NCBI RefSeq assembly: GCF_015240255.1
Contig: NZ_CP061205.1
Span: 62,001-126,000 of the forward strand
Reading direction: 5' to 3'
Origin: Kordiimonas pumila
GTDB lineage: Bacteria > Pseudomonadota > Alphaproteobacteria > Sphingomonadales > Kordiimonadaceae
Length of the DNA stretch: 64,000 nucleotides
Shown here: piece by piece, positions 1 to 64,000 of the stretch
How the letters are laid out: each line of letters begins with the position of its first letter
Numbering within the stretch: position 1 is the stretch's first letter
Made by a program: the position numbers and the translations under genes
The notes under the pieces: model-generated
The model's database searches: none
The model's input: only the letters and a program-made list of their open reading frames with translations
Told to the model about the DNA's origin: nothing

Positions 1-211
1 GATATCCAAGCCTTATATTTTCATGTGATAATGCCACTACGATCCGCTGTAAACTTTAACCACAGTCAGGGATCTGCGCAACAGCATCACGCTTGCACTC
101 TTCTGTGTAAAGAATTCCTGAAGACATATTTTAAAGCACCTTACTTCCCATTTTATAGTAAGCGAGGTGCTTTAAAAATATAGAGGCATCTCAATGCTCT
201 ATGCTCTGTTA
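1..211. other. Non-coding left edge of the window
   Basis: No supportable gene is visible in the first 211 bases. The only clear element is the hairpin at 129-177, which is listed separately. The stretch could be the decayed end of a gene lying outside the window. Confidence 0.5.
129..177 (-). terminator. Hairpin terminator downstream of the serine hydrolase
   Basis: The arm TTTTAAAGCACCT (129-141) pairs perfectly with AGGTGCTTTAAAA (165-177), with a further short TACT/AGTA pairing inside. The A/T ends of the stem supply a U-run in either direction. It lies 35 bp past the stop of the minus-strand gene ending at 212. Confidence 0.7.
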
Positions 212-2173
212 TTAGTACTCAAGCGTAAAGCTTACAAACCCACCAAGACTGGCGACCCAGAGAATACCGATCATGGCTAGTGCATAGAATATGCTGACAA
301 GCTTACCCGCCCAGTAACGATCAGACTTAAGAGCAAGCAGAGCATTGTAAGTAGCAATACAAGAACCTAAGATTGGAATGATCGCGCTAACCTGTAACAG
401 TCTGAGATAACCATCAAATTCAGGAGTATAGATGTCTAGTTGAGTTGCCAATAGGGGCTTTACAGCCAGATACCACCCAAAAAGATATATAAGATTGACT
501 ATCATGAAACCGAGGGTCAGCCTGTGCGTTAGTAAAGGCTTTCCCGCTAGTGATAAGAGTTGATTGTATATTCTTCTCAGCCACCACCCAACTGGCCATG
601 CGATGAGCGCGAGAAGCATGATTGCGATAGACCCTAAGAAGATGACGTTATTGAGTGTGGAATTGTATATCAACGGCACTTCTTGCAGCACTGACGTGGG
701 GTTTTTCATGTCTGATAGCGTTTTGACGCCATCAACAACAGACACGAAAAAGGCATCATCACCGTTTATCTCCTGCCACAAATTAGGGGCGGTCTTTGCA
801 TATTTCTTATATGGTTGAGATGAAAAATGTACCGTTCCATCATCATTGGCAATGAGTGTTGTTTGATCTAAGATATAGAGAATATGTAAAAAAGCTGTCT
901 GAATGCGACGAGAACTGCGATATTTGCCAGCCAAGGCTTTCGCATCTGATAGTGCAGACGCAATTGATACCTGCTTCTTCGGCTCGCTTGTATCAGGAAA
1001 ATACCTATCCATAAAATCTTTGAATATTCTCTCCCGTATACCATTGAATGCATCTTGCTTCCCTCGGCTGTTGAAGCTTACAAAAAGGCCAACATTCTCT
1101 TCTGGCACAAGCTTCATCTCAGTATGAAACAGGATGGTATCACCGCCATGCCCAATCACACGCCGTCCATTTTCTTCATATGTCAAAAAGCCATGCGCTA
1201 TAGATGGAAAACCGGGCTGGTGTGGCGCCGTATTTGAATACATCGTCTCAGCTGTTGATGACTCTAGGATTTGTTTACCTTCAAACTGCCCTTTCTGCAG
1301 GTGCGCTATCATAAAGTTAGCCATATCCTCAGCTGTAGAGCTTAAGCTACCTGCCGGGGATGGTATCAATAGTTCGAAAGGCCAGGGAGATTGGGTGGAA
1401 TCTATATATCCTTTCGCGGCCCTTCCCTTATATTTTTGTGGTAAAGGCTGTCTAAAGGTTGAACTGTTCATCGCTAACGGCTCAAGAATGTGACGGTCAA
1501 TGTAATCATCAAAGTGCTCTCCAGACAGGCGCTGCACAATATATCCAGCAAGGGCGGTGCCATAGTTTGAGTAAGAAGGCACTTTTCCAACTGGGTATAT
1601 CCTTGGTCTGATATGTGCCTTCAGGAACTGTTCGTTTGAGATAAATTTTTTGGGGTCTGATAACAGAACTTCTTTTAGTCCTTCTTCAAAGCCACCTCTA
1701 TGGTTCATCAAGCTTTTCATCGTGATGGGCCCACCTGCTGCATCAGGGATTTTAAAGTCCAGATATGAATTTATGTCTTCATTCAAGTCCAACTTGCCCT
1801 GTTCAACCAATTGCATAACAGCGGTCCAAGTGAACAACTTGGATGTTGACCCTACGCGCATTAATGTTCGGCGTGGGTCCATCGGTGTTTTGGCTTCGAT
1901 ATCGGCATATCCATAGCCGTCAGTCATTACGATACGGCCATTCTGAACGATGCTGACCACAGCACCCGCAATATCTCCCTGCTTGAGGGCAGCAGACATA
2001 TAACCATCCACCCAGTCTTTAAGGTCAGTTGCCTCTAGGACCTCATGTAAAGTTTCCCCGGTGCCTTGATGCATATCTTTTGTATGTGCATCTGTCACCT
2101 CGACTGTGTTGTTTTGAGCCAATACGGGGACACCAAGAACTAGAAATATTCCGATAGCTAAAGCTCTCAGCAT
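212..2173 (-). CDS. Exported serine hydrolase, beta-lactamase/PBP4* family, with C-terminal membrane helices
   Basis: A 653-residue class C beta-lactamase-fold hydrolase (Pfam beta-lactamase family), acting outside the inner membrane on a peptide, ester or amide. The catalytic SxxK motif appears as STSK in a VGSTSK context, the second motif as YSN (PSYSNYG) and the third as HGGD. A signal peptide (MLRALAIGIFLVLGV..) is followed by the hydrolase domain (about residues 60-420), a linker domain, and three or four hydrophobic segments in the last 150 residues that would anchor it. The start at 2173 was chosen over an in-frame one at 2338 because it has a signal peptide and an AGGGAGAG ribosome site; the longer start would also overlap the permease gene. 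It is the last gene behind the ABC export operon but is separated from it by a hairpin terminator, so it may be only partly co-transcribed. Substrate unknown. Confidence 0.85.
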   Translation of the reverse strand: MLRALAIGIFLVLGVPVLAQNNTVEVTDAHTKDMHQGTGETLHEVLEATDLKDWVDGYMSAALKQGDIAGAVVSIVQNGRIVMTDGYGYADIEAKTPMDPRRTLMRVGSTSKLFTWTAVMQLVEQGKLDLNEDINSYLDFKIPDAAGGPITMKSLMNHRGGFEEGLKEVLLSDPKKFISNEQFLKAHIRPRIYPVGKVPSYSNYGTALAGYIVQRLSGEHFDDYIDRHILEPLAMNSSTFRQPLPQKYKGRAAKGYIDSTQSPWPFELLIPSPAGSLSSTAEDMANFMIAHLQKGQFEGKQILESSTAETMYSNTAPHQPGFPSIAHGFLTYEENGRRVIGHGGDTILFHTEMKLVPEENVGLFVSFNSRGKQDAFNGIRERIFKDFMDRYFPDTSEPKKQVSIASALSDAKALAGKYRSSRRIQTAFLHILYILDQTTLIANDDGTVHFSSQPYKKYAKTAPNLWQEINGDDAFFVSVVDGVKTLSDMKNPTSVLQEVPLIYNSTLNNVIFLGSIAIMLLALIAWPVGWWLRRIYNQLLSLAGKPLLTHRLTLGFMIVNLIYLFGWYLAVKPLLATQLDIYTPEFDGYLRLLQVSAIIPILGSCIATYNALLALKSDRYWAGKLVSIFYALAMIGILWVASLGGFVSFTLEY

Positions 2174-2214
2174 TTTATTCACAGAACTCTCCCTGCTTTC
2201 ATAACTTTTAAAAC

Positions 2215-2248
2215 GTAAAAAGAGAGAGGGGGGGGAGGCCCCCCTCTC
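2215..2248 (-). terminator. G/C-run hairpin terminator between permease and serine hydrolase
   Basis: GAGAGGGGGG (2224-2233) pairs with CCCCCCTCTC (2239-2248). On the minus strand the stem is followed by TCTTTTTAC, a typical U-tail. It begins 13 bp after the permease stop and ends about 40 bp before the hydrolase start. Confidence 0.75.
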
Positions 2249-2261
2249 AAGTACCACAGTG

Positions 2262-4754
2262 CTATTCATGCCGAAGTGCTTTGATTGGGTTGGTACGGGC
2301 AACTTTGACGGCATGCGCACTGACGGTAAGCCATGCAATCACCAGAGATATTAAACCTGCTCCCACACAAAATGGGATCAACAGCAAACTATCAATTCTA
2401 TATGGGAAATTTTCGAGCCAACGCAGCATTGCCCACGAAACCAAAGGCCATGCTATAAGGTTTGCTATGACAACAGGTTTAGAAAATTGCACAACTAACA
2501 AGTGTACGATATCCAACACGCCTGCACCTAATACCTTACGGATGCCGATTTCCTTGGTCCGCCGCTCTGCAGTGAAAGCCGCCAAACCGTACAACCCAAG
2601 GCAGGCGACAATCACTGTTATAAGAGAAAAGACCGCAAGCATGATTGATATATCCCGCTCTGCCTTAAATTCAGCTGCGATAGAGTCATCCACAAATTCA
2701 TACTGGAATGGTACAGAGTTCGTGAAAGTCTTCCAGACCCGCTCAAGGCTTGATGCTATTGCCTGAGGTTTGCCATCATATTTAACCGCGAGAACATGGT
2801 ATCGTTCTGGCGCTAACAAATATACCTCAGCTCTGATCGGCTTCTTTGGAGACTGGAAGTATATATCTGGCGTAACACCTATAATTTCCATTTTTCCAAA
2901 CACCAGTCCGGCTTCGTTCATGCCGATAGGCGCTATTAAATATTTGCCGATAGCATTCTGAGCCGTTGCAAGACCTAACTTTTTTACACTTTCATAATTT
3001 ATGACAACCGCACCAACCGCACCTTCCACCTCTATGGGCGGGACACCGTCCGTTGAGAACTGGCGGCTATAAAACCGCCCTGCGGCAAGGGGGATTTTGT
3101 AAGTATCTAGAAAATCATAGTCGACCGACTGGGTGCTGATTAGGGCAGTCTGACTGGCATTAGCCCCCTCAAGTTGATACGAATTTAGCCGCTCGTGGAT
3201 ATCAATTGGGCTATAATCTGTATAGCTCGCATCTTTCACATATGGGAGTGATAAGATTGTATCCTTTAGGGCTTTCTGCCTACTAGCAAGCGCGTCATTG
3301 CCTATATTGTTCAGGACGATGATATTATCTTTACTATAACCTGGATCACGGTTTGTAGCATACCATGTTTGCCCATACACCACCGCTGTCGCGACTATAA
3401 GCGCTATAGAAATAGTAAATTGCAATATCACCAGAGCGTTACGAAGAGACATGGAGTCCCCAGCTTCTGAAGATTTGTTTGCCCTTAACACTCGTGCAGG
3501 TAAAAAACCAGATATGACAAACGCCGGGTAAATACCCGCGATAAAACCAGTAAGGATTACCAACCCCAACAGGCCCAGTATGGTATACCCATCTCCGTAA
3601 GAGAATATAAGGTTCATATTCTGGAAGCTATTGAACGCAGGCAGGGCAAGCTCAACAAAGATAAGCCCAAACAACAAGCCGATAGTTGCTAAAATAAGGG
3701 TCTCGCCTATGAACTGAATTATGAGCTGTTTTCGATTAGCCCCTAATACTTTCCTAAGCGCTACCTCACGTGCCCTTTGGGTTGATTTAGCTGTGACAAG
3801 ATTCACAAAATTTATACAAGCTATTAACAACACAAGCCCGGCTATTATGACCAATATGCGTACAGTTTTAATATCACCAGAGGGTTTCATTTCCCCCATG
3901 CCTGTCGGATGCAAGTGAATATCAACAAGACGCTGCAAGCTTTGTAGGTAAAAATCTGAAACCTTACTATTTGGGCCAGACTTAAGAGAGTCTAGCCCTG
4001 TTACATGCGTGTTTATCAGATCAGGAAGTTGCTGATTAACTGTGTTTATTGAAGCCGGGCTTTTCAACTGAACATATACAAGATGCTCGCCCACATTCCC
4101 CCATGTATCATAGAGAGCCCCCGTTTGTGGAAAGTCCGTTAAGTCAAACCTTGCCAAAGCTCTAAACGATAAAGATGTTGTATCCGGCAAGTCTTTAAAG
4201 ACAGCTCCGATACGATAATCCCGATCAATTTCGAACAGCTTAATATGCAAAACCTTGCCAACAGGATTGCTCGCGCCAAAATATTTCTCGGCAAATGTCT
4301 CACTGACAGCCAAGCTGGCCTTATCTTGAAGGGCTGCCTCAAGGTCGCCATACAACACAGTCAAATCAAACATTTTAGCTGCTTCAGGGTCTGTCCAATG
4401 CATATCTTCCGCATAGGCCTCGCCATTATGCGTAACAACAGGATGCATGGGTATAAATCGTGTCGCGCGCACAACTTCATTAGGGAAGTATGTTTCGATT
4501 GCATCTTTCATAGGCACGGATGCAGAAACAGAAATATACGGTGAGCGCCCAGGCAACAGAATAGTCGTGTTAACACGCGCTATCGTATCTGCATTCGCCC
4601 AATTTTTATCATAGGATAATTCGTGACGCACATAGAGCATGACCAAGATGCAAACAGCAAACCCTGTTGCCAACCCAATAGTATTGATGGCGCTGTAGAG
4701 TTTGTTACGAAACAAGTTCCTTAATGCTACTTTTATGTAATTTTGAAACATCAT
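2262..4754 (-). CDS. ABC transporter permease, MacB/FtsX type, double-core
   Basis: An 830-residue FtsX/MacB-family permease. It opens with a first transmembrane helix (residues about 20-42) after the family-typical ALRNLFRNKLYSAINT stretch, followed by a large periplasmic MacB-PCD domain. A first FtsX core of three helices (about 285-430) contains ALRKVLGA. A second MacB-PCD unit follows, then a second FtsX core (about 700-830) with KEIGIRKVLGAG, giving about eight helices in total. Such proteins do not move substrate through a classical channel but couple ATP hydrolysis to periplasmic work (mechanotransmission), as in MacB. It follows the ATPase gene by 26 bp and the adaptor gene lies upstream, so the three form a tripartite-type exporter. 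No outer-membrane TolC-like gene is in the window. The start is an ATG-ATG pair. Confidence 0.9.
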   Translation of the reverse strand: MMFQNYIKVALRNLFRNKLYSAINTIGLATGFAVCILVMLYVRHELSYDKNWANADTIARVNTTILLPGRSPYISVSASVPMKDAIETYFPNEVVRATRFIPMHPVVTHNGEAYAEDMHWTDPEAAKMFDLTVLYGDLEAALQDKASLAVSETFAEKYFGASNPVGKVLHIKLFEIDRDYRIGAVFKDLPDTTSLSFRALARFDLTDFPQTGALYDTWGNVGEHLVYVQLKSPASINTVNQQLPDLINTHVTGLDSLKSGPNSKVSDFYLQSLQRLVDIHLHPTGMGEMKPSGDIKTVRILVIIAGLVLLIACINFVNLVTAKSTQRAREVALRKVLGANRKQLIIQFIGETLILATIGLLFGLIFVELALPAFNSFQNMNLIFSYGDGYTILGLLGLVILTGFIAGIYPAFVISGFLPARVLRANKSSEAGDSMSLRNALVILQFTISIALIVATAVVYGQTWYATNRDPGYSKDNIIVLNNIGNDALASRQKALKDTILSLPYVKDASYTDYSPIDIHERLNSYQLEGANASQTALISTQSVDYDFLDTYKIPLAAGRFYSRQFSTDGVPPIEVEGAVGAVVINYESVKKLGLATAQNAIGKYLIAPIGMNEAGLVFGKMEIIGVTPDIYFQSPKKPIRAEVYLLAPERYHVLAVKYDGKPQAIASSLERVWKTFTNSVPFQYEFVDDSIAAEFKAERDISIMLAVFSLITVIVACLGLYGLAAFTAERRTKEIGIRKVLGAGVLDIVHLLVVQFSKPVVIANLIAWPLVSWAMLRWLENFPYRIDSLLLIPFCVGAGLISLVIAWLTVSAHAVKVARTNPIKALRHE

Positions 4755-4780
4755 CTATTCTCGCTGATTACTATATAGCG

Positions 4781-5464
4781 TTAAACGGCAGCACGGATAT
4801 TTTGAGTAACCACATGGCCATCAAAGAGGTTTATGGTTCTGCGCGCATAATCAGCGTGAGCAGGACTGTGGGTCACCATAACAATTGTAGTACCCTCTTC
4901 ATTCAGCCCCTGCAGCATCTCCATTACTTCCTGGCCGTGGGCGCTGTCGAGGTTACCTGTTGGCTCGTCCGCTAAAATCATAGCTTGATTACCCACAACG
5001 GCGCGCGCCACTGCCACTCGCTGCTGCTGACCGCCAGAGAGTTGGCCTGGCATGTGTTTAGCACGGTGGGCAATACCCACTTTATCCATGACACTACTCA
5101 CGCGGTCATGCCGTTCACTTGCAGGAATGCCGTGATACAACAAGGCCAGCTCGATATTTTCCTCGACGCTTAACTCATCAATCAGGTTAAAGGATTGAAA
5201 GATAAACCCAATATTATGCTTGCGAATGCTGGCGAGTTTTGCCTCGGGGTAGGCAGCTACATTCTCATCCATAAAAAAATATTCGCCGTCTGTAGGTGTG
5301 TCTAGCATACCAATAATATTCAGAAGGGTCGACTTACCACAGCCAGAAGGCCCCATAATAGCAACAAACTCACCCCGACCAATTTCAATATCGATACCAT
5401 CAAGAGCCGCCGTTTCAACTGTGGAGGTCTTATAAACCTTAGATAAATTCTTCAATTTTAGCAT
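4781..5464 (-). CDS. ABC transporter ATPase, MacB/LolD type
   Basis: A 227-residue nucleotide-binding subunit of normal family length. Walker A is GPSGCGKST, the signature is LSGGQQQR, Walker B is MILADEPTG, and the switch histidine is in VTHSP. It would energise the FtsX-type permease encoded immediately downstream, with the membrane-fusion adaptor encoded upstream. The family exports macrolides, peptides or lipoproteins; which one applies here cannot be read from the sequence. Confidence 0.95.
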   Translation of the reverse strand: MLKLKNLSKVYKTSTVETAALDGIDIEIGRGEFVAIMGPSGCGKSTLLNIIGMLDTPTDGEYFFMDENVAAYPEAKLASIRKHNIGFIFQSFNLIDELSVEENIELALLYHGIPASERHDRVSSVMDKVGIAHRAKHMPGQLSGGQQQRVAVARAVVGNQAMILADEPTGNLDSAHGQEVMEMLQGLNEEGTTIVMVTHSPAHADYARRTINLFDGHVVTQNIRAAV

Positions 5465-5514
5465 AGTGGATCCTTTCCTCTCATGTCGTTATTCTGTTTT
5501 CTGTTGTGAGCCTG

Positions 5515-6852
5515 TTACTCTACTCCACCCAATTTTAAGTGCGTCATCTCCACAAAACCCGTATAGGGCGATGTTACAACATGTTCTCCAACTTCAAGTC
5601 CCTCGAGCACTTCAATATGTTGAGCATTTCGTCTACCAAGGCGCACTGGTCTTTTGACAGCTTTTTGCTTGTCGGGGGTTACAACAAAAATCCACTTCCC
5701 ACCTGTATCTTGGTAAAAAGCACCATTTGGAATGAGTATCGCGGTTTCAGGATCACCAAGTACCAGATTTGCCTGCAATGTTTGGCCGCGCCTAATGGCA
5801 TGTGGTTGCTCGCCATTGAAAACAAAGTCCGCTTCGAATTGACCGTTTTTTACTTGCGGATAGACCTTCACTATCCTGATTTCGTACTCGTTGCCGTCTC
5901 GGCTAAACTGAGCGGTTTGGCCAAGGTCCACCCGGTTTAAGTAAAATTCGTCAATATTCGCCGTTAACTTATAGGCATTCGGGCTATCAACCTGCCCCAA
6001 ACGCCCACCGTGGCTAATGCTTTGACCAACTTCAGCATTGAACCCAGAAAGCTTACCATCAACTGGTGCACGTACCTGTAAGGCCTCAAGGTTTTTCTTA
6101 GAAAATTCTAGGTTTTGCTCTAGGCGTTCACTCGATTTTTGCAAAAATACCAGTTGTGCATCTTGCATACGGGCATCTGTAGCCTGACTTTCCAAAGTAA
6201 CATTTCTACGATTAATATAGTAGGCTAGTTCGTCTTCTGTCTGGTCCAATTGCGCTTGAGATATATTGTTCGTTTTTATGAGTTCTCGCTCTCGGTCTAC
6301 TCGGCGCGTTAGGCGTTTTATCTGATAATCAATTTCGACCAAATTTCGTTTATGTGACAATCTGTTTTGCTCAAGCTGCAATTCAATTGTGCGCATATTA
6401 TTAAGCTGCTCAATGACAGCAGCTTCATTACGAGTCACTTCTAGCTGTAATGTGGTATTGGATAACTCAACTATGAGATCTCCTTTTTTCAGAAGCGTGC
6501 CATCTTCCACTAAAATTCGCTCTACTCGCCCCCCTTCAATTGCATCAAGAAAGACAGTTTTTAGAGGCGTAACCCTGCTACGAATAGGAATGAAGTCTTC
6601 AAACTTACCTTTGAACACCTCTGAAACAGTAACCCGGCTCTCTTGAATCCTTAAACTTTTTCCTTCCTGACTATCCAGTAAGAAGAAAGCTACCAATATC
6701 ACCGCTAAGGCCGCAAGTGAGCCTATAAGGATTTTACGCCAGTGCCCCTGTTTATTCTCAACCTTCCTATCCATTCCCGTTCCAGAAATTAGGGTCGAAG
6801 ATGATTTAATATCTGAGATTGGAGCTCTGCCCCTTGTTTGCTTTTGATCCAT
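5515..6852 (-). CDS. Membrane-fusion/efflux adaptor subunit (HlyD/RND-adaptor family)
   Basis: A 445-residue periplasmic adaptor. One N-terminal transmembrane helix (about residues 45-65) is followed by a split biotinyl-lipoyl domain (VERILVEDGTLLKKGDLI and VRAPVDGKLSGFNAEVGQSI), a long coiled coil between its halves (about 135-250), and beta-barrel and membrane-proximal domains. It would bridge the MacB-like permease to an outer-membrane duct. The start at 6852 has AGGACA seven bases upstream and is favoured because a sigma-54 promoter at 6918-6932 falls inside the longer open frame that begins at 6933; a start at 6774 is a weaker alternative. First gene of the exporter operon, probably activated by the divergent NtrC-type regulator. 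Confidence 0.88.
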   Translation of the reverse strand: MDQKQTRGRAPISDIKSSSTLISGTGMDRKVENKQGHWRKILIGSLAALAVILVAFFLLDSQEGKSLRIQESRVTVSEVFKGKFEDFIPIRSRVTPLKTVFLDAIEGGRVERILVEDGTLLKKGDLIVELSNTTLQLEVTRNEAAVIEQLNNMRTIELQLEQNRLSHKRNLVEIDYQIKRLTRRVDRERELIKTNNISQAQLDQTEDELAYYINRRNVTLESQATDARMQDAQLVFLQKSSERLEQNLEFSKKNLEALQVRAPVDGKLSGFNAEVGQSISHGGRLGQVDSPNAYKLTANIDEFYLNRVDLGQTAQFSRDGNEYEIRIVKVYPQVKNGQFEADFVFNGEQPHAIRRGQTLQANLVLGDPETAILIPNGAFYQDTGGKWIFVVTPDKQKAVKRPVRLGRRNAQHIEVLEGLEVGEHVVTSPYTGFVEMTHLKLGGVE

Positions 6853-6917
6853 TACTGTCCTAACACCGTCTCTAATGCATCCAGAGCACGATTTCATTAT
6901 TGTTTTGACCAATAACA

Positions 6918-6932
6918 GCAAGTGACATGCCA
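6918..6932 (-). promoter_or_regulatory. Predicted sigma-54 (-24/-12) promoter of the exporter operon
   Basis: Reading the minus strand gives TGGCATGTCACTTGC, which matches TGGCAC-N5-TTGC with correct GG/GC spacing and one mismatch. The predicted transcription start is near 6906, giving a leader of about 54 bases to the adaptor start at 6852. The adjacent regulator carries a sigma-54 activator domain, which supports the call. Confidence 0.8.
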
Positions 6933-6994
6933 AAATATAAAGTATTGTTTTTAAAATATTTTTTAAAATTTAAAGGCATTTCCTTAATTACCAG

Positions 6995-7031
6995 TGTTCA
7001 AAATTGAACATTAAGTGTACGATAATGAACA
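6995..7031. promoter_or_regulatory. Two tandem 16-bp palindromes: probable activator binding sites (UAS)
   Basis: Site 1 is TGTTCAAAATTGAACA (6995-7010), with perfect 7-bp arms. Site 2 is TGTACGATAATGAACA (7016-7031), with the same TGTnC-N6-GAACA form. Their starts are 21 bp apart, two helical turns, so they lie on the same DNA face. They sit 63-113 bp upstream of the sigma-54 promoter and 40 bp before the response-regulator start, where an enhancer that also gives autoregulation would be expected. Confidence 0.75.
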
Positions 7032-7070
7032 GTGATGGGATAAAGATGATTCAGGACACACCAATAAGCG

Positions 7071-8450
7071 ATGGTTGAAAACAGCACCGTATTGATAGCA
7101 GATGACGATGAGGACATTCTCGTCGCAGGCAAATTACTGTTAAAGCGGCACTTCAGTTCCGTTATAACAACGACCAACCCAGAGACTATTCCTGAGCTGA
7201 TGGCGCATCACTCCTTTGACGCAATTCTGTTGGATATGAATTTCAGTCCAGGAGAGTCATCTGGTAAGCAAGGCTTAACCTGGCTTGAGGCCATATTGGA
7301 AATAGACCCTAGCGCTGTTGTTGTTATGATAACGGCACATGGGACAATGGATCTGGCGATTGATGTCATCAAGAGAGGGGCAACTGACTTTATAGTAAAG
7401 CCTTGGCAAAATGCCAAAATGCTGGCTACAGTTTCAGCTGGTGTTGAGCTCTCACTGAGCCGCAAACAAACTCACACACTACAGCAAAAGAGCAAGGTCC
7501 TGTCTGCTGCCGCAACTGGCCCAAACCAGGCTCTGCTTGGCACAAGCGCACCAATCAAAAAGGTGCAATCCCTCATAGAACGCACAGCTCCAACAAGTGC
7601 GAATATTTTAATATTAGGCGAAAATGGTACCGGTAAAGAGTTAGCGGCACGCGCTGTGCATTACGCTTCTAAACGAGCAGATAAAATCTTCATGTCAGTG
7701 GATCTTGGCACCCTGACTGAGGCGCTGTTTGAAGCAGAACTTTTTGGCCATAAGAAGGGAGCCTTCACCAATGCCACAGAAGACAGAATGGGAAAGTTTC
7801 AAGCCGCCGAGGGAGGGTCGCTATTTCTCGATGAAATTGGCAACTTGCCACTCCACTTACAGGCAAAATTGCTAACCGCTCTTGAGCAAAGAGAAGTCAC
7901 TCCTGTTGGCTCGAACAAGCCAGTACCAATTGATGTCCGCATAATTGCGGCAACAAATATGTCTGCAGAAAAACTATATAATGAAGACTATTTCCGCCAA
8001 GATTTATTATTTCGGCTGAATACTGTGGAAATTACAATGCCTCCACTAAGGGATCACCCGGAGGATATTGCTGAAATAGCGTATCATTATGCCGAGTTTT
8101 ACTGCCGCAAATACAATATGCCCTCAAAGAGGCTTACGGCTGCCTGTTTAGATGTTCTGACGCAGCACGCATGGCCAGGAAATGTGCGAGCTTTACGACA
8201 TGCTATTGAACGCGCTGTAATCCTTTCCGGGAAAGATAGTGATAGCTTTGCACTATCAGACTTTCAAATTCAGTCAGTCCCTGCGGCACTTGAGCGCGAG
8301 AATGATACAGACCTGAACTTAAAGCGGCTGGAATGCCGTTCTATTGAAATAGCCCTTAAAAAACATGGCTACAATGTCAGTCACACAGCAAAAGAATTGG
8401 GGTTAACCCGCGCTGCTTTATATCGAAGGATGGAAAAGTATGGGCTTTGA
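7071..8450 (+). CDS. NtrC-family response regulator (sigma-54 activator)
   Basis: A 459-residue three-domain regulator. The receiver domain (1-125) has the acidic DDDED cluster and the phospho-acceptor Asp in ILLDMNF. The AAA+ sigma-54 activator domain (about 155-390) has Walker A GENGTGKE and Walker B SLFLDEIGN. A Fis-type helix-turn-helix closes the protein (NVSHTAKELGLTRAALYRR). The sigma-54-contacting loop reads GAFTNA rather than the canonical GAFTGA. The gene overlaps the downstream sensor kinase by 11 bases and diverges from the ABC exporter operon. It is the obvious candidate to activate that operon from the two palindromes at 6995-7031. Confidence 0.93.
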   Translation: MVENSTVLIADDDEDILVAGKLLLKRHFSSVITTTNPETIPELMAHHSFDAILLDMNFSPGESSGKQGLTWLEAILEIDPSAVVVMITAHGTMDLAIDVIKRGATDFIVKPWQNAKMLATVSAGVELSLSRKQTHTLQQKSKVLSAAATGPNQALLGTSAPIKKVQSLIERTAPTSANILILGENGTGKELAARAVHYASKRADKIFMSVDLGTLTEALFEAELFGHKKGAFTNATEDRMGKFQAAEGGSLFLDEIGNLPLHLQAKLLTALEQREVTPVGSNKPVPIDVRIIAATNMSAEKLYNEDYFRQDLLFRLNTVEITMPPLRDHPEDIAEIAYHYAEFYCRKYNMPSKRLTAACLDVLTQHAWPGNVRALRHAIERAVILSGKDSDSFALSDFQIQSVPAALERENDTDLNLKRLECRSIEIALKKHGYNVSHTAKELGLTRAALYRRMEKYGL

Positions 8451-9768
8451 AAAAAATTTTAGCCTGATGCTGATTGCGCGCCTCTGCGGCATCATGATTT
8501 TGATGGCCTTATTAATTCACTTGATTTCACTTCCTGGGTATTACGCCACTATCGTACTCATTCTGGGGCTAACATGCGCGCTTATCTATGAGCTGGTGCG
8601 CTTCATTTTCCGCACCAATATAGAGATCAGTCGATTTTTTGAGGCTGCGAGATATGCTAATTATAATGAGAAGTTTGATTTTTCTTCTCTGGGTTCGGGG
8701 TTCTCGGAGCTTGGCAGCGTATTCAGCGACATATTAAAGCGCTTTCATGCGGCTCGGCAGGCACAGCAAAATGAACTGTTAAAGCTCAAAGCTTTACTCG
8801 AAAATGTGCCAACGCCGCTGATATCGGTCCACAGTGACAACAAACTAACATTATGGAACAAAGCGGCCCGGCGCCTCTTTAATAGTAGCCGCGCCATTTA
8901 TCTTGATGACCTTGCTTTGTTTGGAAGCGCGTTTCAAAATCAGGTTAAGAATATATCCGCAGGCGAAAAGAAACTTACCAACTTTATAACAGATGATCAA
9001 AAGCTTCGCCTTATCCTTACAGCAACCGAGGTTTTGGCAGATGGTAAAATTGAAAAACTTATCAGCATCCAAAATATCCAAAACGAGCTGGATGCCACAC
9101 AATTGGAAGCATGGCAGGATTTGGTGCGCGTGTTAACGCATGAAATTATGAATTCCATTACACCGATCACCTCGCTGGCTGCAACAGCAGCAGACCTGAT
9201 TGACGATCCGTCACCAGTTGTGCGCCAAGATGTGAAAGAGGCTGTAAGCACCATTGCCACACGCTCAAAAAGCCTAACGCAATTTGTCACAAGTTATCGA
9301 CACCTGACTCACTTACCTCAGCCGCAAAAGAAACCTATTGCCACAGTGGAACTGTTCAAGCAGGCCACAAGTGTGATCACGCCTGACCTGTCATCACATG
9401 GTTTGCAATTGACAACCTCAGTTAGCCCAAAAAATTTATCGCTCAATATAGACGCTGACATGATCGTGCAGGTTCTGATTAATCTGATCAAAAACTCGGC
9501 AGAAGCCCTTGAAGGGTGTGTTCGGCCAACCATTCATTTAACTGGTAAACTGAATAGTAAAGGGCGAGCTGTTATTGAAGTTTCCGATAACGGTACCGGA
9601 ATACCGGGCGACATAGTCAAAAATATCTTCATACCGTTCTTTACTACAAAACAGGGGGGTAGTGGTGTAGGGCTGGCTCTGACACGCCAAATCATGATTG
9701 CACATGGTGGATCTATTACAGTGTCAAACCAAGAAGAAGGAGGAACTAAATTCTCACTAATGTTTTAA
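8440..9768 (+). CDS. Sensor histidine kinase, NtrB/NtrY-like, PAS-containing
   Basis: A 442-residue membrane kinase. Two N-terminal transmembrane helices (about 8-48) have almost no periplasmic loop between them, so the signal is probably sensed in or at the membrane. A PAS-like domain (about 105-210), an H-box with the phospho-acceptor His in VLTHEIMNSITP, and an HATPase domain with NLIKNSAEA (N box), DNGTGIP (G1) and GSGVGLAL (G2) follow. It is translationally coupled to the NtrC-type regulator (11-base overlap) and is its likely partner. A cell-envelope or drug stress signal would fit the exporter target, but that is inference. Confidence 0.9.
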   Translation: MGFEKNFSLMLIARLCGIMILMALLIHLISLPGYYATIVLILGLTCALIYELVRFIFRTNIEISRFFEAARYANYNEKFDFSSLGSGFSELGSVFSDILKRFHAARQAQQNELLKLKALLENVPTPLISVHSDNKLTLWNKAARRLFNSSRAIYLDDLALFGSAFQNQVKNISAGEKKLTNFITDDQKLRLILTATEVLADGKIEKLISIQNIQNELDATQLEAWQDLVRVLTHEIMNSITPITSLAATAADLIDDPSPVVRQDVKEAVSTIATRSKSLTQFVTSYRHLTHLPQPQKKPIATVELFKQATSVITPDLSSHGLQLTTSVSPKNLSLNIDADMIVQVLINLIKNSAEALEGCVRPTIHLTGKLNSKGRAVIEVSDNGTGIPGDIVKNIFIPFFTTKQGGSGVGLALTRQIMIAHGGSITVSNQEEGGTKFSLMF

Positions 9769-10046
9769 TGAACCCTGGATACTTGAGATTAAAAAACATC
9801 GCTCCGCCGCGGCCTTATTCTATGCCAGCACCCTATTTAGGCGTACCTGTTATACCAATAATCATTCGCACCGTATCAGGGTGCACATTTGGTAATGCCA
9901 CCTCACCAGAAAATGTTAGCAAACTTTGATATGATGCCTCTTTTTCTGGCTACGTACACAAAAACAGATAGCTTATGTTCCAACTGCTTGGAGATGCGAG
10001 ACAACATCTCACAGTGATTATATCCCCAGAATACCTCAGGGATAAA

Positions 10047-10126
10047 CACGAAAGCGCAATAACCTCACCCCTGCTGATGTTTACTTTGGCAGAGACTGCA
10101 TAATATTAGAAAAAGAGAAAAATAAG
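10047..10126 (+). pseudogene. IS3-family transposase (OrfB) C-terminal remnant
   Basis: The translation gives HES, then after a one-base frame change NNLTPADVYFGRD, then IILEKEKNK. This matches the hallmark HESLNNLTPADVYFGR tail of IS3-type OrfB transposases. The frame then runs on to a stop at 10282 with sequence that no longer resembles a transposase. A decayed fragment, with no partner ORF or terminal repeats visible. Confidence 0.7.
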
Positions 10127-10329
10127 GAACCTATATGCTTAACTAGCCATGGCACTTTAGTAGATTACCAAGAGTATAGACATATATCAACTGATAGCTA
10201 TGTAGGCCTGAATTTACATATAGCCAACGAAGTACTAATCAGAGGGTTACCCTATAAAAATACTGTTAAAGTAACAGTTTAGATCAGTGTGAAGTGACTA
10301 GGGTTAAGATATTTTTAGGGGAAAAGGGA

Positions 10330-10395
10330 CCCGGTTGGTAGCACCACCCTCTTGTGCTGCTTTAGGAGCAGAACCTACTGGTGGTACATCACGTG
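10330..10395. other. Foldable segment upstream of the hyuA-like gene
   Basis: ACCACC near 10342 can pair with GGTGGT near 10380, and inside it TGCTGCTTTAGGAGCA forms a nested hairpin. On the minus strand the same DNA reads open for about 37 codons ending near 10307 (containing VPPVGSAPKAAQEGG), so it may instead be coding debris. I do not recognise a known riboswitch. Confidence 0.25.
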
Positions 10396-10423
10396 GGCTG
10401 TTGCATGCTTCGATCATTCATAA

Positions 10424-10440
10424 ACTACTTATTTTAGTAG
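10424..10440. promoter_or_regulatory. 17-bp palindrome, copy 1 (candidate operator)
   Basis: ACTACTTATTTTAGTAG lies 130 bp before the hyuA-like start. Closely similar 17-mers lie at 16044-16060 (before the racemase) and 18303-18319 (before the TonB receptor), with consensus ACTAYYATTTTTRGTAG. Candidate binding site of the MalT-type LuxR regulator encoded in this island. Confidence 0.5.
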
Positions 10441-10570
10441 ATTATAAATGAAGAGATATATTCCTTTTAACTCCTCATATTGATGGTGTCCTACCAATCA
10501 TAGCTTTTGCTTTGGGGAAAGTTCTTTCGTCATATTGCTCATCGTAAAAATTATTTTCGGAGGGCAATAT

Positions 10571-12133
10571 ATGAGAATTGGCGTTGATGTAGGAGGAACA
10601 AATACAGATGCTGTTCTGATGGATGGGCGCAATGTGATTGCTGCTCAAAAAACGCCCACAACAGAAAATGTAAGTGATGGCATCGTCAAGGCGATCACAT
10701 CAGTGCTTGATCAATCAGGCAAATCTGCCAACGCAGTTAAATGTGTAATGATTGGCACAACGCAGTTCACCAATGCTTTTGTGGAACGCCGTAATTTGGT
10801 TGAGGTTGGCGTGATAAGGATCAGCCTTCCGGCAACTCGTGGCATTCCCCCCATGACGGATTGGCCTGACGATATCCGGTCAGTAATCGGGAGCAATTTT
10901 GAAATGATCCGAGGGGGCTATCAGTATGATGGTCGCCTGAATAGTGAATTTGACGAAAAGGGCTTTAGGGAAGCCGTGAAGCGTTTTAAGTCGCGCGGAT
11001 TGAAAGCCATTGCTATTTCAGGGCTTTTTTCGCCGGTCAACGGCGAAATGGAAGATCGCGCCGAAGAAATTATCCTGAAAGAAATACCAGATTGCAATGT
11101 GACCTTATCTTCCAGAATTGGCCGCATCGGCCTTATTGAGCGAGAGAATGCGGCCATTATGAACGCCAGTTTGGCCGCACTGTCGGTCAAGATTGTTGCG
11201 TCGTTTCGTAAGGCTCTCGCGGACCTCGGTATTCTAGCACCCTTTTATATCAGCCAAAATGACGGGACCCTCATGAAGGCTGAGTTTGTTGAAAAATACC
11301 CTGTACTGACCTTTGCTTCTGGGCCAACCAATAGCATGCGCGGGGCAGCTTACCTGTCAGGCATTGAAGATGCCCTTGTGGCTGATATTGGGGGCACCAC
11401 AACGGATATTGGTATGCTGACCAAAGGGTTCCCACGAGAATCTTCTCTAACGGTTGATATTGGCGGGGTGCGAACCAATTTCAGAATGCCTGATATTTTT
11501 GCGTTGGGCCTTGGTGGGGGATCCATCATTACGACAGAAGGCGACCTGAAAGTGGGGCCAAAATCTGTGGGCTACCGGCTCACTGAAGATGCCATGGTTT
11601 TCGGCGGAGACATATTGACTTCCACAGATATTGCTGTCGCGGCCGGTTATGCTGATATCGGCCGGAAATCCCATATATCACACCTGCCTGAAGAGCTTAT
11701 TGCCGAGGCTGTCGAACGGATACATCATATCGTTGCCGACGGGATTGACCGGATGAAAACAAGCGCCGATCTTGTGCCTTTAATCCTAGTAGGTGGCGGC
11801 GCTGTTCTAATTAACCGCGATATCCCAGGAACCCTGAAAGTCATCATTCCCGAACATGCGGGCGTAGCCAATGCCATCGGGGCCTCAATCGCTCAGGTTG
11901 GCGGGGAGATTGATCGTGTTTTTTCTTATGATACCGTTGGCCGAGACACTGCCATTTCCGAGGCAAAGGCAGAAGCCATATCTGTAGCGGTAGAGGCTGG
12001 CGCAGCCCCTGACACAGTACAAGTTATTGATATTGAGGAGGTCCCATTGGCCTATATCCCGGGCGGTGCCGTCCGGTTGCGCATCAAGGTCGCTGGTGAA
12101 TTAAATTTGGATAATGTTGTGAGGGCAGAGTAA
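10571..12133 (+). CDS. Hydantoinase/oxoprolinase-family ATPase (HyuA-like)
   Basis: A 520-residue member of the HyuA/oxoprolinase superfamily, whose relatives open hydantoin or 5-oxoproline rings with ATP. The N-terminal actin-like nucleotide motif is IGVDVGGTNTDAVL. The second phosphate-binding loop, VADIGGTTTDIGML, lies near residue 280, and a C-terminal glycine motif reads LVGGGAV. It is shorter than stand-alone HyuA (about 690) but a length typical of members paired with DUF917. The start at 10571 follows GGAGGGCAATAT; an upstream in-frame start at 10535 lacks this. Its stop overlaps the DUF917 start by one base, so the two products probably act together on a cyclic amide or thiohydantoin. 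The cofactor and exact substrate are not readable. Confidence 0.85.
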   Translation: MRIGVDVGGTNTDAVLMDGRNVIAAQKTPTTENVSDGIVKAITSVLDQSGKSANAVKCVMIGTTQFTNAFVERRNLVEVGVIRISLPATRGIPPMTDWPDDIRSVIGSNFEMIRGGYQYDGRLNSEFDEKGFREAVKRFKSRGLKAIAISGLFSPVNGEMEDRAEEIILKEIPDCNVTLSSRIGRIGLIERENAAIMNASLAALSVKIVASFRKALADLGILAPFYISQNDGTLMKAEFVEKYPVLTFASGPTNSMRGAAYLSGIEDALVADIGGTTTDIGMLTKGFPRESSLTVDIGGVRTNFRMPDIFALGLGGGSIITTEGDLKVGPKSVGYRLTEDAMVFGGDILTSTDIAVAAGYADIGRKSHISHLPEELIAEAVERIHHIVADGIDRMKTSADLVPLILVGGGAVLINRDIPGTLKVIIPEHAGVANAIGASIAQVGGEIDRVFSYDTVGRDTAISEAKAEAISVAVEAGAAPDTVQVIDIEEVPLAYIPGGAVRLRIKVAGELNLDNVVRAE

Positions 12134-13227
12134 TGAAACTGGAACTGACAGACTTGGAAGATTTTGCACGTGGCGCGGCGTTTTTGGGAACCGGCGGCGG
12201 CGGGGACCCTTATATCGGAAAGCTTCTGGCACAACATGCGATCCGCGAATTTGGCGTTCCGACAATCATTGAGCCGGAAGATTTGGCTGATGATGCCCTT
12301 GTTTTTGCCATTGCAATGTTGGGGGCTCCAACAGTATTGGTCGAAAAGGCAGCATGTGGTGATGACATTGATCTGGCGATAGATAAACTTTCCGAGCGAT
12401 TAGGGAGAAGACCCGACGCCCTGATCCCAATCGAAATTGGCGGAGTCAATTCCACGGTGCCACTTGTTGCATCAGCGCGTACCGGTATTCCTCTCGTCAA
12501 TGCAGATGGCATGGGCCGAGCTTTTCCTGAAATTCAAATGGTCACCTTTAATGTATATGGTTCAAAACCTACCCCTTTATCGGTTGTTGATGAACATTTG
12601 AATTCTGCCATCATTGATGCAAAAGATGCCAAAACAGCAGAAGACTTGGTGCGTTCCGTCGCGATACAAATGGGGCTGAGTGTTATTACCGCCAACTATC
12701 CTGTGAGTGGCGATGTGGTAAAAAAATATGCAATAAAACATACATTGACGATTGCATTAGAAATAGGCCGCGCAATCAGTCAGGGGCGCAAGGAAGGCTG
12801 CCCCGTGGAGGCCCTAGTGAATTACCTGCGGTCCACAAAATATTATAAGCATTGCAAAATACTATATGATGGAAAGATCACTGATATAAAACGGGAGACC
12901 ACAAAAGGGTTTTCTGTTGGATTTTGTCGGCTTGAACCCTTGTCAGGGTCGGGGGATAGTATGGAAGTCGTTTTTCAGAATGAGAATCTAGCGGCCAAGA
13001 TCAATGGCAAGATGGTGACGATGGTGCCCGACCTAATCTGCATTGTTGACAGGGAAACAGCAGAGCCTGTCCCTGTGGAGGCTCTGCGATATGGCCAGCG
13101 AGTAAAAATTATCGGGGCTAGCGTACCCCCTATCATGCGAACACCAGAGGCCCTTGATATATTCGGACCTCAGGCGTTTGGACTTGATGGGCCCTATACA
13201 CCAATTGAAGATATTGTGATGCCCTGA
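12133..13227 (+). CDS. DUF917 protein (S-methyl-thiohydantoin desulfurase family)
   Basis: A 364-residue DUF917 protein. The N-terminal fingerprint is FLGTGGGGDPY, followed by EIGGVN and NADGMGRAFPE, all family hallmarks. From memory, Pfam renamed this family after an S-methyl-thiohydantoin desulfurase, a metal-dependent enzyme in breakdown of thiohydantoins such as those from ergothioneine; I cannot verify that assignment here. Translation is coupled to the HyuA-like gene (TAATG junction). Neighbouring racemase, NCS1 permease, Cys/Met lyase and OsmC genes fit catabolism of a sulfur-bearing hydantoin. It could alternatively act on another cyclic amide. Confidence 0.85.
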   Translation: MKLELTDLEDFARGAAFLGTGGGGDPYIGKLLAQHAIREFGVPTIIEPEDLADDALVFAIAMLGAPTVLVEKAACGDDIDLAIDKLSERLGRRPDALIPIEIGGVNSTVPLVASARTGIPLVNADGMGRAFPEIQMVTFNVYGSKPTPLSVVDEHLNSAIIDAKDAKTAEDLVRSVAIQMGLSVITANYPVSGDVVKKYAIKHTLTIALEIGRAISQGRKEGCPVEALVNYLRSTKYYKHCKILYDGKITDIKRETTKGFSVGFCRLEPLSGSGDSMEVVFQNENLAAKINGKMVTMVPDLICIVDRETAEPVPVEALRYGQRVKIIGASVPPIMRTPEALDIFGPQAFGLDGPYTPIEDIVMP

Positions 13228-13233
13228 ACTCAG

Positions 13234-13260
13234 TGTCGCTGTTCTATGCGTACAGCGACA
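13234..13260 (+). terminator. Hairpin after the HyuA/DUF917 pair
   Basis: TGTCGCTGT (13234-13242) pairs perfectly with ACAGCGACA (13252-13260) across a 9-base loop and is followed only by TTTGACG. It starts 7 bp after the DUF917 stop. The weak U-tail makes it a partial terminator or attenuator before the LuxR gene. Confidence 0.55.
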
Positions 13261-13295
13261 TTTGACGAATTAAGCCTCCATGATATATTGAGTGG

Positions 13296-16019
13296 ATGAG
13301 TGAAAAAAAGGCAATTGGAAATATGATCCCCTGGCTGGTAACAGCCAAGACCGTTCCACCAAAACGACATACTGTTTTGGCACAGCGTCTGGCTATATTG
13401 GATCAACTGTCCAGCTATCAGGATCGAGCCTTTACTATTCTGGAGGCCCCTGGTGGGTTTGGAAAAAGCACGGTGCTGTCTCTGTGGCGGAACAGCCTCA
13501 TTGAAAAAAGCACACACGTAGCCTGGTTGACCCTTGAGACGGAGGATACAGGCAGTACCCTGACCACTTACCTTGCCTATGCTTTTCATCTAGCCGGTAT
13601 TGACATGAAATCGACCGGATTACTTGAGGACCGCGGAGCTACTTCTGACGATTGCCTGCACAACCTTAGTATTATCATCAGTGCATTACAGAAGTCTGGG
13701 AAGAAAGTAATTCTTATGCTGGACGATATTGAGCGCCTTATAGAAGAGGATGCCGTACAGGTTCTCAATACGCTTGTCCGTCACGCACCAGAAAGCCTTC
13801 ATATTGCTATGGCCTTCCGGCGTAATCCGGGCATTTTACTGAGTAATTTCCTTTTGGATGGCGCCGCTATCAGATTGACCGCCGAGGATCTTCGTTTTTC
13901 CTATGAAGAAGTGGATGAGCTTTTTGGCCACTCTTTGTCTAAAGCGGATATGCAGACTGTTTTAGACCGTACGGAAGGTTGGCCTGTTGCCCTACGGCTA
14001 ATCAAGGGAGAAAATGGCAATACCAGTAATTATATAGACAAAATACGCCACTTTTCAGGGGAAAGAGGGCTTGCCTCCGAATATTTTTCCGAACAAGTTT
14101 TTAGCCGGCTGACAGAAACAGAACAAGCATTCCTGCTTGATGTATCTGTTCTGGAGTGGCTGGAAGTACCGCTGATTGATGCTATTAGAGGTACCAGCGA
14201 TTCTGCTCTTATACTGGATGGCCTTTCACACCTAGAGGGGGTTATCGTCCCTCTGGACGCGCAAGAGGAAACCTACCGCCTCCATGCCTTGTTCAGGGAG
14301 TTTCTGGCCAATACAAACCAACGTGAAAATATTAAGCGGTTTCTCGAACTTCAACGAAAGGCCGCAAAGGCACTTGCCAGCCGAAGCAGATTGCTCACGG
14401 CTTTACGTCATACCAAACAGGCAGGTGATAACACTCTTTTTGGTGAAATTCTCGAACAGGCCGGCGGCATCATGATCTGGTTGAGAGAAGGGATGACACG
14501 GATTGTACACGCTGACAAGCTTATGGATGACCAAGTTGTGCAGGACTTTCCACGCCTTGGGTTTCTACGCTGTATTGTTCAGATGAAGGCGGGCCACCTC
14601 AAAGATGCCCAGACGTTGTTTAATCAACTGGGGGAACAAACCGCTGGGTTTAGCAAGGACAGAAAAGGAGGAGATGATGCTACTTTATATCAGGATCATA
14701 TTTTTGTCCGTACCATGCTTGCAGCATACGGGTGCATGCCGTTAAGCGACGAACTTTTATCCAGAATTTTGCCTCGCGAAAAGGAAGGTATCCAAGATGA
14801 TGCAATCATAATGGGGCATTACAAGACGCTTCTTTGTTTGGCAAACCAGCAAAAAGCTGAATTTTCTCAGGCTTGGCAGTTTGGTAAGGAGGCTATTGAC
14901 CATTTCCATCAGGCCCCCTCCTTATATGGCAAGCTGTTTATGGATTTTCATTTTGGTTCGATTACCATGGTTCAAGGAGAAGCCCTTGATGCAGAAAACC
15001 ATTACGCAAAGGCGCAAAAGGAAGCTAGGCGGCACTTCCCTAGGGATCAAGGGCTTCAACTGGTCGGTGACATACTGACGGCTGAACTTGACCTTGAACG
15101 TAATCTGGTCAAGCGCTTCAAAAGAAAATTGAACAATATCATTCAAAGACTGCATGATAGCGAAGCCTGGTTTGATATATATTCGGCTGCCTATAGTGTG
15201 GTGGCAGACGTGACCCTTGAAGAAGAAGGCGCTAATGATGCACAAGCTTTTCTGCTTGAAGCAACCGAGCGTGCAGAGGAACAAGGACTCGCTAAACTTT
15301 CCAGCTATCTGACCGCAATACGTACTTCCGTAATGCTATATGAAAAAAATACCGAGCAAGCCAAGAGGCTATATGAAAAAGCTGCCTTACCCACAGATAT
15401 ATCGGAACTTTTTGATATGGAGCGTTATACGTGGCGCGAGGTGGAGACATATGTCTGCACCCTGATACAACTACGGACCGTATCGGGGGATTATGACGAG
15501 GGGCGCGCTATCATCAAGTCATGTCTACAATTTTCGGAACATAAAAATCTCACCCGACTGACTGTTCGTTGTCTGGTTCATGCCAGCGCACTGGAAAAAG
15601 CCGCCCAAAACAACGAAGCTGCCCTCCAGCACCTAAGGGATGCGTTGGAGCGGATTAAATACAATGGATATATCAGACCCTTTTTTCGGTGTGCTGATCA
15701 GATAGGCTCTCTCCTATCTGTTCTGGTGGAGGAAGGTGACGACAGTGATGTGAATACGCAGGCAAAAAAAGTGAAAGCGCACTTGAAATTGTCCAGTCAG
15801 CTAAATGAAAATGGACAATTTTTCAGCCTCCGCGAGATAGAAATTCTTCGAGGCCTTGACCGGGGCTTTCAGGATAAGGTTATTGCCAGAAACCTGAGCG
15901 TAACCCCTCATGCAGTCAGGTATCATTTAAAAAATATTTATGCAAAAACCGATGCCACCAACAGGATACAGGCCCTGAACAAGGCAAAAAAAATGGGGGC
16001 CTTTACCGGCTTATCATAA
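13296..16019 (+). CDS. MalT-type large LuxR-family transcriptional activator
   Basis: A 907-residue signal-transduction ATPase regulator (STAND/LAL class). The N-terminal nucleotide-binding domain has Walker A APGGFGKST at residues 51-59 and Walker B VILMLDDIE near 137. A winged-helix region and a long TPR-like helical sensor array (about 340-830) follow, and the C-terminal LuxR helix-turn-helix (about 845-905) reads SLREIEILRGL..KVIARNLSVTPHAVRYHLKNIYAK. This class is switched on by ATP plus a small inducer; MalT binds maltotriose, but nothing here concerns maltose. Its place inside the hydantoin-type island suggests it controls these genes, perhaps via the three 17-bp palindromes. No strong ribosome site is visible at the ATG. 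Confidence 0.9.
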   Translation: MSEKKAIGNMIPWLVTAKTVPPKRHTVLAQRLAILDQLSSYQDRAFTILEAPGGFGKSTVLSLWRNSLIEKSTHVAWLTLETEDTGSTLTTYLAYAFHLAGIDMKSTGLLEDRGATSDDCLHNLSIIISALQKSGKKVILMLDDIERLIEEDAVQVLNTLVRHAPESLHIAMAFRRNPGILLSNFLLDGAAIRLTAEDLRFSYEEVDELFGHSLSKADMQTVLDRTEGWPVALRLIKGENGNTSNYIDKIRHFSGERGLASEYFSEQVFSRLTETEQAFLLDVSVLEWLEVPLIDAIRGTSDSALILDGLSHLEGVIVPLDAQEETYRLHALFREFLANTNQRENIKRFLELQRKAAKALASRSRLLTALRHTKQAGDNTLFGEILEQAGGIMIWLREGMTRIVHADKLMDDQVVQDFPRLGFLRCIVQMKAGHLKDAQTLFNQLGEQTAGFSKDRKGGDDATLYQDHIFVRTMLAAYGCMPLSDELLSRILPREKEGIQDDAIIMGHYKTLLCLANQQKAEFSQAWQFGKEAIDHFHQAPSLYGKLFMDFHFGSITMVQGEALDAENHYAKAQKEARRHFPRDQGLQLVGDILTAELDLERNLVKRFKRKLNNIIQRLHDSEAWFDIYSAAYSVVADVTLEEEGANDAQAFLLEATERAEEQGLAKLSSYLTAIRTSVMLYEKNTEQAKRLYEKAALPTDISELFDMERYTWREVETYVCTLIQLRTVSGDYDEGRAIIKSCLQFSEHKNLTRLTVRCLVHASALEKAAQNNEAALQHLRDALERIKYNGYIRPFFRCADQIGSLLSVLVEEGDDSDVNTQAKKVKAHLKLSSQLNENGQFFSLREIEILRGLDRGFQDKVIARNLSVTPHAVRYHLKNIYAKTDATNRIQALNKAKKMGAFTGLS

Positions 16020-16043
16020 CTGCAATTTTTTCCAGCTTCTTAT

Positions 16044-16060
16044 ACTATCATTTTTAGTAG
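16044..16060. promoter_or_regulatory. 17-bp palindrome, copy 2 (candidate operator)
   Basis: ACTATCATTTTTAGTAG, 140 bp upstream of the racemase start. It differs from copy 1 at four positions and from copy 3 at three. Confidence 0.5.
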
Positions 16061-16200
16061 CCCCCAATCTACCGTTCCCCTGCCCCAAACTACCTATTTA
16101 ATGCTGAATCTACCAACAACGGGCTTTTGTCAGGAGCCCGTGATCAGTGCAATACTATCGTTGTTCATGTATTCAGAGAAAAGTCGTGAGGAGTGAAGTA

Positions 16201-16926
16201 ATGCCAAAAATCATTCATATCATTACACCGATCATTACCAAAGGGGTGCGTTCCCTTGATGATGTCGCCCCGCTTACAGGGAGCAATCTAGAGTTTCGTC
16301 ATTCCATACTGGACAAAGGGCCATCGTCCATTGAATCAGAATATGATGAAGCATTGTCTGTACCGGATACGATTGTAAAGGCGATCGAGGCAGAACAAAA
16401 TGGAGCCGATGCCATTATTATTGACTGCATGGGGGACCCGGGGATTAAACCCGTACGTGAGGTCGTTTCCATACCAGTTTTGGGGCCCGCGGAAACCAGT
16501 ATGCATGTTGCTGCAATGTTAGGGCAGAAATTTTCTGTTGTAACGGTTTTGGATAGTGTTGTTCCCATATTTCGGAATTTGGCTTGTTTATATGGGGTTT
16601 CTGAAAAACTCGCTTCCATCAGGTCAATCAATATGCCGGTTCTGGAAATTGAAAAGCAGCTGGATAAAACACAGGAAATGCTAGTAGCAGCCTCCTTAAA
16701 AGCCGTTCAAGAAGACGGTGCAGATGGTATTATTTTAGGATGCACCGGTTTTTTAGGATGTGCGGATAAGATAACAGCACACTTAAAATCTGAAGGTATC
16801 GATGTTCCTGTTATTGATCCAATTCCGCTGACTGTGATGACAGCCTATGCTTTAGCAACGGTGGGGCTGGCACATAGTAAAAAAACATATACTCCGCCCC
16901 GTAAAAAGTTAATTGTCGGCTATTGA
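16201..16926 (+). CDS. Asp/Glu/hydantoin racemase family protein
   Basis: A 241-residue cofactor-independent racemase-fold protein. The two catalytic cysteines sit in the expected places, in IIDCMGDPG and ILGCTGFLG, and the glycine-rich VLGPAETSMHVA stretch binds the carboxylate. Hydantoin racemases of this family interconvert D- and L-5-substituted hydantoins, while other members racemise Asp/Glu or isomerise maleate. The start at 16201 is chosen because GTGAGGAG lies just upstream; an earlier in-frame start at 16147 has no such site. With the HyuA-like protein, DUF917 and the permease it completes a plausible import, racemise and ring-open route. Confidence 0.85.
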   Translation: MPKIIHIITPIITKGVRSLDDVAPLTGSNLEFRHSILDKGPSSIESEYDEALSVPDTIVKAIEAEQNGADAIIIDCMGDPGIKPVREVVSIPVLGPAETSMHVAAMLGQKFSVVTVLDSVVPIFRNLACLYGVSEKLASIRSINMPVLEIEKQLDKTQEMLVAASLKAVQEDGADGIILGCTGFLGCADKITAHLKSEGIDVPVIDPIPLTVMTAYALATVGLAHSKKTYTPPRKKLIVGY

Positions 16927-17012
16927 AAGCTCTTACACTAATCTTTAGTTCGCTGAATATTTCTTCAGTATATTTTTGTTGAGACTATCGTCTTTTTTTG
17001 ATGGGAATGTTT

Positions 17013-18299
17013 ATGAGCAAAATGGAAGATATACTCAATGATAATGCACTGCATACAGTGCCTGACGCACAGACTGTAAGTGGGTGGAGGATCGCTGTTA
17101 TTATCATTGGTGTGGCTATTGGGCTGCCTATGATGTTAACCGGGGCAAAACTGGCCTATGAAATGTCGGGGCTGAGTGCCTTTGGTGCTTTTTTTGTCGG
17201 CGGATTAATGCTTGCTATTCTTGGCGGTTTCACCGGAATTGTCGGGGCGCGCCAAAAACTATCAACTTATGTGATTATCCAACAGACTTTTGGGACATCG
17301 GGTGCCGTTATTATAAACATGCTACTTGCCTTCACGATATTTGCATGGTTTTCCATTACGGCAGCTGTTTTCGGAAGTGCTCTCGCAGGGGCACTTGGAG
17401 AGATTATACAGTTGAAAGTTTCCGGTGTTTTATTGACGTTTATAGGTGTGGTTTTAATGGTTTTAACCTCTATTTTCGGCTTTAAAGCACTGGATAAACT
17501 GTCACTAGCAGCAGTTCCAGTTCTTATGGTTTTTCTTGGTTACCTGGCTGTTGCCGGGCTGCGTGCCGATAACGCCCCCATAAGTACAGATTTTGATATA
17601 GTAACGATCGGGTTTGGAGAGGGAGTTTCAATGGTCGTGGGCAGCTTTATTGTTGGCATTGTCATTTTTCCCGACTTCTGTCGCTATGCTAGAAACCAAT
17701 CGGACGGTATCATTGCGGCTTTAGTGAGTATGGGCATTGGTATGCCTGTCGTTCTGACACTTTCGGCCATTCCTTCCTTAATGGTAGGAGAAACAGATAT
17801 TATTAAGTTGTTGTTTGCCCTAGGGGCGGGCGCACCGATCTTGTTTCTTCTTGTCTTTGCTACTTGGACAACAAATGCCAGCAACCTATATTCAGGCTCC
17901 TTGGCTTTAGCTGCTACATTCTCGTCGGTAAAAAAATGGAAACTGACTATTTTGGGAGGCGGCGTCGGGCTGGTTCTGGCGATTTCCGGTATCGCTAATA
18001 AATTAACAGATTTTCTTCTTTTATTGGGTGTGATGATACCACCAATCGCAAGTATTTACATCATTGACCACCTGGTCTTTAAGAGAAACACTTCAAAATA
18101 TCAAAGTGATTTTGTACAAAAAAAGCTCAACATACAGGCTCTCATCTCTTGGGGTTTAGGGAGCCTTTTCGCATTTATGACCAGTGCAGAAGTTCTTATA
18201 TTCACATCATTCCCTTCGTTGGATTCTATTGTTGTATCCTCACTGTGTTTTTATGTATTCACGCGCATCACATTATACCGACAGGCGGCATTAGCATAA
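17013..18299 (+). CDS. NCS1/cytosine-permease family transporter
   Basis: A 428-residue integral membrane protein of the nucleobase:cation symporter-1 (CodB-like) family with about 12 hydrophobic helices. Helix 1 carries the family-typical GVAIGLPMMLTGAKLAYE, followed by a polar FGAFFVGG stretch and a NASNLYSGSLALA motif in helix 8. Relatives import cytosine, allantoin, uracil or hydantoins (Mhp1). Start ambiguous: ATGs at 17001, 17007 and 17013 are in frame; 17013 has GGGA six bases ahead. The soluble N-terminus (about 30 residues) is normal for the family. It presumably brings the island's ring substrate through the inner membrane after outer-membrane passage by the TonB receptor downstream. 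Confidence 0.87.
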   Translation: MSKMEDILNDNALHTVPDAQTVSGWRIAVIIIGVAIGLPMMLTGAKLAYEMSGLSAFGAFFVGGLMLAILGGFTGIVGARQKLSTYVIIQQTFGTSGAVIINMLLAFTIFAWFSITAAVFGSALAGALGEIIQLKVSGVLLTFIGVVLMVLTSIFGFKALDKLSLAAVPVLMVFLGYLAVAGLRADNAPISTDFDIVTIGFGEGVSMVVGSFIVGIVIFPDFCRYARNQSDGIIAALVSMGIGMPVVLTLSAIPSLMVGETDIIKLLFALGAGAPILFLLVFATWTTNASNLYSGSLALAATFSSVKKWKLTILGGGVGLVLAISGIANKLTDFLLLLGVMIPPIASIYIIDHLVFKRNTSKYQSDFVQKKLNIQALISWGLGSLFAFMTSAEVLIFTSFPSLDSIVVSSLCFYVFTRITLYRQAALA

Positions 18300-18323
18300 C
18301 CAACTACCATTTTTGGTAGTTGG
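18300..18323 (+). terminator. Hairpin after the NCS1 permease (terminator, overlapping palindrome copy 3)
   Basis: CCAACTACCA (18300-18309) pairs perfectly with TGGTAGTTGG (18314-18323) across TTTT and is followed by CTTTTCC, one base after the permease stop. The core ACTACCATTTTTGGTAG (18303-18319) is also the third copy of the 17-bp palindrome found ahead of the hyuA-like and racemase genes, so it may be an operator for the TonB receptor gene 185 bp downstream. Confidence 0.6.
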
Positions 18324-18504
18324 CTTTTCCTCTCCGTCTCTCTGGCCCCTACTTCTTTTTTTTCTGAACTATCCGTTTTCCAGGTTGAAGGTCAACGCGT
18401 TTAGAATACAGAATAATTACAAGCAATAATATATAATAATCAAAAGCTTAAACCATTAATGATCAATATTTTATAACAGAAAATAACGTTGAAGGGAGTT
18501 TGAA

Positions 18505-20715
18505 ATGGTTAAGAGATCACATAGAAATATTCTGGCATTCACAACAGGCCTGAGCCTGATAACGGCTATGACACCGGGGGTATTCGCCGCAGCGACCCCA
18601 GAGCAGCGAAAAGAGTTTGTTTTAGAGGAAATTCTAGTAACAGCCCAAAAGCGCACACAGAATATAAACGATGTAGGTATTGCGATTACGGCTTTTGACG
18701 GCAAAACTTTAAAAGAGCTACGCTTTACACAACCATCAGACATTGCAAGCCAAACGCCTAACTTTTCAGTGGCTAATTTGGCAACCAATATCCCGAATTT
18801 CACCATTCGTGGTGTTGGTGTTAATGATTATGCGATCAATCAAGGCACATCCGTAGGGTCATATGCAGACCAAGTATATATTGCATCTCCGGCAATGATG
18901 TTGTTCCAGATGTTTGATACAGAGCGTGTAGAAGTCTTGAAAGGACCACAAGGGACACTTTACGGCCGTAATACAACAGGTGGTGCCGTTCTCTTCAACA
19001 GCAAAATGCCCACAGAGGAATTTGAGGCCTCTCTCGACACTGAATACGGAAATTACGGAAGATACGTCCTCGAGGGTGCCGTAAGTGGCCCGATTAGTGA
19101 TACATTATTAGCTCGAGTGGCTTTTAATGTTACTAAAAGCGACGGGTATCAAGAAAACCTTGTTACAGGAAACACCCACGGCGGCATTGATCGGCAGTCA
19201 TGGAGAGTATTGTTAAAATGGCTTCCTTCAGCAGATATAGATTTTCTGTTGAACGCACATGGTGGCGTTGACAATTCTAGCCTTAATAGTGTGAATGTCC
19301 CGGGCGTTGGTGGAAATACAGCCTCTGGCGGTACCATTGATACAGCGAACGGTGTTCCTTACCGCGATAATGATTCGTACGGTGTGTCCCTTATAGCAAA
19401 CTGGGATATGGGTCAGGTCATGCTAACATCCGTCAGCGGCTTTGAAAAACTGGACCGATTTGAATATGGTGATACAGATGGCCTGGAAGGTGATGGATTA
19501 ATTGATCAAATTCTAATCAGTGATATTGAACAATTCACTCAGGAACTTCGTTTGGCATCAAATGGTTCTGGTCCCACAAACTGGGTGGCTGGCCTATATT
19601 ACGGCCGGGATAAAATTATAGACTCCACGGATTACCCTGTAACAGGAGCAGGTTTTCCGCCTGCGGCTTTTGGCCTGCCATCCTCCTATGCCACATTAGA
19701 TGTTCTTGGCAACAGATACACACAGATTTCCACATCAAAAGCAATTTTCGGACAGATTGAGTGGGATTTTTCTGACCAGTGGAAGTTGACAGCAGGGTTA
19801 CGCTATTCCGCAGAAGATAAAGAATTTAATGATGTGACAACCCCATGGATTGCAGAGCCCGGGCCAGGAGAATCTGGACCAATAGACAGTGGTCTAATGT
19901 TCCCAGCCGCTGATTATTCTGCGGACTATAGTGCCGTATCTGGAAAAATTGCACTGGATTATAACATAAACGATGATGCGATGGTCTATGCAAGCATTAG
20001 CAAAGGGTTCAAATCAGGGGGCTTTCAAGGAACATTGGTTTTTAGCCCTGCCAACATTATTCCCTTCGATGAAGAAACTGTAATATCCTATGAGGCAGGA
20101 TCGAAAGTTACCCTTCTTGAAGGGCGATTACAGGTCAATTCTGCCCTCTTCTTCTATGATTATCAAAACCTGCAAGCACAGGGAACGCTCGCTGGTGCAG
20201 CGGGTGGCGTTACAGCTCTTTTTGCTCTTCAAAATATTGGAGATGCTGAAGTAAAGGGGTTTGAAATAGATGTTCAAGCTCTGCCTGTTGAAGGGCTTAA
20301 TCTGGCGCTAGGTGTTGGGTATTTGGACTCTAAAATCACTGACCCTTTCATCGCGGAAGTACAAAAAGGAGGCCGCCCGGCATTATCTCCTAAATGGAAT
20401 ATAAATGGGCGTGCCCGGTATGAATTCGACCTTAATAACGACATGTATATGTTTGTTCAGGGTGATTTTAACTGGCAGGATAATTTATTCTTGGATATTT
20501 ATGAAACCCCTGCCCTGCAAGAAGATGATTATTTGCTGATAAATGCTGCAATAGGCATAGCATCAGAAGATGGTCTATGGGCTGTGTCTTTGTGGGGGAA
20601 AAACCTCAGCAATACTGAATACCGGGTATCTGCCTTCACAGGTGGGGTAGCAGGCACTGTGTACGGGTATGGCGCCCCGAAAACATACGGTATCAGTGCT
20701 TCATTCAATTTTTAG
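18505..20715 (+). CDS. TonB-dependent outer-membrane receptor
   Basis: A 736-residue TonB-dependent receptor. A signal peptide (about 1-30) is followed by a TonB box (EEILVTAQKR near residue 45), a plug domain with RVEVLKGPQGTLYGRNTTGGAV, and a 22-strand barrel ending in the aromatic ISASFNF. It has no STN extension, so it is a transport-only receptor. The plug type is the broad catabolic/iron receptor class common in sphingomonad-like bacteria rather than a recognisable siderophore family. A good ribosome site (GAAGGGAG) precedes the ATG. It overlaps nothing and is followed 13 bp later by the PLP lyase gene, suggesting one operon of receptor, lyase and OsmC protein for a sulfur or amino compound. 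Confidence 0.92.
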   Translation: MVKRSHRNILAFTTGLSLITAMTPGVFAAATPEQRKEFVLEEILVTAQKRTQNINDVGIAITAFDGKTLKELRFTQPSDIASQTPNFSVANLATNIPNFTIRGVGVNDYAINQGTSVGSYADQVYIASPAMMLFQMFDTERVEVLKGPQGTLYGRNTTGGAVLFNSKMPTEEFEASLDTEYGNYGRYVLEGAVSGPISDTLLARVAFNVTKSDGYQENLVTGNTHGGIDRQSWRVLLKWLPSADIDFLLNAHGGVDNSSLNSVNVPGVGGNTASGGTIDTANGVPYRDNDSYGVSLIANWDMGQVMLTSVSGFEKLDRFEYGDTDGLEGDGLIDQILISDIEQFTQELRLASNGSGPTNWVAGLYYGRDKIIDSTDYPVTGAGFPPAAFGLPSSYATLDVLGNRYTQISTSKAIFGQIEWDFSDQWKLTAGLRYSAEDKEFNDVTTPWIAEPGPGESGPIDSGLMFPAADYSADYSAVSGKIALDYNINDDAMVYASISKGFKSGGFQGTLVFSPANIIPFDEETVISYEAGSKVTLLEGRLQVNSALFFYDYQNLQAQGTLAGAAGGVTALFALQNIGDAEVKGFEIDVQALPVEGLNLALGVGYLDSKITDPFIAEVQKGGRPALSPKWNINGRARYEFDLNNDMYMFVQGDFNWQDNLFLDIYETPALQEDDYLLINAAIGIASEDGLWAVSLWGKNLSNTEYRVSAFTGGVAGTVYGYGAPKTYGISASFNF

Positions 20716-20728
20716 AGCAGGAAAACAG

Positions 20729-22018
20729 ATGCTTGAAAAATCGACTATACGCGGTGATGCCCGTAGCGTAGGTCCCACAGAAAAGCCTGTGGACTGGGTC
20801 AACGATCTTAGGCGATCACGGCAAAATGGACCATCCCTTTCTGCTGTTCATATGGGACAGGGATTGTCAACCCGGTCCATTCATGCTGGCACCGTTCAGG
20901 ACGGGCCTACTGGGGCAGTTGGCACGCCAATTTATCAAGCATCTACTTTCCTGCTAGGGGAAGAGCAATACCGCTCCTTTGAGGAGGGGTATGCCCGTGA
21001 CCGTTTTATTTACACACGTTACGGAAACCCCTCGCAGTGGGCTGTGCAAGACAAGATTGCAGCCCTCGAAAACGCCCAGTCTGCCTTAGTTTTCAGCTCC
21101 GGGATGGCTGCAATATCCAGCAGCTTGATGAGCCTTCTTGACCCGGGCGGTCATGTGGTGACTTCCGATGAAATTTACGGAGGAACCTATGCGCTTTTCA
21201 GCAACGAGTTTCCCAATATGGGTCTATCCGTTACCCATGTGAACCCGCGCGATCTGGCGGCCATTGAGGCAGCGATCAAACCAGAAACACAGGTCCTGTT
21301 TTTTGAAGTTCTGACAAACCCTTTGCTCAAAGTCATAGATATAGCGGGCTTGGTTAATATTGCTCGGCGTCATGGCCTGCGGGTAGTGGTTGATGCAACT
21401 TTTGCCACACCTATTCTAGTTAATCCACTTGATCTTGGAGTGGATATAGTTGTCCATTCGGCGACTAAATATCTTAATGGGCATAGTGACCTGGTGGCAG
21501 GAGTAGCAGTAGGCAACCGCAAGCTGATAGATCAGGTATGGGGACGAATGCTAGCTTATGGTGGATGTCTGGACCCCCATTGTTGTTTCTTGCTTGAGCG
21601 TGGGCTTAAAACACTAGCCCTTCGTATGCGCGCTCATTCCGAGGGCGGAATGATTATTGCCCAGTATCTAGAGGCACACCCACAGGTCTCGCAAGTATAT
21701 TACCCGTTTTTACCTAGCCATCCGGATCATGACCTTGCCAAAAGGCAAATGCGTTTAGGAGGAGGAATGGTGACATTTGAAGTAAAGGGGGGAGATGCTG
21801 CTGCGCTGCACCTTCTTGAGCGGCTTAATCTGGCTGTTCAAGCGACAAGTCTTGGCGGTGTAGAAAGCCTTATTAGCCTACCTTACAACACATCTCATTC
21901 AGGCTTTACCCGCCGCCAGCGTGAACAAATGGGGATAAGTGCTGGCATGGTGCGCCTGTCTGTCGGGGTGGAAGACCCCGAAGATCTTATTGCCGATTTT
22001 GAACAGGCTTTTGCCTAA
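20729..22018 (+). CDS. PLP-dependent Cys/Met metabolism lyase (gamma-synthase/gamma-lyase type)
   Basis: A 429-residue member of the Cys/Met metabolism PLP family (cystathionine gamma-synthase/lyase, methionine gamma-lyase). The PLP lysine is K247 in SATKYLNGHSD. The cofactor-phosphate residues are in YTRYGNPSQ and FSSGMAAI, and the C-terminal SLGGVESLISLP substrate loop is present. The usual VDNTFATP motif reads VDATFATP, losing the Asn. An N-terminal extension of about 45 residues precedes the family start (STRSIHAG). The start at 20729 follows AGGAAAACAG. Which C-S bond it cuts is not decided by the sequence. Lyase products would be thiols or H2S, and the adjacent OsmC protein could handle them. 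Confidence 0.88.
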   Translation: MLEKSTIRGDARSVGPTEKPVDWVNDLRRSRQNGPSLSAVHMGQGLSTRSIHAGTVQDGPTGAVGTPIYQASTFLLGEEQYRSFEEGYARDRFIYTRYGNPSQWAVQDKIAALENAQSALVFSSGMAAISSSLMSLLDPGGHVVTSDEIYGGTYALFSNEFPNMGLSVTHVNPRDLAAIEAAIKPETQVLFFEVLTNPLLKVIDIAGLVNIARRHGLRVVVDATFATPILVNPLDLGVDIVVHSATKYLNGHSDLVAGVAVGNRKLIDQVWGRMLAYGGCLDPHCCFLLERGLKTLALRMRAHSEGGMIIAQYLEAHPQVSQVYYPFLPSHPDHDLAKRQMRLGGGMVTFEVKGGDAAALHLLERLNLAVQATSLGGVESLISLPYNTSHSGFTRRQREQMGISAGMVRLSVGVEDPEDLIADFEQAFA

Positions 22019-22043
22019 CCTATATCAGGGATACACAAATATA

Positions 22044-22592
22044 ATGAGAAATAATCTGTCATTAAGTGGTTTAAGTGAGTTTGCCAACGAAGTGCGGGAG
22101 GCTCCGGAAGAGGCTGAAATCTCTTATGGTGTAAATCTGACATGGGAAACCGCCACCCGTTCTGCAGTAAAGACCAAGCCGATGAAAGTCGGCCCGCACA
22201 AGGTAAGCCGTTCATTTTCATGGAAGGTAGATGAGCCACGTCAACTTTTGGGCGCTAATCATGGACCAAACCCACAAGAGCTGATGCTCTCCGGCCTTGG
22301 AGCCTGCATTATGGTGGCCTTTGTCGTGGGCGCGACGGCAAAGGGCGTTCAGCTTGACTCCCTTGAAGTTGATGTGGAAGGCGACCTAAACCTAAGCGGA
22401 TTTCTAGGGCTTGGCGGAGAAGGGCCAATGGGCTTCCCAAAAATCAGATACACTTTGAAAGTTATGGCAGATGCACCCAAAGATTTACTTGAGGAAATAC
22501 ATCTACAGGCCGTGGCTCACAGCCCAAATGCGATGACCATTGCCAATCCGGTTAGCCTTGAGGGTACACTCAACGTAGACACACCTGAATAG
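22044..22592 (+). CDS. OsmC-family protein
   Basis: A 182-residue OsmC/Ohr-fold protein with the reactive Cys in GLGACIMVAFV and the NPQELMLSGLG helix start. The second family Cys is replaced (VAHSPNAMT), so it would be a one-cysteine peroxidase or a sulfur-compound handling variant. OsmC proteins reduce organic hydroperoxides; some act on thiols or persulfides. The gene starts 25 bp after the PLP lyase stop and is probably co-transcribed with it, so a role in disposing of reactive sulfur released by the lyase is plausible. The start is taken at 22044; the open frame upstream lies inside the lyase gene. Confidence 0.85.
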   Translation: MRNNLSLSGLSEFANEVREAPEEAEISYGVNLTWETATRSAVKTKPMKVGPHKVSRSFSWKVDEPRQLLGANHGPNPQELMLSGLGACIMVAFVVGATAKGVQLDSLEVDVEGDLNLSGFLGLGGEGPMGFPKIRYTLKVMADAPKDLLEEIHLQAVAHSPNAMTIANPVSLEGTLNVDTPE

Positions 22593-22838
22593 AAGAAAAG
22601 CTACTATAGATGTGCAGCGCCAAATAAATATGGGCTTTTAGCGTCTCAGACTAAGAGAGTATTTAGGGCCTCATGATACATCGTGGGATTGTAATAAGTG
22701 ATGAACTCTTTGCTCCTCCTGTAAGTAAAGCCGCTATTTAAGCCCATAGGCGCTGACGGGGAACACAAAACCCTTAATTTTAGAAACAGCTCTCATTCAT
22801 AGGGTGAAGATCAATGTTATTTTAATTTGTATCCCCTC
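22593..22838. other. Intergenic stretch between convergent units
   Basis: About 245 bases with no supportable gene between the OsmC stop and the terminator of the receptor gene. No U-tailed hairpin is visible for the plus-strand operon. Confidence 0.5.
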
Positions 22839-22871
22839 CAAAAAACACGCTCAAGCCAAGGCCTGAGCGTG
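22839..22871 (-). terminator. Rho-independent terminator of the siderophore-type receptor gene
   Basis: CACGCTCA (22846-22853) pairs with TGAGCGTG (22864-22871), and GCC/GGC extends the stem inside. On the minus strand it is followed by TTTTTTGG. It lies 26 bp beyond the receptor stop. Confidence 0.9.
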
Positions 22872-22896
22872 CCCTAGAATAGCTATAAAGATTGCC

Positions 22897-25023
22897 TTAA
22901 AAGGCGATTTTCGTCTTAAAGGCCATACTCATTGGTTCACCAATTCGAAGCGCCCCGTATGAATCGCCAACTGCCCAGTATTTTTTGTCAAAAACATTAT
23001 CCATAGTGGCAATGAAGGTAACCTGCTTGCCACCAACAAGTGTGCTGTAACTCGCACCAGCATAGAAAATTGTGTATGATGGCAAGTCCCAGTTATTTGC
23101 TGAATCAAGCACAGTTTTACCGTGGTATTTCCCACCAAAGTTAAGTGTCAGGCCTGAAATTGCCTCAACCACATAATTTGCCTGCAAGCTTGCCTGCATT
23201 TTTGGTGTACCGGCAACATCGTTACCTTCAATACCTGTATTTGTTTTCTTATATTCAGTATCAAGAAGCATCACATCACCGTATAGAGATAAATCCTTTG
23301 TAATCTCCACTGCACTGCTAAGCTCTGCACCCTGATAAATGGTAATACCGTCCTGCACCAGATAGTTATCTGCTGTCACAATTTCAGCACCGCGTTCGAT
23401 ACGGAACAAGGCACCCGTCACTGTCCAGCCATTACCAGCTGACTTTACACCAAACTCATACTGTTTACTTTTAAGGGGTGGCAACAACTCATTCGCGTTT
23501 GCGTATGTTTCACTAACAACAGATGTTGAACCTTCAAAAGCTTCCACATAGCTTGCATAGAATGTTGTTCTGTCTGCAGGCTTGAACATAAGGGCCGCGG
23601 TTGGGCTAACTGCTGTATCTTTATATACATCAAAGTATGATGACCAGTATTCACTTGGCGTATATTCGATTTTGTTTGCCCTAATACCAACAAGAAATTC
23701 CCACTTTTCAGCGAATTTGAGTGTATCACTAATGAAAGCAGACGACTGCTTGTCAACCCATGCTTCTGTCAGGGTTTCCTCAAGTGTTGATGTATATGTA
23801 GGTACGGCAACCGGGTCATAAAGGTTGTCCATCCCATACCCCCAGATCACACGGCGGTTAGGATCATTACGGTATGTAGTGGCTTCTTGGTAAGCAACTC
23901 CCATAACAATCTGATGCTTCAAGAAACCAGTTTCAAACTCACCGTTAATCACTCCTTGCAACTGTGAGAAGCTAATATCAAAATACTGGTCGTAGATTGC
24001 TACTGCAACATCACCGTCACTGTTCTGTAGTTCAGCTAGTGTTTTCACCCAGCGCGTTTCATTTTTGGAATAGTCATATTCCAGACGTGCCGTCCAGTTT
24101 TCATTGATATCCCAATTCAGGCTTGTGATGGCTAACAGTGTTTTATACCTGTCAAATGTGCCATCAATACCAATGCTGCGCGTACCGGAAACAGTTTCAG
24201 GGATAGGCTCACTGCTATCCATATAATTATCCATGACAGTCCATGAATTTTCAGTAAGGCGGTCAGAGTACATCAGATCAACTGTCCAATAGAGAGAGTC
24301 GCTAAGGTGCGCATCAAAGGCAAGGGCTGCTGTCTCACGGTCGATCTTACCATTATCAAGATAGGTATTACCGTTTTCTTTTACGAGGTTCACCCTCACG
24401 CCGTATGCGTCGTCACGTCCAAAGCGAGTACCGGCATCTATGTGGCCGCTCAGCACACTGTCACTACGCAAACCGAAATCTACGCTCAGGAGATCATTAA
24501 CGGGCTTTTTAGTAACATAGTTTACAGTACCACCAGGGGCGGCCATACCGTACATGAAGCCTGTAGCACCTTTTAAAAGCGTAACCTGCTGGAACGCCTC
24601 GTATGGCAATTCGCCGCCAAAATTGTTAACCGACATCCCGTTGATTTTAAAACTATTTGTATAGTCTAGTGGCAAGCCACGAACACGGATTGTGTCTCCA
24701 AACGTACTATAGGCACTGCCGTCCACAGAAACAGACGCCTCACGGCTAAACAGACTGTCAAGTGTATTAACTTGACGGATTTCCATATCCTCTAGTGAAA
24801 TCACATCCACAGAGAAAGGTGTGTCCATAACAGAGCGATTACCAAGGGCCCCACTATTATTGGCAACTTCAAGTTCTGTCAGCTTGTGCGCTACAATGCT
24901 GATTGTTTCAAGTGTTGTCTCTTCTGCTTCTTCAGCCATAACCGCATAGTTATAACTTGAAAGCACTGCAGCAGTGGCCACGAACAAACCGCTCCTGATG
25001 GACCGGATATTTTTCTTACTCAT
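22897..25023 (-). CDS. TonB-dependent siderophore-type receptor
   Basis: A 708-residue outer-membrane receptor with signal peptide (about 1-30), a TonB-box-like segment (TLETISIVA), and a plug of the siderophore-receptor type (MDTPFSVDVISLEDM..; VTLLKGATGFMYG.. PGGTVNYVTKKP). The barrel ends with a terminal Phe (KTKIAF). Ribosome site AAAGGGAGATGCTAA. It is the last gene of the minus-strand cluster behind the two exported amidohydrolases and the Fes-like esterase, 117 bp after the second amidohydrolase, so it may also have its own promoter. The context suggests uptake of an iron chelate or an oligopeptide-like compound. Confidence 0.92.
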   Translation of the reverse strand: MSKKNIRSIRSGLFVATAAVLSSYNYAVMAEEAEETTLETISIVAHKLTELEVANNSGALGNRSVMDTPFSVDVISLEDMEIRQVNTLDSLFSREASVSVDGSAYSTFGDTIRVRGLPLDYTNSFKINGMSVNNFGGELPYEAFQQVTLLKGATGFMYGMAAPGGTVNYVTKKPVNDLLSVDFGLRSDSVLSGHIDAGTRFGRDDAYGVRVNLVKENGNTYLDNGKIDRETAALAFDAHLSDSLYWTVDLMYSDRLTENSWTVMDNYMDSSEPIPETVSGTRSIGIDGTFDRYKTLLAITSLNWDINENWTARLEYDYSKNETRWVKTLAELQNSDGDVAVAIYDQYFDISFSQLQGVINGEFETGFLKHQIVMGVAYQEATTYRNDPNRRVIWGYGMDNLYDPVAVPTYTSTLEETLTEAWVDKQSSAFISDTLKFAEKWEFLVGIRANKIEYTPSEYWSSYFDVYKDTAVSPTAALMFKPADRTTFYASYVEAFEGSTSVVSETYANANELLPPLKSKQYEFGVKSAGNGWTVTGALFRIERGAEIVTADNYLVQDGITIYQGAELSSAVEITKDLSLYGDVMLLDTEYKKTNTGIEGNDVAGTPKMQASLQANYVVEAISGLTLNFGGKYHGKTVLDSANNWDLPSYTIFYAGASYSTLVGGKQVTFIATMDNVFDKKYWAVGDSYGALRIGEPMSMAFKTKIAF

Positions 25024-25140
25024 TTAGCATCTCCCTTTATATTTAAGAGCCTTATTACTGGTTTAATTGTTTACTGCTCCCCGCTATGGCGTGCAGTTTT
25101 CTGGCTTATTCAGCCAGCAGCTTTTCCCTGTTTTTTTGGG

Positions 25141-26358
25141 TTATGGTTTTAGATATTTGTCGCGCAGAGCCGTCCGATGAGAGACGAGAGGCTGTGCCTT
25201 GCCGAGTACAAAAACATGTGTAGGATTTGTCGTAACCTCCAACGGATCGCCGTCCCAAATTACAAGGGTCGCAACCTTGCCCCGTTCAATTGCCCCATAC
25301 TCTTTGAGGCCAAAGAGCTGCGCTGGAACTTTGGTAATTGCCTTGAGGGCTTCTTCCCATGGAAGGCCATAGCGTACAGCCACACCTGCAGCTTCAAGCA
25401 CATGATGTGCTTGATGGTTTCGACCAGTGCCTGTCGGCGCAATAATAGTTTGCACACCTGCTTCAACGAGAATGGCTGCATTGCGGCCACTTGAATGCAA
25501 ATCAGCAAAGGTACGAGGAAGCGTATCACGTGGCTCAACCAGAACAGCAATATCCGCTTCTTTCAATTCCTTAGCTACAAGCCAGGCTTCATCGGCCTCC
25601 ACTAATGCCATTTTAAAGCCGTACGCTTTTTTCATGGCAATTGCCTGTCTGATATCAGGCACACCTTTTACCGTCAGTAGAACAAACTGTTCGCCCTTGA
25701 TTACGGGGAGCAAGGCATCCATTTCAAAAGCAGGTAAATAAGTTTTTTCTATCTTACCTGTTTTGGCATAGTGCTTCAGTTCAGCAAAAACACGGTTCAG
25801 CCGCCCCCATGCAGCATTCCTGTTTCCAGCTGCCTCTAGGTTGATAACCATTGGTCCGGGTTGAATGAAACTGCCTTTATCCCCTGTCAGGGAAATAAAA
25901 ACACCTGATCCAATGAAGAGGTCATTAGAGTCTGTAGGGCTGCTTAGTGCATGCGTAAGGCCGTGTCGCCTGTTTTCCAGAATAACGTCCGACCTGTAAT
26001 TCAACCCATACGATACATTGAAGGTGGCCCCAAGACTAGAATCCTTACCGCTATGATCGTTAGAGTCCAAAGATTGCTTGATCTCACTCAACCCCAAATA
26101 TGTATTAGCATTCATAATACCCGGTGTTACGATCAGGCCTTTTGCATCAATAACACGCGCATTTTTAGGAACTGAGACTGTCTTTCCGACAGCAGCGATA
26201 TACCCGTCTTTGACAACAATACTGGCATCGACCAAGGTCCCTTCATGCCCAAGAGTGTGCACAGTGGCATGCTGGATCAAAATTGTATCGGCCATCACTG
26301 AAGCTGGCGCGATGACAACACTCACAAAGAATACGAAAAATAAATGAACACGTCTCAC
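25141..26358 (-). CDS. Exported amidohydrolase-like protein, metal site degenerate
   Basis: A 405-residue exported protein of the amidohydrolase superfamily (imidazolonepropionase-like), with signal peptide and GTG start. The N-terminal beta-sandwich reads VDASIVVKDGYIAAVGK and the C-terminal end GAIERGKVATLVIWDGDPLE, but strand 1, where HxH should bind metal, reads TPGIMNANTYLGLSEI. The metal ligands are therefore absent and this is probably a non-catalytic partner. It overlaps the active-looking paralogue upstream by 4 bases (GTGA), so both are made together and may form a heterodimer. About 405 residues is slightly short for the family. Confidence 0.85.
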   Translation of the reverse strand: MRRVHLFFVFFVSVVIAPASVMADTILIQHATVHTLGHEGTLVDASIVVKDGYIAAVGKTVSVPKNARVIDAKGLIVTPGIMNANTYLGLSEIKQSLDSNDHSGKDSSLGATFNVSYGLNYRSDVILENRRHGLTHALSSPTDSNDLFIGSGVFISLTGDKGSFIQPGPMVINLEAAGNRNAAWGRLNRVFAELKHYAKTGKIEKTYLPAFEMDALLPVIKGEQFVLLTVKGVPDIRQAIAMKKAYGFKMALVEADEAWLVAKELKEADIAVLVEPRDTLPRTFADLHSSGRNAAILVEAGVQTIIAPTGTGRNHQAHHVLEAAGVAVRYGLPWEEALKAITKVPAQLFGLKEYGAIERGKVATLVIWDGDPLEVTTNPTHVFVLGKAQPLVSHRTALRDKYLKP

Positions 26359-27800
26359 TGATACTCTCCTTTTTGGACAAGCCCAGTTTCATAGTCTGAT
26401 TGATAAGCAACGCTTGGGTCAGAAGTGTCGAAATAAAGCGTGCCGTCGATGAAAACTTTTTCAGCCTCAGTGTAGATAGAGAAAGGGTCGCCAGACCAGA
26501 TGACCACATCAGCCATCTTACCGACTTCAAGTGATCCTGTTTGATCAGCAATCCCCAAAGATTTTGCGGGGTTTAGAGTGAGCCACTCGAAGGCCTGCGC
26601 TTTTGTGAAATTCAGCCCCACAGCACGACCATCAGCCCACGCTCTTGCTGCATCAATATTCAGGCGCTGGATGTTGTCTGCGGAATCAGAATGAACAATT
26701 GCACAGGCACCCGCACTTGCCACCATTGGAATATTTTCATCAATACTGTCATAGGCTTCCATTTTGGCGCCCCACCAATCAGCCCACATGGCCGAACAAA
26801 TACCTTCTTTGGTCAGCAAATCAGCAATCTTGTAGCTTTCAACAGCATGGTGGAAGGCAGTAATCTGATAGCCAAATTCATGAGACATTTGGATCATTGC
26901 TGCCATTTCGTCAGCACGGTAACAATGGTTGTGCACCAATATGCGGCCATCTAGTACAGCTGCCAACGTATCCAGTTGTAAGTCCTGTGTGGGGAGCTTG
27001 GCTTCTTGCCCTTTTCTGAAAGCAATTTCGTAAGCATCCCATTCCGCTTTATAAGCGCTTGCCTTGATCCAGGCTTTTCTGTAACCCGCCATCATGGCCA
27101 TACGTGTACCCGGCCCGCTTTTACCTCCATAAACACTGATAGGGTTTTCCCCGCATGCCATCTTGAGACTTTGCGGTGCGCCAGGAAATTTCATGTCAGA
27201 ACGAATGACCGCAGGTACATTTTTGAGACTAACACCCCGGCCCCCAATCAGGTTGGCAGAACCTGGCAATATCTGAAGAGTTGTAACCCCACCCGCAAGA
27301 GCACGAGCAAAGCCTGGATCTTGCGGCCAAATAGCGTGCTCAGCCCAAGCTTCAGCCGTAATCGGTGATGTTTTCTCATTTACATCACCTTTGTATGATT
27401 CCACAATTGGCCCGATACCAAGATGAGAATGCACATCAATGATACCAGGTGTTACCCATTTACCTGATGCTTCAATAACTGTCGTACTAGCAGAAAAGGG
27501 GGTGTCCGGCCCTCCTATAGCTGTAATTTTACCATCTGTGAGAACTATGGTGGCGTTTTCAATTTCGGCGCCCGTTCCGGTCAGAGCTTTGGCTCCAATA
27601 ATGGCGACATCTGGCGCTTGGCGCGGTATATAGGTACTTGCATATGGGTCGCGCTTATAAGGTGCTTGATAGCCATCATCTGCACCGGCAGATATTTGAA
27701 CAAAACATATTGTAGCGGCAAGAAAGCCAGCCAAAACGCGGCCCTTTTCTATGGTTGTTACTCGTGTCACAAACGCTTTCCTTATTTTTTCGTTATCCAT
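26355..27800 (-). CDS. Exported amidohydrolase (imidazolonepropionase/prolidase-like)
   Basis: A 481-residue exported metal-dependent amidohydrolase. Signal-anchor or signal peptide at residues about 20-40. The metal-binding motif VHSHLG occurs after PGIID, further histidines are in HNHCY and FHHAVE, and the catalytic Asp is in VHSDSAD. The C-terminal sandwich GSLEVGKMADVVIWSGDP is typical. Relatives cleave cyclic amides or Xaa-Pro-type dipeptides in the periplasm. It overlaps the esterase gene upstream by 19 bases and the degenerate paralogue downstream by 4, giving a tightly coupled operon. Confidence 0.88.
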   Translation of the reverse strand: MDNEKIRKAFVTRVTTIEKGRVLAGFLAATICFVQISAGADDGYQAPYKRDPYASTYIPRQAPDVAIIGAKALTGTGAEIENATIVLTDGKITAIGGPDTPFSASTTVIEASGKWVTPGIIDVHSHLGIGPIVESYKGDVNEKTSPITAEAWAEHAIWPQDPGFARALAGGVTTLQILPGSANLIGGRGVSLKNVPAVIRSDMKFPGAPQSLKMACGENPISVYGGKSGPGTRMAMMAGYRKAWIKASAYKAEWDAYEIAFRKGQEAKLPTQDLQLDTLAAVLDGRILVHNHCYRADEMAAMIQMSHEFGYQITAFHHAVESYKIADLLTKEGICSAMWADWWGAKMEAYDSIDENIPMVASAGACAIVHSDSADNIQRLNIDAARAWADGRAVGLNFTKAQAFEWLTLNPAKSLGIADQTGSLEVGKMADVVIWSGDPFSIYTEAEKVFIDGTLYFDTSDPSVAYQSDYETGLVQKGEYQ

Positions 27801-29416
27801 GTTTCTTCACCGCTCAAAAGCCAGATCAGCCCTTCAGCAATTGTTTCGCGCCAATGGTATCTGTCGTGCCCACCAGAAAATGTGCGATATGTTGTTGTGC
27901 AGTTTTTGGCCTTGAGGATCGCGGAGAGCGCCTCACTTGCATCAGCAATACTGCTAAGGCCGTAACCGGTTTCAAGTGCGCCAGCATCGAAATAATATGC
28001 GTCCGCGAGACAATCGTTTTTGGCGACTGCCCTTAGTGCCCAAGCCGGGCTATCTTCATCGAACAGAGGCGACCCTTCTGCGGGGCTCCACCAATAAGCA
28101 CCTGACATGCTCAATACATACTTGAAGGTTTCTGGTCGGAAATAATTTGCACAGGTTGATGCCAGCCCACCAAAGCTCGAACCCGCCGTGATAATGGCCT
28201 TACTATCGGCAGCTTCTGGAAGGCTTGCGCGGGCAACCGGTAATAACTCATCTGCTAGAAAGTCTACAAAGTTAGGGTTGCAGGGAAGTTCAACAGAGCG
28301 TGTTGTTGGCACAGTGTTATATACAAAAACGGCTGCAACGGGTGGTATCTTGCCCTCTGCAATCAGGTTGTCGAGTGTTGTTGCTGTAGCCGCATCTTCC
28401 AGATAGCGTTTGCCATCAAAGACAAACAGTAGGGGTATATCAGAGCGGCCCTTAGCGTATGCAGGTCTGTATAATGCAATTTCTCGCTCATTCTGCATAA
28501 TACCACTTTTGACTTGGAGATGTTCGATAGACCCTTCTGGTACATTATCTTTCTTGATGGACCAGTTGAGTGGCTTTGATTTTGGCCCTAAAAGCAGGGA
28601 CGAACTATCAAACAAGCTTTCCCCCTTCCAATACTTCGGGTTTAGAGGGTCCCGCTGCAAAAAATCGTTCAATAGCCGCCTATAGCTAGCGAGATCACTT
28701 TTCATTAAATGCGATACGCCGGGAGCCATTTTATACGACACGGCAACATCAACTGGCAGCTCAAGCGTTTTGAACCACAGGTCTGTACCTGGCAGATAAG
28801 CTAGTAAATTCTCAGTTCTGTCCTCTTTCCAAACAGCCCAAGAAAGCTCCACTGATGAGATATTTTCGCTGCGCCACAAAAAGGTATATAGAGCTTTGTC
28901 AGTGCCCAGCGTTTCAATAAGCGGCGTGCCTGTTTCTTGTACCTCCTGCCAAAAGGCGGCAAGGGCTTCAGGATTATCTTCGATATCCTTGGCAAGGCGC
29001 TTCATGCGAGGGCTTTTAATTAGAGAAATGTTTGCTTCGTTGCGCGGGGTGGCTACAGAGACCGGGATAACAGAATCTATTGTTATAATACCAATGGCCT
29101 GCGCACTATTTGCCGAGGTGATACGTAGTATATGGGGCATACTTTTTTCGGCAATGAACGCAAATTGATACTCACCCTCTGACCCTAGTTTAAATGTTCG
29201 ACCAGTAGGCTGCACAACGAGATCAAGGCTTTCATCAGAGCCAGAAACAGACCCCAGAACAAACACCTTTTGATCAGATAAAAGTTCATATGTATTTGCA
29301 GCAGTTTTGCTGAACATAATCCCTTGAACTGTTGTCTCTTCGGCTGCCAGTTCATTACTAGCTTTCCCCACGAGAAAACATGAAACAAGAGTAAGAATAA
29401 GCAGCTTTTTGTACAT
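27782..29416 (-). CDS. Exported Fes-like esterase (enterochelin-esterase family)
   Basis: A 544-residue alpha/beta-hydrolase of the enterobactin-esterase (Fes/IroE/esterase-D) type. The nucleophile elbow is GSSFGG in ITAGSSFGGLAS and the catalytic His is in SGGHDRYHW. An N-terminal Fes-like beta domain with PGTDLWFKTLELPVDV precedes the hydrolase domain (about 300-544). A signal peptide places it in the periplasm or outside, unlike cytoplasmic Fes. The start at 29416 follows AGGAACTATT; a start 15 bases earlier is possible. It sits between an STN-type TonB receptor and exported amidohydrolases, so it may open ester bonds of an imported or external siderophore or peptide ester. Confidence 0.85.
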   Translation of the reverse strand: MYKKLLILTLVSCFLVGKASNELAAEETTVQGIMFSKTAANTYELLSDQKVFVLGSVSGSDESLDLVVQPTGRTFKLGSEGEYQFAFIAEKSMPHILRITSANSAQAIGIITIDSVIPVSVATPRNEANISLIKSPRMKRLAKDIEDNPEALAAFWQEVQETGTPLIETLGTDKALYTFLWRSENISSVELSWAVWKEDRTENLLAYLPGTDLWFKTLELPVDVAVSYKMAPGVSHLMKSDLASYRRLLNDFLQRDPLNPKYWKGESLFDSSSLLLGPKSKPLNWSIKKDNVPEGSIEHLQVKSGIMQNEREIALYRPAYAKGRSDIPLLFVFDGKRYLEDAATATTLDNLIAEGKIPPVAAVFVYNTVPTTRSVELPCNPNFVDFLADELLPVARASLPEAADSKAIITAGSSFGGLASTCANYFRPETFKYVLSMSGAYWWSPAEGSPLFDEDSPAWALRAVAKNDCLADAYYFDAGALETGYGLSSIADASEALSAILKAKNCTTTYRTFSGGHDRYHWRETIAEGLIWLLSGEETWITKK

Positions 29417-29477
29417 AATAGTTCCTATCATTCAATCTTTGCAGTATGGGGTGCCACCCCACGCAACTCGGCATTGG

Positions 29478-29720
29478 TTAAAACCATTTAATATGTCTGT
29501 GAAATCTCGTTTTCTTCATCCACACGATGCTTTTCTGTGCACAGCGTTGCCAAGATTCCGAAGGGAGGCCACCAAATATGGCCTTTAATTGTGAGTGAAG
29601 GGTTTTCCGTTCTGCGACAGATGAGAACCCCACATTATTCTGATTGTTCTCATGAGCCAGTCCACTACCCGCACATAAAGCGTGTAGTCCAAACACACCA
29701 ATAGCTATGTATATTTTCAC
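29478..29720 (-). CDS. Small secreted protein of unknown function
   Basis: An 80-residue protein starting at GTG with GGAGG five bases upstream. A signal-peptide-like stretch (KIYIAIGVFGLHALCAGSG) is followed by a mature part of about 55 residues, basic at its C-terminus, with one Cys in the mature portion. Position between the STN receptor and the esterase in the same direction suggests the same operon. I do not recognise a family. A longer frame with ATG at 29762 has no ribosome site. Confidence 0.55.
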   Translation of the reverse strand: MKIYIAIGVFGLHALCAGSGLAHENNQNNVGFSSVAERKTLHSQLKAIFGGLPSESWQRCAQKSIVWMKKTRFHRHIKWF

Positions 29721-29793
29721 ATAAACCTCCAGATCGACATCTTTTGAAAGGGAATACGGCAAGGCCTCTACAGGCTTGCAGCATGAGGGCTCT

Positions 29794-32463
29794 TTAGAAG
29801 TGACGTGTCAATTCAATGCCTATTGTTCGAGGCCGAACAATATTGATGAAGACTGAAGGATCGCGGTATAAGGACTGTGAGCGAGAAATTTCGCGATATG
29901 TATTTCCCTCTGAGCCAAGAAGGTTGTCCGCCGACATGCGCACAACCCAACTGCCTCTCTCAAGCCGCACTGACATATTTGCGAGGAAATAATCACCAAG
30001 GAAAAAATACTCGTCATTATCTGAGGCACCATCATAACCAGGTGTAATCGGACCAAAGCCAGTGTAGGTAGGGCCGGTGTAGGTTGTGAGAAAATTCACC
30101 CCCATTACCCAGCCAGACCTTAATGTTTTCTGGTAATCCAGCAAAAAAGACACAGAATGTTTCGGAACAAACGGAACAGATTCAGCCTCATAGCCAATGC
30201 CATCAATGGTTTCATCCAGTTTAGCATCTGTATAAGCATAACCTATCGCGGCATCCAGCCCTTTGGCAAAGAGGTTCCTGGCATTTAACTCAAGCTCAAG
30301 CCCTTTTGAATGTGCCTTGCCTGCATTGCCTCGTTTTCCAAATAGTGTTGGTAACTGTATTTGCGTTTGCATGTTGCTCCAGTCAATGTAATAGACTGAA
30401 GAGCTAAGGTAGATATGGTTTTCAAATAGGCTGAACTTGCCGCCCAGTTCATAACTGATCAACGTATCAGATTCATATTGTTTATATTCATCAGGAAGTT
30501 CAGTGGCACTGTTGGCAACATTGAACCCGCCTGGGCGGTACCCTTCCGCAACTGTAAAGTAGAGCAACGAACTGTCATTTAATTCATAGGAGGTATTAAA
30601 CCTTAAAGCCTCACCATTTTCATTAAGTTCACCTGTAGATATTTCAGACTCGATCGGGGTCAGGCGGGCAAAACCATATTCATCCCGCGCAGCCCATTGG
30701 TCAATCTGTGAGTTAAGGCCCGTTCTTTTAAAATCATAATGGCGAATACCAACTGACGCGTGCCATGTATCCGTGATATTCAGACCAAATTCACCAAACA
30801 CAGCCCATTGGTTATATGTTGTTTGGTAGCGGCCGCGCCACTGGCGATCGTCATTGATTTTAACGCCGAGAAGTGCCTCAATGTCATTCTGATAGTCAAA
30901 GGGTTGCTCGACATATTCATCATAGCCGCCAGCAGATTTTGCATCATAGATAAAAGCGCCAACGATCCAATCAAATCGGCCATTTGTGTTGGATACAAGC
31001 CTAATTTCTTCTGATAAAGAGGCATTGTCTGCAAAAACCTCATTATAGCTTGTGATGTCAGGGACCGGGATACTTGTATCAGCGACAAGGGATGCTATGT
31101 ACCTGTCCCGTATCGTGCGGGTGATATCTGCTGAATGCTCAATTTTTTCATCAATATATGATATGCTTGAAACCAGTTCGGCAAAGCCAAAATCATAGCT
31201 CACGGTCAAATTAGTAAGGTTTGTAATATCCTTTTTTCTGCCAAGGTAATCATAATCAACATTATACTCACCCAAGGCATTATCATACTGAGAGGCATCA
31301 CCGTACGTCGTATCTTCCCGGTGATATGCCACATCAACTGCAAGCTTTTCTGTTGGCGCAATTCTAAGAGAAATACGGCCAGAAAATGTTGCTTCCCAGT
31401 CAATATTATCTTCATCAAGATTGCTATTATCAACGACGCCGCTATTGCTGAAATAACCTGCGCTCACACGCATCGCAACTTTATCATCCACAATAGGCGT
31501 ATTCACCATGCCTGAAATATTGTAGTTTAGACTGCCACTATCTGTATAGGAACCTAGGGTGCCAACACGGCCACTCCATTCATTCATGGCCGGTTTTTTA
31601 GAAATATACCGAAGCGTACCACCAACCGAACCACCGCCGTAAAGTGTGCCTTGTGGGCCACGCAAAACCTCGATGCGCTCAATATCAACAATTTTCAAAT
31701 CAAGCGGCCTGAAATTTGAGGGCCGGTCAACAAGGGTATCATCAAGATAGGTTGATGTGGTTGGAATGAGACCGATATCGTCACCTGATCGCAAACCCCT
31801 AAGAAATACACGTAAGCCATCCCGCGCGCCCGTATCGGTAAAACTAAGACCAGGGATGAGGCGCACGAAATCTTTCATATTTTGCGCGCCCGCATTTTCA
31901 AGGCTTTGTGCTGAAAGGGCCTGAATGTTGTATGGGACATCAAGAACCGTAGATTTTCGTCGGGTCGCTGTTACCAACAGTTCCTCAATAAGGCCTTCAC
32001 TTGGATCATCATTATCCTGGTTCGAATTCTTTATTGACACCGGTTCATTGCCAAAAAGGAATGATGAAATGCCTGCCAGCAATCTTTTTTCTTTTGTCTG
32101 TTTCACAGTCTTTCCCACCTGAGCTTTTTTAGATGAAACTACAACCATTCCACCTTTAGTCAGACCGCTGGAAAATCCTGTGCCCTCGAGTAAAATATCG
32201 AGCGCCTCTTGTACGAAAAACGAACCAATCACAGGTTTTATACCTGTTTCTTTTGCCAGTTTATGGGGGAAAAGGAGCTGAACCTTGGTAATTTGCACTA
32301 GTTCATCTAGTGCTTCTCCCAGTGTTGCAGCCTCAATATGAAAATCATACTTTTTCTGAGTATCTGCCGCACTTGCCTGTATTCCGAATGAAAGCGCCGC
32401 CAAAAGCATAATGCTCAAGGCCAAAAACTTTCTAAAATACAAAACACCCACATAAAAAGGCAT
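29794..32463 (-). CDS. TonB-dependent receptor with STN signalling domain (FecA-type transducer)
   Basis: An 889-residue receptor. Signal peptide (about 1-33) is followed by an STN domain (about 40-105, with ATLGEALDELVQITKVQLLF), a linker, a TonB box with EELLVTATRRKSTV, a plug with RIEVLRGPQGTLYGGGSVGGTLRYIS, and a barrel ending in RTIGIELTRHF. STN domains touch a FecR protein in the periplasm and release an ECF sigma factor; both partners are encoded directly upstream. The start is uncertain: ATG at 32463 or GTG at 32475, neither with a strong ribosome site. It probably senses and imports the substrate processed by the downstream esterase and amidohydrolases. Confidence 0.92.
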   Translation of the reverse strand: MPFYVGVLYFRKFLALSIMLLAALSFGIQASAADTQKKYDFHIEAATLGEALDELVQITKVQLLFPHKLAKETGIKPVIGSFFVQEALDILLEGTGFSSGLTKGGMVVVSSKKAQVGKTVKQTKEKRLLAGISSFLFGNEPVSIKNSNQDNDDPSEGLIEELLVTATRRKSTVLDVPYNIQALSAQSLENAGAQNMKDFVRLIPGLSFTDTGARDGLRVFLRGLRSGDDIGLIPTTSTYLDDTLVDRPSNFRPLDLKIVDIERIEVLRGPQGTLYGGGSVGGTLRYISKKPAMNEWSGRVGTLGSYTDSGSLNYNISGMVNTPIVDDKVAMRVSAGYFSNSGVVDNSNLDEDNIDWEATFSGRISLRIAPTEKLAVDVAYHREDTTYGDASQYDNALGEYNVDYDYLGRKKDITNLTNLTVSYDFGFAELVSSISYIDEKIEHSADITRTIRDRYIASLVADTSIPVPDITSYNEVFADNASLSEEIRLVSNTNGRFDWIVGAFIYDAKSAGGYDEYVEQPFDYQNDIEALLGVKINDDRQWRGRYQTTYNQWAVFGEFGLNITDTWHASVGIRHYDFKRTGLNSQIDQWAARDEYGFARLTPIESEISTGELNENGEALRFNTSYELNDSSLLYFTVAEGYRPGGFNVANSATELPDEYKQYESDTLISYELGGKFSLFENHIYLSSSVYYIDWSNMQTQIQLPTLFGKRGNAGKAHSKGLELELNARNLFAKGLDAAIGYAYTDAKLDETIDGIGYEAESVPFVPKHSVSFLLDYQKTLRSGWVMGVNFLTTYTGPTYTGFGPITPGYDGASDNDEYFFLGDYFLANMSVRLERGSWVVRMSADNLLGSEGNTYREISRSQSLYRDPSVFINIVRPRTIGIELTRHF

Positions 32464-32582
32464 AATGGTTAGCACATGTCGTACACTTACACACCGGCCT
32501 TGTTTATGCAGACTCTTCGGAACACGAAACAGGAAACATTCCTCCCAATTTTTTTATTTTTGTGTCTAGAAGTCTATTTTTC

Positions 32583-33659
32583 TTAAATCTTTTCGCCAAT
32601 ATCACCTTTCTCTAGCTTAACCAGCTTCACGCGGTTAGAAGACAAATGAACAGCTTTCAGGTCTGCCATAATCTCCAAAGCTTCAAACATTTCAGAGTAT
32701 TGACCAATCTTCACATAACCGCTGATGGGCATAGAGGCATATATATCATTTTCAAATTCAATATTCATGCCTGTGTAACGCTCCACCTCTTCAACAACCT
32801 TTGATAAAGGTTCACCAGAAAAAGCAAGAACACCATCACGCCATGCAAGCTTCTTTGCTAGTACCCGTGGAGGCAATTTCTCCATCAGTTCTATATCGTT
32901 TTCAAATAATACGTTTTGCCCATAGGAAACCTCTGCAAGCGGCTGACCAATAGGCATGGCATCTCCGTCCTCTACAAACGTGATGTCTTTCAAAAGTGCT
33001 ACACGGCCTTCAGATACTGTCACATGCACTTTCTTTTCCAAAAGGCGAACGCTGAAAGACGTGCCAAGTGCACGAACCGCTTTTTTCCCGACAATCACAA
33101 AGAAAGGCCTACTGGGGTCATGGGCTACATCAAAATACGCTTCCCCGCACAAAAGATAAACGCAGCGTTTACCTGCTCTGTATTCCACCTTTATTTCACT
33201 GCTGGTATTGAGTGTAATAACAGAACCATCTTTCAAGTCTATCGTACGTTGCCCGCCAAGCTCTGTCTGGAATGACTGTAACTGCACTTTCCGCTGATCA
33301 TTATATACTTTAAAGGCAACGCCAGACCCTGTAATAAGTGCAAGTGATGCGGCGATGCCTGTCAAAAAACCTCTTCTAGCGTAAAGGTGCGTCTTGTGAT
33401 GACTTTTTGCATCTTTTGCCAGAAGGTTTTTAATCTCATTTGACTGTGCATAATCATTCAGTGCCTTGAGCCCATCAAAATCTGACCATAACGATGCACG
33501 CTGCCTGAAAGCCTCCTGATGCTTATCGCTTTTCGCAAACCATGCTTTAAACTCAGTCCAGTCTTCAGGTGTCATTTCACCATCATCTATGAGCACCAGC
33601 CAGCCAGATGCCTCTGACCCCAAATCAGGCAGAGGGACAATATTGCTCTTGTCAGTCAT
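32583..33659 (-). CDS. fecR: FecR-family anti-sigma/signal-transfer protein
   Basis: A 358-residue FecR-type protein. The cytoplasmic N-terminal domain binds the sigma factor (MTPEDWTEFKAWFAKSDKHQEAFR). One transmembrane helix lies near residues 95-115 (GFLTGIAASLALITGSG), followed by the periplasmic FecR domain (about 125-230, with TIDLKDGSVITLNTSS) and a C-terminal STN-like segment. It carries the signal from the STN receptor to the ECF sigma factor, whose gene it overlaps by 8 bases. Confidence 0.93.
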   Translation of the reverse strand: MTDKSNIVPLPDLGSEASGWLVLIDDGEMTPEDWTEFKAWFAKSDKHQEAFRQRASLWSDFDGLKALNDYAQSNEIKNLLAKDAKSHHKTHLYARRGFLTGIAASLALITGSGVAFKVYNDQRKVQLQSFQTELGGQRTIDLKDGSVITLNTSSEIKVEYRAGKRCVYLLCGEAYFDVAHDPSRPFFVIVGKKAVRALGTSFSVRLLEKKVHVTVSEGRVALLKDITFVEDGDAMPIGQPLAEVSYGQNVLFENDIELMEKLPPRVLAKKLAWRDGVLAFSGEPLSKVVEEVERYTGMNIEFENDIYASMPISGYVKIGQYSEMFEALEIMADLKAVHLSSNRVKLVKLEKGDIGEKI

Positions 33660-34287
33660 CTTTATTGACTCCCTCGTTGTCCACTACATAAAGAGGTGGC
33701 TTGCCGTCTGCATTCTTGATCCCGATTGGTGACACTCCTTGCAGCCCTTTCAACTCTGGCATTCGGCCAAATTCTTCCGGCGAATAACCTCTTCTGCGTA
33801 AATGGGCATCACACATATCAAGCGCAGAAGCTACACGGTTCTGCGCTGTCCTGACAGTGACATTTGTCCTTGTCGCTATTTGTGAAAGTTTCAGGTTTTC
33901 CATTTTCCGCATAAGAAATGCTTCACGATATTCATCTGGCAAGCTCGCAACAGCCTCCACCAGAAGCGCTAGCTTCCTCTGGCTATCCAGCCTCTTTTCC
34001 GGAGATAATTCCATCTCATCAACTATCGTGTCAGCACCACCCGCATCTTCCACATAATCAGTGGTCAAGCGGAACATTTTTTTTCGCTCACTATATGCAA
34101 GATTTTTGGCAGCTCTAAACAGAAAAGATCGAGCATCATTTATGTCATGTCTCGCTTCAGCGGCGAAACATTTGATAAATGTTTCCTGTGCCAAATCCTC
34201 AATATCTTCACTAGTACGAAAATAGCGTGCAAACACTCGTTTGATCGCTTTTTCATTAGCCTGAAACGCCTTGTAAATCTTTGACAT
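33652..34287 (-). CDS. ECF-type RNA polymerase sigma factor, FecI-like
   Basis: A 211-residue ECF sigma factor. Region 2 is DIEDLAQETFIKCFAA, with SFLFRAAKNLAYSERKK for -10 recognition, and region 4 is SLPDEYREAFLMRKMENLKLSQIATRTNVTVRTAQNRV. A C-terminal tail of about 40 residues follows. First gene of the FecI-FecR-receptor module. It would direct polymerase to the receptor and hydrolase genes downstream when the receptor is occupied. Confidence 0.93.
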   Translation of the reverse strand: MSKIYKAFQANEKAIKRVFARYFRTSEDIEDLAQETFIKCFAAEARHDINDARSFLFRAAKNLAYSERKKMFRLTTDYVEDAGGADTIVDEMELSPEKRLDSQRKLALLVEAVASLPDEYREAFLMRKMENLKLSQIATRTNVTVRTAQNRVASALDMCDAHLRRRGYSPEEFGRMPELKGLQGVSPIGIKNADGKPPLYVVDNEGVNKDD

Positions 34288-34508
34288 AACGCAGCACCGC
34301 CTTTACGTCTAAAATAGATATACATCAATATGGCACTCAAGTTTTTTCGCAGAATTTAGCCAAAAAATAAAAAAATAAAAAAATATTGCCTGTTTTGAAA
34401 TATCAGGAGTCAGCTATATTTGGAGATGCGTCTACGCGCATTCTTTAGCCAAAATTCACTATTTCCATTCACATATCAGGTCAGCGAGAATTGATTCTCT
34501 AGGAACTC
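34288..34508. other. AT-rich promoter region of the ECF sigma gene
   Basis: Very A/T-rich around 34360-34390. No gene is visible. It presumably holds the promoter of the sigma/FecR/receptor unit, but I cannot name a box with confidence. Confidence 0.4.
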
Positions 34509-34608
34509 AACGGTGATATCCCCATTTATGATGGATCGAGTTCCCCTCCATAAAGGAAAGATTTGCATACAAGGCCGTAAAATTATTGCTATAGGCACTC
34601 TTCAACCA
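34509..34608 (+). pseudogene. Amidohydrolase/D-aminoacylase N-terminal fragment with frameshift
   Basis: One frame gives NGDIPIYDGSSSPP (34509-34550) and the next frame continues HKGKICIQGRKIIAIG (from 34549). Joined, they match the start of D-aminoacylase-type amidohydrolases (YDGTGxPP..KGDVxIxGDRIxAIG). No catalytic domain follows, since the frame runs into a terminator hairpin. A broken 5' remnant on the strand opposite to the neighbouring genes. Confidence 0.55.
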
Positions 34609-34616
34609 TCAGAAAC

Positions 34617-34646
34617 TTTTAAAAGCCCATCCGTACTTGGGCCTTT
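34617..34646 (-). terminator. Terminator of the tannase/amidohydrolase operon
   Basis: AAAAGCCCA (34621-34629) pairs with TGGGCCTTT (34638-34646) with one G-U wobble. In the minus direction the stem ends in TTTT. It lies 20 bp past the amidohydrolase stop. Confidence 0.65.
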
Positions 34647-34665
34647 AAAAATTGCGTTTATCTCT

Positions 34666-36243
34666 CTAGCGGATTGGGGCGGTTTGTTTGCCGAATACGC
34701 GCTCGCGCGCTGTGTCTATAACCCGGGCATAATCTGTGTATAGTTTTTGTTCGTCCACCATGGTGCTTTTGCCTTCGTGCATCACCACACGGCCTGCGAC
34801 CATAACGGTTTCCACGTCATTACCGCTTCCCGCCACAAGAAACACGCTCAAAGGATGAGACACCAGCCGGTAACGCCACTCGTCGATGTTAATCATCACA
34901 AGGTCGGCTTCTTTCCCCGGCTCGATGGATCCAAGGCTGTCGCTCCAGCCAAGGCCCATAGCGCCGTACCGTGTGCCAGTTGCAAGCGCGGTCGTTGGTG
35001 GGCAGGCGGTATTGTCGCCCATGGATTCATTCACCATCAAGTGCATAGCGCGCATCGCTTCTGGCATACCGCCTGTAAAGGAAACACCGCCATCTGTGCT
35101 GGAAGAAACGGCAAGACCCGCTTTCAGAAACTTCGGCATCATACGAGTTTCACTAATGCTTCGTTCACCGAGAAGGCCGTAGTTTGCTGGCGAGTAGCAG
35201 ATGTTAACATCGCCATCCACCAGCATTTTAAACTCTTCGTCCGTAACCCGGTTGGTATGAACAGAGAGCATTTTGTTGGTCAGAAGCCCTTGGTCGTAGA
35301 ACCGTTCAATTGCCGAACGACCAAAGACCCGCTTGTTGGCTGATGCCTCATTACTGACCGCCCCCAAGTGGGCAGAATAATGTACGTCATATTTATCAGA
35401 AAACGCCTTGAGAGCTTTAAGTTGTTCGTCAGAGCTAGTGAAGGACACCAGTACAGACGGCATGATCCGAACTAAGCCAGATGAATGGTTATGCCACTGA
35501 CCTGCCAGTGTCTCCCAGTCTGCGGCTTGGTCTTGCCACGACAAGGCACGGATAAAGTCATTGTTATCATTTGGAATAATAATATCCGAAGCCCAACGCC
35601 CGGTATTAATGCGCATCCCAAGGTCTAAGGCAGCTTGTGCCATAATGTGCCCAGAATTGAGAGATCCTGTATCCCCGATAAGGGTGGTGCCGCCGCGCAG
35701 TTGTGTCCATAAACTGTAGCGCGCAATGATGAGTGCTTCTTCCGGCAGTATCTGGTCTTCCACACTCGTCAGCTCAATAAAGTATTTGCCCAGCTCTTCA
35801 ATATTGGCTCCTTGCGAGAAGGCGGTTGGTACAAGGTCAGAATCGTCGGGCTTGAAACTGTCCGGTCCTTCCACAAAAGCTTCGTGCCAATGTGGATTTA
35901 CAAAACCGGGCAGCACCATTTTGCCTTTGGCATTTATAACTTTCTCCGCAGGGGGTGGCGCTGTGGAGGCATCGCCCACGGCTATAATCTTCCTACCTTT
36001 AATGAGGACCCAGCTTTCAGGAATAACTGTATTGGAAGCATCCCCCGCATAGAGAAAGCCTCCTTTTATGAGGGTTGATTCGGGCTTTCCAGTATTCTGA
36101 GCATGGGATGCTGATACGGTGTTTGAAGGCACCATGCTCGCGGCAAGGGGTGCGACGGCACCCATAGCTCCTATGCCTGCTAGAAAAGCGCGTCTATGAA
36201 GGCCGCTCACTGCCGAGACCGGGCTGTTTACTTTTTTTATCAT
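34666..36243 (-). CDS. Tat-exported TRZ/ATZ-family amidohydrolase
   Basis: A 525-residue TRZ/ATZ-type metal-dependent hydrolase. All ligands are visible: HWH in NPHWHEAF, His in SAHLG, His in LSVHTNR and Asp in SSSTDGG. The C-terminal sandwich has GSIEPGKEADLVMINIDEWR. The N-terminus HRRAFLAGIGAMGAVAPLAAS is a Tat-type signal, so it would be folded and loaded with metal in the cytoplasm and act in the periplasm. The start at 36243 was chosen because it gives the Tat signal right at the N-terminus; the open frame extends 75 bases further. It closes the operon starting with the tannase. Substrates of the family are triazines, adenosine-type amines and other C-N bonds; the actual one is unknown. 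Confidence 0.88.
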   Translation of the reverse strand: MIKKVNSPVSAVSGLHRRAFLAGIGAMGAVAPLAASMVPSNTVSASHAQNTGKPESTLIKGGFLYAGDASNTVIPESWVLIKGRKIIAVGDASTAPPPAEKVINAKGKMVLPGFVNPHWHEAFVEGPDSFKPDDSDLVPTAFSQGANIEELGKYFIELTSVEDQILPEEALIIARYSLWTQLRGGTTLIGDTGSLNSGHIMAQAALDLGMRINTGRWASDIIIPNDNNDFIRALSWQDQAADWETLAGQWHNHSSGLVRIMPSVLVSFTSSDEQLKALKAFSDKYDVHYSAHLGAVSNEASANKRVFGRSAIERFYDQGLLTNKMLSVHTNRVTDEEFKMLVDGDVNICYSPANYGLLGERSISETRMMPKFLKAGLAVSSSTDGGVSFTGGMPEAMRAMHLMVNESMGDNTACPPTTALATGTRYGAMGLGWSDSLGSIEPGKEADLVMINIDEWRYRLVSHPLSVFLVAGSGNDVETVMVAGRVVMHEGKSTMVDEQKLYTDYARVIDTARERVFGKQTAPIR

Positions 36244-36268
36244 GGGTTTGACTTTCTTAAATATGAGC

Positions 36269-36916
36269 TTACTGACACGCTGATGGCAGTGCGCGCAGGA
36301 ACTCACTGGTCTCAGCAAAACCTTTCAGGGCTGCTTTGTCATTTTGACCGCCGGGCATGCTGGCATAAATGCTCATGGCCAGATGCCCGTCAGGCAGATA
36401 GAAAGAAATTGCACGGGTGCGGCTGCCTTTTTCCCCCGGCATATCCACAGCATGAACCGATCGGATGCGGGACAACCACAAATGACCGTGTACACCATTA
36501 CCACCGTCTGCATAGGCATCTACCCAGCCATCAAACATGTCTTCCTGCCGCATGGGTGTGAAGCTGGGAAATTGAAAATAATGGTTGCCATCCATAGTGT
36601 AAACAAGGTCCAGCTTTGTGCGAGCGCCCCAGCCATCAATGGTGGTGAAAACATCTTTCACCATATCGGGAGTTGTCAGTACGCCGTGATTCTGCTCTGC
36701 AGGCAGGGCTGTCACAACCTGTGCTTCAGGCATATCCAACATCTGTGCGGCCACTGATGTGGGAATACCGGGCGATTTTTTATAAAAGTCAGCCACCTTT
36801 GTGGACTGTTCTGGTGTTGCACACAACGGCGCTTCCCGGTGCGTAAAATCTGCGTTTGCGCTGACCGTTAAAAAAGTGAACGTCAGGCAGGTAAGGAGTG
36901 CGTTTCTCGTTAGCAT
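36269..36916 (-). CDS. Exported ChuX/HutX-like haem-carrier homologue, copy B
   Basis: A 215-residue protein with a signal peptide (about 1-22) and a mature domain that follows the ChuX/HutX haem-carrier pattern: VAAQMLDMPEAQVVTALP, then DGWGARTKLDLVYTMDG, then GVHGHLWLSRIRSVHAV, then ISFYLPDGHLAMSIY. ChuX/HutX proteins are cytoplasmic, so an exported form is unusual. A Cys near the mature N-terminus (PLCATP) and one at the C-terminus (PSACQ) could form a disulfide, matching the paralogue upstream. It overlaps that paralogue by one base. Haem or another flat ligand is a guess; binding residues are not certain. Confidence 0.65.
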   Translation of the reverse strand: MLTRNALLTCLTFTFLTVSANADFTHREAPLCATPEQSTKVADFYKKSPGIPTSVAAQMLDMPEAQVVTALPAEQNHGVLTTPDMVKDVFTTIDGWGARTKLDLVYTMDGNHYFQFPSFTPMRQEDMFDGWVDAYADGGNGVHGHLWLSRIRSVHAVDMPGEKGSRTRAISFYLPDGHLAMSIYASMPGGQNDKAALKGFAETSEFLRALPSACQ

Positions 36917-37605
36917 CAGTCATCTCCCTCAAGTGTTGTCAAGGTGCAGGCGCGAGGCATCTCTTCAATAAGGTCCCAGGTTTTTTCAAAGCCAACGACA
37001 ATGTCATTGTTCACAGGTTTTCCTGCTTCGGTGCCATAAAGGCCAAAAATCAGATCGCCTTGCAAATCATAGAAGTTAAGGCCGCGAATGCGGGTACCAT
37101 CTCGAGCTGGAATGTCCTGCACATAAATTGTGCTCACCCTGTCAGGGTTGATTTGCCCGATCGCGCTTTTGCCATTACCCGCTGAAACTTCAACAAAGCC
37201 TTTGCGGGAAGATCTTGATTTCACCGGCACTTCGGTCGGAAACACCCAAGCATGGTAACCATCCATGGTCAGGACAAAGCCAACCTTGTTATCAGCACCC
37301 CAGCCTTTTAATGACTTGAGGATTTTATCAAGCCGTGCCGGAGTGGCTTTTGTGCCAAGGGCTTCTTTCTCAGTGAGGCCACTTAATACTTTGGCCTCCA
37401 CGATTGCCAGTTCGCGGCTGGCGATGGGGGCCGGCGCACCCGGCTGGTGCAAACGGTAAAATTCCCGCACCAGAAAGGTTTCGAAGGTATTGGCACACAA
37501 GGTGCTATTATCATCTGCATAAAGGTTGCTTGAAGATGTACCTGAAAGTAGAAGCGTGATCCCGCAGACAGCCCGGGTCACTTTATGTTTCAAGACATTA
37601 GACAT
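36916..37605 (-). CDS. Exported ChuX/HutX-like haem-carrier homologue, copy A
   Basis: A 229-residue exported protein, a tandem paralogue of the next gene: GWGADNKVGFVLTMDGYHAW here matches GWGARTKLDLVYTMDGNHYF there, and RVSTIYVQDIPARDGTRIRG matches RIRSVHAVDMPGEKGSRTRA. Signal peptide at residues about 8-32. The same N- and C-terminal Cys pair is present (STLCANT, PRACTL). The overall pattern resembles ChuX/HutX haem carriers but in a periplasmic setting. The start at 37605 follows AAAGGAGAGATAGAC. It sits 35 bp after the tannase stop, in one operon. Confidence 0.65.
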   Translation of the reverse strand: MSNVLKHKVTRAVCGITLLLSGTSSSNLYADDNSTLCANTFETFLVREFYRLHQPGAPAPIASRELAIVEAKVLSGLTEKEALGTKATPARLDKILKSLKGWGADNKVGFVLTMDGYHAWVFPTEVPVKSRSSRKGFVEVSAGNGKSAIGQINPDRVSTIYVQDIPARDGTRIRGLNFYDLQGDLIFGLYGTEAGKPVNNDIVVGFEKTWDLIEEMPRACTLTTLEGDD

Positions 37606-37640
37606 GTCTATCTCTCCTTTTTCATTAGAGTATCGGACAA

Positions 37641-39329
37641 TCATTTGCGAGGATCATGGGATTCAAAGTTCTGTGGCACGTCAATACTGCCTTCGCCTTT
37701 ATACTTGGCCTCAAGAGGGTAAGGATAAACGGGTCGTTCGCGAACCACTTCACCGTCCACTTTCTGCTGTGCAATCATGGCGTCAGGGGCTTTGCCATTT
37801 TCTACCCAATCATCCAGCAATTTGAGCGCATCAAAACTTTCAAACCCCACACCGCCATCGCAGTGGTCAGCACCCGGCATCAGGAACATGCGCGCAAAGT
37901 CAGCAACAGCATCGCGGCCACCCATGGCATTTGAAACTTTGTCATACCAGACAATAGATGCTTCTGCTGGAATGGCACTATCTGCCCAACCATGGATAAT
38001 AATCATCTTGCCACCAGCATCTCGGAACGCGCTGAAATCCGGGTCGTTTACGTCCCACATATCACCAATGTCTTTTAGAAGCTCTTTGTCGCGTTCCCAG
38101 TTAAAATCAGTGCGCCAGTGCCAGCCCGGTTCTTTGGATTCAGGGAAAGCCATAAAGCGCAGATAATCACCCCCACACTGCTGAGAGTATGTCAGTTTAT
38201 CACCGTGGATTGGTGATTCGCCAGTTACAGGCAAGGTCCATCCTGGCCATGCTGATTCAGACCCGTAAGCAGAGCCAGGGTACAGAAATTCACCCGTTTC
38301 ACTATAGATTGGGGCATAGATGTTTTTCACCACATCCACTTCTTCTTCTGTCAGGCAAACTGGACCAACGCTGCCTTTGCCACACTGAATAGTCACCGGA
38401 TCAAAGTCACATTTGCGCGGGTCCGAAATCAGGTTATCTTTCACGCCGTCCAGTTCGTCACAAGCGTCCATGACGGCTCTTTGCAGAGCTGGCACTTTGG
38501 CCGCATTCATGCGCGGTTTGCCGTCTGGGGTGAAGGCTGCTTTCTCAAGGCTGGTACAACGCAGCACATTCACGCTGGTATAATCTATTGTCGGGCCGCG
38601 CATCAGCACACCATCAAAGTCAGTTGGGTAGCGAGACGCTGTCATGGCACCGGCCTGCCCTCCCTTCGAACAACCTGTCATGTAAGAACGGGTCGGTTGA
38701 ACGCCATAATAAGTGCCGATGATAGCTTTCGCGGTAATAGGCGCTACATGGTTCGCGCGGTAAGCAAAGTCTCGGCGGGCCTGTATGTTGTCTGCTGCCC
38801 ATGTGCCGTCAAAAGGGTGCTCCCCCCAATGACCACCATTGTTCATCATGGTTGCATAGCCATGCATAAGGCCAGCAAGAGTGGCGTCTGTTGATATTTT
38901 TCCGCACCAACCGTCACAAGCCACAAGTAGGAACTTGCCGTTCCAGTCTTCAATAGCTGGCAGGCGCAGTTCAAAATTGATCTGCGGGTTTATATATCCT
39001 GCTACAAGGCAGTGGTCTGGTATCGCTTTGACATCTTCAGGCAGGACAGCCGCCATGGCACGAGATCGACGTTTGGTTTGCCATGCTTCAGCATCCGTCA
39101 TCTCTTGATTGTGAATCATGCTGCCGCTCATGACCTTGGCCCGTACCTGACCACCATCAAGTTCAGACAGGTCCAAAATACGAAGGGCAGAACAAGGATC
39201 TTCCACAGCCGGTGGAGGAGACGCCTGCAAAGGAACTGCCAGCATTATCAGGAGTAAACTGGCCAAGAAGCTGACAGCAGTCAGCCGCCTTTTCAGCTTG
39301 TGAGTATTCATTTGAAGTTTTTTTGTCAT
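37641..39329 (-). CDS. Exported tannase/feruloyl esterase family hydrolase
   Basis: A 562-residue tannase/feruloyl-esterase-family enzyme that would cleave ester bonds of phenolic acids outside the cytoplasm. Signal peptide at about 10-35. The serine elbow is GCSKGGQ in YMTGCSKGGQAGAM, the catalytic His is in GADHCDGG, and the flanking cysteines (GC-S and HC) form the CS-D-HC arrangement known in the family. IIIHGWADSAIPA carries the Asp region. The start at 39329 follows GGAAGAGTAAA. First gene of a four-gene operon; two tandem palindromes lie 117-163 bp upstream, shared with the divergent PQQ dehydrogenase. Confidence 0.9.
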   Translation of the reverse strand: MTKKLQMNTHKLKRRLTAVSFLASLLLIMLAVPLQASPPPAVEDPCSALRILDLSELDGGQVRAKVMSGSMIHNQEMTDAEAWQTKRRSRAMAAVLPEDVKAIPDHCLVAGYINPQINFELRLPAIEDWNGKFLLVACDGWCGKISTDATLAGLMHGYATMMNNGGHWGEHPFDGTWAADNIQARRDFAYRANHVAPITAKAIIGTYYGVQPTRSYMTGCSKGGQAGAMTASRYPTDFDGVLMRGPTIDYTSVNVLRCTSLEKAAFTPDGKPRMNAAKVPALQRAVMDACDELDGVKDNLISDPRKCDFDPVTIQCGKGSVGPVCLTEEEVDVVKNIYAPIYSETGEFLYPGSAYGSESAWPGWTLPVTGESPIHGDKLTYSQQCGGDYLRFMAFPESKEPGWHWRTDFNWERDKELLKDIGDMWDVNDPDFSAFRDAGGKMIIIHGWADSAIPAEASIVWYDKVSNAMGGRDAVADFARMFLMPGADHCDGGVGFESFDALKLLDDWVENGKAPDAMIAQQKVDGEVVRERPVYPYPLEAKYKGEGSIDVPQNFESHDPRK

Positions 39330-39445
39330 TTTACTCTTCCGATATGTCTTTGGCGGAACAGCGGATGATTTCCGATGCCCACACCCAGTGAAACATTGAT
39401 CCCTGAAATTATTGACTGAGAGGCCTGTGCAGCAATCATTATTGT

Positions 39446-39492
39446 GTGTCAGGCATGACACAAACCGCCTCTTTGTATGTCAGGCATGACAC
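39446..39492. promoter_or_regulatory. Two tandem 16-bp palindromic operators between tannase and PQQ dehydrogenase
   Basis: GTGTCAGGCATGACAC (39446-39461) and ATGTCAGGCATGACAC (39477-39492) are near-identical palindromes whose starts are 31 bp apart, about three helical turns. They sit in the divergent promoter region and could control both operons. The binding protein is not identified. The nearby OmpR-type regulator normally uses direct repeats, so a TetR, GntR or LysR-type protein encoded elsewhere is also possible. Confidence 0.75.
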
Positions 39493-39503
39493 ACTTTAAA
39501 TCT

Positions 39504-39689
39504 GGAGGAGGATTGGACTGGATGATAGCGTTTAAACTTGGATTCACAGCTAGAAAGAATGTGCATGCGCTGGGTCATCGCTCTTGTTGCTTTATACTGT
39601 ATTTTTCTGCAACCCGCGTGGTCAGAAGACTGGCCGTCATATGGCCTGAACCCAGAGGAAACGCGTTTCTCCAATCTCACAGACATTAA
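39504..39689 (+). other. Strong ribosome site and overlapping leader ORF ahead of the PQQ dehydrogenase
   Basis: GGAGGAGG (39504-39511) is correctly spaced to an ATG at 39522 that opens a 55-codon frame running out of phase into the dehydrogenase gene. The dehydrogenase frame itself has a stop at 39526-39528 and its first good ATG only at 39559. This is either a leader ORF for translational coupling or a frameshift in the sequence. Confidence 0.4.
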
Positions 39690-41604
39690 TCTCGACAATA
39701 TTGGCCGCCTTGGCTTCGCTTGGTCCTTTGAAAATTTTGTTGTGCGGGGCCGTACGCACAGAGGCAATGAGGCAACCCCACTAATGGTGGCTGGCACACT
39801 CTATTTTTCAGGGCCTTGGAGTGTAGTGTATGCATTGGATGCAAGGACAGGAACCCTTATCTGGCAGTATGACCCTGATGTTGCCGGGCAGGCGGCCCGC
39901 AGTGCCTGCTGCGATGTGATAAGTAGGGGGGTTGCCTATACGAATGACCGTATTATTGCAGCCACGTTTGACGGATACCTTGTGTCTCTAAATGCTCAAA
40001 CGGGCACGCCAGTTTGGCGCACGGACACCTTTACCGACAGATCCCGCAATTATTCCATTACAGGCGCACCGCGTATAGCGGGTGACTTAGTTCTTATAGG
40101 AAATTCAGGCGGCGAGTTTGGGGTCCGCGGGTATGTGTCGGCTTATCATATTCTTGATGGCAGCCTTGCATGGCGGTTTTACACTGTGCCAGGCGTTGAG
40201 CCGGATATATCGGACGTATCCAAAATGATGCGAAACAGCTGGAGTATAAATACCGACTGGTCTTATGCGGGCGGTGGTACTGTATGGGACAGTATTGTCT
40301 ATGATACTGAAATGGGCCGTGTATACATTGGGGTTGGGAATGGTTCTCCGTGGCCCGCGTGGGAACGCAGCCCCGGCGGCGGCGATAATCTGTTTTTATC
40401 CTCACTTGTGGCGCTGGATGCAAAAACAGGCGCATATATCTGGCACTATCAGACTACCCCTGCTGATAGTTGGGATTACACAGCAACCCAGCAAATTACC
40501 CTAGCACATCTGGCGGAAGGTAATAGTCACGTTCCTGTCCTTATTCAGGCCCCAAAAAACGGCTATTTTTATGTGATCGACCGTCGGAATGGACGCCTTA
40601 TATCGGCCGAACCCTATACGAAGGTAACCTGGTCCAAGGGTATAGACCCTGACACAAAGCGCCCCATTTTAAATGAAGAAGCAATTTATAGCGGTAAACC
40701 CGGTCTGGTTCGACCAGCTCATATGGGGGGGCATAACTGGCAGCCTATGGCTTATAACCCCGATGCTCAGGTGGTGTTCCTTCCTGTGTTGGAAGAGGCA
40801 TTGGAATATCAAGGCTATGAAAAAGACAGATATAAAGCTGGGGAAATCAGGGTAAAGGCCCGTGTCAAACAACCCTCAAGTGAGACATCCCCTCTTCTTG
40901 GTGACTATGGGGAAGGAGTGCCACATTCAGTGTTGAAAGCCTGGGATGTTGCTTTGCAAAAGGAAGTCTGGAGCTCTGATCCTATGCCCTGGTGGGCGGG
41001 TGGCGTGCTTGCAACCGCTGGAGGGCTTGTGTTTCAGGGCGGCGCAGATGGGTATTTACGCGCTTATAATGCCGAAGATGGTACCTTGGTTGCAGCACTA
41101 GACACCGGGTCTGCTATTATGGCCGCCCCTATCACCTATCGATTAGACGGCGAACAATATATTGCTGTGCTGGCAGGCTTTGGGGGTGGTGCAAAAACAT
41201 TTCCCTCCGGCTCTGCACCTCTTCAATTTGAAAATAGGGAACGTCTTCTGGTGTTCAAGCTTGATGGCAAGCAGATACCCAAGCCACCCAGCCGCGCTGC
41301 AACAACCAGTCGGACTTCGCATAGTCAAACCAGTTTTGATTTCAGGTTGGCGAGCAGAGGTCAAAAACTATTTTCTGACCACTGCTCGCGTTGCCATGCT
41401 TTTAAAGGAGTACCAGCTAATATTCCAAGCCTGTGGTCGATGCCGCCGGAACTGTATGATACCCTTGAATCTATCGTTTTAAGGGGGAGTATGTCCTATG
41501 CGGGTATGCCGATGTTCGCGGATAGCCTTGACAGCGAAGATATAAAGGCAATCAGAGAATATCTTTTATTTGACCTCTACCGCGAGAGAAAAAAGCAACA
41601 TTAG
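39559..41604 (+). CDS. PQQ- and haem c-dependent alcohol dehydrogenase (type II quinohaemoprotein)
   Basis: A 681-residue periplasmic quinohaemoprotein. Signal peptide MRWVIALVALYCIFLQPAWS is followed by an eight-bladed PQQ propeller with tryptophan-docking repeats (DARTGTLIWQYD, DAKTGAYIWHYQ, NAEDGTLVAALD), the vicinal disulfide CC of the PQQ pocket in SACCDV, and a C-terminal cytochrome c domain (about 600-681) with CSRCH and the axial Met in GMPMF. It oxidises primary or secondary alcohols and passes electrons to the respiratory chain. Start uncertain: TTG 39538, ATG 39559 or ATG 39565 are in frame; the last two sit at the signal peptide. Divergent from the tannase operon and convergent with the sensor kinase, with stops overlapping by 4 bases. 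Confidence 0.9.
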   Translation: MCMRWVIALVALYCIFLQPAWSEDWPSYGLNPEETRFSNLTDINLDNIGRLGFAWSFENFVVRGRTHRGNEATPLMVAGTLYFSGPWSVVYALDARTGTLIWQYDPDVAGQAARSACCDVISRGVAYTNDRIIAATFDGYLVSLNAQTGTPVWRTDTFTDRSRNYSITGAPRIAGDLVLIGNSGGEFGVRGYVSAYHILDGSLAWRFYTVPGVEPDISDVSKMMRNSWSINTDWSYAGGGTVWDSIVYDTEMGRVYIGVGNGSPWPAWERSPGGGDNLFLSSLVALDAKTGAYIWHYQTTPADSWDYTATQQITLAHLAEGNSHVPVLIQAPKNGYFYVIDRRNGRLISAEPYTKVTWSKGIDPDTKRPILNEEAIYSGKPGLVRPAHMGGHNWQPMAYNPDAQVVFLPVLEEALEYQGYEKDRYKAGEIRVKARVKQPSSETSPLLGDYGEGVPHSVLKAWDVALQKEVWSSDPMPWWAGGVLATAGGLVFQGGADGYLRAYNAEDGTLVAALDTGSAIMAAPITYRLDGEQYIAVLAGFGGGAKTFPSGSAPLQFENRERLLVFKLDGKQIPKPPSRAATTSRTSHSQTSFDFRLASRGQKLFSDHCSRCHAFKGVPANIPSLWSMPPELYDTLESIVLRGSMSYAGMPMFADSLDSEDIKAIREYLLFDLYRERKKQH

Positions 41605-43013
41605 GTTTTCGGCATAAGTATGGAGGAGAGGGGCAACAATATAACAGCTTCTAGCCCGCCTTCTTCTCTATTTTTCAAAGTAAGCTGACCCCCGCTTCTT
41701 TCAACCAGTTCGCGAGCAATAGACAATCCAAGCCCGGTACCTGACGGAGTTTTCGTGATCGAGTCTTTTAGCCTCACAAAAGGTTCCATAATATGCTCTA
41801 GCTGGCTTTCTGGAACACCGGGGCCGTTATCAATAACGCAAATTGCCAAAGCGTTTGCACGCCTTTCCACATATACTTCAGCACCACCAGCATGGGTCCA
41901 GGCATTATTGATCAAATTTCCAAGACAGCGGCGCATGCTATCTGGCGCAAGCATGACCTGAAGGCCTAAAGGGCCAGAAAAATTGGCTTCAATACCAGCG
42001 TCTTCCGCATCACTGATAACGCTTGCAATGAGTGAATCAAGGTCGAGACGAATTTTTGTTTCTCCGTCACTGGCGGCCCGCGCCAGCCCGAGCCCTTCCT
42101 CAACCAATTTACGCATAGCCTCCCAATCGGAAAGAAACTGAGCCTTCAGTACCGGGTTTTCAATCTGCTCAAGCCTCAGCCTCAGACGTGTCATAGGGGT
42201 TTGTAAATCATGTGAAATAGCGGCTAACATGCGGGTACGATCCTGAATGTGACGTTTCAGTTTTTGCTGCATTATGTTGAAGGCTTTTACAGCATCTTGC
42301 ACTTCTACCGGGCCACGTTCGTCCAGTGCGGAATGGTTGATGTCATCACTAAGCTCGAAAGCTGCCTTTCTGAGGCGACGAAGCGGGGCGGCGGCAATTT
42401 TGGCTATGCCAAATGCCATTATGCCCACAAGCCCGGCCAGAACGAGCAGGTAACGTATATCAATTGGGGGGGGCTCATTAATAATGGTCATCGGCGTTTC
42501 AACAGCCAGCGCGATAGTTCTATCATTTTCAATGACAGCAACCCAACAAGACGGTGGCCGCATTTGCCACTCTTCAATTTGTGTATAGACGGTTCTGGTC
42601 GTACTTTTGGATATATTGCTTCGGGGCAAGTGGTCGATCAGGGTAGGGAAACATACTTCAAGTGGTGCATCATATGTCCTAACAGATTTTGCTATTATGC
42701 CTTCTTCAATCATGGCCTTCATGACAGGAAGCGGCTTTGTTAGTTGATCCCCAAGAGCAACTACATGAATTCCGGGAATCATAGCTTCTGCCACTTTTAC
42801 ACTGGCCGCACTTGTGCTATCCTCCAGAGCCTTGTAAAATGCAACAACCCTTAAAGCCGCACGTTGCTGATGAAGGGTTTCTAGGGTCTTATAGCGGCTG
42901 GCGCCAGCAACCCACTGTCCAAGCATGTTTGCCAAAATGACCCCGACAATTAGGAAAACAAAAATCCGTCCTGTCATCGAGTTAAAAAACGGACTTTTCA
43001 AGGGCGTCAACAT
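41601..43013 (-). CDS. Sensor histidine kinase, EnvZ-type
   Basis: A 470-residue membrane kinase. TM1 is near residues 13-35, a periplasmic sensor loop of about 150 residues has two cysteines (EVCFPT and PSCWVAV), and TM2 is near 188-208. A HAMP domain follows, then HisKA with His in AAISHDLQTPMTRLRL, and HATPase with NLINNAWTHA, DNGPGVP and GTGLGLS. Its start abuts the stop of the OmpR-type regulator with no gap, so they form one operon and a cognate pair. The neighbouring PQQ dehydrogenase and tannase operon are the nearest likely targets, but no direct evidence links them. Confidence 0.92.
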   Translation of the reverse strand: MLTPLKSPFFNSMTGRIFVFLIVGVILANMLGQWVAGASRYKTLETLHQQRAALRVVAFYKALEDSTSAASVKVAEAMIPGIHVVALGDQLTKPLPVMKAMIEEGIIAKSVRTYDAPLEVCFPTLIDHLPRSNISKSTTRTVYTQIEEWQMRPPSCWVAVIENDRTIALAVETPMTIINEPPPIDIRYLLVLAGLVGIMAFGIAKIAAAPLRRLRKAAFELSDDINHSALDERGPVEVQDAVKAFNIMQQKLKRHIQDRTRMLAAISHDLQTPMTRLRLRLEQIENPVLKAQFLSDWEAMRKLVEEGLGLARAASDGETKIRLDLDSLIASVISDAEDAGIEANFSGPLGLQVMLAPDSMRRCLGNLINNAWTHAGGAEVYVERRANALAICVIDNGPGVPESQLEHIMEPFVRLKDSITKTPSGTGLGLSIARELVERSGGQLTLKNREEGGLEAVILLPLSSILMPKT

Positions 43014-43769
43014 CTAGAGTGTCTCGGAGGGGTAAACAGGGACAATCAGCCGGTAGCCTTTTTGGCGCACTGTCTCAATCATGGAATAGGGAGGACCTTG
43101 ATCATTCAGTTTTGTACGAAGACGGCTGACCTGCAAGTCTACAGCCCGGTCCAGTGCCTGTTCATTATGGCTCGCTCCAAGTGCGATCAATTGTTCACGC
43201 CTAAGTATATCGCCAGCATTGTCCAAAAAAAGTCTAAGCAGGCGAAATTCGGTATTTGACAAGATGATAGCCCGGCCTTCGGCATCGATCATCCGGCGCA
43301 GTTCCATATCTAATGTCCAGCTACCAAACTGAATGTATGACGTTCGTAGAACTGTTGGTGCCAGACCAGTTTGTGTACGCCTGAGCACACTTCGAATACG
43401 GGCCAGCAATTCACGGGGATCAAAGGGTTTTGGCAGATAGTCATCGGCTCCGTTTTCAAATCCAAGCAATCGATCATCTGCATTGCCGCGTGCCGTCAGC
43501 ATTATAACCGGTATGTTTGATGTTTCCCGTAGGCCTTTACAAATATCGAGTCCGTCTTCTACGCCAAGATTCAGGTCGAGAATTATCAGATCAATTGTAT
43601 GATTATGTACGTTGTTCGTCAGCTCAGTGCCATTCTGAGCCTGAATCACTCTGAAATTATGTAATTCCAGTTGTTGGGCGAGCAAGGTTCTGATGTCATG
43701 ATCATCATCAACAAGCAACAAAGTGGCCTCTGTTTGTTGAGTATCAGGCTTTATAGTTTTTGATGTCAT
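43014..43769 (-). CDS. OmpR/PhoB-family response regulator
   Basis: A 251-residue regulator. The receiver domain has LLVDDDHDI, the phospho-Asp in IILDLNLGVEDG, the Thr in VIMLTARGN and the Lys in DDYLPKPFDPREL. A winged-helix DNA-binding domain (about 150-245) has NTEFRLLRLFLDNAG and VSRLRTKL. The start at 43769 is preferred over 43784 since it gives a normal N-terminus with AGGG upstream. Paired with the sensor kinase that follows directly. Confidence 0.93.
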   Translation of the reverse strand: MTSKTIKPDTQQTEATLLLVDDDHDIRTLLAQQLELHNFRVIQAQNGTELTNNVHNHTIDLIILDLNLGVEDGLDICKGLRETSNIPVIMLTARGNADDRLLGFENGADDYLPKPFDPRELLARIRSVLRRTQTGLAPTVLRTSYIQFGSWTLDMELRRMIDAEGRAIILSNTEFRLLRLFLDNAGDILRREQLIALGASHNEQALDRAVDLQVSRLRTKLNDQGPPYSMIETVRQKGYRLIVPVYPSETL

Positions 43770-43784
43770 TGGACTACCCTGCAC

Positions 43785-44235
43785 ATAATGTGAAACCTAT
43801 GCGGGGTAAAAATTATTGTCAAGCTGGGCTAGATAACCCTAGAGGGGCAGCATTTAAGTCTCAACTTCCGCGGAAAATACGCTTCAATTCGACGCATCTG
43901 CACTTTGCTCAATAAAAACGGTACATCCATCAGCCACCACATTGAAGCACTCTTTTCCTACATCATAAGATGTTTAACAAGTGTCTGTTGTCAAACAATT
44001 TGGACCCAGTCGGAGTTTAAACTAGGAGAGGGTTTGAACTCATCAGCCGCTTGGCAAAGACCGACACTTTCCAGCGAGTGGCAAATAGACAAATTAGACC
44101 GCTCAACCGTGCGCCCTTCGATCACACTTTTATAAGCAGGCGGTCTGACAGGAAACAATCGCACCGATGCCTAGTTGCTGGTAAAATGTTTTTGTTCCCC
44201 GTCAGAGCCTATATCTCAAGATTGATGTTGTAACT
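43785..44235. other. Gene-free stretch between the two-component genes and the IS remnant
   Basis: About 450 bases. Small frames exist but none has a ribosome site or family resemblance. I see no hairpin with a U-tail. Confidence 0.5.
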
Positions 44236-44618
44236 AAGTGAGTGTTTTGGTTTCATCTTAGTGACGTAAGGAACGGAAATGAAAGCAAAACAGAAGCCCC
44301 TAAAGTCTCGGCCAGCAAAGGGGTTAAAGACATTCGCAGAGCTTTGCCGCCGGGAAGGCATTGCCCAGAGCGTCTATTACAAATGGTCGAAGGACTTTAT
44401 AAGCGTCTGGCAGGTGATACGGCGCGTGCGGCCAATGTAGATGAAGTCAAAGAACATCGCCGGGGAGCCCGCGCGCTTAAGGAAGTTGTTGCGGAACAAA
44501 CCCTTGTTCACGAAGCGTAGCGAAGTAGACGCGAGAACAAAGCGAACCGTCAGAGCGCTTGCAACATCAAAAGCAGGCGGCTTAATATCAATCAACAAAA
44601 GAAGCCTAACACTCACTT
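44236..44618. mobile_element. Short decayed IS3-type element with terminal inverted repeats
   Basis: AAGTGAGTGTT (44236-44246) and its inverse AACACTCACTT (44608-44618) bracket a 383-bp unit, with partial similarity continuing inward (GGTTTC versus GGCTTC). It contains a frameshifted OrfA and lacks OrfB, so it is an internally deleted, non-autonomous copy. Target-site duplication not evident. Confidence 0.65.
44280..44520 (+). pseudogene. IS3-family transposase OrfA, frameshifted
   Basis: From the ATG at 44280 the frame reads TFAELCRREGIAQSVYYKWSKDF. After about 44396 the pattern continues one frame over as LYKRLAGDTARAANVDEVKE, then RRGARALKEVVAEQTL, and stops. This is the HTH plus leucine-zipper order of IS3-type OrfA (..YYxWSKEFLEAGKKRLAGDTARAATxDEVKELRREAxALKEVVA), broken by at least one frameshift and truncated before OrfB. 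Confidence 0.85.
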
Positions 44619-44707
44619 CATAAAGTGCTCAAGCTGAGACAAATGTCCTGACAACGGACGACAAACTATAGTAAATGGACTTGCTTATTACCATCAGCAC
44701 ACCCCTT

Positions 44708-45604
44708 TCAGACGTCTGCCAAAAAAGACGCTAACTTGTTAAAATATAGATCTGGCTCTTCAAAGAACGGCATATGCGAGCTGTTCTGGAACACATGTAT
44801 TTGTGAATTTGAAAGTGCATTATGCATTTTCGTCGAACACGCAGGTGTTAATTCATCATAAAGCCCTGTCAACACTAGGGAAGGTACTTTAATTTTGTGC
44901 ATATCAGGGATACGATTCCAATCCTTCATATTACCAGTATAGGTAAATTCATTTGGGCCCTGCATGGTTTCATAGGGTGCCATATTCCAGTCGGAAAGCG
45001 ATCTATTGACAGCGTCTGGCCAAATATCAAGGCGGCATACGTGGCGATAGTTAAGTAAAGTAATAGCCGCCTGATATGCAGGATGATCAAGAGTGCCTTC
45101 TGCCTCGTGGCGCTGCATCATGGCAACCGTTTCAGGTCCTAATGAACCACGAAGCCTGTTTAATTCATCTACCAGATGGGGAATGTCACATGCACCGTTT
45201 GCTAAAATAAGCGAGCGTAAATTTTCGGGATATGTAAGGGCATACTCTGTCCCCATCCATGTACCCCATGATTGGCCTAAAAAATGTATTTTACCCAGAC
45301 CAAGGCTCTTTCGTACCTGCTCTGCTTCGCCTACATACCGTTTTAAAGTCCAAAGCGATGTATCATCTGGCCGGTCAGAAGCGCCACACCCTAACTGGTC
45401 CCATGCTATAACCCTGTAGCCTTTATCCGCCATAACGGAATGGCTATCCCTAATATAGTCACACGGCAACCCCGGTCCACCATTGGCACAAAACAATATA
45501 TTATCACCAGAACCAAAACTATAAGCTACAACTTCGTAACCTTCATTCAACCGCACCTTAATAACCTCGTCTGGTCGACGCTCAGCATGTGTGTATGATG
45601 TCAT
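44708..45604 (-). CDS. Proline iminopeptidase-like alpha/beta hydrolase (peptidase S33)
   Basis: A 298-residue cytoplasmic alpha/beta hydrolase. Oxyanion motif GGPGLPCDY, nucleophile elbow GQSWGTW, Asp region LTGLYDELTP, and catalytic His in SSHMPFFEEP. Length and motifs fit prolyl iminopeptidase/L-amino-acid amidase enzymes, which release N-terminal Pro or hydrolyse amino-acid amides. It diverges from the GntR/FCD regulator gene across 118 bp that carries the regulator's presumed operator, so it is probably under the same control and feeds the same catabolic route. Confidence 0.87.
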   Translation of the reverse strand: MTSYTHAERRPDEVIKVRLNEGYEVVAYSFGSGDNILFCANGGPGLPCDYIRDSHSVMADKGYRVIAWDQLGCGASDRPDDTSLWTLKRYVGEAEQVRKSLGLGKIHFLGQSWGTWMGTEYALTYPENLRSLILANGACDIPHLVDELNRLRGSLGPETVAMMQRHEAEGTLDHPAYQAAITLLNYRHVCRLDIWPDAVNRSLSDWNMAPYETMQGPNEFTYTGNMKDWNRIPDMHKIKVPSLVLTGLYDELTPACSTKMHNALSNSQIHVFQNSSHMPFFEEPDLYFNKLASFLADV

Positions 45605-45681
45605 GATTTGTCCTTCACCAGTTATCAGGATCGGGCTACACTAGATACTGGCATTATAAACCTTTAGATGCTATGTAAGTA

Positions 45682-45716
45682 TAGTCGATCAAATTAGTAT
45701 TAAATATTGGCTACTA
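45682..45716. promoter_or_regulatory. Candidate GntR operator at the regulator's own promoter
   Basis: The core TTGGCTACTA (45707-45716) has an inverted weaker copy TAGTCGATCAA (45682-45692), centres about 24 bp apart. The core overlaps a TACTATATATT -10-like stretch just before the ATG. The same core recurs at 59927, 63313 and 63511, always in a promoter region. Confidence 0.65.
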
Positions 45717-45722
45717 TATATT

Positions 45723-46376
45723 ATGACCAGAAAAAAAACAAGTGAAAGCATAGAGATGAGTGTGTCTGAGCGCCTTCAGGCAGACATTTTTAATGAATAT
45801 TTTCGCCCAGGAGAATGGCTAAAGCAGGCAGATATTGAAGATCGCTACGCAGCAAACAGGTTTGAGGTTCGTATGGCGCTATCAACTCTTGCTGCCAAAC
45901 ACCTGATTGATCACATCCCAAACAAAGGCTACCGGGTTATTAACCCGTCTGACAGGCAACGTGCGGAACTTTATGAGGTACGTACTATTCTTGAAACTGC
46001 GGCAGGAAAACTTGCCGCACAAAAATGTACAGATGAGGACATAGCCGAGCTGAGCCTGTTGGTTGATGAATTTGATCAAGCTATAGACACAAAAGGCAGG
46101 GCAGAACTTGTTCGCCTTAATCTCGAGTTTCATAACCGCTTTTATGCGGTTGGTGGAAACCAGCTACTTATATCTCAAATTCTCGAACTGAGGGAACGCG
46201 GCATTCCGGGAAGACGCGGTAGCTGGGAAACAGTTGCGGGTATGCGTGCCAGTAGCGAAGATCATAGACAAATGGTTGAAATGCTTAGCAAGCGCGATGC
46301 TGACGGCCTAAGTTACACAATATACAGACACTTGAACCGCTGGCGTGAATTTTCAACACCAACGGACAAGGCATAA
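45723..46376 (+). CDS. GntR-family transcriptional regulator, FCD (FadR) subfamily
   Basis: A 217-residue regulator. The winged helix-turn-helix (about 12-75) has RPGEWLKQADIEDRYAANRFEVRMALSTLAAKHLI and the wing NKGYRVINP. The all-helical FCD effector domain follows with ELYEVRTILETAAG, LVRLNLEFHNRFY and SSEDHRQMVEML, giving the metal/carboxylate-binding Asp/His set. FCD regulators usually respond to organic acids. The operator overlaps its putative -10 box, suggesting autorepression; if so, transcription would begin near 45728 and the true start may be the ATG at 45756. Convergent with the Fe-ADH gene (6 bp apart). Confidence 0.9.
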   Translation: MTRKKTSESIEMSVSERLQADIFNEYFRPGEWLKQADIEDRYAANRFEVRMALSTLAAKHLIDHIPNKGYRVINPSDRQRAELYEVRTILETAAGKLAAQKCTDEDIAELSLLVDEFDQAIDTKGRAELVRLNLEFHNRFYAVGGNQLLISQILELRERGIPGRRGSWETVAGMRASSEDHRQMVEMLSKRDADGLSYTIYRHLNRWREFSTPTDKA

Positions 46377-46382
46377 AACGGT

Positions 46383-47558
46383 TTACAGATCACCTAATAT
46401 TGCACATGAGTAGATTTTTTGTACGGTATCTATGTTCAGGGGTTTTGGGTTACCGGCCATTGAGGGGTCGAGTGTTGCAGCGAGGGCGAGGTCTGGTATG
46501 TCTGCATCCTTGATGCCGAGGGATTTAGCATCGTGGGGTATGCCAAGGCTTTCGCGGAAGGCGAGCACCCAGTCGAGCACCTCATTGAAGCCATTTTGGC
46601 CGAGGTCGAGATAGGCGGCGAGCCGTTCCATCTTTGCAGCGATCAGGGGGCGGTTCTCCTGCATCACATAGGGTAGGAAGATCGCATTGGTCAGACCGTG
46701 ATGGGCGTTGTAGACGGCACCAACCGGATGGCTGAGCGCATGTACAGCCCCTAACCCTTTCTGGAAGGCGGTAGCCCCCATGCTGGCCGCTGTCAGCATA
46801 TGGGTGCGCGCTGTAACATTGGTGCCTTCTCTGTAGGCGACCGGCAACCAGTCTTTAATCAGGCGCATGCCCTCTAGCGCAATACCATCTGCCATCGGGT
46901 GATAGGACGGCGCACAGAAAGCCTCAAAACAGTGGGTGAAGGCATCAACCCCGGTCGCTGCCGTCAGGTGAGCGGGAAGCCCCACCGTCAGCACCGGATC
47001 ACTGATCACCGCAACAGGCATCATCTTCGGGTGGAAGATGATCTTCTTCTCATGGGTGGCGGTGAAGGTAATGACCGAAGCCCTGCCTACCTCTGAACCG
47101 GTCCCCGCAGTGGTGGGAACCGCAATCACCGGTGCAATCCTGTTGGCATCCGCCCGTAGCCAGTTATCGCCGACATCCTCAAAGTCAGCAAGCGGCCGGC
47201 CCTGCCCCGCCAACAGCGCAATCGCTTTCCCGGCATCAAGCCCGCTCCCGCCGCCAAGTGCGATCACACCGTCATAGTCACCGTCCCTGTATAGGTCTGT
47301 GCCCTCGGTGATAGAGGCATCGGTCGGGTTGCTGGGCACATTGCTATATAGGCCAGCCTTCAGCCCAGCCTCTGTCAGCAGTTCCATAATCTGGGCCGTG
47401 AACGGCAGGCTGGCTGCACCCGTATCTGTTACCACCAGGGGGCGGCTCATACCGTGTTCTGTGCAGATCGCCGCAATCTCCTGAATGCGCCCTGCACCTA
47501 AATGCATGCGGGTTGGGTAGTTCCAGTTCGCCGTAAGGCTGGGGGATGATGGTACCAT
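46383..47558 (-). CDS. Iron-containing alcohol dehydrogenase
   Basis: A 391-residue group III NAD(P)-dependent alcohol dehydrogenase. Dinucleotide motif LGGGSGLDAGKA; metal ligands in DAFTHCFEAF, HALSHPVGAVYNAHHG. It would interconvert an alcohol and an aldehyde or ketone, probably handing an aldehyde to the ALDH encoded just upstream (11-bp gap). Last gene of the long operon starting at 59889. Its base composition is clearly GC-richer than that of the GntR gene beside it. Confidence 0.92.
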   Translation of the reverse strand: MVPSSPSLTANWNYPTRMHLGAGRIQEIAAICTEHGMSRPLVVTDTGAASLPFTAQIMELLTEAGLKAGLYSNVPSNPTDASITEGTDLYRDGDYDGVIALGGGSGLDAGKAIALLAGQGRPLADFEDVGDNWLRADANRIAPVIAVPTTAGTGSEVGRASVITFTATHEKKIIFHPKMMPVAVISDPVLTVGLPAHLTAATGVDAFTHCFEAFCAPSYHPMADGIALEGMRLIKDWLPVAYREGTNVTARTHMLTAASMGATAFQKGLGAVHALSHPVGAVYNAHHGLTNAIFLPYVMQENRPLIAAKMERLAAYLDLGQNGFNEVLDWVLAFRESLGIPHDAKSLGIKDADIPDLALAATLDPSMAGNPKPLNIDTVQKIYSCAILGDL

Positions 47559-47569
47559 GGGATCTCTCT

Positions 47570-48961
47570 TTATGAACGGTCAATAATGTTGAAGGATTTG
47601 GCGCGGGTCAGCGCATCATAGCCGTAGCGCGACAGCGTACAGCCCCGGCCAGAGTGTTTTACCCCGGTCCAGGCAAGTGCTGGCTCAAGCGCATCACAGC
47701 GGTTAAGATACACCGTCCCGGTATTTACCTGGTCAGCAAGGGCTAGCCCTGTGGCTGTGTCTTCCGTCCAGAGGCTGGCGGTCAAGCCGTACGGGCTGTC
47801 GTTGATACGGCTAATGGCTTCCCCGTCTGACTGTACCGCCATAATCCCGACACAAGGCCCAAAGGTCTCCTCGCGCATAAAGGCCATGGTGTGATCAACC
47901 TTCACTAGCACCTGCGGTGCCACATAGGCAGTGCCCGCTTTTGCTGCCGGGAACAGGTTTTCAGGGATCAATGCTTCAGCACCCGCCGCGCAGGCTGCCC
48001 CAATCTCGGCCCGTATCCGCTCTGCCGCCTGAACACTCACCACCGGCCCCAGCGTTGTTGCAGGGTCTTGCGGATCGCCAAGCCTGTAGGTTTGCACAAG
48101 CGCTGCATAGGCTGCGATAAACTGGTCATACACAGCCTCTGCCACATAAATGCGCTCAATCCCGCAGCAGGACTGGCCGCTGTTGAACAAGGCCCCGTCC
48201 ACAAGGTTTGCGACCGCGTTATCAATATCAGCGTCCGCCCGTACATAGGCTGCGTCCTTGCCGCCAAGCTCAAGCCCCACAGGCAGGAACCGGCCAGCCG
48301 CCGCTTTCTCAACCGCGGTACCCCCGGCAACAGACCCGGTAAAGCCAACATAGTGGATCGAGGCGGTTTCAATAAGCTTCAGGGTCGTATCTGCACTCAG
48401 GTGTAAAGACTGGAACACCCCCTCCGGCACCCCGGCCGCCTTAAAGGCTTCTGCAAAATGCTCACCAATGGTCGGGGTTTGTGGTGATGGCTTCAGGATC
48501 ACCGCATTGCCTGCCGCCAGTGCCGGGATAATACTGTTCACCGCTGTCAGATACGGATAGTTCCACGGTGTGATCGCCAGCACCGTACCGTGCGGTTGCC
48601 GGCGGATAAAATAGCGCCTGCCATCAGGGGCTGCTTCCTCGCGGTCAGCCAGCGCTTCTGCCGCCAGCGCCAGCATATGGCGCGCCCGGTAGGCCATGCC
48701 GTCAATCTCGCCCGCACTCTGGCTGATGGGCCGCCCCATATGCAGGGTAATCTCAGCGGCGAGCACGGCCTTGCGCTCCACCATAGAGGCAATAGCCGCT
48801 TCCAGCACCGCAACCCGGTCAGCAACAGGCACAGCGTGCCACAAGGTCTGTGCCCTTAGTGCCGCAGCGACAGCACTAAGGGCCGCATTCATATCAGCGA
48901 AGGGCCGTTCAATAACAATACGGCCATCAAGGGGGGAAACTGTTTTTACACTGTCCATCAC
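47570..48961 (-). CDS. NAD(P)-dependent aldehyde dehydrogenase
   Basis: A 463-residue ALDH superfamily enzyme. General-base Glu in GLELGGKDAAYV, catalytic Cys in NSGQSCCGIERI, nucleotide loop GFTGSVAGG, and ITPWNYPYLT near residue 140. It oxidises an aldehyde to an acid. Being between a GS-like ligase and an Fe-ADH, it could oxidise a gamma-glutamyl-aminoaldehyde as PuuC does, or a semialdehyde from the aldolase. Strong GC richness (about 60 % in sampled rows). A hairpin lies in the 91-bp gap before it. Confidence 0.92.
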   Translation of the reverse strand: MMDSVKTVSPLDGRIVIERPFADMNAALSAVAAALRAQTLWHAVPVADRVAVLEAAIASMVERKAVLAAEITLHMGRPISQSAGEIDGMAYRARHMLALAAEALADREEAAPDGRRYFIRRQPHGTVLAITPWNYPYLTAVNSIIPALAAGNAVILKPSPQTPTIGEHFAEAFKAAGVPEGVFQSLHLSADTTLKLIETASIHYVGFTGSVAGGTAVEKAAAGRFLPVGLELGGKDAAYVRADADIDNAVANLVDGALFNSGQSCCGIERIYVAEAVYDQFIAAYAALVQTYRLGDPQDPATTLGPVVSVQAAERIRAEIGAACAAGAEALIPENLFPAAKAGTAYVAPQVLVKVDHTMAFMREETFGPCVGIMAVQSDGEAISRINDSPYGLTASLWTEDTATGLALADQVNTGTVYLNRCDALEPALAWTGVKHSGRGCTLSRYGYDALTRAKSFNIIDRS

Positions 48962-49005
48962 ATCTGTTCTCTTGGTTCTAGCCGGTGTTCGGCTTTAGGG
49001 GTGTT

Positions 49006-49038
49006 CCCCGCCGTTTCCCCTTCAGAAAGGCGGCGGGG
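49006..49038 (-). promoter_or_regulatory. Intercistronic hairpin between GS-like and ALDH genes
   Basis: CCCCGCCG (49006-49013) pairs with CGGCGGGG (49031-49038), extended inside by TTTC/GAAA. No U-tail on the minus strand, so it is more likely an mRNA processing or stability element than a terminator. It fills the longest gap but one in the operon's catabolic part. Confidence 0.5.
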
Positions 49039-49052
49039 TATAGGGGGAAGCG

Positions 49053-50399
49053 CTAGATGATTTCAAAATAGCGCTTCAGTTCCCAGTCGGTCACATGTTT
49101 GCGGAACTCGCGTTCTTCCCATTCCCGGGTCGCGGCAAAATGTTCGACAAATGCGTCACCAAATGCCTCGCGGGCTGCTGTACTTGCCCTTAAGCGCTGT
49201 GCTGCATCCCACAAGGTGGTTGGCAGGCTATAGCTATCCGGCATCTGGACATCATAGGCATTGCCCCGGATCTCTGTACCCGGCTCTATCTTGTTCCTGA
49301 TACCCCATAAGCCTGAGGCAATCGCCGCCGCCAGGGCCAGATAGGGGTTCGCATCTGCCGCTGATATCCGGTATTCTATCCGCTGGCTTTTGCTCGAGCC
49401 TGGGATAACCCTCAGCGCGCAGGTTCTGTTCTCAACACCCCATGTGGCAGCGGTTGGTGCCCATGCCCCCGGTATCAACCGGGTGAAAGAATTAATCGTC
49501 GGCGAGATCATTGCCAGCACCTCCGGCATCAGCGCCTGCTGGCCGCCCAAAAAGTAGCGCATCTCCTCGCTCATCCGGTGCTCACCCTTCTCATCATAAA
49601 AAGCCGAGGCACCGTCTTTCCAAAGCGACAGGTGCATATGACCGCTCTGGCCCGGCCATTCCTGTGTACATTTGGCCATGAAAGTTGCCATCTTGCCGTG
49701 CTGGCGGGCAACAACCTTGGTAAAGGTTCTGAACAGGGCTGCTTTATCCGCCGCCGCCAAGCAATCATCAACCGCAATAGCGGCTTCCAGCACTCCCGGT
49801 CCGGTCTCTTCGTGCAGGCCCTCAAGCGGGATATCAAGCCCGGTACAGGCATCCAGGATCGCCTGATAAAACGGCGCATGTTCAGAGCTTCTCAGAACAG
49901 AATAGCCAAAGGTGCCCGGGGCCAGATGCTTCAGGTTTCGGAAGCCTTTCTCCCGCGCGCTCTCCGGGGTTTCTTCAAAAACAAAAAACTCATACTCAAT
50001 CCCGGCCTTGACGCTGTAACCAAGCGATGCCGCATCTGCCAGAACACGCCGCAGCACACCCCGTGGGCACAAGGCCTCCGCCGCACCCGTGAACTCACAC
50101 AGAAAAAACGGCTGATCATTCTCAAACGGCAATAACCGGCCACTCTCCTCTATAACCCGTACCGCCGCATCAGGATACCCCGTGTGCCACCCCGTATAGC
50201 TCACATTGTCATACAGCTTGTCGTTCGAATCCCAGCCCAAAACAACGTCGCAAAATGCAAAACCCCCCTCAAGCGCCGATAAAAACTTGCTCCCGGACAT
50301 ATACTTCCCGCGAACAATGCCGTCCATATCAACAACACCAACCTTAATATACTCGTCCGCGCCACCCTCAAGACGCGCCCTCAAACCATCCATATCCAT
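49053..50399 (-). CDS. Glutamine-synthetase-like ligase (gamma-glutamyl-amine synthetase type)
   Basis: A 448-residue GS-fold ligase. Metal/glutamate site in KAGIEYEFFVFEE and EETGPGVLEAAI, ATP site in FMAKCTQEWPGQSGHMHLSLW, and the arginine loop NRTCALRVIPGSS..RIEYR. The NPYLALAAAIASGL segment is typical of PuuA/GlnT-like enzymes rather than assimilatory GlnA, which is longer and carries a regulatory Tyr adenylylation loop not seen here. Likely reaction: ATP-driven joining of glutamate to an amine so it can be oxidised safely. With ALDH downstream this resembles the gamma-glutamyl polyamine (Puu) logic, but the ester/amide context differs. GC-rich like its two downstream neighbours. Confidence 0.85.
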   Translation of the reverse strand: MDMDGLRARLEGGADEYIKVGVVDMDGIVRGKYMSGSKFLSALEGGFAFCDVVLGWDSNDKLYDNVSYTGWHTGYPDAAVRVIEESGRLLPFENDQPFFLCEFTGAAEALCPRGVLRRVLADAASLGYSVKAGIEYEFFVFEETPESAREKGFRNLKHLAPGTFGYSVLRSSEHAPFYQAILDACTGLDIPLEGLHEETGPGVLEAAIAVDDCLAAADKAALFRTFTKVVARQHGKMATFMAKCTQEWPGQSGHMHLSLWKDGASAFYDEKGEHRMSEEMRYFLGGQQALMPEVLAMISPTINSFTRLIPGAWAPTAATWGVENRTCALRVIPGSSKSQRIEYRISAADANPYLALAAAIASGLWGIRNKIEPGTEIRGNAYDVQMPDSYSLPTTLWDAAQRLRASTAAREAFGDAFVEHFAATREWEEREFRKHVTDWELKRYFEII

Positions 50400-50420
50400 C
50401 TCACTTCTCCTCCTGTAACT

Positions 50421-51341
50421 TTATGAAAGTACCAAGGATGTTTCCCCGCCAACCTTGAAGTTTGTAATAGTTTTGTCGTACGTGCCGTATGCCGGATAAT
50501 TTAAAAGCGTATATAAATCGCTTCTGTGTTGCATTTCTTCTAGCAGGCTTACCTGCGTACCCTCTGCCAAAATAGCGTCCAGCCCGGCTTCCATAGCTTT
50601 CATGGCAAGTCGCAGCATGGTAACCGGATAAAGAACAGCATTATAGCCAAGGCTTTCAAGTGCGGCCTTTGATAGTAACTTTGTCTTTCCAAACTCTGTC
50701 ATATTGGCAATAAGCGGTACATCAACGGCTTTTCTAAAAGCCTCAAAATCATGCTCGTCAATTAAAGCATCCGGGAAAATTGCCTCTGCACCGGCATCAA
50801 CATATGCTTTTGCCCGATCGATTGCCGCATCAAGTCCCTCAACTCCGCGTGCGTCAGTCCGCGCTATCAGAGTGAAGGTATTATAACGGCGGCTCAAATG
50901 CGCAGCCCTGATTTTAAGCTGCATATCCTTTATGGAAACAAGACTTTTATTGTCAAGATGCCCACATCTTTTGGGCATAAGCTGGTCTTCAATATGACAG
51001 GCAGAAATACCTGCATCTTCGAGCGCATTGATTGTGCGCCCAACGTTAGATGGCTCACCAAAGCCTGTATCTGCATCAAGAAGCGATGGCAGGTTTGTTG
51101 CCTGAGAAATCTGCCTGCCTCTATCTGTTACTTCAGTCGCCGTGGTAAGGCCTATATCAGGCAAGCCAAGGTCTGCCGACAAAACTGCACCAGAAATATA
51201 AAAACCCTGAAAACCTTTTTGCTCGATGAGCTTTGCACACAAAGGGGAGATAGCGCCAGGCAACTGCAAAAGGCTGCTGTCAAACAGGCTTGCGCGAAAC
51301 TGATGTCGCTTTTCATCTGGTGATTTATGAACCCCCAACAT
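50421..51341 (-). CDS. prpB: Methylisocitrate lyase-like enzyme (ICL/PEP-mutase superfamily)
   Basis: A 306-residue ICL/PEP-mutase-fold lyase closely following PrpB: LPSLLDADTGFGEPSNVGRT, HIEDQ, the catalytic loop KRCGH at residues 124-128, and the C-terminal LNYPAYGTYDK. The KRCGH loop with its general-acid Cys marks a carbon-carbon lyase (methylisocitrate, isocitrate or dimethylmalate), not a phosphonate mutase. Product would be pyruvate or glyoxylate plus a dicarboxylate. It overlaps the PrpD-like gene by one base, as these two steps are consecutive in the methylcitrate cycle. Confidence 0.85.
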   Translation of the reverse strand: MLGVHKSPDEKRHQFRASLFDSSLLQLPGAISPLCAKLIEQKGFQGFYISGAVLSADLGLPDIGLTTATEVTDRGRQISQATNLPSLLDADTGFGEPSNVGRTINALEDAGISACHIEDQLMPKRCGHLDNKSLVSIKDMQLKIRAAHLSRRYNTFTLIARTDARGVEGLDAAIDRAKAYVDAGAEAIFPDALIDEHDFEAFRKAVDVPLIANMTEFGKTKLLSKAALESLGYNAVLYPVTMLRLAMKAMEAGLDAILAEGTQVSLLEEMQHRSDLYTLLNYPAYGTYDKTITNFKVGGETSLVLS

Positions 51342-52840
51342 TAAAAAATTCCTTTAAGATCAGACTGCTCAAGTGCTTGAGCATCAGCGGGAAGCAAATA
51401 TGACAGACTAGCAATGTCCAGTTCTTCAAGATGCGCGGCATACCAGAGAAAGTCTTGTTGCGATTTTACTGTTACTAGGCCTTCGGTAAGCAGTGTGAAT
51501 TTTGCGATATAATTTTCACGCACAAATGGATGCTTCCCATGTGGATGGGCATCCGCTACTGACAACTCTTCTTCAATAATAACACCGTCTTTAAGCCTTA
51601 TTATGACCCTGCCCCCAAAAGCTTTATCAGCGGGGTTTTCAGCATGATAGCGCCTAGTCCATAGGCTATCTTCTTCTGTACGTACACAATGCCACAAACG
51701 GATAGTTTCTGGCGAAATATGCCGTGCAGGTGGGTAGGACTTAATATGGTGCCACGTACCATCTTCCAGAGCGACAGCAAAAATATACATGATGGAGTGA
51801 TCAAGTGTTTCCCGGCTAGCAAGAGGGTCCATTTTTTCTGGATCAGCAGCGCCTGTACCAATCACATTATGGGTATGGTGGCTGGTATAGATAACAACCT
51901 CTTCAACATCAGATAAATTGGTGATTTTTTGCCGCATGGAAAATGCCAAATCAAGAAGCGCCTGACTTTGATACTCTGCCGAATAAGCTTTTGTATAGGT
52001 TTCCATAATCGCTCTAAGAGACTGACCTTTTTCCGGCAAAGACACAGTGTAGATAGCGTCTGGCCCGTCCAGCATATAAGCGATAAAGCTGTCTTCCCCT
52101 TCATAGATGGGGCTTGGGGCCTTTTCGCCGCGCATGGCACGATCAACAGCTTCAATGGCTAGCTTGCCTGCATGTGCGGGGGCAAATGCTTTCCAGCTTG
52201 AAATCATACCCTTACGAGATTGCCGTGTTGTGCAGCACACATGAAGTGTCTGCTGCACGGCCTGATAAATAGTTTCCTGATCAAGTTCCAATAAAGCACC
52301 AAGCCCAACTGCAATTGCAGGCCCTAAATGGGCAATATGATCAATCTTGTGTTTGTGCAGACATATGGCTTTTACAAGCGCAACATGAACTTCATATGAG
52401 ACAGCAATGGCCTTCATCAAATCACTACCTGACCGCCCGCATTGTTGGGCTACTGCCAGCAAGGCTGGAATACAATCTGCCGGGTGTGCATAGTCTGCTG
52501 CTAAAAATGTATCGTGATAATCAAGTTCCCGAACAGCCACCCCGTTTGCCCATGCAGCCCATTCAGCATCAACACGGACATCAGAGCCACAACCCAGCAA
52601 GCCTGCACCGTTAGCGCGGGGGTGAGCAAGAGCTTGTGCTCGAGCAGCCACGACAGGCGGCCTATTAAGAGATGCAATGCCAACCGCTGTATTATCAATG
52701 AGCCGATTAATCACCATTTCTCTAACATCCGCATCTAGCTTTGGCACATCTACGCCAAGAGCAGCCATCTTCCACGCAAGCTGTTCCTGTTTTTCAAGAG
52801 GGCGTGTTGATGGCCAAACAGTGACCGTATGCAATTTCAT
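51341..52840 (-). CDS. prpD: MmgE/PrpD-family protein (2-methylcitrate dehydratase-like)
   Basis: A 499-residue MmgE/PrpD-fold enzyme: NRLIDNTAVGIASLNRPPV near the N-terminus, ELDYHDTFLAADYAHPADCIPALLA containing the conserved DYHDT and HP residues, RKGMISSWKAFAPAHAG, and HPFVRENYIAKF near the C-terminus. PrpD removes water from 2-methylcitrate; related enzymes decarboxylate aconitate or epimerise iminodisuccinate. The tandem arrangement with PrpB favours the dehydratase role. No methylcitrate synthase (PrpC) is in this operon or window, so the tricarboxylate may come from outside rather than from propionyl-CoA. Overlaps the aldolase gene by 4 bases. Confidence 0.87.
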   Translation of the reverse strand: MKLHTVTVWPSTRPLEKQEQLAWKMAALGVDVPKLDADVREMVINRLIDNTAVGIASLNRPPVVAARAQALAHPRANGAGLLGCGSDVRVDAEWAAWANGVAVRELDYHDTFLAADYAHPADCIPALLAVAQQCGRSGSDLMKAIAVSYEVHVALVKAICLHKHKIDHIAHLGPAIAVGLGALLELDQETIYQAVQQTLHVCCTTRQSRKGMISSWKAFAPAHAGKLAIEAVDRAMRGEKAPSPIYEGEDSFIAYMLDGPDAIYTVSLPEKGQSLRAIMETYTKAYSAEYQSQALLDLAFSMRQKITNLSDVEEVVIYTSHHTHNVIGTGAADPEKMDPLASRETLDHSIMYIFAVALEDGTWHHIKSYPPARHISPETIRLWHCVRTEEDSLWTRRYHAENPADKAFGGRVIIRLKDGVIIEEELSVADAHPHGKHPFVRENYIAKFTLLTEGLVTVKSQQDFLWYAAHLEELDIASLSYLLPADAQALEQSDLKGIF

Positions 52841-53574
52841 ATATATTCCCCTGAAAGGCTCTGGCGTGCAGCACTTAAACTTGTTTCAAGGCCCATCTTC
52901 AAAGACCCCATTTCGTCAGCAACAACCACAATATCTGCGCCAAGCTGTACCGCATATACTTGCTCCTTTGCACTCCATGCAGGCCAAACAAAGAGCTTGC
53001 CTTCCTGTTTCGCAGCCTGTGCAATTTTTGCGATGTCCGCAAAATCCTGATCTGATTGCATGTATGCACCACGCCCCAATGAAAGCGCCAAGTCAGTTGG
53101 ACCAACAAACAGGCCATCCACTGTTGCCAATCCTGCAATCGCTTCTACGTCAGCAAGCGCCCCTGCCGTTTCGATCATGACCAAGCATTTTGTCTCAGTA
53201 TTTTGACTATGGTAGAAATCTGCATCTGCACGTGCATAATTAAAAACCCGACCACCAGAGGCACCTCTTTTGCCAAGCACAGGATATTTTGCATAAGCAG
53301 AAACTCTTTTTGCATGAGCAAAATCCTGCACTTGAGGAATAACAATGCCGTCAGCACCTCTATCTAAACTTTCCATCACAAATCTGGCTTCAGGGGCAGC
53401 TGTTTTAAGAAAAGGGCTAATACCGTGTGCTTTTGTTAAACCAACCAATGCTTCAAGCGCGCTTGGGTCCATAATACCATGTTCAAGATCAAAAACAGCG
53501 AGATCAATGTCCATAGTGCTTGCCATCTCAACCATGGCAACATTTGTAGTTGTTAACCAGATCGCTTTTTTCAT
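52837..53574 (-). CDS. HpcH/HpaI-family aldolase
   Basis: A 245-residue class II (metal) aldolase of the HpcH/HpaI family, close to the usual 250-260 length. Motifs: FDLEHGIMD, GADGIVIPQVQ, CLVMIETAGAL with the metal-binding Glu, and VDGLFVGPTDLALSLG. Relatives split 4-hydroxy-2-oxo acids into pyruvate plus an aldehyde. An aldehyde product would fit the ALDH and Fe-ADH in the same operon. The usual catalytic His of the N-terminal region is replaced in part (VFDLEHG retained), so substrate range cannot be set. Four-base overlaps on both sides show tight coupling. Confidence 0.85.
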   Translation of the reverse strand: MKKAIWLTTTNVAMVEMASTMDIDLAVFDLEHGIMDPSALEALVGLTKAHGISPFLKTAAPEARFVMESLDRGADGIVIPQVQDFAHAKRVSAYAKYPVLGKRGASGGRVFNYARADADFYHSQNTETKCLVMIETAGALADVEAIAGLATVDGLFVGPTDLALSLGRGAYMQSDQDFADIAKIAQAAKQEGKLFVWPAWSAKEQVYAVQLGADIVVVADEMGSLKMGLETSLSAARQSLSGEYI

Positions 53575-55058
53575 GATGCACCTTTACTGATTTTATTACG
53601 GCCAGCGATACGTGTATTAGGGCTGATATTTTTGTAAGTTATTGTTGTAAGGTCTGCGGTATTAGCGCCCGGGCTGATCACGGTGATGATGGCACTTGCG
53701 AGAGCGCCAAAGTCGGCCCGGTAATGGACCGAGCTTTTAAGGGCGAGAACCCTTGCGTCAGCGGGTTCTACTCCCAGATGCCGGAACATGGCCTGATCTG
53801 CTGCCTGCTGCCGTGTGCTGGACAGCACAATCTGAACTGTGCCACAAGTGAGCAAGGCCGTGGGCCCAAGGCTAAACCTGCAGCCCAGATAAAAAGGCCC
53901 GGTACCGGTAAAAGAACCATCCCCAAGGGCTGTAACCGTCGCCTGTAGCTTTAAGGGTGTTTCACCAAACCCGTGCTGTGCGCCGATACTGACATCAAGG
54001 CTAGACCCTACACCAGCCGCATGAGCCTGTGCGCAGGTTTGAGCATCTGCGACAACACCCACGACTGTACCCGGTATCGCGGCTTCAATAAGGGCTTTGA
54101 GAAGGCCGACAGTATCGCCTGTGCCACCACAGCCGGGGTTATCCTGTGTATCGATCAGAAGCACTGGCCCTTTGGGGTTCGCTGCAAGCTGCTGCCTGCA
54201 AGCGCTTATTGCCGCGTCCGGTGTCAGGAGCTTTTCCCGAAAGCGCCCTTCAAGCTGCAGCATAGCCTGATATAACTGTTTGCCGCTGGCAGCGGCACAA
54301 GGGCCATAGCTGATAATGCTAGGCCCACACTCTGCAACATCGGCAAGGGGAAAACCGGTTGCCAGTTCAACACTACCACCCCAGCGCTCAATCTCCTCGA
54401 TCTGGCGGATGATCTCTGCCATTGGGCTATCGAGGGTGGACTGTGTGCCCATGGGTAACAGGAAAGGAAGCTGCTTCAAGCTGCTTTCCTGCCTGCCTGA
54501 CAAAAGCAGGCGCTTGAGACGCAGCCCAGCGCGCCCGCCTGTCTCTGCCATATCTACATGGGGGTATGTTCGATACACAACAAGCGCATCTGTAGCCTCT
54601 ACCATTTGGGGGGAAACATTGGCATGCATATCAAGGCTGGCAACGATAAGCACTTTAGGTCCAACCAGCACCCGCACCCGGCGCAGCAGGTCACCATCTG
54701 CGTCTGGTGTACCGGTTGCCACCATAGCACCGTGCAGGTCAAGATACACCGCATCCACCGGCCCTGCAGCTTTGAGACGGGAGAGGATTTCCTCTGTGAT
54801 CGTCGCATAGGCGGCGGCTGCAACCGGCCCTGACGGTCCTGCTGAACACCACACGCCCGGTACCAGGTCCCAGCCTTCAGCCTCGGCAACGGCAATGAAC
54901 CCTGCAACCGGCAGATTAATACCTCGCGTTCCCGTAATAACACCCGTACCCTGCAGCAACCCCGGCCACGCATCCGCTGCCTCAAAGGCACCGTATAACG
55001 TCTCAGTCCCTAAAAACGTGTTCGTCTCATGCTGAATGCCCGACACATATACTCGCAT
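53571..55058 (-). CDS. M81-family metallopeptidase (MlrC-like)
   Basis: A 495-residue M81/MlrC protein: N-terminal DUF1485 domain with GIQHETNTF, YLDLHGAM and VASLDMHANVSP (zinc ligand region), YRTYPHVDMAETG, and a C-terminal MlrC_C domain with LLIDTQDNPGCGGTGDT. MlrC hydrolyses the linear tetrapeptide step in microcystin breakdown; most family members have unknown amide substrates. No mlrA or mlrB partner is present, so microcystin itself is unlikely. GC-rich (58-63 % in sampled rows) between two lower-GC genes, which suggests a separate origin. Six bases after the nitrilase-type gene. Confidence 0.9.
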   Translation of the reverse strand: MRVYVSGIQHETNTFLGTETLYGAFEAADAWPGLLQGTGVITGTRGINLPVAGFIAVAEAEGWDLVPGVWCSAGPSGPVAAAAYATITEEILSRLKAAGPVDAVYLDLHGAMVATGTPDADGDLLRRVRVLVGPKVLIVASLDMHANVSPQMVEATDALVVYRTYPHVDMAETGGRAGLRLKRLLLSGRQESSLKQLPFLLPMGTQSTLDSPMAEIIRQIEEIERWGGSVELATGFPLADVAECGPSIISYGPCAAASGKQLYQAMLQLEGRFREKLLTPDAAISACRQQLAANPKGPVLLIDTQDNPGCGGTGDTVGLLKALIEAAIPGTVVGVVADAQTCAQAHAAGVGSSLDVSIGAQHGFGETPLKLQATVTALGDGSFTGTGPFYLGCRFSLGPTALLTCGTVQIVLSSTRQQAADQAMFRHLGVEPADARVLALKSSVHYRADFGALASAIITVISPGANTADLTTITYKNISPNTRIAGRNKISKGAS

Positions 55059-55064
55059 CTTATC

Positions 55065-55931
55065 CTACCTGCTGGCCTGAGGAGTAGCAGGCCGGCCTAT
55101 AGCTGGTGCTTCAAAATCCCTATCGTGGTTCAAGCTCATGATCCGTGACCGCGCAGCTGCTACAGCCTCTAAATCCAGTGTTGCGGTAATCACGCCTGCC
55201 TCTGTCACGGCCTCGGCCAAAATCTCGCCCCAAGGAGCTATAATAAGTGAGTGTCCATAGCTTTGACGCGCACCGTAAGGATTACCATACTGGGCAGGAG
55301 CGATGACAAAACACCCAGTTTCAATAGCTCGGGCACGCAGTAAAGTGTTCCAGTGCCCAGCTTCACCTGTAGCTTGCATGAAGGCCGCTGGCACACTGAG
55401 AAGAGTAGCGCCTGCCTTAGCAAGCGAGCGATACAAATATGGAAACCGGACATCGTAGCAAATGCTCATACCCAAAAAGCCCCACGGCAAGGCTGCTAAG
55501 CAGGCCTTTTCTCCAGGCTTATAAAGAGCGGACTCATTGCTGCCACGCACCCCATCCACATTGGCATCAAACATATGAATTTTATCGTATGTGGCAACAA
55601 GCTGCCCGGCAGGCCCAACGACCGACGACCTGTTCACCATATTGTTATTACAATCTCTCATGGTGAGAGAGCCAATAAGCAACCAGACACCATGATGCTT
55701 AGCTTTAGTGACTAAATGCTGAAAAGCCCTATGCTCTGAGGCTGGTTTAGCATGGGCTTTCATTGCCTCTTTATCACCGCTTAAAAACTCGCACGCTTCT
55801 GGCAAGGCAATAAATTCTGCCCCCTTGCTAACCGCCTCAGCGATCAGCAGATCAATTTCTTTCAAGTTTGCAGTCAGGTTATCTGTCGCACAGTTTTGCA
55901 CACAGGCAACATTTAGGGTTGCAGACATCAA
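55065..55931 (-). CDS. Carbon-nitrogen hydrolase (nitrilase superfamily, Nit/omega-amidase type)
   Basis: A 288-residue nitrilase-fold amidase with all catalytic residues: Glu45 in ALPEACEF, Lys117 in YDKIHMFD and Cys158 in ICYDVRFPYLYR. The YDKIHMFD/CYDVRFP combination is typical of the NIT1/deaminated-glutathione amidase and omega-amidase branch, which acts on dicarboxylic monoamides. In this operon it could free a carboxylate from an amide or remove a gamma-glutamyl tag. Overlaps the ABC ATPase gene by 4 bases (ATGA). Confidence 0.9.
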   Translation of the reverse strand: MMSATLNVACVQNCATDNLTANLKEIDLLIAEAVSKGAEFIALPEACEFLSGDKEAMKAHAKPASEHRAFQHLVTKAKHHGVWLLIGSLTMRDCNNNMVNRSSVVGPAGQLVATYDKIHMFDANVDGVRGSNESALYKPGEKACLAALPWGFLGMSICYDVRFPYLYRSLAKAGATLLSVPAAFMQATGEAGHWNTLLRARAIETGCFVIAPAQYGNPYGARQSYGHSLIIAPWGEILAEAVTEAGVITATLDLEAVAAARSRIMSLNHDRDFEAPAIGRPATPQASR

Positions 55932-57016
55932 ACACCTATCTCTACCGGGAACGAAATACAGTGTGCCGATGAAAAGCTAATCTGAATTTCCGCCACATCC
56001 AGATTAGCTTCTGTTTCCATACGGATCTCACCTGCGTCAATGGCAAGCATATATTGGAAACGAGCACCAAGGTAATCACGGTCTTTAATTGAAACATTCA
56101 GGAGATTATCATGCTCAGGCTTTCCTGAAGCTGACACTACATGGATATTCTCAGGTCGGAGTGCTACTTGCACTTTTTGCCCTTTTTTCAGTGGCTTGCG
56201 GGCAATTGTTTTAATAACCTGCCCCCCATTAAGCGTGACAGATACATTTGTTCCCTCACACGCCTGTACAACACCCTCAAGAAAATTACTGGCACCAATG
56301 AAGTCTGCTACAAAGGGGCTTGCCGGGTTTTTATATATCTCTTCTGGTGTTCCAATCTGGATAAGGTTGCCACCCTGCATAACCGCAATCCGGTCACTGA
56401 GAGACAAGGCCTCCACCTGATCATGGGTCACATAGATTGTTGTAAACCCAAGCCTGTTTTGCAACTCTTTCAACCAGTGCCGAGCCTTAATACGCAGTTT
56501 GGCATCAAGGTTAGAAAGAGGTTCATCGAGCAGCATAAGCCGGGGTTCATAGACAAGGGTTCGAGCCAGAGCCACACGCTGTTGCTGACCACCAGAAAGT
56601 TCATGCGGAAACCGGTCTACGTAGTCTTGCATTTCCACGAGGTCGAGGGCCTCCATGATGCGCTTCTTACGTTCGTTCGAAGGGACATTCCTAATTTCCA
56701 GCGGGAATGCCAAATTTTTACCCACTGACATATGCGGCCACAGTGCATAAGACTGAAAAACCAACCCGCAGTTTCTTTTCTCAGGCTCTACAAGCACGTT
56801 GCTTGCGCTATCGTAAAAGACCTCATCATCCACACTGATCTTGCCTGATGTTGGCGTATCGAGGCCTGCTACTGCAAAAAGTGTCGTTGATTTTCCACAA
56901 CCTGATGGACCAAGAAGGGTAAGGAACTCCCCATCCTGAACTGTGATGCTCACATTATCAACGGCTTTTACATCGCCAAAATGTTTACACAGATTTTCAA
57001 TAACGAGCTTACCCAT
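55928..57016 (-). CDS. ABC importer ATPase, FbpC/PotA type
   Basis: A 362-residue importer ATPase. Walker A GPSGCGKST, Q-loop FQSYALWPHM, signature LSGGQQQR, Walker B LMLLDEPLSNLD, switch His VTHDQVEALSL, plus a C-terminal TOBE domain (about 280-362). It powers the fused permease whose gene it overlaps by 8 bases. This subfamily serves ferric iron, polyamines, or phosphonates. TOBE and length fit FbpC. Confidence 0.93.
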   Translation of the reverse strand: MGKLVIENLCKHFGDVKAVDNVSITVQDGEFLTLLGPSGCGKSTTLFAVAGLDTPTSGKISVDDEVFYDSASNVLVEPEKRNCGLVFQSYALWPHMSVGKNLAFPLEIRNVPSNERKKRIMEALDLVEMQDYVDRFPHELSGGQQQRVALARTLVYEPRLMLLDEPLSNLDAKLRIKARHWLKELQNRLGFTTIYVTHDQVEALSLSDRIAVMQGGNLIQIGTPEEIYKNPASPFVADFIGASNFLEGVVQACEGTNVSVTLNGGQVIKTIARKPLKKGQKVQVALRPENIHVVSASGKPEHDNLLNVSIKDRDYLGARFQYMLAIDAGEIRMETEANLDVAEIQISFSSAHCISFPVEIGV

Positions 57017-58730
57017 AAGCTTTCACTCCCAACATTTTGCGGGCAAAGGTTACAAACCCAATTGTAATTATTATTTGAAGAACCGCGAGCGCCGAGACCG
57101 GCCCCGTGTCACCGTTAACCCAGAATTGCAACATAGTTGTTCCGATGATTTCACTGCCTGAAGAGAACAGGAATGCAGCTGACGCATATTCCTTGAGGAA
57201 GGAAAGGAACAACATAACATAGGCACCAAACAGAGCTGGCTTTAAGAGAGGCAACACAACTTTTCTTACTGTGGTCCACCAATCAGCACCAATACTGCGT
57301 GCACTTTGGTCCAGATCTTTTGAAAGCTGCATCAAAGCAGGCGATATGGCCCCAAAAGCGGTTGGTATTGTCCGCATGGTAAAGGCAAGTATCAAAATCC
57401 AGATTGTCCCGTGCAATGGATCGAGGAACGGGAACAACAGCATACCCCAAAAGAAACCAATCCCTGCAACAATACCAGGAACAGCCCTTGGATAAAGGGC
57501 CACAAACTCGAGACCTTTTCTAAACTTGAAACCAGAACGGTGAATAACAACCGTCAATAGCCCAACAAATAGGACTGCAATTGCAGCACCTACCGAAGCA
57601 ACGATCAAACTATTGCTGATGGAACGTTTGTAAGCGTCATATTCAAATATGAGAGCAAAATTATCAGTCGTGAGTAATTCCCAAGGCGAAAGCAGTGGTG
57701 TTAGAAATGTTGTAACCGACCTAAGACCAAGCCCCCCAACTGTGACAAACAGCGTGAAGAAGAAATAAACACACAGCACACCCGCCACTACATATTTGTA
57801 TTTGCCCAGATTGAAGAGCTTCGGACGCGTTGCCTTGCCTTTTACTGTTACAAACCGACCCGCATTTTTTAGGAGTTTGTTTTGGAAAAAAATAAGAATG
57901 CTAATAAGAACCAGCAGGAAAAAAGCCGCTGCACCAATCAATCCATAATCGGGGCTAGAACCACTATATCCTTCAAGATACAGAAAGGTTGTAAAAAAGT
58001 CTTTTCCAACAGGTGAGCCAAGAATAAGCGGCACAGATAGCATTTCAAGGCAACCGATGAAGTTTAACATGGCTGAATAAATAATTGCGGGTCGCATTAG
58101 AGGGATTGTGACCCGCCTAAGAACCGTGAAAGGTCCTGCTCCAATTGTTCGTGCAGCGTCTTCAAGCGAGGCATCAGCACGTGCAACAGAAGAGGCGCAA
58201 AAAAGGTGAACCATTGGGGCCTGAGCCGCGCCCGCAACCAGTGCCATACCTGCGATTGAATAAAGATTCCAAGGATCTGTGCCAATCAGGCCTTTCACAA
58301 GAAGGGTTACATATCCAGATGGCCCATACATAATGAACCACCCAAATGCGAGCACCAGATGCGAAATATACATAGGCCACAAAACAACTTCACCAAAAAC
58401 ACGCTTAAACGGCAGGTTGGTTCTGCCAATAAAGACAGCTGTAGTGATGCCCACTATACCCGCAATGATAGTCGTAACTGTTGACAACAGCACAGAGTTC
58501 CATAGGGCTTCGTAAAACTTGGGGTTGGAAAATAGCCTAGTAAAATTGGCAAACGTAAATACAGCTGCATCATCATAGATCGGCTTGCTTAAAAGAGATT
58601 GATACAATATCGGTATCAGAGGCATTGCCACGAGAATAACGGTCACAGCAGCTACAGAATACTGGATTGCTTTAGCACGCGAAATTAAGGCAGCATTTGA
58701 GCCCCCCGCGTCAAGAGCAGGCATTGTCAT
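57009..58730 (-). CDS. ABC importer permease, two-domain FbpB/AfuB type
   Basis: A 573-residue fused permease with two binding-protein-dependent membrane domains and about 12 helices. Each half has an EAA loop: VARADASLEDAARTIGAGPFTVLRRVTIP in the first and LSKDLDQSARSIGADWWTTVRKVVLP in the second. Fused permeases of this size are typical of iron(III) (FbpB/SfuB) and 2-aminoethylphosphonate importers. The 52-bp gap to the binding-protein gene holds a hairpin. Confidence 0.92.
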   Translation of the reverse strand: MTMPALDAGGSNAALISRAKAIQYSVAAVTVILVAMPLIPILYQSLLSKPIYDDAAVFTFANFTRLFSNPKFYEALWNSVLLSTVTTIIAGIVGITTAVFIGRTNLPFKRVFGEVVLWPMYISHLVLAFGWFIMYGPSGYVTLLVKGLIGTDPWNLYSIAGMALVAGAAQAPMVHLFCASSVARADASLEDAARTIGAGPFTVLRRVTIPLMRPAIIYSAMLNFIGCLEMLSVPLILGSPVGKDFFTTFLYLEGYSGSSPDYGLIGAAAFFLLVLISILIFFQNKLLKNAGRFVTVKGKATRPKLFNLGKYKYVVAGVLCVYFFFTLFVTVGGLGLRSVTTFLTPLLSPWELLTTDNFALIFEYDAYKRSISNSLIVASVGAAIAVLFVGLLTVVIHRSGFKFRKGLEFVALYPRAVPGIVAGIGFFWGMLLFPFLDPLHGTIWILILAFTMRTIPTAFGAISPALMQLSKDLDQSARSIGADWWTTVRKVVLPLLKPALFGAYVMLFLSFLKEYASAAFLFSSGSEIIGTTMLQFWVNGDTGPVSALAVLQIIITIGFVTFARKMLGVKAYG

Positions 58731-58743
58731 TTTATGTCTCCCA

Positions 58744-58764
58744 ACCAGCCCTTAACGGGCTGGT
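58744..58764 (-). promoter_or_regulatory. Hairpin between binding-protein and permease genes
   Basis: ACCAGCCC (58744-58751) pairs perfectly with GGGCTGGT (58757-58764) around TTAAC. Without a U-tail it is likely a 3' stability or partial-termination element that keeps binding-protein mRNA more abundant than that of the rest of the operon, as in other ABC importers. Confidence 0.6.
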
Positions 58765-58782
58765 AAATAGTAATTAAGACAA

Positions 58783-59889
58783 TTAATCTTTGATACGATA
58801 CGCTTGTTTCCAGCGCGCTAAAAACTCATCACGGTGCTCATAAGCCTCTGGGTCATACGTTACATGGATAATGTTTTCTTCGCCAATCGCATCCACAATG
58901 TCCTGATACGAAACATAAGGCACTTCCCCATGCTTAATATCTGCCCTATAGGGTGTCAGTCCGCCCTTACCCACAGCAATTTGGCCTTCATGCGACAAAA
59001 TATAGTCTAGGAGCAACTTCGAGGAGTTCGGGCTTTTTGCAGCCTTGGTTACACCCATACCCCGATGAAATACCGGCGTACCGTCTTTTTCAAAGCTCCA
59101 ACCCATAATTTTGTTGCGGCCAGACTGGTCCATACGAGGAAAAACGGTAATTCCAGATACAAAATACCCCATTATATACTCGCCGCTCGTCACTTTTTCG
59201 ACCATAACCGCACCGCCGGATTCAGACTGTGTTACATCGCCCAAAGCATCCATGGTATTCCAAGCATTTGCACCCAAACTTTTCACGGTAGCCCAGTGAA
59301 TATCATACGCAAAAGAGTGCTTTAGTGCATTATAGGTAGTTACTTTATTGCGGAATTTTTCTGGGTTTTCTTTACCCATTTCTATAATGTCAGCCAGGCT
59401 TTCAGGCGCATCACCTTTCAGCAACAATTTATTATACACAATTACCATTGGATCTGCTGAAATTGTATAAAGCCCATCCTCTGGCATGCTCCAGGCTGGA
59501 AGGCTGCCTTTTTCTGGAGAACTATATGGCAATAACTCACCCTTATGGGCAAACCGTTCCCACCCATCAGGGGCACCTGTCACAATCATGTCGGCAGTAT
59601 TTTTTCCTACTGAAACCTCGGAATAATAGCGCTCAAAAACAGTGGAAGGCCCGAGATCAATACTTTCAATCTTAATCCAAGGATACATTGCATTAAAGCC
59701 CTCAATAATGAAGCGCCAGTTATATTCAGCAACATTGGAATATACCAAGATTCCGTCTTCTTTTTTAGAAGCCTCTACCCGAGCTTCATAAGCCTCATCG
59801 CCAGCAAAGCTAGCAGGCGCAACACCTGACAACAAAGACAAACAGCAAACACCTACAGACAAATAACGCGTCACATACTTAGATTTCAT
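58783..59889 (-). CDS. Periplasmic solute-binding protein, iron(III)/Fbp-like family
   Basis: A 368-residue exported binding protein of the ferric-iron/phosphonate class: signal peptide (about 8-30), DGILVYSNVAEYNWRFIIEGFNAMYPWIKIE at the N-lobe, NTADMIVTGAPDGWERF, and a GMGVTKAAKSPNSSKLLLDYILSHEGQ C-lobe segment. Classic FbpA Tyr-Tyr ligands are not obvious, so the ligand may be an organic acid or chelate rather than bare iron. The start at 59889 has AGGAG nine bases ahead; a TTG three codons earlier is possible. First gene of the 11-gene operon, with a GntR operator core 38-47 bp upstream. Confidence 0.88.
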   Translation of the reverse strand: MKSKYVTRYLSVGVCCLSLLSGVAPASFAGDEAYEARVEASKKEDGILVYSNVAEYNWRFIIEGFNAMYPWIKIESIDLGPSTVFERYYSEVSVGKNTADMIVTGAPDGWERFAHKGELLPYSSPEKGSLPAWSMPEDGLYTISADPMVIVYNKLLLKGDAPESLADIIEMGKENPEKFRNKVTTYNALKHSFAYDIHWATVKSLGANAWNTMDALGDVTQSESGGAVMVEKVTSGEYIMGYFVSGITVFPRMDQSGRNKIMGWSFEKDGTPVFHRGMGVTKAAKSPNSSKLLLDYILSHEGQIAVGKGGLTPYRADIKHGEVPYVSYQDIVDAIGEENIIHVTYDPEAYEHRDEFLARWKQAYRIKD

Positions 59890-59926
59890 TTCCCTCAACT
59901 CCTATGCAATTTTGTACCCGATAAAA

Positions 59927-59936
59927 TAGTAGCCAA
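59927..59936. promoter_or_regulatory. Candidate GntR operator ahead of the ABC/catabolic operon
   Basis: TAGTAGCCAA within AAAATAGTAGCCAATTTA, identical on the other strand to the core at 45707-45716. It lies 38 bp upstream of the binding-protein start, in the promoter of the 11-gene operon. Confidence 0.65.
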
Positions 59937-59981
59937 TTTATGCTTCTTAAGCAAGGCTTTTGTAGAATTAGGATTAACCCA

Positions 59982-61019
59982 TTATATTATGGTCTTATTT
60001 TTGCGATTTTCCCTGATGCGCCATAGTATAAACCCAGAAAAAACTAACATCATTAGCCCTGCCCCGAGAATCAGCAGGACAAAGCGCCCCGCGCTTCCAA
60101 GAGCCAAAGAACTATGAAGAGGATAAAACCAGGCAAAAAACTTCTGATCGGAGGGAACAGACACAGAATAAACAGTTTTCTCGATCCGTCCTGATAACAT
60201 GTCCACCATTATGCGGTCGACAGCCCCCGGCCACGCAGGATCACTAGCATTAATCATGAAAACTGCCTGCCCTGTACTCCAGTTAAAGCGTACTTCTTTT
60301 ATAGTCTGTGCGCGGGACGCCTCGTTATAAATCGGATCCAAAGGCATATATTCAGGAGACTCAATAGCCTGCTCAGTAGCGGAACCCGACAGATAGAAGC
60401 CCCTAATGGTCATGCCTGCACCACTAACAGCAAGTATAACAAGAATTGGAGCCAGAATAACCCCTACAACACGGTGAATATCATACCACTTACGCATAGG
60501 TGGTGCGCTTAAATCTATTGCAAGTTTCTGGCGCTTCCTAAGGAGCCACCAGAAATAAACACCAGAAACAGACATAAAAAGCAGCATAATGCCCAGCGCT
60601 GCATTTATGTATGCTCCCGTATCCCCCAACAGCAGATCTTCATGAAAACGAAACACCCAAAACATTAACCCTTTTGAAGCCTTTAAAGGCGCCATCACTG
60701 CGCCTGTTTCCGGATCAAGAGACAGGAAGATATATTCCTGTGTATCAGGCATATAAAGCCGTACAGTTGCAGCGTGGCCGGTGTCAGCCGGAAGCTGAAG
60801 TCTGGAAACAACTGCGTTAGGCATAACAGTCTCAACGCCCGCCAGCATCTTATCTAAACTAACACCAGAATACTGGCGATTTAGTTTCAAATCTTCCCCG
60901 GCAATAAAGTTTTCTATTGGGGAACGATATAGCAAAAGCATGCCAGAAATCGTTTGACCAACCAAGAATACCATAAAAGCCAAACCCAGCCATTTATGTA
61001 TATCTTTCAAGGTCTTCAT
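59982..61019 (-). CDS. PepSY-domain membrane protein (PiuB/FoxB-like)
   Basis: A 345-residue inner-membrane protein with four helices and PepSY domains in the periplasmic loops. Helix 1 begins LKDIHKWLGLAFMVFL, helix 2 contains WVFRFHEDLLLG nearby, helix 3 follows WYDIHRVVGVILAPILVIL and helix 4 follows FAWFYPLHSSLALG. Regularly placed histidines (HKW, RFHEDL, DIHR, PLHSSL) on the helices would bind haem, as in FoxB/PiuB proteins that reduce ferric siderophores. Encoded 91 bp after a TonB receptor, a common iron-uptake pair. The start at 61019 follows AAGGTGTGG. Confidence 0.87.
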   Translation of the reverse strand: MKTLKDIHKWLGLAFMVFLVGQTISGMLLLYRSPIENFIAGEDLKLNRQYSGVSLDKMLAGVETVMPNAVVSRLQLPADTGHAATVRLYMPDTQEYIFLSLDPETGAVMAPLKASKGLMFWVFRFHEDLLLGDTGAYINAALGIMLLFMSVSGVYFWWLLRKRQKLAIDLSAPPMRKWYDIHRVVGVILAPILVILAVSGAGMTIRGFYLSGSATEQAIESPEYMPLDPIYNEASRAQTIKEVRFNWSTGQAVFMINASDPAWPGAVDRIMVDMLSGRIEKTVYSVSVPSDQKFFAWFYPLHSSLALGSAGRFVLLILGAGLMMLVFSGFILWRIRENRKNKTII

Positions 61020-61040
61020 AAACACCACACCTTTCAGTTT

Positions 61041-61075
61041 GAAAAAGAAGCCTGCCTTTGCATACAAAGGCAGGC
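61041..61075 (-). terminator. Strong hairpin between TonB receptor and PepSY genes
   Basis: GCCTGCCTTTG (61050-61060) pairs perfectly with CAAAGGCAGGC (61065-61075). In the minus direction it is followed by TTCTTTTTC. A partial terminator here would lower expression of the PepSY gene relative to the receptor. Confidence 0.75.
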
Positions 61076-61110
61076 AAGGGGATGCCTTGAGGAAACAAGG
61101 GGGATAGTTC

Positions 61111-63243
61111 TTAATATTCTATGCGGTACTTGATCGTGCCTGTCGCACCTGGTGCCTTAGAATAACGATCATTTTGCTGCATAGCCTCAGAAAGGTGCGT
61201 GAAATAATCAGTATTAAGTGCATTGTTTACACCAATAGTAAGTGTACCCGGTCCAACCTGACCAGTCAGGCTAACATCCATTACAAACCAGCTGTTTATA
61301 ACACCTTCATAAAAAGCTGTACTGCCAGGAAACTTGTCACGCACACCGGAATAAAGGCCTTGAGCCCGCACACGCCAGCTATCAGCAAAATCATGCTCAA
61401 CATAGGCCGTTATTTTTCTAGGCGGGATACGGCGATGTTGAATCCATCTCTCGTATTCACCGTCTAAATCACGGTCTTCCTTGCCTTCAAGCCACGTGTA
61501 GCTACCCCCAACACGCCATGTGTCAGACAGATCAGCATCAAACGTAAATTCAATACCATAAATCTTATCAGCCGTACGGGATTCAAGTACGTTCCCAGAC
61601 GGGTTATTCGGGTCAGGGTTTAATGTCAGAGCATTTGTTGATGTTGTATAGAAAACAGAAAGTTCTGTAGAAACCGCGCCATAATGTGTTCTGACACCAC
61701 CTTCATAACTATCAATAAGGTTTGGCTCAGGGTTCAGAATAACAACATTTACATCAACAGGATATGACCGCAGTACCCTGGCGACACTTGCCACCTCAAA
61801 CCCTTGAGAGTAGCCGCCAAACAGACTAACTGAATCTGAAATGGCATATGATAAACCCACATTTACAGGAGTCGCAGAATAACCCAGTGTACCACCTGTA
61901 ATTTCAGCCAGAGTAAGCAAAGAGGTGAAATCTTCGATTTCAAGATCAGCTTTTTCGTACCGCACACCAGCCGTCAGCGTTAGCTTATCGAAAAGTGGCA
62001 TAAATAACTGACCAAAAACCGCCCGACTCTTTAGAACCTGTGTTGGCGCAAATTGACGACCATCAACAAGGCCCGTTACTGTATCATCATGTAGGTAGTC
62101 AGCACCCCACAACAGTTCTGCACCTTCAGACAAGAAATCAAGCGGGGTTCTCATATCTAAACGGAACCCGTACTTTTCTGATTCAGTATCAGATTGCCCT
62201 GAGGGTTTACTTGTAAGCGGAAAGCGGTTTGCTGAATAGTCAAACACACTTTTAGAACGCTGGTAATAACCCTGAAGTGTTAGGCTCGTTCCAACAATAT
62301 CAGCATGGGAATATGTTAAAGTACCCACAAGATTATCATGGTACTGGTCAGCTTCATCAGTGTCTGTTGCATCTTTTGGTGTAGCAGTAGCCTTCACTCC
62401 ATTAGCCACACTGCCGGCCAAAAGCTTATAATCCGTATCCTGCTTTTGACGATACTTATTTATACTGGCTTCAATACGCTGATTTTCAGCAAAATCGAAC
62501 CCAACCTTACCATAAAAGCTATAAATACCAGAGTCAGCCAGTCCGCTTGCACCATTCGGAATAGGCGCAATCCTATCGCCGTCAGCATCAAAGAAGCCAC
62601 CAACTTTTTCATAGTAACCTGCAGCAATATAATCAACTTTATCACCGCCACCACTGATGGACTGACGAATAGATGGGCGGAATCCATTGCCAATATCGGT
62701 TAGGGAAAACTGGGTTCCCACTTCCGTTGAGAATGTCGTATCATCCTTTGTGCCAGACTTGGTAATGTAATTGATAAACCCAGCCCCAGCACTATTACCA
62801 TAAAGCGCAGAGGAGCCCCTCACAACTTCAATACGCTTAATAATAGAGGGATCAATCAGGCGTAGTTCACGCCCCACATCATTCAACGTCGGCGTAATAG
62901 GCACGCCGTCAATGAAAAATACGGGCTTCCGGCCCCGCAAGCTTGTTGTAAAATTTGCAGGCGATGCAGAGCTGGTCCCCATACCTGGCACAAGCTGACC
63001 TAAAATTGCCTCAAGATCAGATGTAACGGCAAGCTGCTTACCCAGCTCCTCTTCACCGATCAGCGTTACAGAACCCGGCATGGATTCAATAGACGATGGC
63101 AATCTGGAGCCTGTTACAACAATCTCCTCGAACATACCGTCTTTTTTACGGGTATCAGCAGACTGGGCGTTCACTGCACCTGCTATTAACATGGCACCAG
63201 CTGACACTGATAAATACCAGATACCTTTCAATTGAACTTTCAT
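61111..63243 (-). CDS. TonB-dependent outer-membrane receptor
   Basis: A 710-residue receptor. Signal peptide (about 1-25), TonB box EEIVVTGSRLPSS, plug with RIEVVRGSSALYGNSAGAGFINYITK, and a barrel ending in GTIKYRIEY. No STN domain. The plug resembles ferric-siderophore and catechol receptors. The start at 63243 follows CAGGGAGAATACG; the longer frame to 63339 would cross the operator. The PepSY gene follows. Two inverted GntR operator cores lie 70-103 bp upstream, tying this receptor to the ABC/catabolic operon. Confidence 0.92.
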   Translation of the reverse strand: MKVQLKGIWYLSVSAGAMLIAGAVNAQSADTRKKDGMFEEIVVTGSRLPSSIESMPGSVTLIGEEELGKQLAVTSDLEAILGQLVPGMGTSSASPANFTTSLRGRKPVFFIDGVPITPTLNDVGRELRLIDPSIIKRIEVVRGSSALYGNSAGAGFINYITKSGTKDDTTFSTEVGTQFSLTDIGNGFRPSIRQSISGGGDKVDYIAAGYYEKVGGFFDADGDRIAPIPNGASGLADSGIYSFYGKVGFDFAENQRIEASINKYRQKQDTDYKLLAGSVANGVKATATPKDATDTDEADQYHDNLVGTLTYSHADIVGTSLTLQGYYQRSKSVFDYSANRFPLTSKPSGQSDTESEKYGFRLDMRTPLDFLSEGAELLWGADYLHDDTVTGLVDGRQFAPTQVLKSRAVFGQLFMPLFDKLTLTAGVRYEKADLEIEDFTSLLTLAEITGGTLGYSATPVNVGLSYAISDSVSLFGGYSQGFEVASVARVLRSYPVDVNVVILNPEPNLIDSYEGGVRTHYGAVSTELSVFYTTSTNALTLNPDPNNPSGNVLESRTADKIYGIEFTFDADLSDTWRVGGSYTWLEGKEDRDLDGEYERWIQHRRIPPRKITAYVEHDFADSWRVRAQGLYSGVRDKFPGSTAFYEGVINSWFVMDVSLTGQVGPGTLTIGVNNALNTDYFTHLSEAMQQNDRYSKAPGATGTIKYRIEY

Positions 63244-63312
63244 CGTATTCTCCCTGAGTAATTCAGTTATAGCACCAAAGTGCTTATGGTTGGTTATCAC
63301 AACACACAAATA

Positions 63313-63346
63313 TAGTAGCCAATTTAATATATAAATCAAGCTACTA
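63313..63346. promoter_or_regulatory. Paired candidate GntR operators upstream of the TonB receptor
   Basis: TAGTAGCCAA (63313-63322) is followed by an inverted weaker copy CAAGCTACTA (63337-63346), centres 24 bp apart, the same geometry as at 45682-45716. The region is strongly A/T-rich. Confidence 0.65.
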
Positions 63347-63510
63347 TTTATTTTTATATAAAATCGTATTATTTTAATTTTTTTATTTTATAAAACAATA
63401 ACTTAAAATTAAGAAATCACCCTGAGTGCGCTTAAATCAGAAGGAAAGGTGGGAGAATTTTATAAATAAAATGCTAAATTTCATCATTTTTCTTGATTTA
63501 TAATCATATA

Positions 63511-63520
63511 TTGGCGACTA
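63511..63520. promoter_or_regulatory. Candidate GntR operator before the terminal hydrolase gene
   Basis: TTGGCGACTA, one base different from the core at 45707. It abuts TATATAAT, a good -10 box, and would block polymerase. It lies 63 bp before the hydrolase GTG start. Confidence 0.6.
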
Positions 63521-63582
63521 TATAATTATTGAAGGATGTTCGTTACATCCAGACTTAAGAAAAATAATAAGGAGCCCTGTTT

Positions 63583-64000
63583 GTGGCAACGTTACCCAAG
63601 AGTTCAGTTCAGCCTCTATCGTCATATTATCTGGACGATTCAACTACAATTGCCTGCCAGGCAGATCAACGGTTTTCTTATTGCACTTATACGCCTAAAA
63701 GCTGGAGTCCCGAAACAGCCTCAGAGTTTAGATTGCTCGTTGTTGTACATGGTAGTGACCGTGCACATCATGCTATTCGCAAGCAATTTGTTGCCGTGGC
63801 AGAGGAACAAAAACTGATTGTACTTTCTCCTTTATTCCCCACAGGGGTCGGGGACCCATCAGATACTGACAATTATAAATATATAATTTTCCAGAACCTG
63901 CGCTTTGACCAAATTTTATTGAGCATGGTTGATGAGGTCATAAAGCGCTATGATATGCCTTCAGCCAATTTTGCCCTTTTTGGATTTTCGGGCGGAGCAC
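63583..64000 (+). CDS. Alpha/beta hydrolase, truncated by the window end
   Basis: The first 139 codons of an alpha/beta-fold hydrolase starting with GTG, with AAGGAG eight bases upstream. The frame reads LLVVVHGSDRAHH (oxyanion HG motif), then LIVLSPLFPTG, and near the end the nucleophile elbow FALFGFSGGA (GFSGG). No signal peptide is seen, so it is probably cytoplasmic. It is the esterase/peptidase-like class, and the His and Asp lie beyond the window. Controlled by the operator core at 63511, it joins the GntR regulon as a likely substrate-opening hydrolase. A shorter frame starting at 63536 overlaps it out of phase and is not favoured. Confidence 0.8.
   Translation, partial: MATLPKSSVQPLSSYYLDDSTTIACQADQRFSYCTYTPKSWSPETASEFRLLVVVHGSDRAHHAIRKQFVAVAEEQKLIVLSPLFPTGVGDPSDTDNYKYIIFQNLRFDQILLSMVDEVIKRYDMPSANFALFGFSGGA

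Follow-up and report, generated by a model that had tools for sequence, protein, structure and literature searches.

A candidate regulon in Kordiimonas pumila for the import and consumption of an ethanolamine conjugate

We analysed a window of 64,000 nt of Kordiimonas pumila DNA (contig NZ_CP061205.1, positions 62,001-126,000, forward strand), in which profile matches and ORF positions bore out the gene calls of a first-pass annotation (Table 1). The 13 genes from the Fe-dependent alcohol dehydrogenase to the TonB receptor all lie on the minus strand, and five neighbouring pairs, in the runs M81-HpcH-PrpD-PrpB and Nit-ATPase-permease, overlap by 1-8 bases. The gene set is slightly larger than earlier reported, with a second alpha/beta hydrolase (abh2), for which no Pfam match was found, running beyond the window end. 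This hydrolase (L003:583-1428) is 47% identical to the abh2 of an operon in another genus (L160), 41% to that of a second cluster elsewhere in the same genome (cluster B), and 32% and 27% to those of loci L031 and L030. The binding protein likely starts at a later ATG, at 59889, and the coding start of the TonB receptor is probably the in-frame ATG at base 97 of its frame (position 63243) rather than 63339.

Table 1. Genes and operator-like sites of the cluster, in window positions.
Feature	Position	Strand	Evidence
Proline-iminopeptidase-family alpha/beta hydrolase (PIP), probable amide opener	44708..45604	-	TIGR01250 278.8 bits, cut-off 167.65
Operator-like site ATATTGGCTACTATATA before FCD gene	45704..45720	+	0 mismatches to 17-mer
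GntR-family FCD regulator	45723..46376	+	PF07729 92.8 bits
Fe-dependent alcohol dehydrogenase (Fe-ADH)	46383..47558	-	PF00465 161.2 bits
Aldehyde dehydrogenase (ALDH)	47570..48961	-	PF00171 410.3 bits
GS-like gamma-glutamyl-amine ligase, putatively for ethanolamine	49053..50399	-	PF00120 350.3 bits
PrpB-type lyase	50421..51341	-	TIGR02317 380.3 bits, cut-off 354.4
PrpD-type dehydratase, diverged	51341..52840	-	PF03972 215.7 bits; NF042438 753.3, below 950
HpcH/HpaI-family C-C lyase	52837..53574	-	PF03328 80.1 bits
M81 (MlrC-type) metallopeptidase	53571..55058	-	PF07364 + PF07171
Nitrilase-type amidase (Nit)	55065..55931	-	PF00795 171.1 bits
ABC importer ATPase	55928..57016	-	PF00005 115.4 bits
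ABC importer fused double permease	57009..58730	-	PF00528, two stretches
Periplasmic binding protein (SBP)	58783..59898	-	PF13416 43.9 bits
Operator-like site before binding-protein gene	59923..59939	-	3 mismatches to 17-mer, core ATTGGCTACTAT exact
PepSY_TM inner-membrane protein, possible ferric-chelate reductase	59982..61067	-	PF03929 163.4 bits
TonB-dependent outer-membrane receptor	61111..63339	-	PF00593 + PF07715
Operator-like site, 5' end of listed TonB frame	63309..63325	-	2 mismatches, core ATTGGCTACTAT exact
Operator-like site before abh2	63508..63524	+	0 mismatches to 17-mer
Second alpha/beta hydrolase (abh2)	63583..64000, on to genome position 126428 outside window	+	motif GFSGGxxFAxR

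An operator-like motif with the core ATTGGCKACTAT precedes the FCD regulator, the TonB receptor, the binding protein and abh2, and the site within the listed TonB frame lies upstream of the likelier start. Allowing up to three mismatches, four sites in the window match the 17-mer, whereas window shuffles average 0.24 and 0 of 100 reach four. The perfect 17-mer occurs at two places in the 4.04-Mb genome, both at this cluster, as are three of the four genome sites with at most two mismatches. Moreover, three loci of another genus (L160, L172, L173) carry an exact core in their TonB leader, and L160, L173 and L174 carry one between PepSY-Fer2 and Nit, where it lies on the other strand than the operon. 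The shared motif supports the joining of both ends of the cluster in one regulon, which the FCD protein would control through the ATTGGCKACTAT sites. The best-scoring model for this protein is phnR_burk, at 90.3 bits, below the cut-off of 271.5.

TonB, PepSY, ABC, Nit, PIP and FCD genes are kept together in the operons of that other genus (g187). The operon of genome G231 (L160) holds TonB, abh2, HpcH, SBP, permease, ATPase, EutB (706 bits, cut-off 554), EutC (276 bits, cut-off 230), RraA, PepSY-Fer2, Nit, PIP and FCD. The same EutBC operon is found in G859 and G860, and in G863, whose contig is cut, for the part held there; EutBC was seen beside this core in that genus only. Identities between window and g187 proteins are 66-69% for PIP, 59-60% for the permease, 57% for the ATPase, 46-48% for FCD and 38-39% for TonB, whereas HpcH (25-27%) and PepSY (25%) are only distantly related, the sister PepSY being fused to an FNR/Fer2-like part. 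Where g187 has EutBC and RraA, the window has GS-ALDH-FeADH, M81, PrpD and PrpB. A further genome, G203, has the TonB/ABC/Nit/PepSY core; EutB was not found in that genome, nor GS in the locus, nor the motif in the core contig, whose sequence starts within the TonB gene. As for the importer itself, its best-scoring models are PhnT2 (354.6 of 457.7 bits), PhnU2 (156.1 of 593.25) and PhnS (34 of 395.3), although all fall below their cut-offs for 2-aminoethylphosphonate import.

The window carries a GS-like ligase, an ALDH and an alcohol dehydrogenase in one operon, the layout of gamma-glutamyl ethanolamine catabolism; the Phaeobacter ethanolamine operon, in the excerpt consulted, has the same GS-ALDH-ADH layout with ETAGA, GAADDH and GETADH (PMC10132767). 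The GS-ALDH-FeADH order recurs in L036, L064 and L136, and M81 is joined to these three genes in cluster B and in 2 of 80 M81 loci (L064, where ALDH reads in two frames, and L136), occupying there, as in the window, the position of the gamma-glutamyl-glycine hydrolase. M81 also adjoins GS in L019 (genome G008), at a contig end. Its nearest solved relative is Microcystinase C (7ylq), but it does not qualify as an MlrC microcystinase (214.7 bits against a model cut-off of 999). As far as the excerpts describe them, the known clusters (Phaeobacter ETAGA/GAADDH/GETADH/GGAH and Streptomyces GlnA4) share the ligase and two dehydrogenases with the window, but have a gamma-glutamyl-glycine amidohydrolase or amidotransferase in place of M81, a free-ethanolamine transporter instead of a putative conjugate importer with hydrolases and, in Streptomyces, a short-chain dehydrogenase instead of Fe-ADH.

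The interpretation given in the first-pass annotation is borne out in part: the passage of an amine half through the GS, ALDH and ADH genes is supported by these comparisons, the diamine proposed there is not. Because the sister operon carries EutBC in place of GS-ALDH-FeADH, so that two unrelated ethanolamine routes occur in one context, the amine is most likely ethanolamine, and siderophores built on a diamine would fit poorly. No EutB match was found in the window's genome. Proteins annotated as IpuC (isopropylamine) likewise share about 40% identity with the ligase, and another small amine is possible.

We hypothesise, with a little better than even confidence, that the cluster is a substrate-induced regulon that imports and consumes ethanolamine conjugated to a hydroxy-(poly)carboxylic acid by amide or ester linkage. 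The conserved core in the other genus and the shared motif both speak for the earlier suggestion that such a conjugate is taken up and broken down under one regulon, and the kinship of PIP with an enzyme of a Pip-type locus, described below, also favours the hypothesis. Against it stand the sighting of EutBC beside the core in a single genus, the distant PepSY and HpcH, the G203 locus, the similarity of the ligase to IpuC and the failure of a close homologue of the HEHEAA transporter protein to bind HEHEAA. The conjugate would cross the outer membrane via the TonB receptor, any bound metal may be reduced by PepSY, and the binding protein, permease and ATPase would carry it into the cell, where the PIP-family hydrolase, the nitrilase-type amidase and abh2 would cleave its amide and ester linkages. 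Ethanolamine could then pass through gamma-glutamyl-ethanolamide and the aldehyde to gamma-glutamyl-glycine via the GS-like ligase, Fe-ADH and ALDH, with glycine and glutamate released by M81 (or the nitrilase-type amidase). The acid half may be degraded by HpcH, whose nearest solved relatives are HpcH/HpaI aldolases, with re-purposed PrpD and PrpB.

Two alternatives are narrower versions of this reading, with which their probabilities overlap. One, which we regard as rather improbable, is that the conjugate is a foreign citrate-ethanolamine siderophore. Vibrioferrin, xanthoferrin and achromobactin are siderophores of this kind, and xenosiderophore uptake of the FoxA/FoxB kind pairs a receptor with a PepSY reductase, like the TonB and PepSY_TM proteins here. 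Vibrioferrin, according to the available excerpt, is built of serine-derived ethanolamine, alanine, 2-ketoglutarate and citrate (PMC6836290). The ferric form of vibrioferrin, xanthoferrin or achromobactin would enter via TonB and be reduced by PepSY, yielding citrate, ethanolamine, alanine and 2-oxoglutarate, with the nitrilase-type amidase cutting the 2-oxoglutaryl amide; the nearest model for that enzyme is deaminated glutathione amidase (NF043013, 203.5 bits, below the cut-off of 500). This proposal is favoured by the TonB and PepSY proteins, by a binding protein whose nearest solved structures (7f6p/7f6e series) are named iron-binding protein, and by the sister operon, which has PepSY-FNR/Fer2 and, upstream, a second TonB receptor at 306.2 bits, above the siderophore cut-off of 223.5. 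Of 13 loci that have an importer of this type, 5 carry a CoA transferase directly next to it, an enzyme that could suit citrate-like acids. IucA/IucC synthetases were absent from all six genomes searched, so a siderophore would be foreign. On the other hand, the window receptor reaches only 156 bits with the same siderophore-receptor model (TIGR01783), its nearest solved relative being the haem receptor PhuR, weakly matched; PrpD and PrpB are not needed for citrate; and the stretches read of two alphaproteobacterial relatives of the core (L030, L031) have no TonB or PepSY. Furthermore, no Fur box was found in ten stretches tested, the best, before TonB, matching one Fur consensus at 12 of 19 positions, a score equalled in 63% of block shuffles. 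The citrate xenosiderophore of the first-pass annotation thus survives as one option, in a vibrioferrin-like form, against the missing Fur box and the low receptor score; compared with known xenosiderophore uptake, the window also has an FCD regulator, an Fbp/Phn-type ABC importer and catabolic enzymes.

The other alternative, given similarly low confidence, has as its substrate an ethanolamine amide like HEHEAA that comes from plants or algae; the cluster would then be a catabolic relative of the Pip system of plant-associated bacteria, with FCD in place of the LuxR solo. That system (PipR, PipA and an ABC importer), as far as its excerpts go, combines a PIP-family hydrolase with a dedicated importer, as the window does, and in the studied case PipR responds to HEHEAA, an ethanolamine derivative (PMC10134790). 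The window PIP is 65% identical to the PIP beside an annotated LuxR-family regulator in a Rhizobium LuxR/pip/ABC locus, and in L030 and L031 homologues of PIP, Nit, abh2, ABC and FCD (27-53% identical; FCD 39-43%) neighbour a LuxR protein that has an autoinducer-binding domain. However, the PIP gene of the window neighbours FCD GntR and OmpR-type regulators rather than a LuxR solo, and no LuxR-type gene is present among the annotated window genes (44708-63339 and 37641-43784). According to the excerpts, the ABC transporter of the GM79 system is of the peptide type, unlike the window's (PMC4981722), and HEHEAA cannot be bound by a protein closely homologous to its transporter protein (PMC10134790). 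TonB, PepSY, HpcH, PrpD and PrpB would be left unexplained.

The genes may instead be a patchwork of unrelated catabolic modules lying side by side without a common substrate, which we judge somewhat less probable still. The GC and GC3 steps favour it: GC3 is 61.5-65.1% in Fe-ADH, ALDH and GS, 53.8% in M81 and 34.1-47.4% in the eleven others. GS-ALDH-FeADH has a copy in cluster B with 99.65% DNA identity (GS 100%, ALDH 99.6%, Fe-ADH 99.2%), and in the window M81 and GS are separated by HpcH-PrpD-PrpB, which cluster B, G008 and L064 lack at that place, M81 standing directly before GS in cluster B and in a congener. The block is a mosaic to which HpcH-PrpD-PrpB and GS-ALDH-FeADH, the latter of different base composition, are late additions, so that, against the preferred reading, the enzymes are perhaps not tuned to a single pathway. 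Against a mere patchwork are the gene overlaps, the single motif type at both cluster ends, and cluster B, where the classes FCD, PepSY, abh2, ABC, Nit, HpcH and M81-GS-ALDH-FeADH are found again and a TonB frame lies at a distance of 6 kb.

PrpD and PrpB had been proposed as tricarboxylate enzymes. PrpB has the KRCGH loop (aligned to E. coli 121-125), an Asp at the position of E. coli PrpB E188, and departures at 3 of 61 invariant columns, while PrpD differs at 9 of the 180 columns that do not vary among 29 operon PrpD rows (one gene counted twice) and carries N123C beside the HPxD motif. Position 123 is Asn in those rows and in E. coli, but Cys in the window, Ser in G238 and Val in L025, whose PrpDs are the three that were met in clusters with a transporter and not in a prpC operon. 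PrpD is about 60% identical to that of prpDBC operons; for PrpB, among loci that hold it in full, the identity is mostly 50-60% and otherwise about 45%. The window differs from these operons in its substitutions near the active site, its uptake-operon setting and its lack of PrpC. No PrpC scores above cut-off in the whole genome, and the single match (345.8 of 421.3 bits, a 432-aa frame) looks like an ordinary GltA. Because PrpC is missing, methylmalonyl-CoA mutase is present in the host and invariant positions are altered, PrpD and PrpB probably differ from ordinary methylcitrate enzymes and would act on another hydroxy-acid. That they degrade propionate in a host methylcitrate cycle where citrate synthase does the work of PrpC is very unlikely: PrpB exceeds the methylisocitrate lyase cut-off, and of 24 relatives of this PrpD whose loci were read, 19 occur together with both PrpB and PrpC, but this PrpD occurs in 1 of 59 relatives, and the mutase, the departures and the setting all count against it.

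The preferred reading is that of an ethanolamine conjugate regulon, which would be assembled from known parts, the variant being new.

Gene finding and profile searches bore out the gene set that the first-pass annotation had described, an uptake and breakdown operon under a GntR-family regulator (FCD). Thirteen genes form a co-directional run in which neighbours overlap or are closely spaced; the FCD gene is turned towards this run, and on its far side is a gene for a proline-iminopeptidase-family hydrolase (PIP). The set extends further than first listed, as a divergent frame encodes a second alpha/beta hydrolase (abh2), which had no Pfam match in the profile search and shares 47% identity with a counterpart from a sister operon of another genus. 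A literature search covering open-licence papers found no described operon with this gene set.

Coordinates of the features discussed, in the window, elsewhere in the host genome and in compared loci
Feature	Position	Strand	Remarks
Run of 13 genes	63339 down to 46383	minus	
FCD gene	45723		
abh2	from 63583 (L003:583-1428)		281 aa
GS-ALDH-FeADH	46383-50416		
M81 (MlrC-type metallopeptidase)	53581-55077		
Tannase-family enzyme	37641-41604		adjoins a PQQ-type alcohol dehydrogenase with a cytochrome domain
Cluster B (second related cluster)	about 1,547,000-1,577,340 of own genome		
Second PrpD-family protein	911,416-913,906 of own genome (L004:6417-8907)		476 aa; neighbours are ATP-grasp and NTP-transferase genes and a Mla-type ABC set
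PrpD homologue outside a prp operon	L159:6516-8072		Asn after HPxD replaced by Ser
PrpD homologue outside a prp operon	L025:8983-10497		Asn after HPxD replaced by Val
PepSY_TM protein fused to an FNR/2Fe-2S-like part	L160:3148-5100		possible self-contained ferric-chelate reductase

The window's GS-like gamma-glutamyl-amine ligase (GS), ALDH and Fe-ADH genes are laid out like the ethanolamine operon of Phaeobacter, which encodes an ethanolamine gamma-glutamylase, a gamma-glutamyl-acetaldehyde dehydrogenase and a gamma-glutamyl-ethanolamide dehydrogenase (PMC10132767), and they also resemble the GlnA4 proposal (PMC6529630). The comparative evidence for ethanolamine is stronger than this likeness to known layouts. 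A class-wide search with the permease, matching 31 of 385 genomes including the host's own, led to a genome of another genus (G231) in which EutB and EutC are enclosed by a core of the window type, overlap their operon neighbours and score 706 and 276 against NCBIfam cut-offs of 554 and 230. The whole EutBC operon is present in two further genomes (G859, G860), and the cut contig of a third (G863) has the part it holds. EutB was found in four of the eight genomes searched, all of them of G231's genus, and not in the window's own genome; the PIP gene is present in 4 of the 82 genomes of G231's family. Two unrelated ethanolamine-degrading routes occur in one conserved context, which points to ethanolamine as the probable amine half of the substrate. 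As a counterpoint, GS shares about 40% identity with proteins annotated IpuC as well. The earlier idea of an amine joined to an acid holds in part, with the amine sharpened to ethanolamine and a tricarboxylate step in its classic form doubtful. The diamine siderophores proposed as substrate are weakened because the sister operon contains EutBC.

We consider it improbable that the conjugate is a foreign citrate-ethanolamine siderophore of the vibrioferrin type. Vibrioferrin, a known siderophore, contains citrate, ethanolamine, alanine and 2-ketoglutarate (PMC6836290). A siderophore would have to be foreign to the host, since IucA/IucC synthetases were found in none of six genomes (the host and five others). 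The window set includes TonB and PepSY genes, the binding protein is nearest to structures named iron-binding, and in the sister operon PepSY is fused to an FNR/Fer2-like part, with a siderophore-type receptor upstream. The window receptor, however, falls below the siderophore-receptor cut-off and its nearest solved structure is, weakly, a haem receptor; no Fur box was found in the ten stretches scanned with one consensus, citrate breakdown requires neither PrpD nor PrpB, and the stretches read from two alphaproteobacterial relatives (L030, L031) contain no TonB part. The 7f6e series is presumably a metal-citrate-binding protein of Thermus, an identification that literature searches did not confirm and that is not counted as evidence. 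A somewhat smaller chance still is given to a dedicated piracy of such a siderophore (vibrioferrin class) for iron, carbon and nitrogen. Its breakdown would then yield ethanolamine and alanine along with 2-oxoglutarate and a tricarboxylate; M81 would be a new hydrolase acting on gamma-glutamyl-glycine, and PrpD and PrpB would have been turned to processing the acid half. Bacteria that split foreign siderophores to release the iron are already known (PMC11800396); if the substrate here were a siderophore, a whole regulon using one as food would go further than that and would bear on iron competition.

For the acid half of the ethanolamine conjugate that we favour, relatives of PrpD were matched in 36 of 385 genomes, its own included, and 24 loci were read. 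Such relatives normally belong to prp operons: their short flanks hold PrpB and PrpC in 19, PrpC only in one, PrpB only in one and neither in three (L054, L059, L062, which are also among the PrpD reference rows used below), and HpcH, M81 and GS had no match in the flanks of any of the 24. The window's PrpD departs at 9 of 180 columns invariant among 29 reference rows (28 different genes) and its PrpB at 3 of 61 (18 rows), one G203 gene (L049, L165) being counted twice in each set. One PrpD departure is an Asn to Cys change right after the HPxD motif, where E. coli keeps Asn, and the same position is changed in two other PrpDs of transporter clusters, to Ser in G238 and to Val in L025. At the G238 locus (L159) about 0.7 kb separates the PrpD gene from an importer/CoA-transferase set, with no PrpB or PrpC match in the 20 kb; four of six frames near this PrpD have no Pfam match and are probably wrong frames. 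Among the PrpB departures is a Glu-to-Asp change at an active-site residue (position 188 in E. coli); at another (position 234) the E. coli enzyme has Leu just as the window's does. We infer from these sequences that PrpD and PrpB may act on a substrate shifted from the classic one. A methylcitrate cycle for propionate is rejected as the main explanation: PrpC was not found anywhere in the window's genome, the window's PrpD was found in 1 of 59 relatives, a methylmalonyl-CoA mutase is present for propionate, and the invariant columns are departed from. Phosphonate import and breakdown is rejected because the Phn models, best-scoring yet far below cut-off, were accompanied by no recognised C-P bond-cleaving gene among the genes annotated, and microcystin degradation is dismissed with an MlrC model score of 214.7 of 999 bits.

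Thirteen other loci share this type of permease (39% or more identity); they are not a random sample, coming from 5 of the 31 permease-matching genomes (own included), 2 genomes besides our own from a second search, 2 of 3 further genomes (the third, G863, was left out because its contig ends short of the permease) and 4 of 258 plasmid records. A nitrilase-type gene (Nit) is found in six of them, PIP and abh2 in five, TonB and PepSY in four (one TonB a fragment only) and EutBC in three, all of one genus. In five (L027, L037, L159, L162, L175) a CoA transferase resembling the one in L027 stands directly beside the ATPase, with a CitE-like lyase in four of these, which suggests that the importer type may serve carboxylic acids; the CoA transferase matches in L161 and L176 are weak and distant (31-32%). 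Some of the five also have a hydroxyacid dehydrogenase and RraA, and they would represent a separate carboxylic-acid operon type. The window's PepSY and HpcH share only 25-27% identity with their counterparts in the EutBC operons, which may reflect separate recruitment of these two.

The divergent intergenic regions at both cluster ends share a 17-base stretch with 16 of 17 bases identical, the best of 200 shuffled pairs reaching 15. The 17-base pattern ATATTGGCKACTATATA, derived from two of its own sites so that the remaining ones are independent finds, has four matches in the window with up to three mismatches (mean 0.24; 0 of 100 shuffles reach four). One precedes each of the FCD, abh2, TonB and binding-protein genes, on the same strand as the gene in question; the TonB site falls at the 5' end of the frame as listed, ahead of a likelier ATG. 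The only two perfect matches in the 4.04-Mb genome are both at this cluster, as are three of the four with at most two mismatches; at three mismatches the background is high (44 matches vs 39 for a reversed control), so we give weight to a site only if it has no more than two mismatches or if its core is exact. Four exact copies of this core, ATTGGCKACTAT, are present in the final 20 kb of the window, against a mean of 0.00 over 60 shuffles. In the other genus the TonB leaders of L160, L172 and L173 each carry a tandem, an exact copy plus another with a single mismatch, upstream of where translation probably starts. The core also occurs once between the PepSY-Fer2 and Nit genes of L160, L173 and L174, on the strand opposite to the operon. 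It was not found in L161 (a G203 locus whose contig begins inside the TonB gene), in L031 or in the scanned cluster B stretches L021 and L017, and L030 has one copy with one mismatch, within the binding-protein gene. A scan with a generic GntR-FCD pattern gave no match. We regard the motif as a candidate operator, which the FCD protein would target.

Cluster B has a TonB frame, followed some 6 kb on by FCD, PepSY, abh2, a C45-type hydrolase, a peptide-type (Opp) ABC importer, RraA, Nit, HpcH and an S15 peptidase. Facing this set is M81-GS-ALDH-FeADH, accompanied by a second ALDH and a class III aminotransferase. GS-ALDH-FeADH are 99.65% identical between window and cluster B (L017) over 4,035 bases (dS 0.00-0.01), whereas the adjacent M81 is 94.6% identical (5.4% difference; dS 0.15), and this disparity suggests recent exchange between the copies, as after gene conversion. 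Since M81 stands directly before GS in cluster B, G008 and L064, HpcH-PrpD-PrpB would most simply be an insertion in the window copy. At least 80 M81 loci, several with short flanks, were obtained by searching genome contigs. A stand-alone set of LysR, amino-acid permease, GS, ALDH, FeADH and M81 in Iodobacter violaceini (L136) is suited to testing M81. Clusters with abh2 and peptide-type importers also occur on Agrobacterium and Pseudoroseomonas plasmids.

The window PIP is 65% identical to a Rhizobium PIP beside a LuxR-type regulator, and L030 and L031 hold homologues of PIP, Nit, abh2, ABC and FCD with a LuxR protein having an autoinducer-binding domain. As reported in PMC10134790, PipR, a studied system of the LuxR/pip kind, responds to the ethanolamine derivative HEHEAA, a close homologue of that system's transporter protein cannot bind HEHEAA, and the mode of action of Pip-type hydrolases is called unknown. 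The proposed reading would link these hydrolases to ethanolamine breakdown. Uptake operons with parts annotated as iron or peptide transport would also gain a substrate class that can be tested, namely amides or esters of ethanolamine. The reading further predicts that an M81 enzyme has a function other than degrading microcystin, and that a PrpD-family enzyme works elsewhere than in the methylcitrate cycle.
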